A stretch of DNA of 64,000 nt. Source: Moniliella sp. 'wahieum' (Eukaryota; Basidiomycota; Moniliellomycetes; Moniliellales; Moniliellaceae). Location: positions 196,001 through 260,000 of the forward strand of contig RSEE01000030.1 in NCBI GenBank assembly GCA_003971905.1, written 5' to 3'. The position numbers and the translations under genes are program-made. How positions within the stretch are numbered: the first letter of the stretch is position 1; every line of letters begins with the position of its first letter. The notes under the pieces are model-generated. The model saw only the letters and a program-made list of their open reading frames with translations, did no database searches and was not told the DNA's origin. Shown piece by piece: positions 1-64,000 of the stretch.

Positions 1-953
1 GTGTTTAATCACCGTGTTCTGCCGGCCTGGCTCCACCTCCGTATCCCCTCCAAGCTTCACCCTTCGCCTTCAGCGCATCCACCCCCATGTCCCGGCCATC
101 CTCCGAGCACAGATCTCAGCCCGCCTTATGCTGCCTGATTCAGGTTCTTTCCCCACCACTGTGCGCATGCCATCAAGTGGCGCAGTACAGCTCCTAAGTA
201 GTTCTGAGACCCACCTTGTCCGCAGAAAACTGCCGCTTTGTTGTGATGAGCATTAAGGAACGAAGACGCCCAGCTCTGTGCTCGATGCAACTGTTCCAAA
301 AAACCGGGAACCCCGAAATTTGCCACTAACCCAACGTTTGCGGCCAAGCAGGGGGACAAGGAGCGACCTCATGCTGCTGCTGCTGCTTCTGTTCGAGAAA
401 GTATTGAAGAAGAAACCAAAGAAGGAAGAACAGGCAGCTGCGGCAGCTGCAGCCAAAGTAGCGGGGAAAAGGGTAAGCTGATGTCAAACCCTGGGAACCA
501 CAGAGCATGGGGCGAACGACGTGCATGCCCTTGGTTGCCCGTCTCCAGTTGACGGAAATTGTGTGTCGCGCTTGCATCATCTGCTGCAGTAGTACCACAT
601 CTTCAACGCGAATGCGCTTTGTGGTCCAGCAATAAACATAGCCACTTCATCCGCCTCATTGGAGGGCCAATAGAGTGGGCATAGGTGAATGGCCATCTGA
701 TCTGTTCAGGGCTAGGCGAAGGAACGCCAATCACAAATGGCCGCCCCTCATTCGTAAATCTGAGCGCTACTGGGTTATGCTGAGGGCTGAGGCTCAGCAC
801 TACCAATAATTTCTTTTCTTTCACTCTCGCATGCACTCACCCTCCGGTTCCTTCGCGTAGACACTGTTCTGTATTCCCTCCCTAGTCAACTACCGCACCA
901 TTGATATGGTAGTATGCAAGATGTGCCTCAATGTTATGGAAGGCAAATGCAAG
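1..953. other. Left edge, no assignable gene
   Basis: I cannot assign a gene here. On the plus strand, positions about 253-472 stay open in a frame rich in Cys and Lys, with two CxxC-like pairs, and end at a good donor (GTAAGC at 473), so an exon entering from the left is possible. A short CTG run lies at about 373-387. The rest up to the PWP1 stop is likely PWP1 3' flank. Confidence 0.3.
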
Positions 954-2731
954 TTACTCTTCGTCTTCTTCCTCGTCCACCCCTTCGTCAGCAACCTTGA
1001 TAATCTCGCCTTGGGCCCGCCTTGCTCGAGACGTTGACGCTGCTGAGGTGTGAGCACCTTTTGCAGTCGATCGCCAAAGGTCTTGCGCACACCAACGTTG
1101 GAGAGCGCGTCCCAAATCCGCAAGACACCCTTGGACCCGGCACAGGCGATCGTCATGGGGTCATTGGGAGAGAAGGACGCTGAAAAGACGCGACCGGCAT
1201 CCAGATCGCGATTGGTAACGAGGCTGATACTTTGAGGTGTAGCATTGCCGGTACCTACAGCGTCCGACAAGGACCAGATCTTGGTCTGCCGATCAGCACC
1301 TCCCGTCAACAAGCACCCGGCACGAGCGGGTTGATCTGGATCGAAGTGCAGGCCGACTCGTGCGCAGACAACGTCCACAGTGCTTCAGCCCCAGCTCCCG
1401 GTGCAAGTGCTTTGGCCTCAGCGGCCGAGCCGCTGCGGAGCTTGCGCTTGTCAAACGCCTGCACCAAGCCATTCTCCATCGAAGCCAAAAACTGGTTGGA
1501 GTGCCAGGGGTCCCACTGCACGCTTTCCACGTCCGAGGCCACCTTGGCAAACACTCCCGCATCCGGCGAGCGCGTGTCAAACACCCGCAAGGACCCATCA
1601 AATGACCCCGTTAGTAGCGTTGCCGCCGCATCCGCCCCCATGGATCCCACCGAGGAGCCTGAAGTGTCCCAGGCCACGGCCTGGATCTTGTCCGAATGGA
1701 CATTGTCGTATGACCGCAGTGCCGATCCGTGCTTTCCACTTGTAGGCGGTCAGTCCCAAGCTTGACTGTCTTATCCGCACTGACCGAGGCAAGGATCGAC
1801 CTTGCCACCCGGTTCCACGACAGACCTAGCACAGCGTCCACGTGATGGGTTGGGTTGGCGACCCGTTGCGCCTTTTGACGACGCTTTTTCTTCCCTGTAC
1901 CGAGGGGCATGTCCAGGTTTTTGGTCAGGTCCCTCCTTCCCAGAATCGCATCAGGAAGGCAGCCTCAACCACATCCATCGACCAGATCTCAATCTCTGGG
2001 TCCATTGTTCCCACCGCCATGTAGCTACCCCGTGCACCCGGCTGACCATTTGGCAACAGTTGCGGCTGCTCCTCCCATCGTCCGAGAAGATGGCCGGCTT
2101 AAAATCGAGCCACTCAAGACAGAGCGGGAACGACGGAAGCATCAGGTCATGGTGAACATATAGGTTGGCGTCCTCGGGAGCGTAGACATACGCATCCAAC
2201 TGCGGCACCTCATCCTCGGCCTTGGCAACAACAATGAGGTTGTCAGAGGGGTAGATCTCCAATTCCTCTCGTGAGGCTTCTGAGTTAGCATCCTCATCGT
2301 CCTTGAGAGTAACGTAGGGGTCCTCATCATTGTTGCGGTAGAAGGTAAGCCCCTTGATGTTACCCAGTGCACCTAGGGCCCTGGGGCTGCTCGTCGTCGT
2401 ACGTGTCGAGATTGTAGCGTGCCAGGTCATCGGGGTCATCCATCTTAACGTCAGCCCCATCTGATGGCTTAGCTTCTGCCTCGGAAGCCGATTCGTCGTC
2501 ACTCATCGCCCCTCGCCGCTCCCATCGGCATCCTCCCAACCGTCATCGTCTTGGCCCATGCCCTCAGCAGCCTTCTTCATCTGCTCACCTGGGCCTGCGC
2601 GTCTTGGAAGTGCATGCCGGTTAGGGCCGAGATGCGGGCAATCTCATCATCGTCGGTGAGGTTGGTCCGGTGTGGTGCTGCGCCGACTTGCCCTGGGCGA
2701 TCCAGGCGACAGACGAGATGATACTCGTCAT
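954..2731 (-). CDS. PWP1: PWP1-like WD40 ribosome-biogenesis protein
   Basis: PWP1 is a nucleolar WD40 protein of 60S ribosome biogenesis, also linked to chromatin. The N-terminus begins MTSIISSVAWIAQGKSA. An acidic stretch follows, then the family block GNIKGLTFY with DEDPYVTLKD, a DNLIVV strand, YVHHDLMLPSFPLCLEWL, and WD repeats containing SVSADKTVKL, LLTGSFDGSLRVFDTR and GGADRQTKIWSL. The C-terminal block GRVFSASFSPNDPMTIA with GVLRIWD is followed by an acidic tail ending in EEEDEE and a stop. The roughly 590-codon span matches the usual 500-600 aa. The reading passes through about six frame changes, most explained by one missing base in a short run (for example GTGGAG read as GTGAG near 2590). 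The start is the first ATG giving the family N-terminus. Its promoter region carries a heptamer array 143 bp upstream. Confidence 0.88.
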
Positions 2732-3211
2732 GACGATGTCAAGAGACCAAAGGAACCAACCAGTTCCCTCCAGAACCGTACTCGAGTAAAAAAAAGAGGA
2801 GACAGTACTGACTGAATTGCACCGACGGCCCTTGAAATGTTCGTATTTCCATTTCGCCGTTGTTTTCTCCCTCGTCACGCGTCACGTGTCACGTGTCACT
2901 GTCCCATGTGTGCCAGCGGGGAGGCTTGGGTGGCCGTGATTATATTCGCGAGGCGGATTGAATATTGACATGATATCGATGACAAGCCGTTCTCGCGCCT
3001 GCGCCTTTCCTGAGTTCGCTTGCCCTTTCTACACTCTACGACCACCACTGCTTGCATCTGGGACTCGTTTACATCCGCGCTCGTGATTAGCCGCCTAACG
3101 TGCTCCTAAGCAAAAGCGGGACATGCAAATGTGGGCCGTCCCGTCAGATCTGTGACCACGTCACCAGATAAGTTTAAGTCCAAAAGGATCAATCTCCAAT
3201 CTGGGGGCATA
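2732..3211. other. Intergenic: PWP1 promoter and nitrilase 3' flank
   Basis: No gene is seen. PWP1 and the nitrilase point the same way, so this holds the nitrilase 3' end and the PWP1 promoter. A 7-bp-period array lies at 2874-2899. Confidence 0.6.
2874..2899. repeat. Heptamer array, unit GTCACGT
   Basis: Nearly four tandem 7-bp units are seen, GTCACGC then GTCACGT twice, then GTCAC. In the register shared by other arrays of this window it reads ACGCGT-C, ACGTGT-C, ACGTGT-C. It sits 143 bp upstream of the PWP1 start. Confidence 0.8.
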
Positions 3212-4143
3212 CTACCTCGAACACCCTTGACCTGACGAGGTCCCAAGCCACAGAAGATCGGGTCGACTGTAATGGCCACCAATATCGACAAAGGGCTTGA
3301 AAACGAGGATGAGGTCGAGGTCAATGTCAGCATAGAGAATACCTTCCTCGACCTGGCCAGAGGCTGGGAAAGCTGGCGGCCGTCAGGCAAAAATCGCTGA
3401 GGAGCCACCACCGGGGCTACTCATCATCGGCCCGCCGTTCGTTTCGTTGGCCTCGATCGCTTTTCGGTGAGAACGGCGTGCTGTGCAAGCACAAAGCAGC
3501 CAGCTTTCGATGGCAAACGTGGCGCCAAGGTTTGGCAGCCTTCCGCCGACAGGAGAACAAGTCTTGACCTGCAGGTCCAGAGTGCGGCGTGACCGAGGGC
3601 CAAGCGGCAAAGTGAATTTGTGGACGCTGGATGGCGACGTGTACTTGAGAAGTGGTTGGATATGCTCCCAGCATGATAAGGCCGAGTACCGTACGCCATC
3701 GACAGCGACCACGTCTGACAAGTCTCGGCCGTGCATCCCCAAATATGGTTCGCTCCATATGAGTGGGTTTAAGTTTACGACGATGAGAAAGGATGGCGCC
3801 GTGTTGCCAATGATTGCCTGGGAATATAGAGTGAGTCGCCAGCCCGTTCAGAGAAGCCCAGTCCAACGACGCATGTTGAACTCGACAGCAGCAGCGCAGA
3901 TCGTGCGCATTTCGGGAGAGTCAACCTGAGAGAACTGTTGAGGTACTTGATGGTCAAACGGGATCAATGCACCGGGTCCAGACCCACAACGGTAGCCCGG
4001 GATCCACACTTCGGGAAAGGCAATAACATGAGCTCCATTCTCGGCTGCCTCTTTCATCAAGGAGATGTCTTTGCAACACAACCTTGGAGGTCAAACCAGA
4101 CTGGCTCTTGCTGGGTGCATGCGACGCGAAGAGAGGTGGTCAT
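3212..4143 (-). CDS. Nitrilase / carbon-nitrogen hydrolase
   Basis: This belongs to the aliphatic nitrilase and cyanide hydratase branch of the carbon-nitrogen hydrolases, which attack nitriles with a Glu-Lys-Cys triad. The N-terminus [19 protein letters not shown] is the usual first strand. The Glu motif is FPEVWIPGY, the Lys motif [13 protein letters not shown], and the nucleophile motif [28 protein letters not shown] and a C-terminal [12 protein letters not shown] are also typical. About 310 residues agrees with the family (310-360). The frame breaks several times; the first break, at about 4070, is mended by one extra A in a run, giving [13 protein letters not shown]. Substrate cannot be told from sequence; nitrile hydrolysis and cyanide hydration are both possible. 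Confidence 0.85.
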
Positions 4144-5505
4144 GGCGGGAAAGAGACGAATACACGAGTTGATGGGGCGGATGCGACTTCCGATCCAGCA
4201 TGCGCATCTGCTTCTCATGGCAGCAGCAGCTATTTATGAGAACCAAAGGAGCATGTTTCTCTGGCAACAGTGTGACTTAATATGTGGCTGTCTGTGGACG
4301 AAGAGAAGACAATGAGACTCTGGCGCGAGGCATGGTCTATGATCGATGAGCGATATGGATGTTCGCAGAGATAACGCGATTGACGAGATCGATGAAATGA
4401 ACACATGGAATCTGAGAACGAATGGACAGTACTCCCGGTCACCAAGGGGGGAGGAGGTCGCAGTATAAACCTACTTACGATATACTATCGATGCTCGATA
4501 AGCTCATTAGATTTTGGTTGTTCCGTTGCTTTTTCAGATGTCTCGGGCCCCATCGAGCTTCTCTCGTATCCCCCTGCCACTTTTGGCGATGACCCAGGCC
4601 GTCCACCAACATCGGCGCCTATGAAGTATAGCAAAATCGTTCATGGGGAAGAAGCAGAGGACATGGTGCGAAGCGGAAGAACAGGGAAGGAGCGAGACGC
4701 TCGGGACAAAGAAATTGGAAATGGGAGCGAGATGCGCGATCAGCAGCGCTCAGCCTAACTAAGTATTATACACCGAAGAACGTAAGAAAAAAAGAGAAAG
4801 TCTGCAGAAGGACTCACTGACTCGGCTCCGCCAAAGGCTAGTACAGCCTGCTCTCCGCCACATGGGCCTCATAGCCAGTCTCAATCAAATGATTGCCCAC
4901 CAAGTCTTCGTTGGTGTCACAAGCATAGCCCCCCAGGATCAGACGCAAGGTTACGCAGTCCTGCGTGGAAGATATGTTGGTCCCGAGTGTTTTCTGTCGG
5001 TCGGGACTCTGTAGTACTACTACATCAATGCAAGGAAATGGAGGCAAACAACTGTAGATACTAATAATCGTCACAAGATGATGTTGTTGCGTCGTGAATC
5101 GCACCTGAAAACTGAAAATGCAATGCAGCAACGACTAATAGAACTGTGAGGGACCGCGCACAGTACGACAGAGGGCAAATGTAACTCAAGGTTCTGAACG
5201 ATTCAGAGCCAATGCTATAGGTGAGAAATAGGTGGTCGGAGATGATCGATCGAACTTAAAAACTTTATGCACAGAGAGAACAGAGCGTTGTGCCCACTTA
5301 CTGGAAACAACAAGCCGCTCAGCGCCTAGAAGCATATCGATAACACCTTATTTTGATGGGAGAGACCATGGCAATATTGAGTTGTACAAGAGGGTAGTAG
5401 GATACTGTTGGTATATACCAACACAACGTGTGATACATGCATGATGGCACCGGGCGCACCCACAGAGAGAGGGAGTGGAGAAAACAGATGAAAATCCATC
5501 GCATC
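4144..5505. other. Intergenic between nitrilase and SET1, possible minus-strand exon
   Basis: No full gene is supported. On the minus strand about 4838-4990 reads as a plausible C-terminal exon containing LRLILGGYACDTNEDLVG and ending HVAESRLY, with candidate splice sites upstream. It faintly recalls the Cys region of isochorismatase-like hydrolases, but I would not assign it. The 5150-5505 part is likely SET1 3' flank and includes a 16-bp palindrome. Confidence 0.3.
5407..5422. repeat. Perfect 16-bp palindrome
   Basis: The sequence GTTGGTATATACCAAC is its own reverse complement. It lies about 85 bp past the SET1 stop and could form a small cruciform or bind a dimeric factor. Function unknown. 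Confidence 0.7.
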
Positions 5506-8500
5506 TTAGAGGAAGTGACGGCATCCTTCAGAGCCACAAAGACAAGGGATCGCATCTTCATCATTGGCATTGGCAGCCAACTTGTAGTCGTACGTGATCT
5601 CATCTCCTGGCTCGATCCAGTCTTTGGCAAACAGAACAATCCGCTTGTCCCCATTGACAGTCAAGATTTTGGCGTTGCAGTTGGGTGTGCAGCAGTGGTT
5701 CACCAGGCGAGCAATGTTACCCTTGCGCGTCGCATCGACGACCAGGTCATTGTCGACGCGAAAGAGGTAGGTCGAGAACTGACCGGACCGTTCATATGCC
5801 TTCTCACGCTCATCGGCCACTTGGTGGCGCACTAGCTCACCCACATACTCGATCACCATGTCCCCCGGACAGATCGACTCCAGCGCATACAGCCCCCAGT
5901 CGTGGATGCGAGACCTGGCGAACCGCAGCGCTTTCTTGCGCGTGCGAAGTTGGTTGATCGATAAGAGTTCCGAGTCAATGGTCGAGTCCCGCTTCTGAAG
6001 CTCAAAGTTGGCCACCAACCGGCGGCCGTCCGCACGGGCCTCACGTGCGCTTGCCAAGACGCCAGCGGCAGTCTTGCCCCCTACAAGAGATCTTCTTGAA
6101 GGTCAGGCACGTGGAGCGACTTGTGTCGTGGGTGCACGCGGAACATGCCTTCGGACCTGATCGAGCCCGATGCCAGACAGGGCAAGACACCCTCCTCCTC
6201 CTCCTCCGTCTCCTTGACACCCCCCTCTCGTCCATAGGTTCAGCACTGCCCCATGAGGTCCCTGGGCCAACCGCTCTGAGCTGCTCTAAGGCCCGCCTGG
6301 CATAATACAGGTCCTCCTCGTCCTCGACGATGCCAATGGCGTGCAGATCGGCCGCTGTATCCTCCGTTCGCGGCACGGTCTGCCGTGCTGCCTTCTTGAC
6401 AGGCCGCGGTGCAAGCGTAGGAGTGAGAGCATCATCCAACGTCGGTTCGGGTGACTGCTCGTGGTTGGAAGCATAGGACTCGCCATTCGGTGGATCTGTC
6501 GAAACGGATGCGGTCTCCTTTTCTTTTTAGAAGCGCGCGCCTTCTTACTGGTAGAAGCCACCGCACCGGACTTTGAAGGGCCCTGGGCGTTCTCCATCTT
6601 ACCAAGATCTGGTGCTGGTACCTTCGTCTCCTCCATGGTCACATCCTCAGCTGTATTTCCTTTGGCCTCAGCAGCATCCGGTTCAGCCAACAACATATCC
6701 AGCGCAGCGTCCACGGGATCTTCGGCGGCAAAAAGACGCTGAAGCAGCGCCTCATCTGCCACGCTGGTTCTGGATGTTTTTGCGATACATCCTGGGCTTT
6801 GCTCTTAGGCTCCCGGGACTCGGTCTCGGAGTCTGTAAAGTCGGGCAAGGTCCGACGAGAGTGTGACCTTGGGGGAGAAGAGGATACAGACTGATTCGCT
6901 GTCAATTTCCTCTCACGTTCGAGCTTGGGGTCGGACTCAGTAGAATCGGGCAGGTGGCGACGAAGAGGTTTAGGAACCAAGTTCTTGATGCGCTTCTCGT
7001 TGAAACGAGATGCACCCTTGTCGCCATCGTCCACGTCCCCTTTGGAATGAAGGGGGACATCAGCCTTTGCCTTAGAAGGACGCGCTCTCTTCCCCGGATG
7101 GGAGGTGGAGAGGGGAATGGTTTCTGTCCTGTGGGAGGTCCTGGAAGGCGGCCTTTTACGAAACACAGGCATCTCCTCGTCCTCGTCCTCGTCCTCTCCT
7201 TTCTCTTCGGGGACGGCATGCGGCTTTGTTGGGGCGTGCAACGGCTCAGTTTCCGTGCTCTTGATACTTGGCCCGCTCGATTTAGCATTCCCACCAGTAA
7301 TCTCGTTGTCGTGACTGGGGACGACCGCCTCACCCTGCTGGATTGGCAGACGATTCCGTGTATCACCGCGCTCGGCGATTGCGCCTGGAGCTGAGGCCTG
7401 GAGGACCTTGGGCACCCTCGGGATCGAGGGCAACTTGCGGCCAAAGGATGGTAAGCCCCCCTTGGATGTTCTAGGGGGCAGAGTGACTGGGAGGAGGGGT
7501 GGGCCTTCAGCTTCAGGGGCATGGGCAGGATCAGATTTCTCCCCATCTCCGAGGGCAGGCATGGTCGGTGTCAAGGAGGCAGTGGGTGGCGAAGTGCCGG
7601 CGGTGGAAATTGTTTCCCCTGCCGGAGAAGGCGCAGTGGGCGAGACCGAAGCAACCCCCGACACAAATGGATGAAGTGCCGAATCTCGCCTGGCTTTCAA
7701 TGCCAAAGCCAGCTCAGGTCGACAGAATCGTACACCCACGTCGGCAAAGAAGCGTTGCTTCAGTTCGGATACCAAGCGTGTAGAAGCCTCGTTGACTAAA
7801 TCTGAACGGCTCCAGCTCGTGCTTTTTGGATAGAGCGCAGCACTAGGAGAGGCAGCGAAAGGGGGATGTGGATGATACGAAAAGCGTGACCCATGTGGCG
7901 AGTGCTGTTCGAAACTCGTGATGTTAGAATGACACGTAGGAAGAGCCCAAAGGGAGCTACTCACCAGGGAGGGTTTGGGGTCATTGACATTGATCGCGGA
8001 AGGCATGTCGACACGATCGGTGTAAACGGTCCCGGTAGTTTCCACTGAAGATATTTCTCGAGCCCGAACTGAAGGAGGAGCAGCCCAGGCTGATGAAGCA
8101 GGAATGGATACGGCAGAGGGGGACCCCTCTGCACGAGAGGAAGGCTGTTCAGCGTTCCCATTCAAATAGGTACGGCGCGATGCATCGTCTTGGGCATACT
8201 GATTGGGTCCGACCACGTCATCAGCGACGCGGGGTCGAGCGTGAGGCGGAGCACCAGTAGGATCATCGTCAGGAGCAGGCCGCTTGAGCGAGGCAACTTC
8301 TTCTTTTTCCAATTGCGTCCCCACTTCCGACGAATCGGGCCCGTTCTTAAGATGGGACAAACGCCGGTCCCAGTCCGGACCGCGATCCCAACCCCGCAAT
8401 CCCTTGTCTCTGTCCCTTTCCCTGTATCTTTCTCCACTCCCCTGGTAGTGAAGAACTGTATCGGGAGTGTCGGGGGAGAGTGGCTTGCTCAAGCTTACAC

Positions 8501-9182
8501 CAGATCGCCGATATTGGTGCTCCCTTTCCCGCGTCCTTGCATCACGCCCAAATTCGTCGAGGGAGCTGCTACTCTCCTTGCGTTCGCGCCTCTCATCTCT
8601 GTGGTGACGGGAGGGAGATACATCGCGGTCCCAGCGCTGTGACCTGCGATACGGGGAACGCGATCGAGAACGAGAGCGAGAGCGAGAGTATCGGTCCCGA
8701 TCGGGGTGATGTCGGTGCTCTCTGGAATCTGTCCGAGCCGAATGCGGGCTTGTGGCCAGCTTCTGTCGAGGAGGCGGTTGGTCAAACCGGGACCGGTACG
8801 TAGAAGTATGCCGCGTGGGGGGCTGGGGGGGCGGTGGTCTGGAATGGCCGCGGCTTTGGTCGTCACGTTTGTCATCCCGCGAAAAGCTCGGTCGCGCTTC
8901 GTGAAGGGAGGGGGCAGGTGGTCTGCTGTGGCTGCTACGCTCTAGCCTACTGCCGAGTTCAAAGCGTGGAGGGGCACGGGGAAAGGGCTGCTGCTCGCGC
9001 TCGGCGCTCTTGACAGCGGGGCAGGCATCGCGTGAACTGGATGCGCTGGCTCCTGCATGCGCAGAGCTTGGTCGGGAGGACTCGCGTGGAGGGGGCGGAG
9101 AGTCCAGGGACGCGTCCAAAAAGGCAGAGCTGATGCGAGGGGCTCTGGCCTTGACTTTGGCCTTGATCCGCACGGTGGACAT
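5506..9182 (-). CDS. SET1: SET1 histone H3K4 methyltransferase (COMPASS)
   Basis: SET1 is the catalytic subunit of COMPASS, which methylates histone H3 lysine 4. The last ~180 residues form the SET domain: LRTRKKALRFARSRIHDWG, then GLYALESICPGDMVIEYVGE, VNHCCTPNCNAKI, GDEITYDYK and the post-SET cysteines CLCGSEGC just before the stop. A block with EDEEDLYYARRALEQLR upstream fits the nSET side. The long N-terminal half is disordered, with an SR/RD-rich part (RYSRSRSRSRSRSPYRR) and acidic DEDEDEE. I do not clearly see the RRM of yeast Set1. A 60-nt stretch at 7905-7964 has donor GTGAGT, branch TCTAAC and acceptor AACAG; it is a multiple of three without a stop, so it reads through. The frame shifts at about 6050-6650. 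The ATG at 9182 is the first good start. About 1,200 aa fits the family. Confidence 0.9.
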
Positions 9183-9339
9183 GGAGATGGAGGATGGGGC
9201 CGGATGGGGGGGCGCAGAAGCGCGGTGGGCGCAGGGGCAAGGCAGATGAGGGGGTGGTGGGGGGCCGATGCGGTGGGCAGCCCAGTGGCGAGCGACTCAA
9301 ACCAACAATTTGGATTGGACGCAACTGGTGATTTGTCTG

Positions 9340-9360
9340 AAGCCTGAAGCTTAAAGCTTC
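9340..9360. repeat. Heptamer array, AAGCTT core
   Basis: Three 7-bp units, AAGCCT-G, AAGCTT-A and AAGCTT-C, lie 158 bp upstream of the SET1 start. Confidence 0.65.
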
Positions 9361-9581
9361 GTTCTCCGCCGCACGCCACGCCGACTAGAAGTTGAAAGAT
9401 TTCGACATGGCCGTCACCCGCCTGTCTCCTCTCCACGTTCCACCCACGCCGCCCCGTGCCCCGCGCCTGAGAGCCTGCTCCTCGCCCCTTCCTCTCTCGC
9501 CCACACCGCCCTGGGACCCTCCACGCCAGCAGTCTGTCAATCGGCAGCATCCTTCGCGACATCCTCCCTCTTCCCCGGCGA

Positions 9582-10142
9582 TGGAGGCCGAGACGGCCGA
9601 GATGTCGACGTAGGTTTTGTTTGTTTTACCTGGTCCCGCTCAAGCGCCCTCCCCCCGTCCCCGTCCCGTGCACCTGCTGCCCGAGCATCTGGCCCGGCAT
9701 CTACACCCCTCATCCGTTCTGCCATTTGATATGCGTCCGAGCGGCGCCTCTCCGCTCCTGCATCGGTCCACGCTGTGTCTGGCGCAAGCAGGGGGAGGAG
9801 CACTTTTGAATGACTGTGGCTCTGCTAGTTCTCCATTCACCTTTAGTAACCCCTCTTAGCGTCTCCACAGGCTGGCATGAGCCTTTTGAGAACGATCACG
9901 ATCGGCCTGGTTTGAAAATGGAGATGTATACGGCCTTGGCGGCCGTCTTGACTTGGGATGCAGTACCTTTTCTCCATTGGGGTTCGCTCGTTCCTAGCGA
10001 CCTGACCCATACGCCTCTGCCTGCCAGTAGCCTGCTCGTCCACTGGGATCAACATCTGGGAGTCCTCCCTCCGCCATTGAGTACGGAGTCGCAGCCCTCA
10101 AGACCTGAACAGCCAGCATCTGGGCCGCGCGAGGCACAGTAA
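9582..10142 (+). CDS. Possible small multi-exon gene, unknown
   Basis: A short ATG frame at 9582 (MEAETAEMS) runs into a donor-like GTAGGT at 9610. Downstream, 9660-9806 is open in a Cys-rich frame with CTCCPSIWPGIYTP and FCHLICV, and after a good acceptor (TCTCCACAG, about 9870) a frame continues with GLKMEMYTALAAVLTWDAV to a stop at 10142. The pieces look coding but I cannot join them confidently, and I recognise no family. The divergent SET1 promoter lies to the left. Confidence 0.25.
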
Positions 10143-10340
10143 AGCAGTGGCGTTTCAGGCTTGCAGGGCATGGAAGGGTGCGGATCGAGGATCTTGTGTT
10201 GGGACCTGCGGTCCCGTACATGGGTCAAGGCGCCTTGTCAGACTTTGGGGCTTATTTGACCGGTTTGACCTCCGAAGCCTCCACGTGTATACTAAGGCTT
10301 GTTTGAACCCCTGTCTCCTTGAAGGCGTGGCATGTGGCAT

Positions 10341-10368
10341 AAGGCTTAGAGCTTAGAGCTTAGACCTT
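10341..10368. repeat. Heptamer array, AGAGCT core
   Basis: Four 7-bp units are visible: AAGGCT-T, AGAGCT-T, AGAGCT-T, AGACCT-T. The A....T-N register matches the other arrays though the core is not a perfect palindrome. Confidence 0.7.
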
Positions 10369-10996
10369 AACCACCACTATCGCGATTGCTTTGCTCTTGA
10401 TCACCAGAGGTTCATCGCCCAACTCCTTGAGTTCCACCGGTCTTACATCTTGGATTAGGCCGATTTGATCCCTTGGTTGTGTTACCGGGAGCACTGGGGG
10501 TTGGAGAGTAGCAGGTTGCGTTCGGGCGGCCGATTCCCGCGGTAGGCAGATTAGGGGGGTTTGAAGCTTGGGGTTGACGGGATTTGACGAGCTCAACGGC
10601 ATCCCTTGCTTGTCTCCTTTCCACCACCTTTTGGCTTCAATTGCCCCCTGACTCCTATCCAGCTTCGTATGCCCTCTCGACTCCCCCAACTAACTCGTGC
10701 TTTCATCTCTGCCCCTCGCCTTGTTGATTCCCGGTGCTTCTCTCTACCATTTGTGAGTACCGACGAACCTTTCCCATGCACCCTGACTCCTACTCGGATT
10801 CGTGCCATCTCAACTGCTCGCTCCCGCTGCTTCCCTCTCCATCCCTTTTCGTGCATGTTTCCCGGTGCTTCTCTCGGTCACAGACCGTCGTTTGTCGCCT
10901 GTCCGACTGTCTCGGTTATCGCAACAGTTGTTAGTGCTGAAATTGGCGGCTGAAAAAATCTGCCGCCATGACACTCCACATGGAAACAAGAAAGCA

Positions 10997-11002
10997 TATA
11001 TA
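10997..11002 (+). promoter_or_regulatory. TATA box of the MFS gene
   Basis: TATATA lies 70 bp before the chosen ATG at 11072, a suitable distance for a TATA box and short leader. Confidence 0.45.
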
Positions 11003-11071
11003 CCTCCCTGTATGCCACTTCTCCCCCAACCACCCCATCCCCCCTCCACGCCGCGGCATTCCCCAAAAAGA

Positions 11072-12792
11072 ATGGTCGCTTCGGCTCCCTCAGGAAAGGA
11101 GAAGATTGACGTTGACGGTGCAGCCGCTGGGGGGCCAGAATCGCTGCCCAGCTCGGTTGCCAACCCCGGCGAAGAAGTTAAAGACTTGAAAAGCGACGCC
11201 GGCGTGCCTGCCACGACTGAATCGGAACTGTCTATCAACTCTCATGCAGATGACGCCCTCCAAGTCCTCGCCCGCTTCGGTATGGTGGGGGTGACGGGCG
11301 AAGAAAAGCGCCGGCTTGTGCGCAAGGTGGATTTACACGTGCTTCCCATGTTGTTGGTCATCTCCTTGACCCAGTACTTGGATAAGAGCTCCATCTCGTA
11401 CGCCGCTGCGCTGGGGATCAAAAAGTCCATTCCCAGTTTGGCAGTGGGAGACCATTTTAATGTGGTGGCCACACTCTTGTTTGTTGGTCAAGCTGTCGGT
11501 GAGGTCCCCACCATCCGTCTGTTGCAGTACTTTCCGCTTCGGCCGTACGTCTCCATCAATGTGATCCTTTGGGGCGTGATTGTGGCGGCGCAAGCGGGAG
11601 TCAAGTCCTATGGTGGCTTACTTGCAACACGTTTCTGCCTTGGCCTCACGGAAGCTACGGTGACGCCTGCATGGGTGGTGTATACCAGCCAATGGTACAC
11701 TCACCGTGAACAAGCTTTCCGTGTTGGCCTTTGGGCCACTAGCGGTGGTCTATCCCAGATCTTGGGGGGTGCGATTGCGTATGGGATTGCGACGCATGTG
11801 GGATCGGACCCGCACGCAACCCTGCGCGGTTGGCAGATTCGCTTTATCGTGTTTGGCATAATGGCAGTCTTGTTTGGGGCTATGTTTTACATGCTGCTGC
11901 CCAACTCGCCCGCCGATGCGTGGTTCCTCACCGACCGGGAGAAGGCGATTCACATTGAGCGCCTGCGCGGCAACGAACAAGGAATTGGATCCCGGCACTT
12001 TGACTGGGCTCAGTGCCGGGAAGCGTTTCGGGATCCGTTCACGTGGACCTGCTGTTTTTGGCTGATTGCCGTCAGTATTCCCAGCGCTTTTGCTACCTCG
12101 TTTAGCACCACAGTTGTCATGGGCCTCGGATATACGGCGAACCAGTCGTTGATTCTGGTGACACCGCAGGGCGCGGTACAAGTGGTGCTGATGCTTGTGC
12201 TCACCTGGCTCGCATCAAGGACAAACAAGCGGATTTTCTGGGGCATTGGGTCACATTCCTGGCTTTGCGGGGGCGGTCTTGATGGCCACGACGGACAAGG
12301 TGCCGGCACTGATTGGATATTTCCTAACGGGTGGAACACTTGTGGGAGGGGTCATCCTCTTGGCACTTACTTCTTCCAACGTTGGAGGGGCGAGTAAGAA
12401 AACGGTTTGTGCCCTCCAGACTGTGGCCTCTACCATCGGCGTACGTGTCGGCTTTTTTGTTCTTTGTCTGCGGACCCATCGACTAACTTTTCATCTCCCA
12501 TCTTAATTTGTATCTCTGCACATCTATCTTCCAGAACATCGTCTCGCCTCAGATCTTGACACACAACACGGCTCCCCGTTACCTGCCTGCCAAGATCGCC
12601 ACGGCCATCATCTATTTTATCTGTGCTCTGGACTTTGCTCTGATCTGGTACCTTTTTGCCCGGGAGAACCGCAAACGCGATCGGGCCAAGGAGGAAGCGA
12701 TTGCCAACGGCACATACAAGCCACCAACTAAGAACCACGAGTTCCTCAACTTGACCGACCGGTCCAACCCTGAGTTCCGGTACAGTGTTTAG
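11072..12792 (+). CDS. MFS permease, allantoate/nicotinate (DAL5/TNA1) type
   Basis: This is a plasma-membrane transporter of the anion:cation symporter family, which imports allantoate, nicotinate, vitamins or similar organic anions. A ~95-residue cytosolic N-terminus leads to EEKRRLVRKVDLHVLPMLLV, then the family signature LTQYLDKSSISYAAALGIK in TM1, the RFCLGLTEA segment and QWYTHREQAFRVGLW. Twelve hydrophobic segments can be followed. Exon 1 is 11072-12440 and exon 2 is 12535-12792; the 94-nt intron has GTACGT, a CTAAC branch (12483) and CCAG. The tail ends NPEFRYSV. The frame breaks once near 12236 (SRTNK), after which TM11-12 continue in another frame. The ATG at 11072 (MVASAPSGK) is preferred; an upstream ATG in frame exists. 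Substrate is not predictable. Confidence 0.88.
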
Positions 12793-13916
12793 CGTTATAT
12801 TACCACTAGAGGACCACCCGGGCCTATACGGCCCGGTATACGTACTCCTAATGCTTTCACCGTGCGTCTGTACTGAAGGGCTTCGCCCCAGCCTTCCTCC
12901 GTGTTGGTTGCAAACACCAACGGCCACCTTTCTCCCCTAGTCCACCGTTCCATATATGCCCCTTACCACCCTGGTTCACCGTTCCTCTTTCCCCACCCAT
13001 CCCCCTGTCCACCGTTTCGTCATCAACAGAGACTCCAATATACGACATACTACTAGGTTAAATTCCATCATATATTCAGGTTCAGGATGGCGTAGCATGC
13101 AGTTCGTTTGTACAGTAGCAGTCCCATTGTGCATTTTTGCCACCTTATTCGTTGTGCGAGTGTCTCGCTTGTTGCCTGTTGTGCTGTGCTTCGATCTTGT
13201 TTTGCTCTTGCGCACGCGTCACGGTCAAGCTTCAATATCCTTTCAATTTGTATATCCGTACGCGTTACATGTGCTGAGCGAAGATCGCAGAAAAAAGGGA
13301 GGCGGTGCCGTTCTTCCTCAAGCTGCTCATCAAGGCCTGCGCAAACGTCGAGTTTGGCTGTGCTAGCCATCAACGGCAGAATCGTCCTTTCCTATTTTGT
13401 AACTCCTTCTTATAGTAGCGTCTCGGACGTGATGCCTGGCGCCTTCTTTCGGTTTACATCCCGCCATGCAAGGACGGGCCCCTACCGCTCTGTGGGTATC
13501 CTGACTAGTGGCTGTGGAGAGCCTACAAGCGTGTGGAGCGGCGCTTAATAGCCCTGAATGATGGAGCGTTTATATGCAACTACTCTCCGCGGGTTGCCCA
13601 TTGAACGCGGCAGGATCAACCAAAAGCTAGTATACTGCAAGCACAATTCTTTTAAAAGTGCCCCACGTGTGGTCCTTGAGCGAGTGCTTGTGCTTGTGCT
13701 TGTGGATACTATTCATCCGGCCAAGGGGGTTATTGCAGCGTACAGAGTACAAGAAAACGGAAGCCGGGTGGCACACGCGTGCGCCGTGCGGGGGGGGGGG
13801 AGGGAGTGGGAGGATGGAGAAGAACATGCGAATAAGGAATAGGTGGGGGGGAGGGGGGGGAGCAGCCAACTGTCCCGTCGAGGGAATAGAGAGTAGCGAA
13901 TGGCACATGTACACCA
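12793..13916. other. Intergenic between MFS permease and BEM1
   Basis: No recognised gene. It contains one copy of a dispersed repeat (12918-13085) and G-runs at 13791-13860. A minus-strand frame from the ATG near 13370 (MASTAKLDVCAGLDEQLEEE) reads sensibly for about 35 codons to a possible donor, but I could not extend it. Confidence 0.35.
12918..13085. repeat. Dispersed repeat, copy 1
   Basis: This stretch shares TCCACCGTTCCATATA, a second CCACCGTT and TTCCATCATAT with 60826-60942 in the same order and orientation. It may be a decayed mobile-element end or a duplicated segment. Confidence 0.55.
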
Positions 13917-14084
13917 TCAGTTCCCCTCTCTAACCCGTCCATTGTATGGGTGGGCGGGAAAAGAGGGGCAGAGGGAGGAGAGAGGGAGGGCGAGGGGAGG
14001 TCTCGTTCCAGACGAGCCAGGGCCTCGGACATCAACACCAGAATGCCAATGGGGGAGCAGAGGGAGGTGAACGTTGAACAGGAA

Positions 14085-14119
<35 letters not shown>

Positions 14120-16752
14120 GAGAGAGAGAAGGGATGGATGGATGCAGGGCCGGTTCTCCACAGCAGCGTTTTACTGCCGCGGCAAACAACATTGGTTTGC
14201 CTCCTCCGTGCTCGAGCCAGTCGCGCAAATCTTCGTCGTCCAGTAAGGACCATGACCATGCGTCCACGGGGGGAGTAGGATCCTGCACCACACCAGCCTC
14301 CGCTGCTGCTGCTGCTGCCGCTGCCGTATCGCCAGCCCCAAGCGACTCGGGGTAGCGCAGCACGCCAATCTGGCTGCCGAGACGTTCGCGCGCCTTGGTC
14401 AGCAGCTCGGCGTACGTGATGCTCGCCGGATCCACCCGCACCGCGACCAACTCGTCGGTGGCTGAATGGAAGATCTTGATCTTGGTCCAGCCGGGTTTGC
14501 GCGACGCAGAAGACGACGGTGGGGTAGGCGTGGGAGTGGCAGGGGTAGGCGTGGCAGAGGGAGCCGTGGCAGACACGGCGGCAACCGAGGTCCGAGGCGG
14601 GCCCGTCTCGGTCGTGCCAGCTGCGCTGTTGCCGCTGGCGGTAGGATGACGGTCGGGGTGGGACTGGCTGGTGCCTGAGTCGGTGCGAGCCACAGCGAAG
14701 GTGGGTACAGCCGTGTGGGAAGCGAGGTGGACGCGATCCAGGCCATGGACCAGCTCGGCTGGGTCGGAAGACGAGGGCGGAAGCGGCAGGGCGCCGTCGT
14801 CGCCCGGCCAAGGCATGGGGAAGGTTGGGGTGGGCGAGGATGGTATGCGACGACACGGTCGCCAGGCCGCGGGTCGAAAAACATCTGCACAACATCGGAG
14901 CGGGTGAGGCGAGGAGGCAAAGCGACCAGCTGGCGGGTGTACTGGTCGAGCGCGATCCGGTACTGCTCCGCCATGGCATCCGTGAAGTTCTCCCCCGTCG
15001 ACAGGGCACGCGGAAGCGAAGGAATGATGGCCATCTGGGATCCGGGCGGGCCATGACCAGCCTCGAGAGGGAAGCGCGTCTGGAAGCTTAGGTGGAAATC
15101 GTAAAAATCTTCGTATAGACGATACAGCTCCAACTCCAACGGCGGTCGCACTCGTTCGTCCGACACACCAGAGCCCCCCGTCGGGGACCGCCGACTTCCC
15201 TTGGGCTGCGGAAAAGAGAAAACGGAACAAACTCTACTGGTACCAGTAGTCACCTTGCTCTTTGTGCACGCATCCACCTGAGCTCGATTAGGAAACCAGG
15301 TGGGAGCGGGTGGCACTCAGCTCCCGAACCCATCGCGTCGACATCACCCAGTGGGAAGCCAACGTAAATCCTGACACAGCCTGCGTACCCGGTGTACTGT
15401 CCGATGGAACCTGCATCGTTTCCATCAGCTCATTCCCAGGACTCACACCCAGCAATGTCTGGCAGTGGATTGGACGGAACCGGGGAAAGTGCCGTGAGGG
15501 GTGGCTGGGTATGAGCTTGTGTACCGGCTCCAGGTAATGGAGGGTTCGATAATGCCTGAGGCTTCCTGTGGCGGCGAAGACATCACCATCCGCCAGGGAC
15601 CAGGGCCATCACGAAGAGATTTTGGGTTGGACATAGGGGAGGAGATGGAGGTGACAGCAGCTCCATTTCGGGTCGTCGTTGCTGGTTTGGGTCGATGGCC
15701 ATAACCCAAAGAGAGGGAAATCGCCTTGCCGTGCGACAAAACTCCCGCCTTTTCACCATTCGTCCCGATTCCTGCCTTGGGGTTGCTTCCCGCTCCCGTT
15801 GTGAAGGTGGCAGCTTTAGGATCGGTCCCCGAAGTAGGCCATCGCCAAGGACTGGCTCCAAAGGGCGTAGGAGAGGGCGATGGCCTGGCGTGGTTGGATG
15901 GCTGTTCGTGGGCCTTGGCGATGGGCAGTGGACCGATCGTGGCCTGTCGCTTTTTCCACGTGGCCACCGACGGGATGGCGCCAAGGGCAATCAGGTCGGC
16001 GGCTTGTGGGGCAGCTGCTTTCCCGTTCGCAAATCCAGCAGCGCAACATACGCCACTGGTACCAACCCAGGTGGGGTCTCGGCATTGTTGGCATCCAGAC
16101 GTGCGGCGACAAGCCACTCAGGAGTGGAATGCGCATATATTCGGATCCGCGTCCCCGTCTTGACGCCCAACTCGTCCGGCCGCTCCGCAACAAAGTCGTA
16201 CAGGGCCACCGCCAAAAACGTGTCAGGTACCGCTGGCGCCGTTTGCGTCGCTGGTGCAGAGACGGGTTTCGAAGGTGAGGGGTGTGTTGCCCAAGGGTCA
16301 ACTGGTGCGTCCAGCTCAGCACCGACCGCATGGCGAGGGAGCGGCGGTACGGTCTGGCCGTGGGAGGGGGAGGGAACTGGGTAAGCTTGGCGGACCCAGT
16401 GTGGTGATGGAGAGGGGGCTGGTTGGGAGGCGAGGAAATGGGGGCGGGGACTAGTGAGGGCGAGAGCGCAGCAGCAGCAGAGGTGCGCGGTGCGGGGAGA
16501 AGGCAGCACTGCGGGTAAGAATGTCGAAGATATGGGTGGGGGCGAGCCCTTGGGCATCCGTGAGGGGGTTGGAGACGGTGTACCAGTCGGGGTGGGTTGG
16601 GGGGATGAGGACGTGGAAAAAGTCGCCGGCATGGACGGTTTGTTGCTGGGGGAGCGGGCGAGATAGGAGGAGTGTGCGCGGAGGACGAGAAGAGGAGGCT
16701 CCTTGGCGGTGCGGGGCGCAGCGCCCGACACAGGCGCCCGCCTGGGGGGCAT
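13917..16752 (-). CDS. BEM1: BEM1 polarity scaffold (SH3-SH3-PX-PB1)
   Basis: BEM1 gathers Cdc24, Cdc42-GTP and PAK kinases at sites of polarised growth. All four domains are seen in order, in changing frames. SH3-1 near 16700-16510 contains GDFFHVLIPP and DWYTVSNPLTDAQGLAP. SH3-2 near 16230-16020 contains FLAVALYDFVAERPDELG and GLVPVAYVALLD. The PX domain near 15150-14840 contains LYRLYEDFYDFHLSFQTRF and the proline loop through MFFDPRPGDR. The PB1 domain near 14500-14190 starts at WTKIKIFHSATDELVAVRV and has DDEDLRDWLEHGG. This order is specific to BEM1. The ATG at 16752 (MPPRRAPVSG) is the natural start. The true stop is unclear: after PB1 the frame runs through a GA microsatellite that would encode a Ser-Leu repeat, so real coding may end near 14170. 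Confidence 0.88.
14084..14130. repeat. GA/CT microsatellite
   Basis: An almost pure (GA)n run of about 47 bp with one interruption lies at the BEM1 3' end. On the minus strand it reads as alternating Ser-Leu in the BEM1 frame. Confidence 0.9.
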
Positions 16753-18184
16753 GCTGGGGTGCGGGTGGGGAAGGATGGCGGAAAGGAAAACGGAAGCAAG
16801 TGGTGGTGGGGGAGCAGGTGCTGGAGGAAACGCTGGGCGTTGCTGCTCCCTACTCGTACTGGGGCTGGGTCACGGCGCCTAGGGAGCAGCAGAGCAGCAC
16901 CATGGGCAACTGATTGGCTGACTAGGCGGGTGTCTGGATGAGTGCGACGCGTGACGATGCGCTGGCCTGCGTTGACGTGTGGCTGGCTGACTACGGCGGG
17001 TCGTCTCCGCTGCCAGTCAAGTCACGGCAGTCACCGTCCCTGTCGCCTGGTCACTCGCCCGCGCCCGCAGTCGGCCTCTGTCGTCGTCTCTGGTCGCCTG
17101 CCTCGTCGGGCAAGCCTTGCCAGTGCCTCCCCAGGCCCCAGGCCTCACGCGTCACGCCCTCCTTACCAGCCTTCTGCCCCTCAGGCCCTCACCGTCACGG
17201 CCCCGGGCCAACCAGCACCCAGCAACCACAGTCCCCGGCAGACCAAAACATATAGATACCCTTGATCGTAGATACACGATGCCTTTCGTCTCTGCCCGCC
17301 GCACAATTCGGCGCACCCTACGCCACATGGGCCGGCCGGAGCGCCAGCCCAACACTCGAGCCGTGCCGCGCCAGGCCACGCCAGGCCACGTCCTGCCCCG
17401 CCACGTGAACCATCTTCTCCGACATGGCATGTCGGCCCACTGGGACACACAAGCGCCTGGCCAGCTGCCTGCCGGCTGGGTATATATTGGTCTGGGGGCT
17501 GCGTGCCCAGCACCATTTCCCGCTTGGCGGCGATCCAAAGCCATGCAAAGTGCTCACTGTTGCTCAGCACTCGAGGACTCAGCCTCAGCACTCGACCAGC
17601 CGAGGCGGTGGGACGCAGGCGACCAGCCAGCGTCCCCCCCGACCTCCCCCCGCTACACCGCTGTGGCGCCAGCGCCACGTCATCGCCTGCCTCAGGCGTC
17701 GTGCCTCCCAGCATCACATCACCCTGCCATGTGATTGCTGATCCCTGTGACCCGCATTGACATCACCCATCCCATTGGAAATTGCCCGGCGCATCGGCAT
17801 CGCAACCGGTAACCCGCGGTCACCTGACCCCCCAGCACTCCATATCGCCACGAGGGTCATTCGCACCTCTGCTATAAGCGCCGTTATGCGAGTTGCTCCG
17901 ACACTACGCACTTGCTCCGCCACACTGCGTTGGCCCATCCCAAATCCTTTCCCCCGTTTACACCTCCACCCGGGCCCGTCAAGACCGTCCGCACTCTCCG
18001 CACCTTTCTTTCGTGTGTTCTGTATATACGCCGGCGGGGCCCCGCTGCCGGTGGGACAGGTGTCAAGACGGGGGGATACCACGGATGGGTTTTGACCAAC
18101 CACGATCGGACTTGTTTTTGTTAGGCGTTGGTCCTTGGTCCAACCTGGAACCGGGGTGTCGTGGGCGGGCCCCGAACTGTGAAG
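16753..18184. other. Gene-poor GC-rich region
   Basis: This holds the BEM1 promoter on its left. Several long frames on both strands are GC-driven and show no family features. Tandem-looking CCACGCCAGGCC words occur near 17370-17400, and a TATATA lies at 17479. I see no supported gene. Confidence 0.5.
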
Positions 18185-19767
18185 TGTCAGGAGACGGGAG
18201 ATGGAGGAAAGGGGAGCAGATGGATTGTGGATACATCTATGGACGGACGACTGTGGAGGTATATGTACCTCCTAAGAAAGGGGGGCACAGTCGAGAGTTG
18301 GATACAGGATCACCCAACTGATAAGAATCCCGCCTCCATAGTGCTCATACGGGCCTAGTGGACCAAGCCCCCCCTAGTACCGTGCGAGTCTGTCACGGAG
18401 CCCAACCCACAATTCAACGCTGCTGATGCACTGGTGCAAGGCCACATTGAGTCTCTCAAGCAGAGACTCTCTCATCGCCGCCACAAAGTGGCCTTTGTGT
18501 GGACTACGAGCAGTATCGAGTTTAATCCCATCTCCCCATGGCTCCGCTCCCTGGGCATTCGGCGCCTTCGCACAACCGACGATGACCCTGCCGGCGTACT
18601 CAACCGCGTGCACCCATTGCTGAAAACCGTTGTTCAAGCTGCATTTTGCATTCCCTCTCCGCTAGATCAACCTGCTGGTCTGCAGCCCTCGTTCAGGCGG
18701 CCACGGTCATCAACGCCTTGCCGCACCCGTCCTGCTTCAATGCCACCCCGCATCAGCGCATGTATAGCTGCTCTTTCGACGTTCCAGCCTTGCATCCCTG
18801 CGGCTGCCGGACTCATGATGGAGGACATGAGACCAGCTACTACGTCATTTCATCTTGACTCCAATTCGACGATGAATCGCTGGCACCTCCGCGTCTGCCG
18901 CAACGGTAAATGGACAACTCTCGAATCAAATAATGTCCGTCTCCAGGAAAATGGCTAGAGCCACGTCCCTTCTACTGTGGTCGCTTCCTCTCCCGCGCCT
19001 CCTCTCGCCCCATCCATCGTAGATGAGGACTTCTTATTGTGAGAACCTCGGAGCCTATGGCCCGTCGCCTCCCTCAGCGGTGCTACGTCCTCATCCACCA
19101 TCGAAGCCGACATGAACCTTCCTCTTGCCCCCCTGAGGGACGCCGCTGTCTCTTGAGCAAAACGAGAGGACCGCACCTTGATACGCCTCCAGCGTTACCA
19201 AGAACTCCAAGTATGCGAGCGAAGACACACTCTTCCCCGTCGCCTCGCAGGCTCTCTTTGTCTTCTTACTTGGCTGTGTCGCATCATTGGTGCCAAGTCG
19301 TCCGCATTGCCCTCGTTTACGACGACGTCTGCGCCTTCATCGTACCCACGTCCGGTACAAGAGAACGCCGCGTATGCGTCCTCCCAAGTCCAGCTCTTCA
19401 CCGACCTGACCTGCGCATTGTTCTTTCCCTTTTCTCACCCTGATCTATATTCCTTTGGATCGGTTGCAGGTGGCTTGTCCACTTCCTTGCCATCGACTCG
19501 ATCTCTGTCTACGACTTGGCCATTGTTGAAGGAGACCCAAAGGTTGGCACAGGATCGGTGGGAATGTCAGAACCACTCCCTGCTAGGTGGTCCTTAGCTC
19601 ACTAGGCTGCTATGGGCACACCTTGGCGTGATTTCTGTCCGTTGGGAGATCCCCTTTCCACCTCTCGACTGCCCCCCTGTGCTTCTGAAGTGCATATATC
19701 TCCAGTCCGTCCATAGATGTATCCAATCCATCTGCACCCCTTTCCCTCATATCGCGTCTCCTGACAA
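18185..19767. mobile_element. Element with ~130-bp diverged inverted repeats
   Basis: The left arm (18185-18318) and the reverse complement of the right arm (19641-19767) align along their length, sharing TGTCAGGAGACG, GCAGATGGATT, GGATACATCTATGGACGGA and GGGGGGCA with CAGTCGAGAG. Identity is roughly 75-80 percent by eye. Between the arms the plus strand is open from about 18390 to 18958 (words include SLKQRLSHRRHKVAFVW), and a second stretch ends with HFLAIDSISVYDLAIVEGDP near 19545. I recognise neither. A DNA transposon with long terminal inverted repeats is the simplest reading; an inverted duplication of a shared leader is the alternative. No target-site duplication could be fixed because the arm ends are ragged. 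Confidence 0.45.
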
Positions 19768-20700
19768 GGGCCCACTCCCCGTTTATCGAGCTTGAACGCT
19801 ATTAGCCGATGATCCGAACGGAGTTAGAGACGAATGACAGGGTCGGATAGGTCCTGGCACAGAACAAGTCAACTCTTATAGGATCGCAGCGGCATCCGTA
19901 CAGAGGAGACTGAAAGCTGGAGGAAGATCCAATACGGAAAAGGATACCTGGGCGACAAAGGATCCGAGAAGACTAATAAGAGCTGGCCGCTGTAGCAGAT
20001 CAGTGGAATAGTTGCAGGTGAACTACTATGGAGTAACGCGGGTGTTGTCTGGTCGGTCAAGGATGGATTCGGAAGGAGACATATGGTTTCTTTTTACAAA
20101 ATGACCGGCTACGGGAAGAACAGGAACAAAGGCTCTACTACAGACGGAACAAATTTAAAGAAGAACATATATTCAACGCCGTCTCGAAAGACGGAGGAAT
20201 AAAGGTGAATGGCCTTCAATTGAACCAAGGAATACAGATCAAGTAGGGAAAGCTTCCCTCCCGACAAGAATACAGTCAACCACGAAACAGGCCCTAAGTA
20301 ATAGGCAGGTTGTCCGCCCTCGCAGCAAGACCGTAAACGGATTGACGAGGCCTGAGGGGAGAATATCCCAACGAGAGAAAACGAGACGGCCTGATGAGGA
20401 AACGGACGTCAATATCCGGCAGTCCCACTTGCGCTCAAGACCGAAGACCAAGAAATACTTGAGTTAGTTGGAATAATATATCAGGAGGGACTCAAAGCTC
20501 ACGCACAGATTTCCTCGGCCGTACGGAAAGGAATCGATCTTGGTCGCGTAGATCGCAGGAAGCATGACCTGTCTAGGCCCAAGGGAGTAGATGGATTGTT
20601 TAAGCGAACCAGACCACAGTGGCCCGTATTAACACTGATGATCTGTGGCTAGTCACGATTGGATGTGGGTTATAGATTTCGGAAAGAACTCTGGGATCGG
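19768..20700. other. AT-richer stretch, unassigned
   Basis: The plus strand is purine- and A-rich and differs in base composition from its surroundings. Several short frames look weakly protein-like but no family can be named and no terminal repeats are seen. It may be a much-decayed mobile element; I assign no class. Confidence 0.35.
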
Positions 20701-21120
20701 GGTTAGGGAGGCGAAAAGGGAGCGCGTAGGCTTCCCCTCCCCCTTCTCCCGGCAGCCCATCTTCCCCCCCGATAGATAAAAAGAGGAAAATGTGGGCCTA
20801 GGGAGCCGGAGGAGCAGAAGGACGAGAAGAAGGGGATGGCTTGAGTGGCAGCCGGGACGAATGACCTGGATTTGTGCATGGCCACACTATTGGCCTACAG
20901 GAAAGGCATACAAGCCCTGTCCTCACACAGCTCATCGAGTGTTGGCAGAACGTTGTCTTCTCTCTGGCCCTGTGGATTCGATACAGGTGATGAGAGGACC
21001 GCTTGACAGTTGGATGATGCGGAACGAATGTTGAACCTCACTGAATACTGAACACTGTAGAAGATTATAGAGACCTGGCAGTTGACAGTGTATTGCATGG
21101 CACACATGAACTAAAGAAGA

Positions 21121-21180
21121 GGCTATAGTATACTAGTCGCAGGTATTTACGCCTGCTGTGGAACTCGATTTACTATAGCC
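21121..21180. repeat. 60-bp inverted repeat (potential hairpin)
   Basis: GGCTATAGTA at 21121-21130 is exactly complementary to TACTATAGCC at 21171-21180. An inner pair, GCAGG at 21139 with CCTGC at 21153, nests inside. Confidence 0.7.
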
Positions 21181-21549
21181 CACAACGCGATGAGCATGCC
21201 TTCGCCCGACCGTATGGGGCGCCTAAGTTTACATGCGCCCACGGATGATATAGGCACAAGAAACTTGAGAATTGGGGGGGGGGGAAGAGGAGAGAGGGTC
21301 TCATATTTTGTCGTCGGCAGTTACCGGTTACCACTGCAGTCACCTGGTTGGTTACCGGAGGGGGTTCCAAAACTGACCATCAACTGAAGACTGAAGACGT
21401 ACTACTTTTGTTGTAAGCGCAAGATCCATTATTGGAGTCACTGAGCACTGCATTTTTGAGACGTTGGGACTATGAGGCGCTGAGAGGTTTTTGGAGGGCT
21501 CAGCGTGTTCAGCTCGGCAGACTCAGCCGTGAATAATGGCGCGGCCGAG

Positions 21550-21566
21550 CGCGCTGAGCGCTGAGT
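21550..21566. repeat. Heptamer array, AGCGCT core
   Basis: Two units ending GCGCT-G then AGCGCT-G, followed by AGTT. Part of the array cluster. Confidence 0.5.
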
Positions 21567-21868
21567 TGAGCGAGGCCGACCCACACATCCCGGGCCTTCT
21601 TTAGTGTCAAATTGCACAACATGCATGTGGTCCATAGTTTGTCAATCGCATTATGCATCATGTGATGCCACCGACAATCGGTCGGAGGAGACTGGGGAGG
21701 TATGTGGTGGGATTGGCGGGTTATAATACGGGTTTTATACCGGTTTATATTAAGCGACGGCACCAAGGAAAAAGGGATCGCTTTCCGACATGTCAACAAG
21801 AGTGATTTAGAGGCAGGTTACATGTGGGTCCCTACGCGGACACAGCTGTTTAAGCCATCAACGCCAAC

Positions 21869-21889
21869 AACGTTGAACGTTGACAGGTG
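21869..21889. repeat. Heptamer array, AACGTT core
   Basis: AACGTT-G occurs twice, followed by a degenerate ACAGGT-G in the same 7-bp register. Confidence 0.65.
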
Positions 21890-22190
21890 GAGGTCCGAGG
21901 GCTGTATAGGACCGTGACACAGTGCACATGGTAGGAAAGCCCTGTGGATGTTGGAAATGGTCATGTTGACATAATGACACTGGGATTTCCTCAGCTTTTG
22001 CCAAGTCGCGTACCATATATTTGCACAACAGTTGTTCATGCCCCTGATTGTTGTCTGCGGGTTTGCACCGCGCTCTCCCCTCGCATTGGGGCCCCATCGG
22101 CCCTATATCTCCGCTGTTGTCTATATGATGGTCGCATGGAATGGCGAGGAATGCGAATGGCCGAAAATTCAACGCACTTGCGGGGATTAG

Positions 22191-22204
22191 ATCGATTATC
22201 GATT
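22191..22204. repeat. Heptamer array, ATCGAT core
   Basis: Two exact ATCGAT-T units in tandem. Confidence 0.6.
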
Positions 22205-22316
22205 ATTGCTCCACGCATTCTGCGGGCCGCATGGAGGAGGACGGAAGAGAACGTGGTTGCTGGCTGGCGAGGACGGAATGATTGTAGGACAGGCTATGGT
22301 GCTGGGGCGTGTGCTG

Positions 22317-22340
22317 AGGCCTGAGGCCTCAGGCCTGAGG
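22317..22340. repeat. Heptamer array, AGGCCT core
   Basis: Three exact AGGCCT hexamers are separated by single bases G, C and G, then a partial fourth unit AGG. The spacer varies while the hexamer is constant. Confidence 0.85.
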
Positions 22341-22920
22341 GGGGGTATCTTGAACGTTCAAGTTGAGCCTGCTGTTAGAAACGTGAAACCCGAGGCTCAG
22401 CCCAAGCGCCCAGGCAGGTGTTGAGCCCGAGGAGATCCCAGAGAGCTCTCGGATGTTGAGACGCTCAGGCACACATCCAGCCCTCCTTGAAGCAACTGAG
22501 CTTTGCAATTTGAAACCTGCCCTTTGACTCGGCTCGCATCCATATCAGCCCACCCATTCCGATGCGGGGTATCACACTTGACGCGCTGTCCTTGAACGTG
22601 AAACGCCTTCTGGCAATACCAACGCGTCATGCGACTGGCAACAGATGTGCATGCAACCCAGCAGCGCCAAGTGCTCGGCAGTTCTTCCGGTGGGGGCGGT
22701 GGGTGGGGTGGAGTGGGGTGGGGTGGCCGGTGGGGTGGCCGTCGGTCGACGTTAGATCTTAGGTCTTCCAGCGACCGACCAGCGTGGCCATAAATGGGGC
22801 GACATGTGACATGGTGTAACCGAGGGGGGACGTTGGACTGCTGAAACAGGTGTGAGGTATTCGTTTCTCATATTCCTGTCGCTGCACCGTCCGCGTCTGG
22901 AGGGAGTTAGCGTTTATTTA

Positions 22921-23018
22921 AGTTAAACGTTAAACGTTAAAACGTCAAGCGCTAAGCTTAAATAACGTTACACGTTAAAACGTTAATTCCTGCCGCCTAA
23001 GGCCTAAGGCCCAAGGCG
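22921..23018. repeat. Compound heptamer arrays, AACGTT then AGGCCT
   Basis: AACGTT-A repeats at 22926, degenerates through AACGTC-A and AGCGCT-A in the same register, recurs at 22964 and 22979, and is followed at 22995-23018 by AGGCCT-A, AGGCCC-A and AGGCGC. Confidence 0.75.
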
Positions 23019-23091
23019 CGAGAGCCTGTAACATGTGAGACCGCCTCGGAGATGGAAGTGCACACGACAGACTATTACTGTGGTTACAGGT

Positions 23092-23116
23092 ACCGGTTAC
23101 CGGTTACCGGTTACCG
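23092..23116. repeat. Heptamer array, ACCGGT core
   Basis: Three exact ACCGGT-T units plus the start of a fourth. The array reads almost the same on both strands. Confidence 0.9.
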
Positions 23117-23729
23117 CGCATCGAAGGGGGCAGAAGAGAATGCTGCTGCTCCCTCAGCCTGAGCTCAGCTTAGCGCTGAGGCTCCGTACACTCAACTCAG
23201 CGTCCCAACCAACACTCAACGTGCTCAGGACTCGCAAGTCCGTTTGGAGGGTTGTTGATACACGTTGTGACGTACACGGTGGCAGTTAGTATATTAGTGC
23301 GGGTGCCAAGGCAGGCGCGACGTGCTATGCACTATGGGCCATGCGCAGCACAGCAACGTGGAAGCGTGCGCGCTGTCGTCCCAACCCTACCCGCACAGCA
23401 GCAGTGTGTTACGATGCGCCCGCTGCGGCGATGCAGCTACGGAGCTTGACTAACATGCATCATGCGCCGCTCGTCACGCGTCACTCCCAAGCATCATGCA
23501 TCCTGTCACGTCATGCGCATGTCTTCTTCCCACGCAAGAATGTCGTCGCTGAGAAGTTCCACTCGAGCCCAGAAAAAAAAATGGCCCTAGGATTGGGATG
23601 GGATGGTGCTGAGCCTGAGCCTTCTTCCATTCCCTCGCTCCCCCGCCTTCCCCCGCCTTCCCCAGCCCGAAGGGCTCACGTAGGGTCGGACTTGGCCAGC
23701 GAGTTGACCAACAGGCTGAAACGGCGAAT

Positions 23730-23804
23730 ATCGACTATCGACTATCGACGATCGATGATGGATGAATCGGGATCATCGATCATCGATCATCGATCATCGA
23801 CATC
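23730..23804. repeat. Heptamer arrays, ATCGAC/ATCGAT core
   Basis: At 23730-23757 units read ATCGAC-T, ATCGAC-T, ATCGAC-G, ATCGAT-G. After a short gap, 23775-23802 has three exact ATCGAT-C units and a fourth with one change. Confidence 0.9.
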
Positions 23805-24180
23805 CGATTGGCTGGGGTTGGCTCTGACATGGTGCACCGCAAGGCATCCAGATGGAATGGCCCAATGGATAAACACACGTTGGGGCCAAGCTCCAAGACA
23901 GACCAAGACTACTTGACATCTCCGGCAATCGATATCATCGACCGATCCTCAGAGCACCGGGCACGAGCACTGGCGTGAGCCAGTGACTAGTGACTTCATC
24001 GGGCAGCGTGCTGGGTGGCAATGTCTGCTCGCGAAACGGCGACGGGCGCTGGCCATCCGATCCAGCGTCTCAGCCTCAGCGTCTCTGCCCCGCCATGCTG
24101 GCTCAGCGTCAGCGCGCAGCCGCGCAGCTGCGCAGGCGCAGTGCCAGGCACGCGTGACATCAGATGCCGATGTGCATGTG

Positions 24181-24219
24181 ACGCGTGACGCCCAAGCCGT
24201 GTGCTGACGCGTGACGCGT
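24181..24219. repeat. Heptamer arrays, ACGCGT core
   Basis: ACGCGT-G followed by ACGC at 24181, and ACGCGT-G, ACGCGT-A at 24207-24219, some 175-210 bp upstream of the ECL1-like gene. Confidence 0.75.
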
Positions 24220-24392
24220 ACCGTCGATGCGGCCGGGGCCCAGGGGTCGCGGCGATCACACGTCCATCAGATCAGCCGTCGCCCCACCACGCCTTCTGAT
24301 TTTTCCAGATTGCAATTTTTTTTTCCCGCCCCACCCCCCAACACTCCACCACCCGCCCCACCCGATCTACCCCTTTCGCACCCCCGGCGCCC

Positions 24393-26116
24393 ATGGCTGT
24401 CGGTGCCCCCCTCAGCCCTGCGTTTCCTGCCCGCCCCATGTCCTACGCGCCAGCAAGCAGGAGGCGCTCCAGCGCCAAGCCGCCCCCCGACTGCGATGCG
24501 GACACTGCTGGGCTGTGGATGTCCGACGAGCTCTGCACCGTTTGTGCCGAGCCCGTCGTGGCCGGCAGCCTTTTCTGCAGCGCAAAGTGCCGCCGCCGCG
24601 ACCTGGAGCCGCAGACTGCCCCCCTACCTCCATCCGCCGAGCTCACCCAGGCCCACGAATCTGCCGGTGCCGCCGGCGCTACCTTCAATGCTCTTCCTTC
24701 ACCCTCACTTGCAGCAACAGCCTTCCGCCGAGGACATTTCGCTCCGCATGCATACCCGCGCACGCCCCAGCAACCCCCCGCTCCCCGCCCCTCGGCTGCA
24801 CGCTCCCCCAAACGCCTCAGCATGGCCAGCATCAGCCCCAGTGTCAGCGAGGGCGAATCCGAGCCGCCTCCTTCCACTCCTTCGCCCCAGATTTCTGCCC
24901 CGAACGGCCAAGGCTCCGACCTGCATCCGCTGATCAAGTCCCCTGCCATGCGCTTTGTACGCAAGCCCAACGCGACCAACATGCCTGCTCCGGTTCTGCT
25001 TGCCAGCCCCGCCTTGGGCGCTTCCACCCGTCGGCCACCCAGTTCGGCCAGTTCGACGCCCGCATCCCCATGGATGACAATGGACCACCCACCGCGTCCT
25101 TCTTCTCGCCCGCCTTCGCGCACGTACCAGCCCCACCCTTCTGCCTATCCTCAAGCGATTCTGGAGGACGATGCGGACTCGGATGCGGCCTCGTGCATCT
25201 CGGGCTTTGACTTGGGCCCCGCCGCTCGGGACCATGCGCTTCCGGGCCACGTGCAACTGTCGGCCGCTCCGGCCACCTCAACTCATGCGCGGCCAGGATC
25301 GCCAGTGGTTCATCGACGTTTGCCCAGCGACTCGATCGTGGCGCTGCGCAACGCATTAAATATGGCGACGATCGAGCGGCCTCGTGCGGCACATGCGACC
25401 ACCGACTCGGCCGTGAGCGAACTACGGGGACGACCGACGTCCGCGCGCGCTCGGTCCTTCTGTCAGTCCCACCCACTGGGAGACGGAAGAACGGGGCCGG
25501 TCACGCACCACGGACGCACTGCGCGACCGTGCACAAGCTCGCCGCGCCACCTCGTCCCACGATGTCGAGTTGCACGGCCGCCTGGCCTCTCGCTCCCGCT
25601 CCTCCCTCGCCCGCGCGGCAGAGGAGCTGGATTCTCGCCGTGGCCGCTCGTCCACACGAGCACCGCGGTCCATTTCCCGCCGTCGCAGTCCGTCGCCCCC
25701 GCGACGCGGCGACCGGCGCTTAGCTTCCCGCGTTCGTGAACGCCTGCAGCTGGACCCGGCGGTGGACTTGGGCGCGTACGCGGTGCCAGCGGTACGCTCG
25801 ACGTCCAGTGGAGACGGGCGGATGGCGTGCCGGCGAGCGCGTTGGCCTTGGCCATGCGCAGTGCCGCGCCACAGGAACCTACGCTGCCGCAACCGCGCGC
25901 GCAGGTGGACTCACCCTGCTCCCCGCGCGAGCGTGCATGCAGTTTGACTGGTGCCACGTCCCCGCTCACTTCGCTCTCCCGCTCTCGGCCTTCCAGCCGG
26001 TCCTCCTGTTCCCCTTCGTCTTCGCTCCTCACCCGCGGGCGGGCACTGACAATGCAGCTGGGCAGGGCAGAGGCGGCTCCCGTGTGCCCGTCAGTGTTCA
26101 ACCTCGTGGCCTCTAG
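24393..26116 (+). CDS. ECL1-like zinc-motif protein
   Basis: The N-terminus carries DELCTVCAEP and GSLFCSAKCRRRD, with Cys48, Cys51, Cys62 and Cys66. This CxxC-x10-CxxxC pattern followed by RRRD matches the fungal ECL1 (life-span regulatory factor) family, small proteins that extend chronological life span in fission yeast; filamentous and basidiomycete members often have long disordered tails, as here. The rest is Pro/Ser/Ala-rich and basic, with SRRRSPSPPRRGDRR near 25690. The first frame runs from the ATG at 24393 to about 25480, where coding continues in another frame, with a second shift near 25830; the stop near 26116 is approximate. Other frames are also long and open because of high GC. 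Molecular role unknown; zinc binding is inferred. Confidence 0.65.
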
Positions 26117-27697
26117 TTGCAATCTTTGTTCCTTCTCTCCTCTTTCTTCCTTTCCTCTTTTCCTCCTCTTTTCCTCCTCTCTCCTCTCTTCCTTCTTCCT
26201 CTCCTCTTCTCTCTCGTCTCCTCTCTCTGTTCCCCCTCTGCATTCTTCCCAAAAGCATCTTCCCAGCAAGCACAGTATGACCTCGCATATCGATCTCTCC
26301 TCTTTCCTCTCCCCTACGCTACCCTCACCACTTTTTCATTCCATTCTTTTCTTGTGCGGTCGGAACGCGGTCGCCCTTGCAAAGTCCCTTTCCAAACACC
26401 CACCACTTGTCTCCGTCTCGACGCGTGCATGCCCTACCAGCACGCACGCATACCACTCGCCTTTGATCCAACGATCTGGACGCTTCTTCGTCTCTCTTCT
26501 TCCCCTTGGCCATGGTCCTTCCCTCTACCCCGCCTCGCGGCGGGAACGAGAAGGCCCATATCCTCTTTAACCCCCCCCGCCCTTTCCTCTCTTCCCTCCC
26601 CACCCCTCGCCCTTTCCCTCCTTCCGGTTTATCATTGGTGCCTCCCACGGTCCTACTGGCACCGCCCAGCCAGGCTCGCAAAGGTACGACTACGAGGCCT
26701 TCACCCCTCTCCTACTCTCCTGCCTTTGATCTTCTTTCCGCGACCTGTCGTGCCCGGATGCTACCTCCCCCCCCCCCCTCAAACGCCCTGCTCACCCCCC
26801 CCATCCCAACCCAACCCAAAAGCATATTACAAACATATATTATTTCCACCATCGCTGCCTTGCTTCTCATCGACGTTAGATCTCCCACCATGTCGTTCCC
26901 CTTGAGCACCCGGGGCAGGGGAGGGTCAATGTTTTCTGAATGTCTCTCCCCTCAGTGATGAGGCTCGTCAGGCAAGGCCCAGGGTCCAACGAGACCATTC
27001 GGGTGGGCGGGGGTGGACCGGGGTGGGCAACGCTGTGGGGAACCGTGGGGCGCCCCATTTCACCCTCAACTACCTCAAACCACCAGCTGCGTAGTTCTTG
27101 CTATTCGTACGAGGCCCAATTGGATCCGCCCGGTCAGTCCGTGACCAACAATCGACATAACCAATCGTGGTCGGGCAGGCCGGTCGGGCGGTCGGTCAAA
27201 AGCCCCTCATGCCGTGAACGCGTGAGCTCTCAGGGTTACCTCCTTTCTCCTCCACCAGAGCGATTGGGATCGATGGAGAGGGAGATGGGGCGGAAGAGAG
27301 AATGCGGGCCATGCAAATAAGGCCTACGGTCGACTAGCTTGCTAGTGACTCTACTAGTAGTGACTACACAGGGTGAAACGCGCGGGGTTGGATCGTTGGA
27401 CTTGAATGCCATTGGTGCCTGATGCGCTCTCGCTGCCCGTTCACATTTCTAACCACACAGGCGTTCTACAGCCCACGCGCGTCCAACCACGAGAGAGCAA
27501 ACGGTTCTTCGGAACGTGAACGTATACAAGCCTAGGGAATCTAGAGAGAGAAGGGGTGGAGCCTGGGGGGGGAGCCTGGGGGGGTAATGTGGAGGTGACC
27601 GGGACCCGGTAGCGATACAGGAACCCTTGCGACACAGGCATAGTAATAGGAATGAAATGGTCGACCAAAGGAAAAAAAGGGGGGGGGAAACAGGGTC
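26117..27697. other. Pyrimidine tract and gene-poor region
   Basis: Positions 26117-26235 are nearly all C and T on the plus strand, as in many fungal promoters. An ATG at 26278 (MTSHIDLSSFLSPTL) opens about 97 codons to 26570 without family signs, so a small gene is possible. G-runs occur at 27565-27580 and 27673-27688. Nothing else is supported. Confidence 0.35.
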
Positions 27698-29154
27698 TTA
27701 ATCAAAGTGCATCTCACCACGGTACATGAAATGCCACCACTGCCGTTCCCACTGGAACGAGGCACGGACGTACCCGTACGCCCACCCCGTCTGGGCGAGA
27801 AGGACGAGGAAGATCAGCCCCCAAACCGGGCCCCAGGTGTACTGTGCCTTGTCGACAAAACTCCACTTGGGCTGGTTTTGAATGGCCAAGACGAGCGCCA
27901 AGCTCAGTGGGAACAAGAGCAGGAGAGGGAACGCGAGCACCCAGGAGATGGTGGTCACCATGTGGCGGAACGGGGGACTGGCGTGCCAGCGCTGGTCGAA
28001 CCGATCGCGAAAGGCTTGGCGCCCCCGCCATCGACGGCGGTCAGGTCAGGCCAGAGGTAGGCGACAGCAGGAAGAAACGGAGTGGAAGCCGCATGGCCGG
28101 ATAAGGTAACGGGGCTACGAACGTTGCAGTGAGCCAGCATGGTGGGCACCAGCATCGCTGCGCCAATCAAAGCAAAAATGGCGGGAGGGCTAAGCGCCAT
28201 CAAAGGCCAATTGCCATAGTTGCCATTGAGACAGGTGCCAAGGACGAGAGTGATGGAGCCAAGGATGATGCCGCCCAGAAAGGACCATTGGAACACGTCC
28301 CAGCACTGAATCGACCGCTTGCTTTGACACAGCACTGCAGCCCATCGAGTTTCGTTGGTGTGGTGCACAGCAGTGACAAACGCGCCATTTTTCTTGTAAC
28401 AATCCCACCAACGCCAGAACCATTGAGGAATTCTAGCCCCAACAGAGGCCAAAATGCAAATGGACTCAGGTTAGTACGACAAGACTCACGACCTCTTGGA
28501 GAGAGAGAGAGAGGAGGGAGGGTAAGGCTGCGTACTGAAGCGTCCCCAAAGTAGCCATCGTGGCCCCATAGAGCACTATACCCTCGTTCACAGAAACACC
28601 CAAAAATAGGATCAGACAACAGTAGACCTCTTTTGCTCGTCCCTGGCACAGTGCCAACCCGACGTACCGCTATGATCCCCGTCTCGGATCCTCTTCGTGT
28701 CGCTGTAGTGCAAAAGAACGTAAAGACCACAATCGGAACCACAGCATTGAACGTGACCAGTGCGACCACTTGTGGTATATTTTCAGATACATATATGGAG
28801 CGCAGAGAAGAGATGAGAGAAAAAGTGGGCGAACATGCACGCACACATGCCGCTCTTTGTGTCAGTATACCCTGAGCGGTAGCCCTTCTTTGGGCAGGAA
28901 GAGGACGAACTGTTTAATGTAAACGAAACGCGCCGTGCGCCCCAATCGTACTCGAGGCTAGGAGGACAGGGAGCATTCAGGCTGGCCTCCTCGTCCTGGC
29001 TGGCCTCAGGCTTCAACCCACGCCCGGCGAGCCGAACGGAGGAGGTCTGCTTCCATCCCCCGCTGTCCCAACTGAGAGGTGGTTGGTCACGGGGGGTTGA
29101 GCTGGCGCAGTCGTGCGCCGAGTGCGTCTCGCCAGGGAGGGAGAGGAGGGACAT
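27698..29154 (-). CDS. Multi-pass membrane protein, perhaps 7TM
   Basis: At least six membrane segments are seen in order on the minus strand: VVALVTFNAVVPIVVFTFF, EVYCCLILFLGVSVNEGIVL, SFLGGIILGSITLVLGTCL, WPLMALSPPAIFALIGAAML, MVTTISWVLAFPLLLLFPLS and WGPVWGLIFLVLLAQTGWAY, with a weaker one near PFLPAVAYLWPDL. The C-terminus is short and ends YRGEMHFD. Splice-like sites lie near 28667-28555, 28535 and 28870. Between the last segments a basic loop contains GRQAFRDRFDQRW. The topology fits a fungal 7TM receptor, but I do not see firm STE3, STE2, GIT3 or PTH11 signatures. The start at 29154 (MSLLSLPGETHSAHD) is uncertain; the N-terminal part would be extracellular and Ser-rich. Confidence 0.45.
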
Positions 29155-29974
29155 GATGGCGTCTATGCTTACAGTGCAGTGGGGTGGTGGTGGAGGGGCG
29201 GGAATGGGAACAGAGGCGCGTGCTAAGGAGAGGGCGATGTGGCTCGTGCTTTGTGCACACGAGAGAAGGCGACCAGAGGCGGAAGGGAGCAATGGTCCCC
29301 AAGCCGAAGACAGGAAGGGCCGCGCGGGGAAGAGTAGAAACTGGCCAAAAGGATGGTGGCGGGCGTGAGGAAAGGAGAAGAAGGTAGAATGCTGGGTGGG
29401 GACGGGCAGTATGCTTCCCTGCCTGGCCTGGGGGCTGTGCATGGCATGCTGGATGCTCTGCGACACAAGACGCAGTGGAGGCCGTGTGTGTTGCCCCCGT
29501 TCCCAGCGTAGAAGAGTACTGATGCTTGCTTCGGCAATCTGAGCCGCGAGCCCAAAGTGAAACCAGCGCACAAACAACAAGCGTGCCTGCTGTGCTGTAG
29601 AGCGCACAAGGGCAGAGAACACTGGCCCTACAGCACTCCCTTGCGCTTGTTTGCCCCAGCCTAATCCGCAGAGGACTAGCAGAGCCAGATCATCGATCGG
29701 GATCGACCTACTCCCTATCGTCGTTGCTCCTGGTTGTGACCCGTGGCGAGCGGCTGGTACCCCCGGCTGCTATTATAGAGAGCATCGGCGTCAAAAGCAG
29801 ATCGGCTGGTAACACAACAGTAATGAAGATCATGGCATTCCAGGTGGCCCTTTGGTGTTTTCCGCAGCGCGCAAGGAGAGCATCATCATCCGAGAGACAT
29901 AGCAACCATTGCCCGTCGCTGGGTACAACAACAGCAGCACACGGGGAGGGCGGTAAGAAGGAGAGCGGGCATGG
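29155..29974. other. Intergenic, possible membrane-protein exon
   Basis: A minus-strand frame at 29850-29710 contains a clear hydrophobic helix (MIFITVVLPADLLLTPMLS), and one near 29590 has a weaker hydrophobic stretch. They may belong to an unmodelled gene or to the neighbour's 5' end. Nothing firm. Confidence 0.3.
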
Positions 29975-32130
29975 TTAGGACCAAGACGCATCGCCACGGG
30001 CAATGTTGTCCAGAAAGAGGTCCATCCGGGCCAGCTTGGTAAAGGCGGCGGGGCCACCCAAGCGCATAAACTCAGCGGGCATGTGGACCGAGAAGTGGAG
30101 CTGGCTCTCACCAGGCTCCTCGTCCCTGCGCCATCGCCCCCTTGACTCTGGGGCCGAACCAAGCGGAGCGGTCGCAAGGGAACGCTGAGGCCTCCCTCCC
30201 TCTTCCTCGCCCCCCTGCAGTCCAAGCGACGCACACACCGCTTCGAGCAGCACGCGCCACTTGATGGCTCGCCCCCCTCAGTTCCCCCATGCGCGCTTCG
30301 AGATCGGTCCGAACCGCCCGCGAGGGCGGATCCAACAGATCGCCGCGCCGAAGGCGTTGCATAAACGACGACTCCATGTCCCACGGAGGCGCACGGTCCC
30401 ATCCAAAGTTTTGTCGGATGCCCTCAATGAGTTCGCCACCAAAGGCACCCATCCTGGTCGCATTCAAGCGCTCGGCGCCGCCCCCATTCCCGAATCCGTC
30501 GGACCAGGAACCAGGAGAGGCAGCAATTGGGAACGGCGCCCCCCCACCCAAATGTTCACTGGACAGGTCCAATGTCTCGTCCGTCCAGACATCTTTGTGC
30601 TCAATGGGCCAGCCGCCATTGGCATCTTCCCGACTTGTACTGGGTACGGGTCTACCCTGCTTGAAGGAACGGGGCGAGCGTGGTGACCGGACCACGCCTG
30701 CCATGGCGCGGCGGCGTTGAGCTTCGGTCATACGGACTCCTTTAGGGACGGGCCCCACTACTTTCGCTGTTGCCCAGGGGGAGGAAAGCGAGGGAGGGGA
30801 GGAAGGGGAGCCCAGAGTGTCCCGGGCAGAGGCCGACCGGTGTGGGCGAGGCGGAGTAGGGCGTTGGCGATCCCGACCCGCTCTTGGCCGTTTCGGGTGG
30901 GGGGCTTCCGGCGTAATACCGCTTTTGGAGCAAAGCACGCGCTTGCGCCTCGCGGTTCCATTCTTCTTTAGTAGCCCAGGAAATGTGGAGACGGGCAAAT
31001 TCGCCTACCCCCCATTCTGCCAGCAAAGCCTCGGCCAAAGCATCTCGTTTCTCCAGGGGTTCATGCGGGGTCTGGGAGAAGATTCGGTCCGCGGCTAGTT
31101 CTTGGACAAAGACCCGGAGCTGCGATGCCGTCGTCTCCACTGGCCTGAGAGCGAAGCGTCGGGTAGAGTACCGAATGTGCGTTGCTCCTCTGCTCACCTC
31201 TCGCTGGGACACAAGCGGTGCCGCTCGGCCGACTCGGCACCTTGCTCTTGGCTTCGTAAGGCAGAGAGAACATGCCAAGTAACTGTGCGGCGAGACCGAC
31301 CCAGCTCGTAGTGCGTCCAGTCTTGCGATCGGGATGGACATACCAGACATGGGACTGTGTGGGTCAAGCCCAATAAGATGGACCTTGGTAAGCCGCTGGC
31401 GGATGCCGGTCAGCTGGAACTGCGGCCACACCTCCAACGCCGCTTCGGCAGGATCCAGTGTACGAGCTCGGACCGGCCAGAGCCCCGCAGATGAGGCGGG
31501 AGGCAATTCGGACCTGGCCTCGGCCTCGGTCTCAAGTACTGCCTCCATCTTGGCACGCGCCGCCTCCCTGGGCTTCAACCGAACTGGACGTGCTCCACAA
31601 TGGCTGTGGATCAAATCGTACAAGGGTTCTTCCGTTCCATCGTACACTGCCGTCAACTCTGAAGGAGTCAAGGTCGGGTGGGAAAACGTTGGGGAGAAAA
31701 GTTGCAACTCGGCCGCACCGAGAGAGAGCGCTCGAGGAGGGGAGGTGCTCCAAGAGATGTGCGAGCGAGCGACCATGCCGCGCGGGCAGCTGGTGCATTT
31801 TTTGGATCAGATGCCAAGGTGCCCCATGCTCTTCGAGAATACTGCTCAAGATGGCGGCAATCCGTTGTCGTCGCTCATCCAGCTGATCCACGAGTTGAAA
31901 CAGGTCTGGCCCACCATCGAGCGCGGGCTCAAAGGCACCTTCCTCGGCGTCATCGGCGTCGTATCCGCGAGCAAGCATGCGGCTGGGAGGGGGGGAGAAG
32001 GATGGCGAGGGCGAGAAAGACGGCGGGTCGCTGATGGACTCCCGGGCAATATCGATGAACAAATTCTCAACGACAGGGCCCAACGGTTTGTGGTCCCCCT
32101 TCCAACTGTCCTCCTGACGCTCGGTATCAT
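29975..32130 (-). CDS. Conserved-looking protein, unrecognised
   Basis: I do not recognise this family. Coding is plain from coherent segments in successive frames: PLGPVVENLFIDIARESISD and DLFQLVDQLDERRQRIAAIL at the N-terminus, WPQFQLTGIRQRLTKVHLIG in the middle, then EPLEKRDALAEALLAEWGVG and HISWATKEEWNREAQARALL, a Pro/Ser-rich linker, FGWDRAPPWDMESSFMQRL, and a C-terminus with SQLHFSVHMPAEFMRLGG and MDLFLDNIARGDASWS before the stop at 29975. About 700 residues in all, soluble, with an acidic patch (DADDAEEGAFE). At least four frame changes occur. The start at 32130 is the nearest upstream ATG and is weakly supported. Confidence 0.5.
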
Positions 32131-32275
32131 GAGTCGGGGAGGGGTGGGTGGAGGCAGTGGATAATGGGAGTCACAGTAAGCTAGATGACTGTGGTTCGGG
32201 GTTCGCGAGTGTCGGACTGGCCCACTGGTTTGAGGTGGGGTGCACCCAAACCGGGTCTCTAGTAGTCGTTTGGCC

Positions 32276-32708
32276 TCAGCGGAACGGCATGGCGGCCGGC
32301 AGAACAGGGTGGGGCGTGGCGTGGGTGGACGAAATGGGTGCACCAACGTCTTCGAGAGCAGAAGTGACCTCGTCAATGCATGTGGTGAGCACGTCGGCGA
32401 ATGTGGGAGGCAAATGCCAGTCAGCCAAGATGGGGACGAGCTGCTCATGCTCGATGCGGGCCCAAAAGGACTGGAGGGCGAGGGGGGTGGTGAGGATGTG
32501 GGTCTTGCGACGTTCGGTGGCGAGAAGGTTGTACACGCCCCGTGACACGCATGACAGTACGCACCCGGTCCGCGCATCGATCCGGGCGGCGCAGAGAAAT
32601 ATGTCGCACACCACGTCGGCTGATAGCCTGAGCGGGCGCAGCGGGGGATGGATGTCGGGGGCGTCGAGCGCAATGCGCGATGGGCGCAGCGGGTGGCTCG
32701 GGCGCCAT
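32276..32708 (-). CDS. F-box-like protein
   Basis: The segment LRPLRLSADVVCDIFLCAAR, followed by GCVLSCVSRGVYNLLATERR, has the F-box pattern (Leu-Pro/Ser-x-Asp/Glu, hydrophobic, then a Cys-x-x-Val-Ser/Cys-Arg core) that binds SKP1 and brings substrates to SCF ubiquitin ligases. The following part reads TPLALQSFWARIEHEQLVPI and stops at 32276. The frame changes once near the start; the ATG at 32708 (MAPEPPAAPIA) is the likely beginning. About 144 codons is short for the family, so the gene may run on toward the next one in another frame. Its candidate partner SKP1 lies at 47.4-48.1 kb. Confidence 0.42.
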
Positions 32709-33168
32709 CAACCCGTCGTCGGCGGTGCCGGGATGGCATGGGCACAGATATGGGCGCGTGTATGGGGTCGACGTGGAGGGGGACATGGGCTTCAATGGAG
32801 CCGGGGTGGGTGGACGGGTGGGAGCAGGGGAGGCCTGAATCAGGGGCTCAAGCGAGCCAGCACTGGCACAAAAAAATCTCCAAATCGATCGTGGCGCGCT
32901 GCTCTAATCAAATTGATCAGGCGTGCTATCTCTCTCATTGGCCTGCCTGATGGAATGGCGCACAACGCCGGCGTCATGTGATGTGGGTGACGTCACTCGT
33001 CACGTGCTACCCAGCGGATACCCGATTCCCAGCTCGCATTCTGTCTCCCTGTCCTACTCGCCTCGAATGATCTCCAACGAAGCGGCAGACCCACTCAACA
33101 CGCCGCTACGCAAATTTCGCTCTCTGCCATGGGCACGGGCAAAGAAGACACTAAGGAACGGAACACAC
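32709..33168. other. Intergenic: F-box promoter and MET5 3' flank
   Basis: No gene is seen. The F-box and MET5 genes are both on the minus strand. TGACGTCA occurs at 32988 as part of a cluster of TCAC/GTGA words but without a regular array. Confidence 0.5.
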
Positions 33169-36100
33169 TCAACTCTGGAACGAGACCACAACTATAGTCC
33201 ATGCAGCACTGTACGGATAGAGCCAACGGGACCGCCATTGTTTTCGATTTATCACACCGTCACAGAGACATGCACGAGGAAAGATACGGACGAACACGGC
33301 CAAGGAGACGTGGTTACTATGCAATGTGCCAGGAATGACCTTGGGCGGGGGCACAGGCGAGTAGCCTTCCGTGTTGACATTGTCGTAGAACTCGGCGCCC
33401 GACGTGGTGGGTGCAATGACGCCCGAGCGGATGACCCAGTCGCCAAACGGCTCTCCCTCGAGGCGCTCAGCAGCATACCGCTTCACCAACGGCTCGAGCT
33501 CCTTGAGGATCTGCTCCTCGCCCACGCCATCGCGGAAGATCTTGGACAGACGTTGGCCTGCATGCCCTCCTCCCAGAAGCATCAGGTACGATCCCGGTGC
33601 CTTGCCCACAAACCCAATTTCCGCCAGCCAAGGACGAGAGCAACCGTTAGCGCATCCACTCATTCGCATCACCACCTCGTCGTCCCGCAGCCCAGCCGCA
33701 ACAAACAGCCGCTCCACCTTCTCAACAAGGATGGGCAGGTACCGTTCTGACTCGGCCATGGCCAGGCCGCACGTGGGGAAGGCGACGCAGGCCGAGGCGC
33801 TGCGCTGGATGCCCGACAAGTTCCAATTGTCCATCTTGTACTTGCGCAGGTGCTCCTCCACCTTGGGCTTATCCTCCTCAGCCACGTCCGAGACAATGAT
33901 GTGCTGGTTGGGGGTCATGCGGAAGGTACCCTTGTGCCACTTGGCCAGCTCGCGCAGCCCTGTGCGGAAGGGCGACTCGGGCGTATCCTTCACCCGCCCA
34001 TTCTCGAGCCACAGACCACAGTGCCATTGACCACGATGGTCCTTAATCCACCCGTACTGGTCCGTGTTGCACTCAAACTTGTACGGGCGCGCAGGCGCCA
34101 GCTTCCATCCCAACCGCTTCTCAATCTCGTCCCGGAACTTATCCGCTCCACCAAAGTGCTTGTCAATCGTGTACTTGAGCCGCGCTTGCTTCCGGTTGGC
34201 ACGGTTGCCCGTGTCCCGCTGGGTAAGCATCACGGTACGCACCGCGTCGAGAGTTTGCTCGGGCGTGACAAAGCCAATCACCGTTCCCGTCCGAGGGTAG
34301 GTGGCCTTCATCGAGTGGGTTACCCCCATCCCACCTCCAACAGACAGGTTAAACCCAAGTAGACGCTTTGTCGCCGGGTCAGCAATTGCAATCAGCCCCA
34401 CGTCGTGCGCAAAGCATCGACATCGTTGCGCGGCGGCACGGCAATGGCAATCTTGAACTTGCGCGGCAAATAGTACGGCCCATAGAGCGGCTCATAGTCC
34501 TGCAACGCCCCACCAACCAAGAGTTGGTTCTTGCTGTCGGTACCCTTGTCAAGCCAAATTTCGTGGTAGGCGTTCAGCCGGGGCAACAGATGGTCCGACA
34601 GGCGCTTGCTAAAGTCAAACACATCCTCATGCAACTCCGAAAGCTGGGGCAGAGGCGAGGCCATCACGTTGCGGTTCACATCCCCACAGGCGGCAATGGT
34701 GTCGAGCAAGGTCTTGTTGATGGCTTGCATAGCGCTCTTGAGATTGCTCTTGACCACATAGTGGTACTGGATCGTTTGCCGCGTCGTGATCTTGAGAGTG
34801 CGGTTGCCATAATCGTCCGCGATCTGATCCAAGGCCAGCCACTGGGCCGGTGTGGCAACCCCGCCCGGGATGCGGCAACGGATCATAAAACTGTACGCAG
34901 GCTCGAGCCCAGCAGCTTTGCGGTCCTCAGCGTGTCTCGGTCGTACTGCATGTACGTGCCATGGAACTTGGTCAGTTGCGTGTCGCTCTCGGCAATCGCC
35001 CCCGTCGACTTGTCGGCCAGACCCTCGACAATCGTCCCACGGAGGTAGTTGGAGGCAATTTTGATGTTCTCGTTGGTAATCGGCTCAGGTTCCGGCTCGG
35101 TAACCTGGATGTGGTCCACACCGAGAGCCTTCCACACGAGCGGCTCCCAGGCCTTGTACCCCGTCTGCCAACCGTCAGCATCTTGGTCGTCACCCAGCCC
35201 CAACTCGACCAGGGGCTCGGCTCCCAGGGCGGCCAGACGCGCAGCCAAATCTTTAGAAGGCTTGTTGTAGTAGCCCGCATCTTCCGGCCGTGGCCAGTAG
35301 TGGCTGTCGCCCAAGCCAAACACGCCCACCTTGACGGTGCTAAGTGCCCGGAGCGAGCTTGGCCAGCGTCTTCCAGTGTCCCTTCCGTTCTGGGGGAACT
35401 CGCCCTGGCCAGCTGTGGAGGTCACAAAGAGCACGTTCTCCTCTTGCGCCAGTTCGTCCGAAATGGGGAAATCGTCCATCGCCAACACACGTGTCGCGAC
35501 CCCCGAGCTTGGGCGCGCTGGCCCAGTTTCTTCGCCACCTTCTCAGCCGTGCCAGAATCGGAAGCAAAGAGGATGAGAAGCGGAGGCCCGTCGAGGGACG
35601 ACAGCAGGTCCGCATACGCCTGCTTGGCCTTGCGCTTTTGGGCGGCTCGCAACCCGGCACCTTGGGAGGCGACCAGGTCGTAGGCCAGGGCCGGCTGCGC
35701 GTTCGCAAGGTAAGACAACTGGTTGTTGCGGTCGAGAAACTGCTTAAGCTGTTCGCGCAAACGTGCACTGTCGAGGTGGAACACCTCACGGTTTTGGGCC
35801 TCGGCGCTAGGGTCCCAACGGAACAACGGCCAATAGCCGCTGTCTACGGCCAGCTTGGTTTCCTTGAGCACCTCGAGCGCTGCTGCCTCCTGGGTGCGGA
35901 AGGGAACGTAGGCCAAAACGATGGAAGGGCCATCGAACGCATCCGCCCCGGATCGCGTGAAGGACTTGGGTGTAGTCTGAGTAGACCGCCGTGGAGGCGA
36001 CATACACCCCACCGTAATTCATGGCGTAAAGGCCGATGTCCTTTTTCCGTTTCTCGGGTACGACCGCGTCACGCTCGGTGTAAGGAAGCGTGTCAAAGAG

Positions 36101-37606
36101 CATGTTGACCTTCTTCCGGACGAGATGACGCTGTGCACGCCCCCCATGCCGGCATCGTACGCCCACGCATCGCTTCCTACGATCCAACGCGACTTGTCCT
36201 CCACACTGGGCAACGTAGCTAGCAGCGCACTGAGTTCGGGAGACAAGGTGGACTCTTGCGCCAAAGAGGAGGCCAGTTCCTGGGCTGCTGCCGCCGATGT
36301 AGCCGAGTCTCCTTGCACCAACTGGGTGGCCAGCTCTTGCACCTTGGCGGGGAGCGATTGGGACCGAAGCACGGCCTGAGCAGCTGTAATGGCCGCGTCA
36401 CGCTTCTCTAGCTGGGCCAGAACTTGCCCAAAGGCATATTCGGGCGACCGAGCTGCAGGGTGGGGGTCAGACTCGTTCGCAGGTGAGTTGATGACGCTGA
36501 GGCGAGAGCCAAAGATTTGTTCGAGGATGAGCTGATACGCTTGCTCGTGTTTCGTGGGTGTGACCAAGGAAGAAACGGGCTTGGTACTGGCAGCCAAAGT
36601 GCCAAGAGAGAACGTTTTGGACCGGTTATTCAGCGGAGGCCAAGTCGGCAGCTGACGTCGTATCGAGTTCCTTCACAGTGCCAGCTAGCACAGGGGGGGT
36701 TGGCCTTGGTGCCGTGCACCGTGTGCAGAGCGGCCACTACGTCGGTAAAGACAGGACCAACCCGGTCGTGCGCCCAGCCGTTTTCTCCAATACTGCAACC
36801 AAACTCGCCTTTTGTAGCGCCTCCTCCACTTCCGACGCAAGAAGGTTCGGGCGGACGAGGTGAAGTTCAAGCGTGCTGGCGTCACCAGCAATCGAGGCCA
36901 CACTCGGACCAAGTGAAACGACCAAACGATCGTTGCCAGACTTGTAAGTGTATGGCTCGACCGAGTGGCCGACCAGGTCGGAAACATGAGCAAAGGCAGA
37001 CTGGAAGGCCGAGGTAACATCAACAGTCTTCACAGGCGCAGAGGTTGCAGCGACACCATTTCCATTAGCGCTTCCGTTGGCATGCCCATTGGCTTTCGGC
37101 AAGGTGGCCGGAAGAGCAAAGACAGAGGGCAAGTCTTGAGCTGTGACGGTTTCCAACTTGGCTTCGGTCACCACAGTCTCGTAGAAGTGGATGACGGACG
37201 TCTGGGAAGCAGCAGCAGCAGCGGAAGCAACGAGGGTGTGATCATACGCCTGCTGTGCCGTTGAGGAGTAGAGAAGGGCCAAGCCGGAGGAGCGGAGGGC
37301 CAGCACGTCGGCGTGCCCAGCGCCAGCGGGGAGACCGATGTGAAAGACGACAGGCACAGAAGCGAGCTGAGGGAGGTAAGGGAGAAGACGGAGCAGAGCG
37401 ACACGGTCGGCAGGCGCAACAACCGAGACTTTGCTTGCGCCAGGCGGGTGGGACTTGGTAGCCGTCAAGGCAGCGGCGCCAAGCTCAGCATGCAACGGCA
37501 GAGTTTCGACGGGTGCATTGGAGAATTGCGTGGCATCGACGACCGTTCCAGCGACGAGCACGGCCGAAGAAAGTACGTTGGCCAACTGGACAACAGGCGA
37601 GGACAT
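33169..37606 (-). CDS. MET5: Sulfite reductase [NADPH] beta subunit (hemoprotein)
   Basis: MET5 reduces sulfite to sulfide in sulfate assimilation, with the flavoprotein MET10 as partner. The span fits the ~1,440 aa of yeast Met5 and follows its order. An N-terminal region resembling the pyruvate:ferredoxin oxidoreductase fold starts at [20 protein letters not shown] (37606). A flavodoxin domain follows with [19 protein letters not shown] and [16 protein letters not shown]. The siroheme/4Fe-4S half contains [34 protein letters not shown], and the cluster ligands CVAFPTC and [16 protein letters not shown]. No intron is evident. The frame breaks at least four times; at about 34416 one missing base (in CC or beside TTT) separates NDVDA from [10 protein letters not shown]. 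The final codons are unclear: the open frame stops at 33169, but a shift near 33320 would give an earlier stop just after PPPKVIPG. Confidence 0.93.
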
Positions 37607-38746
37607 GGCTAGATCTTTGCAGGCGAAGTGGTAGTCAGCACAGGCAAGTCCATGGGATGTTCGTTGGGTAGAAACACTCACTAAGCGCGAGAGCAGGGCC
37701 AAGTAAGAAAATGGGGCACGTGGGCTCTGGGGGCACCGAGAGCAGAGCAGAGCAAAGCAGAGCAGGGAAGGCCCCGAAGCGAGAAGGCGGTGGACGTGGG
37801 GGTCCTACTCCGAGCACGAAGGAGGGGGGGAGGGGGCGAGAGATGCGGGAAGTGGGCACACGCAGAGGAAGGGGAGGTGGTGGAAGGGGGCGGAGGAGAA
37901 GCAGGACTCCCGCCAAAGCAAAAAGATCCGCGGTGGTCAGATCCCGGCCAGATCTCAGACAGAAAGCACACAATTTCTGTCTGAGTTCTAACTGAGGATT
38001 GGTAATTGATTTATTCCGCCGCCGCACTATCGGACTAAAGCTACGAGAGGTCTGACAGATTAAAGTAGCGCGGAGAAGTGACCCGTGTCTGCCTAGCAGC
38101 CCCGCCCGGGATCCCGCATCCGTTCGCTAGGGGAGTCCGAGGCATGCGCTGCCGACCGCTCCACCACAGACAGGCGTGTCCACCGTCATGATACCAGCCA
38201 TCCAGGCGCATCCTCTTCATTCGTCCCATTGCGCCCTGACCTCGCCCGAGCAGTCCCGGCGGCCGCCGCCGAGTGGGCAATTAAAGAAACAGCACGGCGA
38301 AGTTGAGCCAAAAAAAAGTCGGTGGCCCGCGCTTGTGCGCCAGAGAAAGATGAAATTGCTGCCGCCGGACGCACGGCGAAAACCACACTAGCGCCGTGCC
38401 GGCGAGAGGGTGGTCACGCCATCGAGCAGCCCCATACGCCGGTTTATAGAAACCGAGCAATCTAGCCAAAGCCAGGCACCAAGCCGATGCCCCATCTCTC
38501 TGCATTGCCCGCGGTTCGGTGCTAGGTGGCCGGTGGTGCTTCCGGATTCTCTCTTCTGTCCCATCTGCCATGGGGCCTATCGGGGCGGGCGGGCCACCTG
38601 CGTATGCACAACGCCAAGTTTCCAGCGTTTCTGGTAACCGGTACCGGTAACCGCGGTAACCCCGCTATAACCCCGTTATAGTAGCCTTGTTCGGTGCACC
38701 TGTGTACACTGGCAAGCACTACGGAAAAGCAAGCGGGGTTCAACGT
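37607..38746. other. Intergenic between REV3 and MET5
   Basis: The MET5 promoter lies on the left side with a G/A-rich stretch (37720-37910). A tRNA-like but defective sequence occurs at 38087-38171 (minus), and GGTAACC words with two abutted ACCGGT hexamers at 38635-38665. A heptamer array starts at 38742. No gene is seen. Confidence 0.45.
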
Positions 38747-38767
38747 TCAACGTCCATTAATCATTGG
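38742..38767. repeat. Heptamer array, AACGTT to ATTAAT core
   Basis: Units AACGTT-C, AACGTC-C, ATTAAT-C, ATTGGC follow in one 7-bp register. The core changes from one palindrome to another while the spacer stays C. It overlaps the last nominal codons of REV3, which suggests REV3 really stops earlier. Confidence 0.65.
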
Positions 38768-41700
38768 CCCCCATCTGCGAATCGACATTTGGGGGAAAAG
38801 AAGATCATCATCAGTGCATCGGCCAACTTGAACAGCTCCCTTCAATTCGCCCACCGGTCCACCGTTGACGAGCGTGGGCTGCCCACAACACATCATCCCT
38901 TGACGGTGCCCCTTCGGCGGGGGAGCAAGCGACAGCCGCTCGAGCTGGTCCAACACCGACTGGGCATCCACAGTATCTCTCCGAGCTCGGGCACGGACAA
39001 ACACCAAAGGACAGACGAACGAGGCACAAGGTACGCCTTGGACGACGACGCTGGGGGTGCCTCTCCGGCCGCCTCGGGGGCTGGGGGCAAGGTGCTTGAT
39101 ACCCCATGCGGCCGAGGGAGGCAGCTTGGCACAGGAGGTGCACAGCTGGTCCAGCCCCGCGAGGCGACGGTGAAGGTCATGCACCCTCGCCGAAGCCGTG
39201 AGCAGGGTAGCTTGTGGATCCAGCAGACAATCGAGGCAAATGTCTTCTGTCCAAATGAGATTAGTTAGTGGATGGCCCAGCAGCTGGCTCCAAGGCACGC
39301 AGCAGAGGGCATGGGACGTACCTTTGTTGGACGGCAAACCACACACGGAGCAAACCCGAGCACGGTAGTGGCCTTCCAGGGTCAGTTTTTTCGTCCCATG
39401 CGAGGCGAGGCGGCGCGGCTTGGGACGGGGCATGGTTGCGAACCACTGGTGCACATCCACGCCAAGAAGGTTGAAGATCCTGGCTAGGGGAGGGAGGAGC
39501 GTACGCTCAATGTTACAGTGCATTCACTTGCACCTCGTCAGGCTGAACAAATGCTTCGGGGGGCAGCGCCAAGTCGACCAGCTTGGCTTTGGGTTCCCCT
39601 TGGGAGATGATGTAGGGTACTCGCTCTGCATAGAGCGCTTCCCGGCGTGGGTCAATCGCAGCCAACCGGGCTGCCACCGCCGCGCCGGGCGGGGGAGGCG
39701 CGCGAGTCGAATAACTGCCCATCCTCACTTCCTTGGCAAAGATCAGCTCCACGGATTCGTCTCTCCCACCATGAGTGACGTGAACTGTTGGAGAAGAAAA
39801 GACTTGACCTGGCTCAGGTCGCGCGTGGAGAACAAGAGTTCAAGACAGGTGCGTTGAATTCGCTGAAGAAGTGGGTGCCCATCTCTTCGAATCGTTTCCA
39901 GTCCCTTGACCTCCAACGCCCCTGGGGAGGACGGGAACTCAAACTTGCGCCCAGCGTATCTTTTCTTCGCCACCAGCACGCTCGGGTCATACACCTTTTC
40001 AAACTTGAGCGTAACTGGCGCTGGGTTGTCGGCCGTGACAGCAGCAGCCATTTCGTGGCCAAGGCGAAACGCGTCTTGCCGCGTTCGTCCAGGGAGATAA
40101 ACAAAGATCGAATCCGTATCGCCATATACCACCTGTGCTGCCCACTCGGGACGGGAAGTGATCATCCGGATGGCCCGCTCCAACGTCTCCCGCCCATACT
40201 GGACAATGGCGTCGGCGATTTCGACGCAGGGCATGCGTCCACTGAATGTGGCGCTCGTGTACCCGTACGTCACGTTGGCCAAAAGTTTGAGCGAAAGTTG
40301 ACGTGCGTTTTGTTTGCGTTTGAACGCATCGGTTCCGCTGGCCGCTGAGCTCGAACCATGATTCGGGTAGCCAACAACTCAGCAAGCATGCGACCCAGTA
40401 CGCCTTGCCGGACGGAGGCTTTGACAAACACAAGGCCGTTGGGTGAAACCGACAATTGATCAGGCCCGAGCTCACTTAGCAAGCCGAGAGGGAGCGGCAG
40501 CTGGGTAAAGCCAAGCTTAGGTGTGCCCTTAAAGTTCTCCACGACCAAGGCACGTAGAGTAGCAGAGATTGTAGGCAATCATCATGCTCGGATAAAGCGA
40601 CTGAAAGTCCAGCACCACCAGTGGCGCCGGGAAGAATGCACTAAGCGGCTCAAGGATCAAAGGGATGCACTCGGCTGCGTTTTGCGAAGCCACCTGTTCC
40701 ACTGATGGCGAGGGCATCATGTAATTCTCCATCTTGGCAATCCGCCCCATCACCGACTCGACCTTGAACTGCGATCCACGGCTCAGGACAGAGAAGAATT
40801 CAATCCCGTACACACGAGCAAACTCGCTGGTGCGCGATACCAGCTCCGACCGCTCGATCAACTCCAGCACCGTCTCGCCCGGCCCAATGTATAGCGCACC
40901 ACACGTTCCACCCATTCCATCCGTGGCCCTTCCCACCAACCCTGGAGTGTAAAGGGACCGAACTTGGGCACACGGTAGTGCAGCACATGATACACGATGC
41001 TTTCGTATGTGTATGAAGTCAGAGCCGCCTCGCTACGCATCAGGCGCCACAGATTAAGCACGTGTCGCCCTGACACCCGCAGCACTTCACCCACAGGCCC
41101 AACTGCGGGCGCAGCAGGGCCACGGCGAGCCGTTGGGCGAAGCCGGCCCAAGTCGGGCACTAGGTCCCATGCGTAGGCCTCCCGTGCTCGATCCACCAGA
41201 TAAGACCAAGATTGGTGGATGTTGTACCCGACCAAAATATCGGGATCCAGAGTTCGGACGAGCGAGACAAGGGCGGCCAACAAGGGTGCCTCTCCCGATA
41301 CTTCAAGGATCTGTGCCTTACTTCCCATCCGTCCCGTCAACGCAACCCCGTCCCGCTCAACGGCCAGTACACCCGTCGCACGATGGGACCCGACAAACGC
41401 ATATGCCACCATCTGGACCTCGTCCTGCGCCGGATCGGGCAGGCCGCCACGGGAACGCGCAAATACCTCAATGGCCAACTGCGACATGTCGGTAGTGCCT
41501 TCGGAAGAAGACAGCTCCTCAAGCCGGGCGCACGAAAGGAGAACTGGACCGAGGCATCGCCCGAGGCGGGCAGGTGTTCAAGAAGCGCTTGGTGCCGAGC
41601 TGTACGCTCTGCCTGCTCCCGACGCTCAACCCAGGCTCGCACTTGCGACGGACGCGGTGGATCCAAGGACCAAGTCCAGGCGTCGACGTGGTCTGTACCC

Positions 41701-43700
41701 ATAGGCTGGTCAAGGAGGATGCTCGCATCGGGGTCATTGTCCGTGTTGCGCACTGTGTGAACAAAATCAGGCAAAAAGGGGAGCGTAGGGGCTTGGAAAG
41801 TGAACTTGCGCCCGGCATACTCGCGGGGGCGAGGAGGCAAGTCAGCAGGATCGCTATAAAAAGCAGGTTGGTCCACTTGCCTGGTTAGGCCAAACTCGTT
41901 CAAGCTGTCCATCACCATCAGGCCGTTGGGGCCGGAAGAGAGAACTGCCAGGTAACCGGTTGTGATCGGCCAGCAGCCCGTGAGGGGCCGGGCGAGAGGC
42001 AAATGAAAATGAAAGACTTGCACCAGTATCGTGCCCATCTAGCCTGGACCGCTTAAACGGGGGTGAGGCTGGAGGTGAGTCATCCTCTCCTTCCAGTTCG
42101 CTTTGGCGTAGAGGGGAGGAACGATTAGGAGTAAATAGGCATCAAAAGCTCGCTTGTGAGGGGTAACACTTCCGGATGATGAAGCCCCAGAACGGCGAGA
42201 AGAAGGGTTAGCATCTGAATAACCATCTCCTTCACCCAACCATTCTTCCCCTTCCACGTCCTCTTCTCCTTCTTTCCCTTCTTCCGCATCATCATCTTCC
42301 TCCTCATTCACGTTCTGTAATTCCAAGGGAGGCAGGTCGGAATTGCGCGCCTCCATAGCCTGAAGCGTTTGGGCAAAGTGCTGCGTTCGAAAAAAGTCAA
42401 GATCTTGCTGGGTTTGAGGAGGAGGTAATTCGTCCTGATCTTGCAGCTTCTCTTCTTCCACTTGCTCCACATCTGGTTCGGGGCAGGGGGAGGCACAGTC
42501 ATGGGAGACGATGACGGCATCGCGCCTAACGGAGACGAGGGCAGCTGCCTCGATTTCCGTATGCGGGGAAGTGGGGAAGCGGAAGATTGAGACGATAAGA
42601 ACCTAGCCTCGTTCTGAGCTCGAGCAGCTGGAGAGAAGGGTTGGACCTGGATGTATAGGTGGCAGTGGGGCAGACAGACTCAAAAGCGGTAGGGATGGCA
42701 TGGGAAGCTTCAGGAGGAGGGCGAGCGAAACCAGGAACCGATCGATGCGTGTATGAAGCAGGTGTCTGTCTGCCTCAATACGGTTATACAGCGAACGCCA
42801 GAGTCGTTCGCTTGCCTGCCATTCAGGGCATTCTCCCGGCCCATAACGTCGGTGTTCACCGGTCGCTGCGGGAGGGGGGATAGTGGGCGGAAGGCCTGCT
42901 GCGACGCGGCGCGCCGATTCTTGCCGCCACAGAGCAGTGAGGGACGGGACCAGCCTCTGATCGGATGCAAGTGGGGGTTCGTTCAACTTGAGATGTACGT
43001 TTCGCTGGGTCAAATCGTGACGATTGAGAATATCAGTAACATGAGCATCAACCTCGATAGGACAGTAGGACTGCTTGGCTTGGTAGGCGTGCAGCTGGCA
43101 AGCCGAAGCAGATCGCACCCATACACATTAAAGTCGAGCAGCCACTGCAGCTGGAAGCGAATGTGAATCTCGTAAGGCTGGAAACGCGTGTTCATTACAC
43201 GACCGGAGAGAAGGATGGTGTGGATGCGCGAGTGCAGCGAAGGATCGTAGAAGGAGATCTTGAGGAAATACGACCAGCCACGTGATACCCATAGAAAGGT
43301 ACGGCCTTTACAAGCGTGATGGAGTGGAGGTAGCCATCGGAATCGGATGGGGGCGACGGAAGGAGGAGGCGAGGGCCGCATTGAGCTGGCGGTCGAGCTG
43401 GGCAATATAGGCGGCGGCAAACTCGGGCTCGAGGCGGTGAGGGTAGGGGATGTAGCAGTAGGGATACGCGCCGTGCAGATGCACGCACACCGTCTGGCAG
43501 TCGTCCGTTGTCCCGTACGCTCGCAGGATGGGCACGCGGCGTGCCCTGATACCCGGGTCGTCATGCAGCCCGGCGAGAGGGCATGTTCGAGATGGGTTAG
43601 CCGCAGCACAGGGCAGGCGGGTCGACGCGCACGCCAGACGCATCGGATGCAGATGGGGGTGGTGCTGGGGGGAGCGAGGATGCGGTGTGCCGGCAGCCAT
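38747..43700 (-). CDS. REV3: DNA polymerase zeta catalytic subunit
   Basis: REV3 is the B-family polymerase of translesion synthesis and works with REV7. N-terminal blocks are RRVPILRAYGTTDDCQTVCV and GWSYFLKISFYDPSLHSRI. The inactive-exonuclease region has LAIEVFARSRGGL and DPDILVGYNIHQSWSYLV. Polymerase motifs follow: ARVYGIEFFSVLSRGSQFKV, DFQSLYPSMMIAYN (motif A), ANVTYGYTSATFSGRMPC (motif B), VYGDTDSIFVYLPG (motif C) and LKFEKVYDPSVLVAKKRYAG. The C-terminus has the two cysteine motifs (CSVCGLPSNKGTSHALC; CLDC with CTSC), the second binding a 4Fe-4S cluster and accessory subunits. Length fits the ~1,500 aa of yeast Rev3. Start at the ATG of MAAGTPHPRSP (43700). The frame breaks repeatedly; near 43560 one missing G in a G-run separates LTHLEHALSPG from LHDDPGIRARRV. 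The true stop is probably near 38900 rather than 38747. Confidence 0.95.
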
Positions 43701-43966
43701 GCCGTGGCCGCGGGCGGAGGCGGGGCGGTGGTGAGACGGCGGGACAGACGAGGAATGGGCGGGTGGTGGCGAGAGGCGATTTAAATGGGCGCGGCCTAGG
43801 CTGGGTGGATCACCGTCTATAAAATGCGGCCGTCCGACCGACAATTTCATTTGCCCCGCCAGCGCGTCTTCGTTCGGACGATTCCGCTCGTGGGGCAGCA
43901 AGTGTCCAGCATAACCTTCTTGCCGAACGCCTGCCGCCCCTTCGCCCCGCCCCACATCCCCAGCTG
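43701..43966. promoter_or_regulatory. Divergent promoter of REV3 and aminopeptidase
   Basis: The 266-bp gap between the REV3 and aminopeptidase start codons must serve both. A TATAAAA lies at 43818-43824 on the plus strand, 143 bp before the aminopeptidase ATG, and TTTAAA at 43779. Confidence 0.6.
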
Positions 43967-46900
43967 ATGCGAATCCTTGCCGCTCCCTGCTTGGGCGTGC
44001 TGCCGCCGCCTCCTCCGCCTGCCGCGCCTCCCTCGCCCGCGCCTCCCTTGCCCGCCCCGCCGTGGCCGCAGCAGCCCTTTCCCCGCGGCCGCCGCACCGC
44101 CCACTCAGCTCCTCCGCCGCCCTCGCCACCACCCACCACCACCACCTGGCTGTGTTCTCTCCGCACCCGCGCCCTAGCCCAAGCCCAGGCACAGACACAG
44201 TCCCAGTCCCGCACCCTGGTGCCAGCCCTTCGCTCCGCTCGGCCCGCCAGCGCCGCCCGTCTCGCCACGTCGGCCGTGGCACAAGCCACACCGGTGGCCG
44301 ACGCGGAGCAAGAAAGCGAGTGGCTCCGCCTGCCCCGTCACATTCGCCCTGCCCACTACGACTTGATCGTCAAGTCCGATCTCGAGGCGCTTACCTTCCA
44401 TGGTTTCACCATTACCGTCGACGTAGTCGAGGCCACCGACCGCGTGACGCTCAACGTGGGTCCCAAACTCAAAGTGAGCAAGGCCCATGTGCGGACCGCC
44501 GATGGCCACTCGATGCCGTCCTGCCTCTCTCCCTCGACCAGCAACATGAACGGGCAACGATTGTGCTCCCTGAGAAACTTGCAGTTGGCACCAAGCTACA
44601 GTGAGCATCGCCTTTGGCTCCGACCTGGACAACTCAATGGCCGGCATGTACCGCTCCACTTGGGCCCACGAGGGCAAGAGGGTTTCTATGCCCTGACGCA
44701 ATTTGAACCCACTGCGGCTCGACGTGCGTTCCCCTCGTTTGACGAGCCAGCACTAAAGGCGACAGTGAGCTTCCGCATGGTGCACCGTACCCCTACTGTT
44801 GCGGTGGCCAACATGCCTATCAGCCAACCGGCTCGCCCCATCTCGCTGGCGGAGCAAGACGAGTTGCTGCGGTTATCGGAACTGGGCTTGGATACCACTT
44901 CCATCGTGTCACCGTTGCGCAAGGACCAGCCTCCATCGGAAACCGAGTTGAAGCAAGACGAGTGGTCGCTTACCTCTTTTGATCAGGTGCCCAAATTATC
45001 CACCTACTTGATTGCGTATGGCAACGGCCCTTTGTTCACCTCACTTCCTCTTACACATCGCCTCTGTCTGGCGAAAAAATTGACCTCAAGATTTACACTA
45101 CCCGGAATACATTCATCAGGCCCAATTTGCCCTCGATTGCAAAGCGCGCGTGATGCCCGAGTACGAGAAGGTGTTTGGGATCGCCTATCCTCTCCCAAGC
45201 TCGACACACTTGTTGCGACCGACTTTGATGCCGGCGCAATGGAAAACTTTGGGCTGATCACAGGTGCGCATCCCATCCGCTATGTGCCTGTAAATGGAAT
45301 ACTGATCTCCTTGCCAGGCCGTACTTCCATTTACCTTGTCGACGAGAAGAAAGGCGGATTGAACTCAAAGAAGTTGTGTGCCAGTGTGCAGAGCCATGAG
45401 TGCTCCCACCAGTGGTTTGGTAACATCACCACCATGGAGTCTTTCCAAAGGTACGTTCTGTCATCCTGTAGGTAACCTCGTCCCGATCTAACGGTCTCCA
45501 TCGATCAGTTTGTGGTGCAAGAAGGCTATGCACGCTGGTAGGCGAGGTGATTATTTTGGACCGGTGTTGGCCAGAGTGGCACTCGGACCGCGAGTTTATT
45601 GTTTCCCACTTGGCACGTGCCTTGGAACTTGATGCCAAGCGGTCCTCTCATCCGATCCAAGTCCCTCTTCGAGGAGAAAATGTCGAGGCGGCAATCAACG
45701 AAATCTTTGATGCGATTTCCTACTCCAAGGGGCGTCGGTGCTACGCATGCTGAGCAAGATGGTGGGTGAGGATGTGTTCCTCAAGGGAACTTCCATCTAT
45801 CTCAATAACCACTTGTTCGCCAATGCTACCACGGACGACCTCTGGAAGGGCATCTCGGAGGCTTCCGGTCTGGATGTCTCAGCTATTATGAACAACTGGG
45901 TTCTCAAGCAGGGTTCCCCGTCTTGACTGTGACCGAGTCGGATGACAGCATTACCGTGCGGCAAAACCGCTTTTTGGCCACAGGTGATACCAAGCCCGAG
46001 GAGGACGAAACCTTGTGGTATGTGCCATTGGGACTCAAGACCATTTCGGCCACGGGGAACCGCAGGTGAACCATGAGCTGGTGCTCAACCAGGAGCGAGA
46101 GGTTACCATTCCTTTACCGCAGGCCCAAACAGCTGCATGGAAGCTCAACGCCGACACTGTTGGTGTGTACCGCGTAGCCTATTCCCCGCGCGCCTTGCGC
46201 TGCTGGGTCAGGAGGCAGCCAAGCCCAACTCTCTTCTCCCTCGAGGACCGGGTGGACTGGTAAACGACGCGCACACCTCGCCAAGGCCGGGTACGGGGAG
46301 ACGTCGGGCACGCTCAATCTGCTCCAAACGCTCTTGGGAGAAGCTTCCTTCTTGGTCAACTCGCGGCCCAGGTGGCCTTTAGCGAACTCAACTCGGTTTG
46401 GTACCAAGAACCCGCCAACGTCCAAGCTGCGCTGCGCAAGTTCCAGCGTGCGTTTTGGGCGCCGAAAGCCCAAGCTCTGGGCTTTGTGGGCAAGCCCGAC
46501 GACTCGGTTGAAGTGCAGCAGCTGCGTTCCTTGGTGCGCCCCCTTTCCCCTAGACCTCGCATGTGGCATCTATTCTGACTTTTTTTCAGGCCATTGGCGG
46601 CGCCGCCACTGCGGAAGACGAGTGGACGCTGAACGAGATTCAGCAACGCTATGCGGCGAGCATGGCTGGTGACGATCACAAGTCCCGCCCGACCTCTTGG
46701 TGCCTATCTACATGAATGCTGTCAAGAAGGGAGGCGAGAAGGAGTACGCATACCTCTACCAGGTGTATGGCAACCCACCGACGCCTGCCCACAAGGTAGC
46801 GAGCATGTATGGTCTGTGTGCGACCGAGGATCCAGCGCTGCTTGCGCGCACGATTGATTTCCTCTACTCGGGTCAAGTGAAGGAACAAGATTTCCTCCAC

Positions 46901-47213
46901 TTTTTCCGCGCGCTCTCCTCGCGCCCCGGGGCGGAAGGTGCTGTGGGAAGCGACGCAGGCCCTGGGGCGAGTTGACCACCAAGTTTGCTGGCAACTTTGG
47001 TATTAGCCGTCTGGTTGAATCCTCGTTTGATACACTTACTACCGAGGAAGAGGCCACCAGGTCACAGCCTTCTTTGCCAACAAGGACTGCACTCGCTTCA
47101 CCATGGCCCTGGGCCAAGGCCTCGAGTCGGTTCGCACGCGCGCTGCTTGGCTCACCCGCTCGCGGGATAATGTCAAGGTTTGGCTGGAGCAGAACGGATA
47201 CCTGTCTAGCTGA
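43967..47213 (+). CDS. APE2: M1 zinc aminopeptidase (APE2/AAP1 type)
   Basis: This is a puromycin-sensitive-type metallopeptidase that removes N-terminal residues. A ~100-residue Pro/Ala/Arg-rich leader, likely a mitochondrial or secretory presequence, precedes WLRLPRHIRPAHYDLIVKSD. The family motif GAMENFGLITG and the zinc site VQSHECSHQWFGNITTME are present, and the third ligand Glu lies in LQEGYARW after an intron (45451-45508, GTACGT, branch TCTAAC, CAG). The helical C-terminus ends with VRTRAAWLTRSRDNVKVWLE and NGYLSS. A second intron is likely at 46534-46589. The frame shifts often; just after intron 1 single missing bases in TT and GGG runs turn LWLQEGYARWVGEVI into stops. Start at ATG 43967. 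About 1,000 aa including the leader; APE2-type enzymes are about 860-950. Confidence 0.92.
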
Positions 47214-47445
47214 TCCATTCCCAGCATCTACACAACTGCCCCTCTCCAATGCATGGCGTGCGGGAAGAAAACGTCATTTGATGTAGTCGCTCCAGCTAAG
47301 GGCGAGAGGGGAGAACCGAAACACAGGGTGCGTGCGTGAGAGGAGGTAGGCGCCTACGAAAGGGAAACCGGATTGCTTGCCAGAGAAGATAGAGGAACAT
47401 GACTACGAAAACTGGTAACATGACCAGGGTAAACGTCGTCCCTCT
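47214..47445. other. Convergent 3' flanks of aminopeptidase and SKP1
   Basis: The two genes converge here. No hairpin or gene is seen. Confidence 0.6.
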
Positions 47446-48141
47446 CTAGCGGTCCTCAGCCCACTCGTTTTCTTTGCGCACCTGCGCCTCTTCCTCTGGC
47501 GTAAAGTCATTCTGAATGTTGAACACCTTGCGAATCTCCTCCACGCTCTTTCCTTTGATCATAAGAGCGACCGTGATGCAGCCCGCATCAAGGAGGGCGC
47601 GAATGTCGAGATAGTTGGCTGCCATAATGATCTCACACAGCATCTCCTGGTCCACGTTGAGGAACTTCTTGTCCCACTCGTTCACCTCGGGTGCCGCCTT
47701 GCGCGCCTCATCAGTCTCGTCCGACGAGGGGAGTGGGTCCTTGCGGTGGTGCTCACAGTACTCTAGCACCTAGTCACAGAAAGCACAGCATCAACACCTA
47801 CACATATCGCGGCCAAGTAGCCAGAGAGTGCGTACCTTTTCAGTACAGGGGCTGTGACATTCGGCAACGGGATAGGGAGGTCCGTCTCGCCAAGGTCTGA
47901 TCAAGCCAAGGGCAAAGAGGTCAGCAATTGAGGTTTAATTGGGGCTTAAGTTTGATATTGAAGTCCAGCGGTCAATGACCAGGGAACTCAGGGGCCGGGA
48001 TGGGGAGGGTGAGGGAGCACCAGGACTGAGAGTGATCGATGAACAGACATACCCTCAGCATCTGCTTGATGAGCCCAGACCGCTCGCCACGTCGCGGGCG
48101 ACGTCGAACGTCTCGTTGTCGGCAGTGGTGAGTTTGACCAT
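47446..48141 (-). CDS. SKP1: SKP1 subunit of SCF ubiquitin ligase
   Basis: SKP1 links cullin CUL1 to F-box proteins and also serves the kinetochore. Exon 1 (48141-48053) reads [19 protein letters not shown] then GLIKQML; exon 2 (47896-47836) [20 protein letters not shown]; exon 3 (47769-47446) [55 protein letters not shown], and the invariant end [20 protein letters not shown]. Introns have GTATGT and GTACGC donors. Total about 160 residues, as usual. Exon 1 needs one more G in a GG run (about 48090) for the normal [10 protein letters not shown], and one more G before the donor to join exon 2 in phase; both fit homopolymer undercalls, since SKP1 is essential. Confidence 0.95.
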
Positions 48142-49205
48142 GGTGGCTGGAAGGGCAGGGAAAGGGGTGGTGGGAGGGGGAGGGCAAGGCATTCACGCGG
48201 CGCGGGTGGGGTAACGCCTTATTCCGCCGACGGGCGGAAGAGGAGGCCATGCCGAAGCGTAACCCTAGTGTCGAGTGAGCAGAGGGTGTGATCGATGACA
48301 GGAGCCGGCCACGCAGCCACAGCAGCGGGGGCTGCCCGGCCTGCGCGTATAGTTGGCAGGGGCGGGGCTTGGGGGCAGTATGCCCAGTAGGAGAGACGGT
48401 GGCGCAGGCTGCTGTTGTCGATTGGCCAACTGAGGAGGACACCGAGCAATGCCGTGGGTACACAGAGCTCATTTGGACTGTGGGCGGGCCAACGCCACTG
48501 CTACACAGCTTAGACCTCGCTTACGCCTCGCTACCGCGGGGTGAACGCATCCGTCGAGCTGTGTGCCCCTGTGCAGAGCGCACGCAAGACGGTCGAATTA
48601 ATGATCGACGCTGAGCGCAACGTAGAGCCTCAGGCTGGCGGAGTGCTGGGCCTCAGCGCCTCAGCGCTGAGCGAATGTACGTTGGACTTGCAGCAGCAGG
48701 GTAGCCGGTAGCCGGTATAGCGCAGGTACTCTCGCGCGCAAATGAGGTTATCGATATCTCGATTGCCGATTAATGACAGCTGTGGCGAAGGCCTCTGTTG
48801 CCCGCGCACGCCCACCTTGTAAGCGTCTCGCATCTTTTGAACTCAGCCGCATGGGCCTCCGTGCGACTGCTAGCAGCTTCGTCAGTCCGGGGGCGCCGGG
48901 TACCCAAGCATGAGCAGCTGCATCGAAAGAGCTGCAGTCGACTAGGAGAACTGCTATAGTACAGCCCGGCAAAATCCAGTCAGCCTCGGCAAGCCCTGTC
49001 CCCCCTTATTGTTCCGCCATCATCGTACCTCGCATCCTCCCCGCTCTCAGACAATAGCCAAGCCATCTTCTTTCCGGCCTTCTCTTCACGCGGCCCAGCT
49101 CCGCAAGGCCTCGGGGCAGTGCGAATGCGCAGCCCTCGCGTCGAGCCGGACGCGCGCAGCCAGCCACTAGTCACTGTCTCGCTGCTGGGCCACAAGGTGA
49201 CATAT
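48142..49205. other. Divergent spacer between SKP1 and the kinase
   Basis: No gene is seen in about 1 kb. Short direct repeats GTAGCCG (48701-48714) and CAGCGCCT/CAGCGCTG (48656-48671) resemble the heptamer arrays but do not follow the same register exactly. ATATAT lies at 49203, by the presumed kinase start. Confidence 0.45.
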
Positions 49206-52200
49206 ATGTCCGACGCGTCGGATCACCCCACCAACCAACCAGCCAACCCACTTCTCTCGCCACCACCGCCAAACAGCCGTAACCTACTACACTATGACGT
49301 TTACACCATTCAACCCCCGCGGCGCCCATCAGCACCAACACCCTCGGCTCAGACGGCCCCCTCAACCGTCTCGAATGCCCGCCGCACCTCCCTGCTCATC
49401 CTCGGTCGTCGTCCAAGTTTAACGCCCAAGCAGCAACCATCTGCCACTGCACCCGCGTCGACGCGGACACTGCCTACCGCATCTGCGTCTCCATCCGCAT
49501 CCCCATCCGCATGCTCCCACCCCCCATTGGTATCCCATACATCCCTCTACCTCCCCCTCCTCTCCGCCCGAACTATCATCAATAGCGCCCTCCGTGCCCA
49601 TGTCCGGCGCGTCTGCCGGGCCTCTGATCCGTCCCGTCCTACCTCAAGTCCAGGCCAGTCGCCGCCCGCCCCACCACCAACGGTTTGCCCAACACGCCCG
49701 CTAACCACGGCCGCATATCGGCTTCTCCTGCTGGTTGCGACCACCTCATCCATCGCCACCAAGCCAGAACCTACCAATGCGCATCCTACCTCACATTCCC
49801 ATTCTGCTTCTTCCCGGGCCGACCAAACTGCTACTTGGTCGACAACCAGCTCGGCGACCGCGCGTTCCAAGCCGACTACCGGTCCAGCGAAAAGAAACGC
49901 GAGTTCAATGACCCCCGCTGGTAGGGCCGTGGAAGATTGGCGCGCTAATCGGGACTGGTGCGAGTGGTACGTGGTAGCAGGTGTACAGTGAGGATGCTCC
50001 CCAGTGACACACAACTGACCTGCCTCTCTTGCTCTCTTATCAGGTCATGTTCGCTTGGTCCACCATGTCAAGACGGGAGTCAAGGCTGCTGTCAAGGTCA
50101 TCCCACGGCACCAGTTGGCCACCAAGCTGGCCGCCAGCGGGTCCGGGCCTGAGGTTCAGAAGCGCCTTCAGAAGATGGAAATTGGCATTGAGCGAGAGAT
50201 TATCGTAATGCGTCTGATCAAGCACGATAATCGCTGTCTTTGATTGATGTGTATGAGAACGAGAAGGTACTGTACCTCATTATGGAGTACGTCGAGGGGG
50301 GTGAGTTGTTTGACCACCTTGTTGCCTCTGGCCGCCTTCACGTCGACACAGCTCGAGACTACTTTCGCCAGATTATGTTTGGTGTCGACCATTGCCATTC
50401 GTTCAACATCTGTCATCGAGATCTGAAGCCTGAAAACCTGTTGCTCTCAAAGGATAAGTGTCAAGTCAAAATCGCCGATTTTGGCATGGCAGCTCTGCAG
50501 CATTCAGGACGCATGCTGGAAACGTCATGTGGCAGTCCCCACTATGCCTCGCCGGAAATTGTGAGCGGCAAGCGCTACGTGGGTACAGCTACCGACATTG
50601 GTCCTGTGGGATCATCCTCTTCGCCCTCCTCTATGGCCGATTGCCGTTTGATGACCCCAACACAAGTTCTCTCCTTCGAAAGGTCAATCCGGTACTTCGA
50701 ATTCCCCCCTTATCCCCTGACGAAGCTGGGAAGGACCTAATCCGTCGTATGCTCGTGGTTGACCCGCGGAAGCGGTATACGATGGCGGAGATCTTTCATC
50801 ATCCATGGTTTACCAACTATGGACGTTTATCGTCTACCAACCCAGTGTCTGTTGTAACAGACCAAAGTCCAATTGAATGTCCCTTGCTTTGGGAGGAGGA
50901 TGACATCTTTCGTGGCCTCACCTACCTCTTCCAAGGGTACAGTGAGAGAAACTCCAAGCCGAGTTGTTCGCCCGATGACACACAGCCGAAGCGCCTCTAC
51001 CGTCTTTTACTCAAAGATCAGCTTGCGGCCGAAGAGGAGGAAGATGAGGACGAAGGAGAAGACACTGTCACTACATTCTCCAATGGATCAACGGACGTTC
51101 CAGCAGCTGGTCTGTCTCCATCAAGTGACTCGACCCGCACATCCAAAGCTCTTAGCTCTCCTTTGACTTCCTATACACTGATCCATCACCTGGCGCCAGC
51201 CCCCTACCCCTACCCACGACCTAAAGACCAATAAGCTGGCCGATTCCACCGCCAGTGGCAAGGGGATACCACTGCCACGTACGGGCCTTCTCAAGGAGCT
51301 GATGTACTAGGGGCGGAAGCTTTAGCATCGCTGCAGACCTACACCATGCGCCAAACCCACGGACGTACGCATTCCTTTGCTACCTCACCCCCCGTTTCCC
51401 CTTCGGCTGCATTGGCTCTAGAACAAACGGGCTACGCCCATCACCGTCCCGCTTTCCCCCAAGTCCACCTGCCCATCCATCTCCTCTGGTTCTGTTCCAG
51501 TTCGATTATGGAACGTCCTCCTTTCCTTAGCCGTCCGCCCATCCCGCCTACTTTCATGCGAGAAAGAGGCGCAGTCCTCGCTCCCAGTTCCGCAAAGACC
51601 GCTAACGCGATCCCCGCTCAATATACCGTCCCTCAAGTAGGGGACAGCGCGGCGGCGCAGCTTTTCTTCAAGGAAGTAGCAGCGGAGCTCGCCCTGATCC
51701 GTGCCGAGGGTGGCAACTCCAAATGTGCCAATGGTCTTCCATCTGGCGTTGAGAAGACACAAAGCGTGGGTTCCTGTTCCACATTGGGTCGAACCCGCCA
51801 ATCTTCGCACCCCGGTACCCCCTTGGCGCAGACGTCTGCCCCACCGCAAGCGGCTGCCCCCCCGACTGTTGCGCCATCCAGTCTAATGGCCAAACCCTCA
51901 CTTTCGGCCCCATTGATTCTACCTTATCGGCTCCTTCCACTCCAGCAAAGGGCGCGTTGCGCTTACCTAGCTCTAGTCGGCGGGCCTCCCTGAGCAGCAC
52001 AACTAACTGGGTTCGGTCCGGTGCCATCACGCCTCGAAGTGACCAATTCCAAGATGCGGACGAGGACGAGCCGGAGGCAGAAAATCAGGATGGGTTGGCC
52101 GAGACCGGATCCTTGGCCCCCTCGGTTCCCTCGGCCTTTCCTCCTACCCCCAGATCGGTCACCCCCGTATCCCATGGTAGGACCAGTGCCCTGGCCGCGT

Positions 52201-53516
52201 TGAAACCCAGCCACTTGCCCCTCCACTCCCCGTCTCCTCCCACTGCCCAGAGCATCGGAGCGCTACCAACAGTTCTGGCGCTCTGCCCCCCGCTGGCTTG
52301 GTTCCTTGGCCCCTTGGATCGACGCCCAGCCCTGGAGTGGATGGCAAGCCCAGCGGAGGCGGGGTGCGAGACACCATGTTGCCTTTTGCCAAGCCTCCCA
52401 TCCGCCACATCTCTGCTCCTTTGCGCAAGGCCTCCGCACCCGAGCTGCCCCTGAGCCAGCGCCCTGGCTTGCCATCTGCCCCTCCACCCATCGCGCGGAT
52501 TTTCTTCCCGCGCCTGACGGGGCGGTTCAGTACGTTGGCAGCTGGCCCTTCTATTGGCAGTCCTACCCTCATCAGCCCCACACCCGACCTGTCCACCCGC
52601 ACAGGCTCTGGAACGACGGTTCCTACCCCCACTTTCCAGGGGGGCTCATTGGGTCGTGCCACGGGCATGAGCGCATTGGCCAACGCCTTGGGTTTGGATC
52701 GACCGGCTGGCCAACCAACTCCACTGCTTGTGCAGCCGCCGTGCCGGAAAAACCGACCTACCCTTTCGCCGGTCCAGCCCTGTCCGGCCCCGGCGACCGA
52801 CGTGGTCCCCATGCCCGCAGCGAGGGGCAAGACGGGCGAGTGCGAGTGCAGCTTCAGAGCCCAAAAAGGAGCAGGGGACAAAACCTATGTCCCAACCTAG
52901 TCCTCCCGGCTGCACGACCGCAGCCCCCGTGCCACCCGGGCCGTCGCGCACAGCTGGGTTGGCCTTGCGCGTCGCTGGCACAAAAATAAGGACGCCGATC
53001 AAGCCCAGGACCGGGAGGGTCCGATTCCTCTGTTGCGCTGGGGACCAACGCGTCGCTTGACACCGAGGGGGTGAACGCGGCGATCCCACCTCCCCGCCGG
53101 GCCTCCTGGTTTGGCACCATCTTTAATTCGAAACCGTCCGTCTACACCCTATACTCGTCTGCTGCCTTGCTGCCAACCCAACAAACGTTGGTGACGCTCG
53201 TTTCCCAGCTGGCACGGACGCTCACAGGCCCGAAAATGCGAGTGCGGCAGGTACCCGGTGGTACGGCTGAAGGGCACGGCGACCCAAGCGCGCAAGTCGT
53301 CCGCTTCCGTGTGGAACTGGCCGAGTTGAGTCAAAGGGGGGAAACAGTTTCGTCAGCGAAAGAGGTGGGAGCCAGGCACCCTCTGGCGCGCTGGTACGGA
53401 TCCGACTGCTGCACGAACGTGGGTCACATGCTACGCTCAAATCGGTTCATGGAGCGTTGAAGGAACGGTGGACGCTATTGCGCCCCGGCGATCTCGCACC
53501 TTCTCAGCTCGGATGA
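49206..53516 (+). CDS. HSL1/GIN4-type CAMK protein kinase
   Basis: This Nim1-related kinase family links septins and bud-neck morphogenesis to Swe1/Wee1 control. The glycine loop [20 protein letters not shown] spans an intron (49967-50043). Kinase motifs are [79 protein letters not shown] and [20 protein letters not shown], ending at HHPWF. A ~700-residue Ser/Pro-rich tail follows, then a C-terminal block with [18 protein letters not shown] and [18 protein letters not shown], typical of the HSL1 end. The frame shifts several times; before the glycine loop one G is missing from a GGG run. The N-terminus is Pro/Ser/Thr-rich and the ATG at 49206 is a guess. About 1,400 aa fits basidiomycete HSL1 or CDR2-like kinases. 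Confidence 0.88.
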
Positions 53517-54426
53517 AGCTTGAGAAGAGCGGATTGAGCGTGTTGGATATGTACCGTTTTTTGATGTGTTTGCTTTGTGTTCTCTTATTCCCGTTTCGGC
53601 TTGCCATCCCTCCCTTCAGTGAATATGCATCCGAGACCAGTTGGGGGAGGAGGGTCGCGGTTTTTGTTTGTTTGTTTTTGTTCTTTTGGTGTTACAGTAC
53701 TGTTGTGTTATGAATATGGACTTGTGTAAATTTTCACCGTAGGACCATCTTCATCTTGGAGGGATATGCTCAGTTTAACCCAGACTCGGTTCACGCCCCT
53801 CGTTCAAATCCCATCTTAGGGTATGATGAGGTGCGTTTTTCGGCTTCGACGACGAACCTAGTAGAACCCCGCGGGTATTAGTAAGAAAAGGACGCTGTGG
53901 GTGCTGAAGTGCCGACCGGTGGCATGATGGTCAGGTATGTTGGCCGTATATATACAACAAAAGGGGCGCCACGAGTCCCATGACGTATTCACCGACGACC
54001 CCACACAACAGTACTTCATTGAAGTGCAAAACTCTTTTCTCTACATGCACTTTGGATTTTCGGGTTTGTGTGAGGTGTCTGAGTGTGGAGAGCGGAGACG
54101 CGAGCGATTGAGCATGTCGACTGTAAAAGAAGAGAGGGATGATCAAAGACCGACGAGAGCGAAGAGGTTGTCGAAAGAACTTTTATTGCTCCGATATTCG
54201 ATGAGGAGAAAGCTGAAAAAAGGAACTTTGGGGTGGTAGATGAAGCACGGAGACAGCAGGCGCTGGTGCCGGTACATGGGGACGGTCTACAGATGGAGAC
54301 ATAACTCTTCCCTGTTACACGTACCAGCAGAACTCGATAAACTGTTACCAGTTTGTGCGTAGGGTTTGTCGGGAGGATGGGCGCCTGCCACTACCTGATC
54401 CTTAGACTGGTGGTTCTCTGTCAAAA
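53517..54426. other. Intergenic between kinase and tRNA-Ile
   Basis: A T/G-rich stretch (53660-53730) probably holds the kinase 3' end. A B-box-like GTTCAAATCCC at 53804 lacks a matching A box or stem, so no tRNA is called. No gene is seen. Confidence 0.5.
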
Positions 54427-54533
54427 TTCCCCGTAGCTCAATTGGTCAGAGTTTGATGCTTATATCATGCTGTATTCAGTGGCTGGATAGGCGGTGTACT
54501 TCACGGTTCCGAGTTCGAGCCTCGGCGGGGAAA
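54427..54533 (+). tRNA. tRNA-Ile(UAU) with intron
   Basis: The acceptor stem TTCCCCG (54427) pairs with CGGGGAA (54526-54532), followed by discriminator A. The D arm is GCTC-AATTGGTCA-GAGT and the T arm CCGAG-TTCGAGC-CTCGG, so the A and B boxes are both good. The anticodon stem TGATG is followed by CT-TAT-A, giving anticodon UAU. A 33-nt intron (54465-54497) sits after position 37. The 3' anticodon strand CTTCA has one mismatch with the 5' strand, perhaps a base error. Fungal tRNA-Ile(UAU) commonly has an intron. Confidence 0.88.
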
Positions 54534-54538
54534 TTTTT
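54534..54538 (+). terminator. Pol III terminator of tRNA-Ile
   Basis: Five T residues follow the discriminator base directly. Confidence 0.8.
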
Positions 54539-54729
54539 CCTTGTACCCGCCGCTCCTTTTTGGTGCAGCGAGCGGACGCATCGCAACACTAGCCCGCTTA
54601 CCGCACTGGACGGTGGCGACTGGGGCGGAATTAGCTAGGGGCCCAGTCCGCCCGTTGGATAAAATACGGGTATCCCAGCCCCTCTGGTACCCAACTGACG
54701 CAGCCCCTTAGCCCACCACCCCCATTGCC

Positions 54730-55869
54730 ATGTACCGCGGCGTGTCTCTCGAGAACGATTCGGTCACATTCCGCGACAAGGATGCTGCGGCTGTACGCAA
54801 GCTCGCTGGAACGGGCCAACTGCCCGAGTGTTATGCTCGCAAGGTGACCATCTCCAAGGTCAACCTCGACTCGATCCGGCCTTGGGCGACCGAACGCCTA
54901 GCCGAGCTAACTGGCATCGAGGACGATGTGGTGGTAGAGTATGTCATGTCCATGCTCGAAGGCGCAGAGGATGCCAAGCCTGATCCGCGCAAACTCCATG
55001 TGGCCATCCAGGGCTTTCTTGGCGACCAGACGCCGGCGTTTATGCAGAGCCTGTGGGAATTGCTACTGGAATCGCAAGACGCTGTGGGAGGGATTGCACC
55101 TTCGCTCGTGGAAGCCAAGAAAGCCGAGATTCGTGCGGCGGCGCAGCGGAGTCGGACCATGTTAGGATCGGCCAGCTCGGGGAGGGCGCACGGGTCGAGT
55201 GCGCCCGTGTCCGCCTGGCGCTCCGACCGGCCCCCTCCTCCAGACCACTTTGAACGTAGCCGACGCGGCGACTGGACCGGCCCAGGTCGGCGTGGTGACC
55301 GCAACCAGTTTACCGATCGAAATGGAAATGTAACGGCACGTACCTCGGACTCGGGATGGGGTGCACGAGCCATGCGTCATCGAGTGGAAGATCGTCCATC
55401 GCCTCGCGACGAGCCGGCGCGTCGTTCGCCTCGCTCCCATCGTCTGGAGGATGGTTCACGGCAGGATGCGGACCAATGGGAGAGGCGGTCTAGGGATCGG
55501 AGCGATCGGTATCGATCTTCCGATCAGGACTCGGATGTTCGTCGGAGAGCATATGACTCAGACCGTTCCCCTCGCAGGTCCGATCGCCGCTCTCACCACT
55601 CTGATGAACGGCGTGAGCGAGAGGGGCACAGGAGGTCTTACCATGCTCATCGCTCTCACCATTCTCACCGTCACCGCAGCTCCAGTCCGCGCCGGGAACG
55701 AAGCCCGCCTCCCAAATCCCCTACGGGTGAGGAAGAAGGGAGGCACCCTCGCTATCCTTCGCGTGCCTCCCCACGCCCTTCCCGTCGAGCTCACTCTCCA
55801 CGTCGCTCCGACACACCCGAGTACCGGATTGGAGATGCGCGCTCTACGACTCCTGTCTATGACCGATGA
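54730..55869 (+). CDS. PWI-domain SR splicing protein (SRRM1/SRm160-like)
   Basis: SRRM1-type proteins are splicing coactivators that bind RNA through a PWI domain and bridge factors through RS repeats. Residues ~30-135 form the PWI domain: LPECYARKVTISKVNLDSI, Pro51-Trp52, AELTGIEDDVVVEYVMSML, then the family C-half FLGDQTPAFMQSLWELLLES and AGI-type GGIAPSLVEAKKAEIR. The remaining ~240 residues are Arg/Ser/Asp/His-rich with RSDRRSHHSDERRERE and SSSPRRERSPPPKSPT. The frame is intact for all 379 codons with a clear ATG at 54730. It lies between two tRNA genes on the same strand, and its 3' flank holds a 43-bp duplication. Confidence 0.92.
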   Translation: MYRGVSLENDSVTFRDKDAAAVRKLAGTGQLPECYARKVTISKVNLDSIRPWATERLAELTGIEDDVVVEYVMSMLEGAEDAKPDPRKLHVAIQGFLGDQTPAFMQSLWELLLESQDAVGGIAPSLVEAKKAEIRAAAQRSRTMLGSASSGRAHGSSAPVSAWRSDRPPPPDHFERSRRGDWTGPGRRGDRNQFTDRNGNVTARTSDSGWGARAMRHRVEDRPSPRDEPARRSPRSHRLEDGSRQDADQWERRSRDRSDRYRSSDQDSDVRRRAYDSDRSPRRSDRRSHHSDERREREGHRRSYHAHRSHHSHRHRSSSPRRERSPPPKSPTGEEEGRHPRYPSRASPRPSRRAHSPRRSDTPEYRIGDARSTTPVYDR

Positions 55870-55905
55870 TTGCCATTGATTCGGTCAATGTGCACCGTGT
55901 ACAAA

Positions 55906-55991
55906 ATGCTTTATTATGTGGCACACCACACTGAACAAAATGCAAGATATGCTTTATTATGTGGCACACCACACTGAACAAAATGCAAGAT
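55906..55991. repeat. Perfect 43-bp tandem duplication
   Basis: Copies 55906-55948 and 55949-55991 are identical and begin ATGCTTTATTATGTGGCA. They lie in the 3' flank of the PWI gene and duplicate an A/T-rich stretch that may carry 3'-end signals. Identity implies a recent event. Confidence 0.95.
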
Positions 55992-56274
55992 AGGATGACG
56001 ATGATGCAGATGATGTTTAAGGAGAAACGGGGGGTTGGTGCCAACAAGCAGCACACGCCGGATCAGTGGCCCGTTTAGACGCAGCGCTTTGTGTCCCAGT
56101 CTTAAACTCTGCAAATGATATGAATGCGAGAGACGTATCGTGCAGCTCATGCTCTCTTTTATGCTGAACAGTATCGATTCTGAATGGGAGTATCCAACAT
56201 CAAATCTGTTGGAAGAAGAGGATCCATGTATGTCATCCAATACTGCTGGATCATTACGGGGTTGCGTACCACAA
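55992..56274. other. Spacer between PWI gene and tRNA-Arg
   Basis: No gene or regulatory element is recognised. Confidence 0.5.
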
Positions 56275-56355
56275 GGACGGCTGGCGCAATGGTAGCGCGT
56301 CTGACTACGACTGGTTGTAATCAGGAGGTTGCAGGTTCGACCCCTGCGTCGTTCG
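56275..56355 (+). tRNA. tRNA-Arg(ACG) with 9-nt intron
   Basis: The acceptor GGACGGC (56275) pairs with GTCGTTC (56348-56354) using G-U pairs, with discriminator G. The D arm is GCGC-AATGGTA-GCGC and the T arm GCAGG-TTCGACC-CCTGC. The anticodon stem TCTGA pairs with TCAGG. The 16-nt loop reads CT-ACG-A, then nine bases (56311-56319), then A, which gives anticodon ACG with a very short intron at the canonical site. A reading as tRNA-Thr(UGU), from the TTGTAA at the loop's end, needs a non-canonical intron position and is less likely. Confidence 0.78.
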
Positions 56356-56375
56356 ACCCGACAAGGGCGTCCTTC

Positions 56376-56382
56376 TTTTTTT
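56376..56382 (+). terminator. Pol III terminator of tRNA-Arg
   Basis: A run of seven T residues lies 20 bases past the discriminator. Confidence 0.75.
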
Positions 56383-56474
56383 CGTGTTTTTCCTAATTGA
56401 AAAAAAACCAGTGAGTCACTATCGCGTCCAACTGGCCGCCATGTTCTATTTATCCCGCCGGATTGGGCCACACC

Positions 56475-57062
56475 ATGAGTGCCAGTCAATGGCTGGCGGC
56501 TTTTGCACATCAACCACTCTCGAAGAATTCGACGGCCATGACGAGCGCTCTTCCCATTATCGTCCGCCCAGCGACCGAGGCGGATCTTCCTCAACTCCTT
56601 GCCATCCACAACCATGCGATTGTGACCTCCACTGCACTGTATGACCTGGAGCCGGTCGATTTGGCCAATCGACAAGCTTGGTTTGCCAGCCGCGTCGAAG
56701 CGGGCCAGCCAATCCTGGTCGCCTGTCCCCCCGACGACGAGAAGGACGTGCTGGGGTATGCGACGTACGGACCTTTCTGCAGTAAGGCCGGGTACGCCTA
56801 CACGGCCGAACACAGTGTTTATGTTCGCTCTGACGCCCAGGGCCGTCGGGTAGGCTCGACGTTGCTCCGAGCGCTCCTCCAGGCGGCTGATGCCAACCAG
56901 ATCCATACCCTTGTGGCTCGGATTGATGCGAAGAACCAAACGTCGCTCACGTTGCATGATCGGTTTGGCTTTGTCCGGGTGGGCACACTACGCCAGGCCG
57001 GACGCAAGTTTGATCAGTGGCTCGATGTGGTCCTGGTTCAGCGTATGGCCCCGGCACCCTAG
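56475..57062 (+). CDS. GNAT acetyltransferase, phosphinothricin-acetyltransferase type
   Basis: This enzyme transfers acetyl from acetyl-CoA to a small amine, as bacterial PAT/Bar and YwnH do. The 195-residue frame is intact. PIIVRPATEADLPQLLAIHN is strand 1 and helix 1; QPILVACPPDDEKDVLGYAT strands 2-4; EHSVYVRSDAQGRRVGSTLL carries motif A with the acyl-CoA pyrophosphate loop (Gln122, Gly123, Arg124, Gly127), close to the PAT pattern; LHDRFGFVRVGTLRQAGRKF the C-terminal half with the usual Tyr replaced by Asp-Arg; and WLDVVLVQR the last strand. The ATG at 56475 is used; ATG 56538 (MTSALPIIVRP) fits the bacterial length better, leaving a short extension. The substrate is unknown. The family is common in bacteria and scattered in fungi, so past transfer is possible. 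Confidence 0.88.
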   Translation: MSASQWLAAFAHQPLSKNSTAMTSALPIIVRPATEADLPQLLAIHNHAIVTSTALYDLEPVDLANRQAWFASRVEAGQPILVACPPDDEKDVLGYATYGPFCSKAGYAYTAEHSVYVRSDAQGRRVGSTLLRALLQAADANQIHTLVARIDAKNQTSLTLHDRFGFVRVGTLRQAGRKFDQWLDVVLVQRMAPAP

Positions 57063-57539
57063 AAGATGCCTCCTTCGTACTTGGAAAGCCCGATCCAAGC
57101 AAGTACACGTGGAGGCAGCAATATTCCTCCGATTTCCAATTGCTTTTGGACAGTGTCACCTGCATTGACAGGTCATCTCGCTACGCCCCACATCTCGCCG
57201 GCGCCTCCTCCCCCCAAAGTGTAGAGGCGGCAACAAGATAAAAGCATCCCACACAGCCACTATCATTCTCTTCCTCTCGTTACGAACGTCGCTATATGGA
57301 CACAACCAGGCACGGGTGTGCCAAGTGAAAACGAATTCCTCTTCGGCCCAGAACAAATCAATGACTAGTGTCGATCGCCCCCTTCAAGCCTCAGCCTCAG
57401 CCCTCAGCGCCCTCAGAGCCTCAGCATGGCAAAGTCTGCGACGCTGGAGTGTAAAGAAAGGTACGAGGCGTATCGATCGCCAGTTCGCAGCACTGCGTAT
57501 AAATGCCAATGGTCCTGCGCGCTAGGGAGCTGGGGTGGG

Positions 57540-57581
57540 TTACCGATTACCGATTAGGCCTAAGGCCTTAGGCCTTAGGAG
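57540..57581. repeat. Heptamer array with core switch, ACCGAT to AGGCCT
   Basis: Five units keep a strict 7-bp register: ACCGAT-T twice, then AGGCCT-A, AGGCCT-T, AGGCCT-T, then AGGAGG. The four-base core changes within one array while spacing and the flanking A and T are kept. Confidence 0.9.
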
Positions 57582-57654
57582 GAATCGGACATGTCGTGCG
57601 ACATCCGGGAGGACTAAGCCCTGCCGGACAAAATCAGATGTCTTGTCTTCGCCG

Positions 57655-57690
57655 AACGTTCAACGTTCAACCGTTCAACGATCGTTCATC
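57655..57690. repeat. Heptamer array, AACGTT core
   Basis: AACGTT-C twice, then longer palindromic variants AACCGTT-C and AACGATCGTT-C. Confidence 0.75.
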
Positions 57691-58102
57691 ACGTATCATC
57701 ACGTGATGCATCGCGTCAACGTTGACCGCGTTGACCAGTACAAAAATATTTTGCCTCATCCAATCTCCAACCATGACGTTTTGCGGTATAGTACTCACTC
57801 AAAGATGCCAAACCCCATTATAGCTGCTGCTGCTACTCCTCTCTCCATTGTCAACGCGGGCACTCTACTCATTTCCAACGCGGGCCGAACCTTGGCAGAG
57901 ATGGGGCCCAACGGGGTAGATTTCAAATAGGGACGGGAGTTCACATGTCACATGAGCGCAAGAAATAACTAATGACGCCTCCCAAAGACCAACTCAAAGG
58001 GTAAGGTGTTTGCAAGCGAAAAACAAAGAACGCGGGGGGTTAGGGAGAGGGGGAAGGGGGGGGAGGGGAGATGGGGGAAAAGTCCATGAAATAGGAGCCG
58101 GT

Positions 58103-59124
58103 TTACGGGTCCTTGATAGCCGGGCCGTTGGTGACCGAAGCGTGGGCGCGGCAGTTGGAGCTCGAGCCGGCGGGCTGGGCCGAAGGGGTGGGGTCGTTAC
58201 CCTGGTACCAGGTGCTGGTACCGTACACGCCCGGCGGGCTGCCCGACTCACCATCGCATTGCTCAAACGAGTCGCCGTACGAGGCGGGCTCGTTCCAGTA
58301 GCAGCCCATCTCGTCGTAAATGTGCGGGCACCATTTCCGGGCGTTGGCCGACTCGCCAAAGCAGGCACGGAAGCAGTACTCGTTGTCCGAGATGAAGGAC
58401 TGCCACTCGGGCAAACGCTCCCAGTTGCCCGTACGGGTGCGGCTGAACACAAGCCCACCCACCGGGTTGCCCGAGCCCGTGGCGCCGTGCGGGTCCAGCT
58501 CGCCACCCTCGTCGCCGCTTTGCACGTTGACCGAGGTAAAGTCGCCGTGGCCGGTGACCTGGACAAAGTCGGGGGTCTGGAGGAAGTGGGCACCGTGGAT
58601 GGTACCGTCGGGGATGAGACGCGTACCGTATCCCGACTGCAAAAGAGAGAATAAGAGAATGTGGGCATTAGTAGTGTCCTCCGTATAGGAGCGGTGGGGT
58701 AGCCTGGAAACCGCGCAGAGGGGGGAAGGGGAGGAGAGAGGAGAGACGAACCTTGGTGCAGTAACTAATCAGCGACGCCTCCTGGCCACCAATGGTGCCG
58801 TCGTCACCACCCTGGGCCTTGTGCGGGGCCCAGATGCAGAAGTCAAGAACACTGTGCGCAACGAGGAAAAAGGGATCAGCAACAGCGTGGAGGAGGGGGC
58901 GAAAGGGAAGGTGCATACCTGTTGATGTACGCGTTCTGGCAGTGCCCGTTGGGCGTCGAAGCGCCGTAGCGCTGGGTGCAGTCGTTCCAGCCAAACTGGC
59001 CGCCGGACGCGTCGACCTGGGCAGGCAGGTTGCCGGGGTCCTGGTACTTGCCGTTGTACTGGTCCTGGGCAAGGACCGTGGCGGAGCTCGCAGCGAGGAC
59101 AGAGAGGAGAGCGCGCAGTTGCAT
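58103..59124 (-). CDS. Secreted fungal glycoprotein, macrofage-activating-glycoprotein-like
   Basis: Three exons join cleanly: 59124-58919, 58851-58752 and 58636-58103, with GTATGC and GTTCGT donors and CACAG and TGCAG acceptors, giving 279 residues with no frame break. A signal peptide MQLRALLSVLAASSATVLA precedes QDQYNGKYQDPGN. The middle has NSVLDFCIWAPHKAQ and LISYCTK; exon 3 has SGYGTRLIPDGTIHGAHFLQ, QVTGHGDFTSVNV, DPHGATGSGNPVGGLVFS and CFRACFGESANARKWCPHIY with many Cys. The tail is Ser/Pro-rich, suited to O-glycosylation. I recall this layout from basidiomycete secreted proteins named macrofage activating glycoprotein; that name is from memory and the function is unknown. It is likely extracellular or wall-bound. 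Confidence 0.8.
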
Positions 59125-59887
59125 GGCCGGGGGAAGACAGAAGGAGGAGGGGGAGGCTTGGTGGTGATGGGGGGAGGGGAGCAGACGAGCAGGCGGGCTG
59201 GCGGGAGGGCAGAATATAAGGGGGCTGTGGCCGACGGCCTGCGCCGGCGCCGATGCTGAGTGTCAGGCTGAGGCGACGGAGCGCGACGTTCTTACCCCGT
59301 TGCCCCGGCGCAGACAGGCAGGCAGGCGGCAGGCAAGTGTCGGGGACAGGCCCACAGCGGCAGTGTGTGTGGACGGGTGCGCGCGGGCGGGCAGCAGCAG
59401 CAGGCGGCAGGACAGGCGCAGGCCACCATGCATAGTGCATAGCCCAACCCCAGCGGGTCCAAGAACAGAGACAGGGAGCAGGCGCTGCCCAGTGCTGCTG
59501 TGCTGCTGTGCCTGGGGCTGCGCGCGGCCGATTTTGGAAGGTCGGTGTCGATACGGAGGAGAGACGGCCTGGGGCGGATGTACTTACTTTCGAGGGCCAC
59601 CACTGCGTGCGATGCTACGTGTGGCCTGGTGGGACGCACCCCAAGTTTCAAGTTGAAGCTCCAGGTTAGTCAAGCTGCTTCCAGCTGCAATACTCCATGG
59701 CCACCAGGCGGCGGTGCGAACGGGACAGAGGCTTGGATGCAGGGTCGCCAGGGTCGCCTCTGCATGAGTTCGATGATCCATGGCTGCATGCCGCCCATCC
59801 CACACGCTGGCGCAGTGCCTAGTGCACCCCAAAACAATAATGCAGGATCATGATGATCGATGACTCACTGACTGGTAGTTGCTCGTT

Positions 59888-59930
59888 ACTAGTTACTAGC
59901 TCCTAGCTTTACTAGTTTACTAGCTAACGA
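59888..59930. repeat. Heptamer array, ACTAGT core
   Basis: ACTAGT-T, ACTAGC-T, CCTAGC, ACTAGT, ACTAGC-T, with spacers growing from one to three T residues. Confidence 0.7.
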
Positions 59931-60082
59931 TGGACCATGATCGATCGCTGATCGACGATCGTCCGCCGCGGGTTGTGTTTCCCAGCGGTTGGCGGCCTTC
60001 GGTGGTCTCCTTCAGCAAGATTACATGTGACAGGCAGCTCCTCGGCTCAGCGCCTCAGCTTCAAGCTCCGAGCTTCAGCTTC

Positions 60083-60109
60083 AAGCTTCAAGCTTCAAGC
60101 TTCAAGCCC
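60083..60109. repeat. Heptamer array, AAGCTT core
   Basis: Three exact AAGCTT-C units and a fourth with one change, preceded by looser AGCTTC words from 60060. Confidence 0.9.
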
Positions 60110-60825
60110 AGTGTTTGATGCTTAGTTTTGCTACATTGGCATGTCGCCCTCTGTCCTGCTTTGCACCCGCCGACGATGAATGGATCGGCATTGCGAGGTT
60201 CACGCGCCGCTGCTACATCATGCACTATCTGATCCCAGAGCGTCCTTGGCCGCATGGGTGGCAGGCGCGCGGGTGTGCTGTGTGTGTGCCAGCTCCGACC
60301 CCCCAGCACGGCTCCAGTCTCACCTGTCGCATCTAGTTGGCAGTCCTATCTTGGGCGGGGATCGTCGTCCGTGTCGCCTCGCCTCCGGCACGAGTGGCCT
60401 GCCGCTGCGAGCGCCGCGGATTGGATCTCACATCTTAGAGCTGCGAGCAAGCAGCTGCACTGCTGCGTGCGTGGGCTGCCTCGCCACGCACGGCAGCACT
60501 CTCCACCCTGGCCCCCTCGGGTTGGCGCGAAGCCGACGATGGGTGATGCATGATGCCTGCATGATCGCCATCCAGCAGCGCCAAGCTAGCGCTTCGCTTC
60601 TTAGTATTTGCGCGTATTCGCGCGGGAATTGCCGGCTGAAAATGGCCATGCCATTCGGGGGGGCATGCACGTGACAACCAACACGTACGACATACCCGTC
60701 GTTACGCATTCTCAGTATTCAGTTGTGCGTTACGAGGCCCTCAAGGGACCTACACCCTTCTCTGTTGGTCCGCCCCAGCAGCAGGTCCCAGCCTGTCTTC
60801 GTGCTGGCAGCGACGATCCTCGATC

Positions 60826-60942
60826 CACAGCCATTTTCCCCTCTTGTCCACCGTTCCATATAGCCCACCATCCTATCGCCCACGCTCCCCACCGTTCCAG
60901 CATGCAGCATAGGTTAAGATTCCATCATATTCAGTCTGTTGT
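60826..60942. repeat. Dispersed repeat, copy 2
   Basis: Same orientation as copy 1 at 12918-13085, with TCCACCGTTCCATATA, CCACCGTTCC and TTCCATCATAT in order and small indels between. Confidence 0.55.
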
Positions 60943-61166
60943 CATCACAGCCGTAGCAGGAAAGCATGGCAGTCAGTAGCAGGAAAGCGGGGACGGTGTA
61001 TCACCCACAGAGGTTCAGGTGGCCGAAAGGATGTACACAGCATTAGGGCGCATTTTCTGTACTTGTTGTCAACGACTGGTGCCGCCAGGGGTCCGCCCCC
61101 GGGGGGGTCTAGGGGTACAATCCCTTGGAGGTCTAAGGTCGACTCATGGTAGTTACGCCCTTGGCT

Positions 61167-63541
61167 TCATTGGTGGGTCCGAGCGGAGCTAGGGACGAGG
61201 AGAGGCCTTTGGTGGGGCGGCTGCACGTGTGGCAAGGCTGCGTCTGCACCGGCTTGGGCCGTAGTAACGTGTCTGAAGCTTCCGGAACTTAGGGACGGGA
61301 GGAGGCAGAGGGGGACAAAACACTGCCTCAACTGAGACTGGGAATCGCCGCGACCAAAGGAGGGCTCGCGCGATTGGACTGACGATGGCTGGAGGACGAG
61401 GTCGGAGGAGAAGTCGGACGCTAATAAGAGGAGCTGCCTGTACTGGATCAATTGGCTGGAAATGGGCAGGAGTCGGACAGGATAGACGGGAAGGCGAGAG
61501 GATGACGAGAATGGAAGGTGGGGGAAAAAGATCCCCATCAACCAGGGGTTCAGGCAGGATCAAAAGGGAAACGGATACAAGAGGGGGTGTAGAAAGGAAG
61601 GACATGTCAAGAGCGGGGTTGGTCGCCGCAGGCGCGACCGAGAAAGGAAAAAGGAAACGGGAGCGGGGCAACACGCGTCGCCACGGCACTGGAAGCTCGG
61701 TGGCCTTATTTAGGCCGGCCGACTTGGACTTGGGCGGGGGGCGACTATTGTCGCACGGAGCATGGCCCTTCGGCCACGATACTTAATTTAGCCAACCATC
61801 ATCACACTTGGTTGGCCCGCGGAGCACGCTCTACTAGGCATGTGCGGAGCAGGCGGGCCTTAGCATCGGTCGGACCATCTCGTGTCCGCCGCAGCCCGTG
61901 ACAATAATACCCGTCATGAGGCACTTGAGGTCTGATGGTTCCTTCTGCACATAAGCAGCATGCCTAAGGCTTGCTAACTGGGGTCCTGATCGATCATCCT
62001 GCCCCAGTTCCAACCGTTCCATTCCTCTATGGCCCGTTCACCTTCTACCACCACCCTTACGACGACTCCTTTAAGAAGTACGACGTGACACGTGCGATCA
62101 CTTGTGACAGGGGCTGTGACAGGGGCCGTGACATGGGATGTGACATGTGACGTGACATGTGACATGTGGCGCATCCCCAGGGGGGAACGCTGAGTTGAAA
62201 TGTGCAATGCGAGCCCGCAGCACGGTCGTCGGTACGCCGACAAAAGAGCGCGGCTGGAGAGACTGGCTCGCTTCTGCCGCCATGCCCAACACTCGCGCCA
62301 TTGCCCACCACCATCGCCACCACGCGGATCGACTTGGGATGGAATGTGCGACCGGTGCGGACGGGAAGCCATGCGATGCTTTTTGGCGGCCCCTGCATGG
62401 CCGCCTCCATCTGCCTCGCCGATTCTCCTGGGTCAGGGGCAACGGCAGAGGTGAAAGCCCCAGGCCAAGTGCCGGCGAGTGACCCAGCCCCCGTCCATGG
62501 TACCACAAGACCAAGTCAAAAAGGACCACCGGGCCACATGTCCACATGCCCAACCCAGACTTCCAAAAGGTACGTCGAACTGCACAGGCCAAACCTTGCT
62601 GGTTGGCGTTGTAACGTGCTATATCAAGGCGATGGGTGGTGATCGAAAAAAAAGTGATGGATTCTGGAAGCACAGACCAGAAGAAGGTCGATCGCTGCCG
62701 GAAACGGAGGAGAAGGGAGCTTGGCCCTCCTCCGTCAGAGAGACGGGGGAGAGGGATCAGGGTACTTGTGATGGTGGAGCAGCCCACACATGCAAAAGCC
62801 GTGTCAGCATCAAGGGGTGACATTTTCCCCCAGCGGAGCCTGAAAAGAGAATGCCCGGCATCTGGTCATCAGCGTCGGGTGCCCGATGGGAGGCCTGCCC
62901 CCGGCATTTCTTGGGATGGGAACACGGCACGACAGGACCCGACCGACCCAGTGTCGATCGCATTTGGGGATGGCAGAGGGGGTGAGGTGGCACGAACCAC
63001 TTCTGTGCGGACGATCTGTTGGGGACGAGGCAAGGTGCCAATGCGAGCCGCAACAATGCCGGCGACCGCCGCAAGAGGAGTGACCGGACCCAGTCGGTGC
63101 GAGCAGGCCCATTCAGTCTCGGTTGACGGTGGGGGCATGGACATTGTGTCGGTACTGTGGGGCGCATACATGTCCGTCGCAGATCATGGGCGCTCTTCAA
63201 CGGCCAACCCACGCTTCTCCTTACGTTGCGGTCAAGGTATGTTCCATCTCTCTTCTCCTCCTGTATTTCCACCGTGCTAACCCTTCCATTCCGGCCAGGT
63301 ACCCATGTCCAGGTACCCATGTCCTTCACGGCACGGCCTACCCTTTGGTTGGACCTCTGGCGTTCATCAACAAAGGCCAAGCAGAATGGAGGAGACAACC
63401 TACCTCCCCAAGTGGAGCCGTGACGGAGCACGATCCGTCGGCCTGGGCCGGTTTGGCCACCGTGGGAATTCAGGTCTTCGTCTGGCATTATCCACCGTGG
63501 GGCTGGGTTAAGGCCTGCGGGTTCGGCCTGGGGCCTGATGA
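61167..63541. other. Region without a supported gene
   Basis: A minus-strand frame from about 61600 (MSFLSTPPLVSVSLL) to 61189 is open and Pro/Ser/Arg-rich with no known motif. On the plus strand, 63188-63237 ends at a GTATGT donor and resumes after CCAG at 63299, a plausible small spliced gene with ALQRPTHASPYVAVK, unrecognised. A heptamer array lies at 62143-62167. Confidence 0.35.
62143..62167. repeat. Heptamer array, ACATGT core
   Basis: ACATGT-G, a short ACGTG, then ACATGT-G twice. Looser TGTGACA words extend leftward from 62103. Confidence 0.8.
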
Positions 63542-63759
63542 GGGCAGTGTGCTACCCGGCCTGCTCCGAGATACATGTCACACCGCACGGCAGCAGTCGA
63601 GGTAGCACAGTGTGCTGAAGCCGAGGCAGCGGCCTGAGGCTTGAGGGCAGTGTGCTGCCCGGCCTGCTCCGAGGCACATGTCACACCGCACGGCAGCAGT
63701 CGAGGCAGCACAGGTGCTGAAGCCGAGGCAGCGGCCTGAGGCCTGAGGGCAGTGTGCTC
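63542..63759. repeat. ~102-bp minisatellite, 2.1 copies
   Basis: Copy 1 is 63542-63644, copy 2 63645-63746, and a third begins at 63747. Each starts GGGCAGTGTGCT and differs by few changes. The repeat lies 137 bp before the gene that starts at the window edge. Confidence 0.92.
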
Positions 63760-63814
63760 CGCGCCGGTTGGGGCAAAAATGCCGCATATTGCCCAACGGC
63801 GGCGGGGGCGGGGG

Positions 63815-63823
63815 CATAAATAA
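63815..63823 (+). promoter_or_regulatory. TATA-like element of the edge gene
   Basis: CATAAATAA lies about 80 bp before the ATG at 63896. Confidence 0.5.
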
Positions 63824-63895
63824 CCCCGGATGGGTGCAAAACTTCTTGTCTCCCTCCCACCACCTACCTTCTCGAACCGCTCACCCAGTACCGAA

Positions 63896-64000
63896 ATGCT
63901 GCCCCTCCCGCCTCTGACCGAGTTCCAGTTCACCTTCCGCCTCTCTCCTCTGACCACGAGCCCGGGTCTGCCATCTAACTACACCCCCCCGCTACTGGCT
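63896..64000 (+). CDS. 5' end of a gene cut by the window edge
   Basis: An ATG after a TATA-like element and a C/T-rich leader opens 35 codons (MLPLPPLTEFQFTFRLSPLT) to the window edge. Too little is present to name it. Confidence 0.35.
   Translation, partial: MLPLPPLTEFQFTFRLSPLTTSPGLPSNYTPPLLA

Follow-up and report, generated by a model that had tools for sequence, protein, structure and literature searches.

The tandem heptamers dispersed through this DNA are probably excision footprints of a cut-and-paste DNA transposon that duplicates 7 bp of its target and whose donor ends would be capped as hairpins and opened one or two bases from the tip. What can be read directly is a 7-bp duplication with a TNA centre, P nucleotides at the joint, a coupling between bases gained and bases lost, and single targets at the matching sites of the other haplotype. 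The underlying unit is a 7-bp target NNTNANN that has been duplicated, with the consensus SNTSANS as derived from 48 scars with an intact duplication; at the junction, one or two bases (the P nucleotides) mirror the adjacent bases as a reverse complement. The palindromic arrays are a special case, in which the scar creates complementary flanks or the target had them already.

Palindromic arrays of period 7

The first-pass annotation of the window (the whole stretch of 64,000 nucleotides analysed) had described heptamers made of A, four bases, T and one spacer, and all 16 core positions that it quoted, together with its start coordinate 2874, do hold arrays of this form. Those quoted at 9347 and 23000 are either short or imperfect. 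The window contains 42 exact period-7 arrays with two or more copies, whereas 10 dinucleotide shuffles average 3.6; for palindromic arrays alone the figures are 22 and 0.6. When the window is combined with 20 ten-kb stretches taken at round coordinates from contigs C1–C5 (264 kb in all), the numbers are 156 against 17.6 and 80 against 2.2, so that palindromic cores are far commoner than in shuffled sequence. Period 7, an arbitrary palindromic core and a fixed outer A and T were thus correctly recognized: the outer pair is A..T in 78 of the 80 palindromic arrays and C..G in the other two, and 14 of the 16 possible A-core-T palindromes are represented. With 14 different cores it is the pairing that is constant, not the sequence, and the arrays are indeed not copies of one repeat. 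The hexamer-plus-spacer description, although the pattern is real, has the wrong phase, being a consequence of the duplicated TNA-centred target.

Other periods in the same 264 kb are not equally frequent for palindromic units, with 45 of 262 arrays palindromic at period 6 (shuffles, 13 of 61), 3 of 24 at period 8 and 1 of 25 at period 9. The remaining 76 of the 156 period-7 arrays are non-palindromic, and only 16 of these contain TGA or TCA. When same-core palindromes exactly 7 bp apart are counted, those with outer A number 53 against 0.3, and those with outer C, G and T number 2, 0 and 0. Across the whole genome (69.5-Mb assembly), ACCGGTNACCGGTNACCGGT gave 130 matches and its reversed control one, and a CCGG core with different outer bases gave five. 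Outside arrays, A-core-T palindromes that stand alone show only a small excess (1.25 times), and they are therefore not seeds that serve some function independently. The four family-matched ORFs (5,478 bp) contain none of the 40 window scars, whereas the mean density of the window would predict about 3.4 there; this is mild evidence against coding placement, in line with the earlier description of the arrays as lying outside coding stretches.

Structure of the scars

A typical isolated scar is either 12 bp long (TNAXY-Y'X'-TNAXY) or 15–16 bp long (heptamer, one or two P bases, heptamer). In the 264-kb set, TNA, four bases and TNA with a fully complementary gap occur 223 times against 29 in shuffles, whereas gaps with one mismatch show no excess (180 against 184), and thus the palindrome is made in one step. 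The joint classes, named here by P bases (P) and bases lost (d), were counted in a 328-kb set that includes array-selected loci and some haplotype copies, using heptamer centres ANT, CNG and GNC and shuffles for TNA as controls. Six forecast classes are strongly enriched at TNA over ANT/CNG/GNC: P2d2 (69+65; controls 2/8/6; shuffle 1.2), P1d1 (41+27; 6/7/15; 1.0), intact duplication plus P1 (18+15; 1/6/4; 0.4), intact plus P2 (15+13; 3/1/1; 0), P1P1 (9; 1/0/3; 0) and P2d1 (9+4; 1/3/1; 0.2). Not TNA-specific are P1d2 (TNA 10+14, GNC 26, CNG 31), P2d3 (TNA 33, ANT 6, GNC 23) and bare non-palindromic duplications (TNA 11, ANT 8, CNG 26, GNC 40); doubly trimmed TNATNA (189 against 141) is no more enriched than its CNG counterpart (531 against 378). 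Offset-2 joints with P bases on both sides are very rare in the 328 kb. Gain and loss are coupled, with counts of 72 for P2d2, 36 for P1d1, 5 for P2d1 and 18 for P1d2 (with 8 at ANT). Among non-palindromic heptamer repeats, a one-base gap is the P base in 20 of 22 cases at TNA (ANT 1/4, CNG 6/16, GNC 4/20), and a two-base gap consists of P bases in 21 of 28 (ANT 2/5, CNG 0/18, GNC 3/24).

A genome-wide forecast was checked with SATSAGG targets separated by two bases. Among the first 100 of 366 places, 85 carry identical heptamers, of which 55 have the forecast P dinucleotide, where about 11 are expected at random, and 30 have some other gap. In these first 100 places, targets beginning with G have the gap TC 27 times and TG 4 times, and those beginning with C have TG 9 times and TC once; the gap letters switch with the first target base, as the model forecast. 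The gap CC was found at 71 places, and its reversed control at none.

Within the window (a plus sign marks the forward strand; the others are unstranded), P2/d2 scars have the targets GGTGAAC (14066–14079, +; P bases GT), CCTCACG (17143–17156, +; CG), AGTTACC (21319–21332, +; GG), TGTGACG (24177–24190, +), GCTGACG (24203–24216, +; quoted earlier as a CGCG array), GTTCACA (57939–57952, +; both haplotypes alike), CGTTACT (59884–59897, +; the CTAG array) and GGTGATG (60542–60555, +; both haplotypes alike). The reverse order is seen in the d2/P2 scar of the ACGT array at 21872–21885 (+) and in the d/P scars of the GCGC array at 21553–21566 (+) and the TCGA array at 22194–22207 (+), and a P1/d1 scar, TCTGAAG-C-CTGAAG (9336–9349, +), adjoins the array quoted at 9347. 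The duplication is intact with two P bases in the +9 scar TTTGACC-GG-TTTGACC, whose target is non-palindromic (10255–10270, +), and with one in the +8 scar CCTCAGC-G-CCTCAGC (48651–48665); a further +9 scar, GATGATG-CA-GATGATG (56000–56015, +), is alike in both haplotypes, which are also identical at the scar at 23472–23485 (+). Symmetric targets underlie the scars at 2873–2886 (CGTCACG twice, where all equal-offset classes coincide), 22996–23009 (CCTAAGG), 23982–23995 (AGTGACT), 38738–38751 (GTTCAAC), 57566–57579 (CCTTAGG, the GGCC array) and 63735–63748 (CCTGAGG). Longer arrays comprise three copies of GTTAAAC (22922–22942), four of GATCATC (23771–23798, a TCGA array), four of CTTCAAG (60079–60106, an AGCT array) and a compound scar and array of TGTGACA (62139–62164, the CATG array).

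Array copy number differs between the haplotypes, and of 19 window scars that were aligned with the other haplotype only four are the same in both. Contig C13 is without 14 bp at the three copies of GGTTACC (23095–23115) and without 8 bp at 57658–57679, where the last of three GTTCAAC copies follows one P base. Four examples of a single "empty" target opposite a scar, which may be of either polarity, were found in the comparison of the two haplotypes. The GCTGAGG scar at 22313–22340 (+; P bases CC), which has grown to an array, faces a single GCTGAGG at C13:205124, and the window has the single target GCTGAGG at 23175–23181 (+) where C13:211265 has GCTGAGG-C-GCTGAGG (+8), and CATGATC at 60560–60566 (+) where C13:248525 has CATGATC-GA-TGATC (P2/d2, +7).

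Proposed mechanism and alternatives

In the model that we favour, an enzyme would cut both strands with a 7-bp stagger at a symmetric target t1..t7 of consensus SNTSANS, and each flanking end would keep the 7 bp and then be closed as a hairpin. Opening of the hairpins one or two bases from the tip would convert the last bases to a palindrome (the P nucleotides) before the ends are joined. Where the two hairpins share one opening offset, their 3' overhangs would be equally long and could be ligated to form a mismatched bubble. Replication of this bubble would leave P bases on the left and as many bases missing on the right, or the converse, with a net gain of 7 bp in every case. Offset 2 would give TNAXY-Y'X'-TNAXY, in which any core lies within a palindromic A-core-T hexamer with a one-base spacer. 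Because such scars hold symmetric heptamers with a TNA centre, slippage or another event there could add exact 7-bp copies and build arrays. Arrays of three to seven copies require this re-targeting or slippage, which counts against the model, as do the forecast classes that are not TNA-specific, the rarity of offset-2 joints with P bases on both sides and the 30 genome-wide repeats with some other gap. The likely source would be a cut-and-paste DNA transposon that has inserted and excised repeatedly.

Because neither a transposon nor a transposase was found, the agent is something we infer only, as we do the hairpins, the bubble ligation and the re-targeting. No element with terminal inverted repeats inside a 7-bp duplication was found in the roughly 330 kb examined (0.5% of the genome). 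A first scan for such repeats beside 7-bp repeats gave none for a 7-bp duplication in 264 kb; another gave six at TNA, five being heptamer arrays and one weak (L031), and a further scan gave four at TNA, all composed of arrays. The hAT dimerisation domain (PF05699) and the KDZ transposase (PF18758) had no match in the genome, nor in the control genomes; the MULE transposase (PF10551) had none either, with three control genomes matched, and introns or divergence could hide one. The sole large insertion seen between haplotypes, at about 205.3–210.4 kb of C13, resembles an LTR retrotransposon instead of the agent.

These searches, two of the three family searches being without a working control, would also suit a domesticated transposase or other nuclease that, with no mobile element, breaks DNA at SNTSANS with a 7-bp stagger and hairpin-capped ends, repair then leaving the scars; so would the wide spread of scars, with 0 to 26 per 10-kb stretch and few stretches lacking any. 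We consider this unlikely, since exact duplication of a symmetric 7-bp site of low specificity is what a transposase usually leaves when it joins DNA to a target, and in 330 kb an element of low copy number would often go unseen. Still less probable is fold-back or template-switch synthesis at breaks without capped hairpins (quasipalindrome-type correction or polymerase theta-like snap-back): a folded-back 3' end could also template P-like bases, but this does not account for a duplication fixed at 7 bp, a TNA centre, palindromic bases limited to one or two, or the gain/loss coupling. Of the three origins offered by the first-pass annotation, a templated end-repair process comes closest, while template switching at palindromes fails to account for 7-bp duplications that are not palindromic and are linked by P nucleotides.

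Slippage of heptamers as in ordinary microsatellites, favoured by units that form hairpins, is very improbable as the origin, despite the variable copy number and the many other tandem repeats in the genome, including the non-palindromic period-7 arrays. More stable palindromic heptamers are unexpanded (distance-7 pairs: TNA 50, CNG 0, GNC 1), and isolated 12-bp units and +8 and +9 joints are not products of slippage; change by whole units only, with no motif rule, is not what we found. Slippage may nevertheless lengthen arrays after their birth. Binding sites for a family of dimeric regulators, also suggested earlier, would agree with the dyad symmetry and the absence from the family-matched ORFs, but this is hardly credible given the 14 cores, the loss of register one or two units beyond the exact array and the few scars unchanged between haplotypes; the complementarity between arbitrary bases is likewise left unexplained. 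Two other candidates were rejected. A 4-base topoisomerase II overhang, which would place A and T on either side of the cut, predicts a duplication of 4 bp, and the event does not depend on a pre-existing palindromic core, as seen from CATGATC in the window and CATGATC-GA-TGATC in C13. A 5-bp duplication with two P bases fails because the +8 and +9 classes repeat full 7-mers.

In an unbiased 200 kb we counted 129 scars at TNA and 10, 24 and 30 at the other centres (shuffles, 2–4), or about 0.6 scars per kb, which extrapolates to some 35,000–42,000 in the assembly. On the transposon model, the scars would be a natural fungal record of hairpin opening and end joining, with offset, gain/loss coupling and target choice legible from sequence alone, and would illustrate how repair chemistry can generate a "palindromic grammar". 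They also offer a route to detecting a transposon when the element is rare, and supply a 7-bp target signature for finding it.

Comparison with known systems

Literature searches, which covered titles and the openings of abstracts, showed no description of genome-wide scars of this type. The short tandem heptamer repeats (STRR) of cyanobacteria form similar arrays between genes; here, however, the cores vary under a pairing rule, and the host is a eukaryote with basidiomycete affinity, not a cyanobacterium, the 69.5-Mb assembly having basidiomycete protein matches. The HIP1 octamer is absent from the window. In Transib/RAG coding joints, hairpins form exactly at the border and give even P palindromes that are typically short, and both features are matched here, as judged from the scars. 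Transib and RAG duplications are, however, 5 bp long, whereas the +8 and +9 classes here repeat all seven bases. For the wider CMCT clade, duplications of 2–5 bp are given (PMC12730594).

Galileo of the P superfamily has a 7-bp symmetric target duplication as here, with the consensus GTAGTAC, but its centre is the opposite one, ANT rather than TNA (PMC2775673). ANT-centred scars are at or near background in the 328 kb. P-element excision is not known to proceed by way of flank hairpins.

For Ds (Ac/Ds, hAT) in Candida albicans, P insertions of mostly one or two bases are described (PMC5873905). Duplications of hAT elements are usually 8 bp rather than 7 bp, and their palindromes have the complement of the border base at the centre, whereas those here begin exactly at the border. 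The Ac/Ds footprints come from an assay, whereas these scars were counted in a natural genome. Tip bases of the hAT type were rejected: the class with both tips has no member at TNA (1.8 in shuffles), left tip plus P1 has one, and left tip alone has 15, below CNG (28) and GNC (18). Within the hAT superfamily, the duplication length agrees only with hAT7 of rust fungi, for which 7-bp duplications in basidiomycete hosts are given (PMC12730594). The scars share three general features with the excision footprints of cut-and-paste transposons, namely a fixed short duplication with a symmetric target, P nucleotides with small losses, and an allelic single target. Taken together, we tentatively raise the possibility of an undescribed basidiomycete DNA transposon lineage with a 7-bp SNTSANS duplication, RAG-like border-exact hairpins, same-offset opening and mismatched-bubble joining, whose frequent visits without copy build-up might have made V(D)J-like joints the main source of the short palindromic arrays of this genome.

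Palindromic arrays and the underlying 12-bp unit

The first-pass annotation had described dispersed tandem heptamers with a palindromic core between an outer A and T, and we have found such arrays at every window position for which it quoted one; their excess also persists in comparison with shuffled sequence, with periods other than 7 and with outer bases other than A and T. Genome-wide, triple arrays of ACCGGT number 130 versus 1 in the control, A-SSSS-T triples (S, C or G) 787 versus 62, and the core CCGG with other outer bases only 5. When gaps of 0-12 bases are allowed, both gaps are of 1 base in 130 of 181 ACCGGT triples.

Loosening the copy-number cut-off exposed a smaller element, since 34 of 51 palindromic lag-7 sites (five matching positions) are the 12-bp unit TNAXY-Y'X'-TNAXY (primes, complements) or its reverse complement. 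The N of the two TNA halves (n=223) is identical in 176, complementary in 26 and otherwise in 21. X and Y are unconstrained, with 15 of the 16 pairs present among 132 isolated copies, around which no flank consensus was found. Fully complementary cores occur 223 times, versus 29 in shuffles, and one-mismatch cores 180 times versus 184, that is, without enrichment. Because only the perfect cores are enriched, the palindrome arises in one step via pairing and not through sequence selection.

Joint classes and their forecast

Sealing an end ...t6t7 into a hairpin and nicking it at a distance of two bases from the tip would add t7't6' to that end. The model predicts several kinds of joint in a duplicated 7-bp target t1..t7 whose t3 is T and whose t5 is A; each joint is named by the number of palindromic bases gained (P) and the number of bases lost (d). 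We have counted these classes at TNA centres and compared them with shuffles and with three control centres, ANT, CNG and GNC. Six classes show an excess at TNA only: P2d2, P1d1, intact+P1, intact+P2, P1P1 and P2d1. Targets in the intact classes are frequently clearly non-palindromic (CATCAGA-TC-CATCAGA, TTTGACC-GG-TTTGACC), and 48 intact-duplication scars (38 distinct) yield SNTSANS as the target consensus. Mirror classes are near parity (69:65, 41:27, 18:15 and 15:13), and three-base P joints are rare. Non-palindromic bare duplications, loss without gain and P1d2 are not distinctive of TNA; P2d3 is commoner than at ANT, but not clearly than at GNC, and the excess of doubly trimmed TNATNA is no greater than for CNG triplets.

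Across the window and 20 ten-kb stretches at round coordinates, equal gain and loss predominates, with P2d2 at 72 (ANT 0) and P1d1 at 36 (ANT 4); P2d1 reaches 5, P1d2 18 (ANT 8), P2d3 22 (ANT 5), and the two intact+P classes 16 and 19. Were both hairpins opened at one offset, they would leave equal-length 3' overhangs, whose ligation as a mismatched bubble, followed by replication, could yield either mirror scar. We infer such same-offset opening and bubble ligation as a simple reading of the coupling, under which P2d3 and intact duplications with one or two P bases need additional steps.

As a forecast open to failure, we have considered SATSAGG targets with a two-base gap, where the forecast gap from a left hairpin is CC; from a right hairpin it is TC for targets beginning with G and TG for those beginning with C. 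Such repeats occur at 366 places genome-wide (reversed control, 23). Among the 100 of these 366 matches listed, the heptamers are identical in 85, of which 55 carry a forecast gap, versus about 11 if random, and 30 have gaps that P bases do not explain; in the same 100, the gap letter tracks the first target base (G, TC 27 and TG 4; C, TG 9 and TC 1). With the gap fixed as CC, 71 places were found versus 0 for the reversed pattern, the heptamers being identical in 64.

A scar itself contains symmetric TNA heptamers. Where the heptamer is fully symmetric, P1d1, P2d2 and bare duplication all give one product, an exact extra copy, and arrays could lengthen via re-use of scars, slippage or both. 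About seven ATGCATG units stand in the C13 contig's copy of window 59850, an array that the window itself lacks. Ordinary longer tandem repeats were also seen, namely a 110-bp run of CCAAGCA (L004, about 9014) and an 8-bp TGTCCAGA-type array (L015, about 7558-7650).

Scar density and the probable second haplotype

In the 200 kb picked by round coordinates, we have counted 129 TNA scars versus 10 at ANT, 24 at CNG and 30 at GNC (shuffles, 2-4), with 0 to 26 per 10 kb; the window holds 40 versus 4, 14 and 12, respectively. Its contig, C30, belongs to an assembly of 69.5 Mb in 223 contigs. Four of nine long window ORFs match families (MFS, M1 peptidase, PWI and sulfite reductase), by which the DNA is judged eukaryotic. 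The top named match of the M1 peptidase is from the basidiomycete Ceraceosorus bombacis (40% identity), three metagenome proteins being closer (46-59%), and that of the sulfite reductase piece from the basidiomycete Serendipita (58%).

Parts of the window recur on C13 at 93.9-97.5% identity outside gaps (four aligned blocks). We take this copy to be the second haplotype; it may instead stem from an old duplication or from hybrid origin of the genome. C30 and C13 carry divergent copies of one region, so that two haplotypes, or a hybrid genome, may be present in the 69.5 Mb. Their alignment ends at window 61311 (C13 about 249300), beyond which the sequences differ.

Several targets are single in one copy and altered in the other, and either haplotype could be derived in each: CATGATC (window 60560) faces CATGATC-GA-TGATC (C13:248525), GCTGAGG (window 23175) faces GCTGAGG-C-GCTGAGG (C13:211265), one GCTGAGG at C13:205124 faces an array-expanded scar at window 22313, and CATCATG near window 23492 is doubled at C13:211595. 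Of the 19 window scars that fall within aligned blocks, just 4 are identical in C13. Among the 64 listed haplotype indels of at least 3 bp, 19 are of 7 or 8 bp, 3 of 6 bp and 2 of 9 bp.

Other differences lie nearby. A perfect 43-bp tandem duplication (window 55906-55992, near a tRNA-Val gene at 56275-56355) is absent from C13, and a GGTGGCC-type minisatellite (22689-22752) differs in length. Opposite window 22490-22517, C13 carries an insertion of about 5 kb (about 205.3-210.4 kb) with a TG start, a CA end, a 5-bp repeat TCTGC and similar sequence at both termini, by its look an LTR retrotransposon.

Candidate agent and known systems

No resident element was found in a sample of 0.5% of the genome, and the family searches, validated by matching control genomes for MULE alone, found no transposase; these results weigh neither for nor against a transposon. 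We file the finding as transposon-type excision scars outside hAT and Transib, to which they are not assigned because one tested feature of each was not found. The nearest published cases are the hAT scars of Candida albicans, whose joints are of like kind but carry a one-base offset not seen here (PMC5873905), and, in rust fungi, hAT7 elements, which make 7-bp duplications, as in the present scars (PMC12730594).
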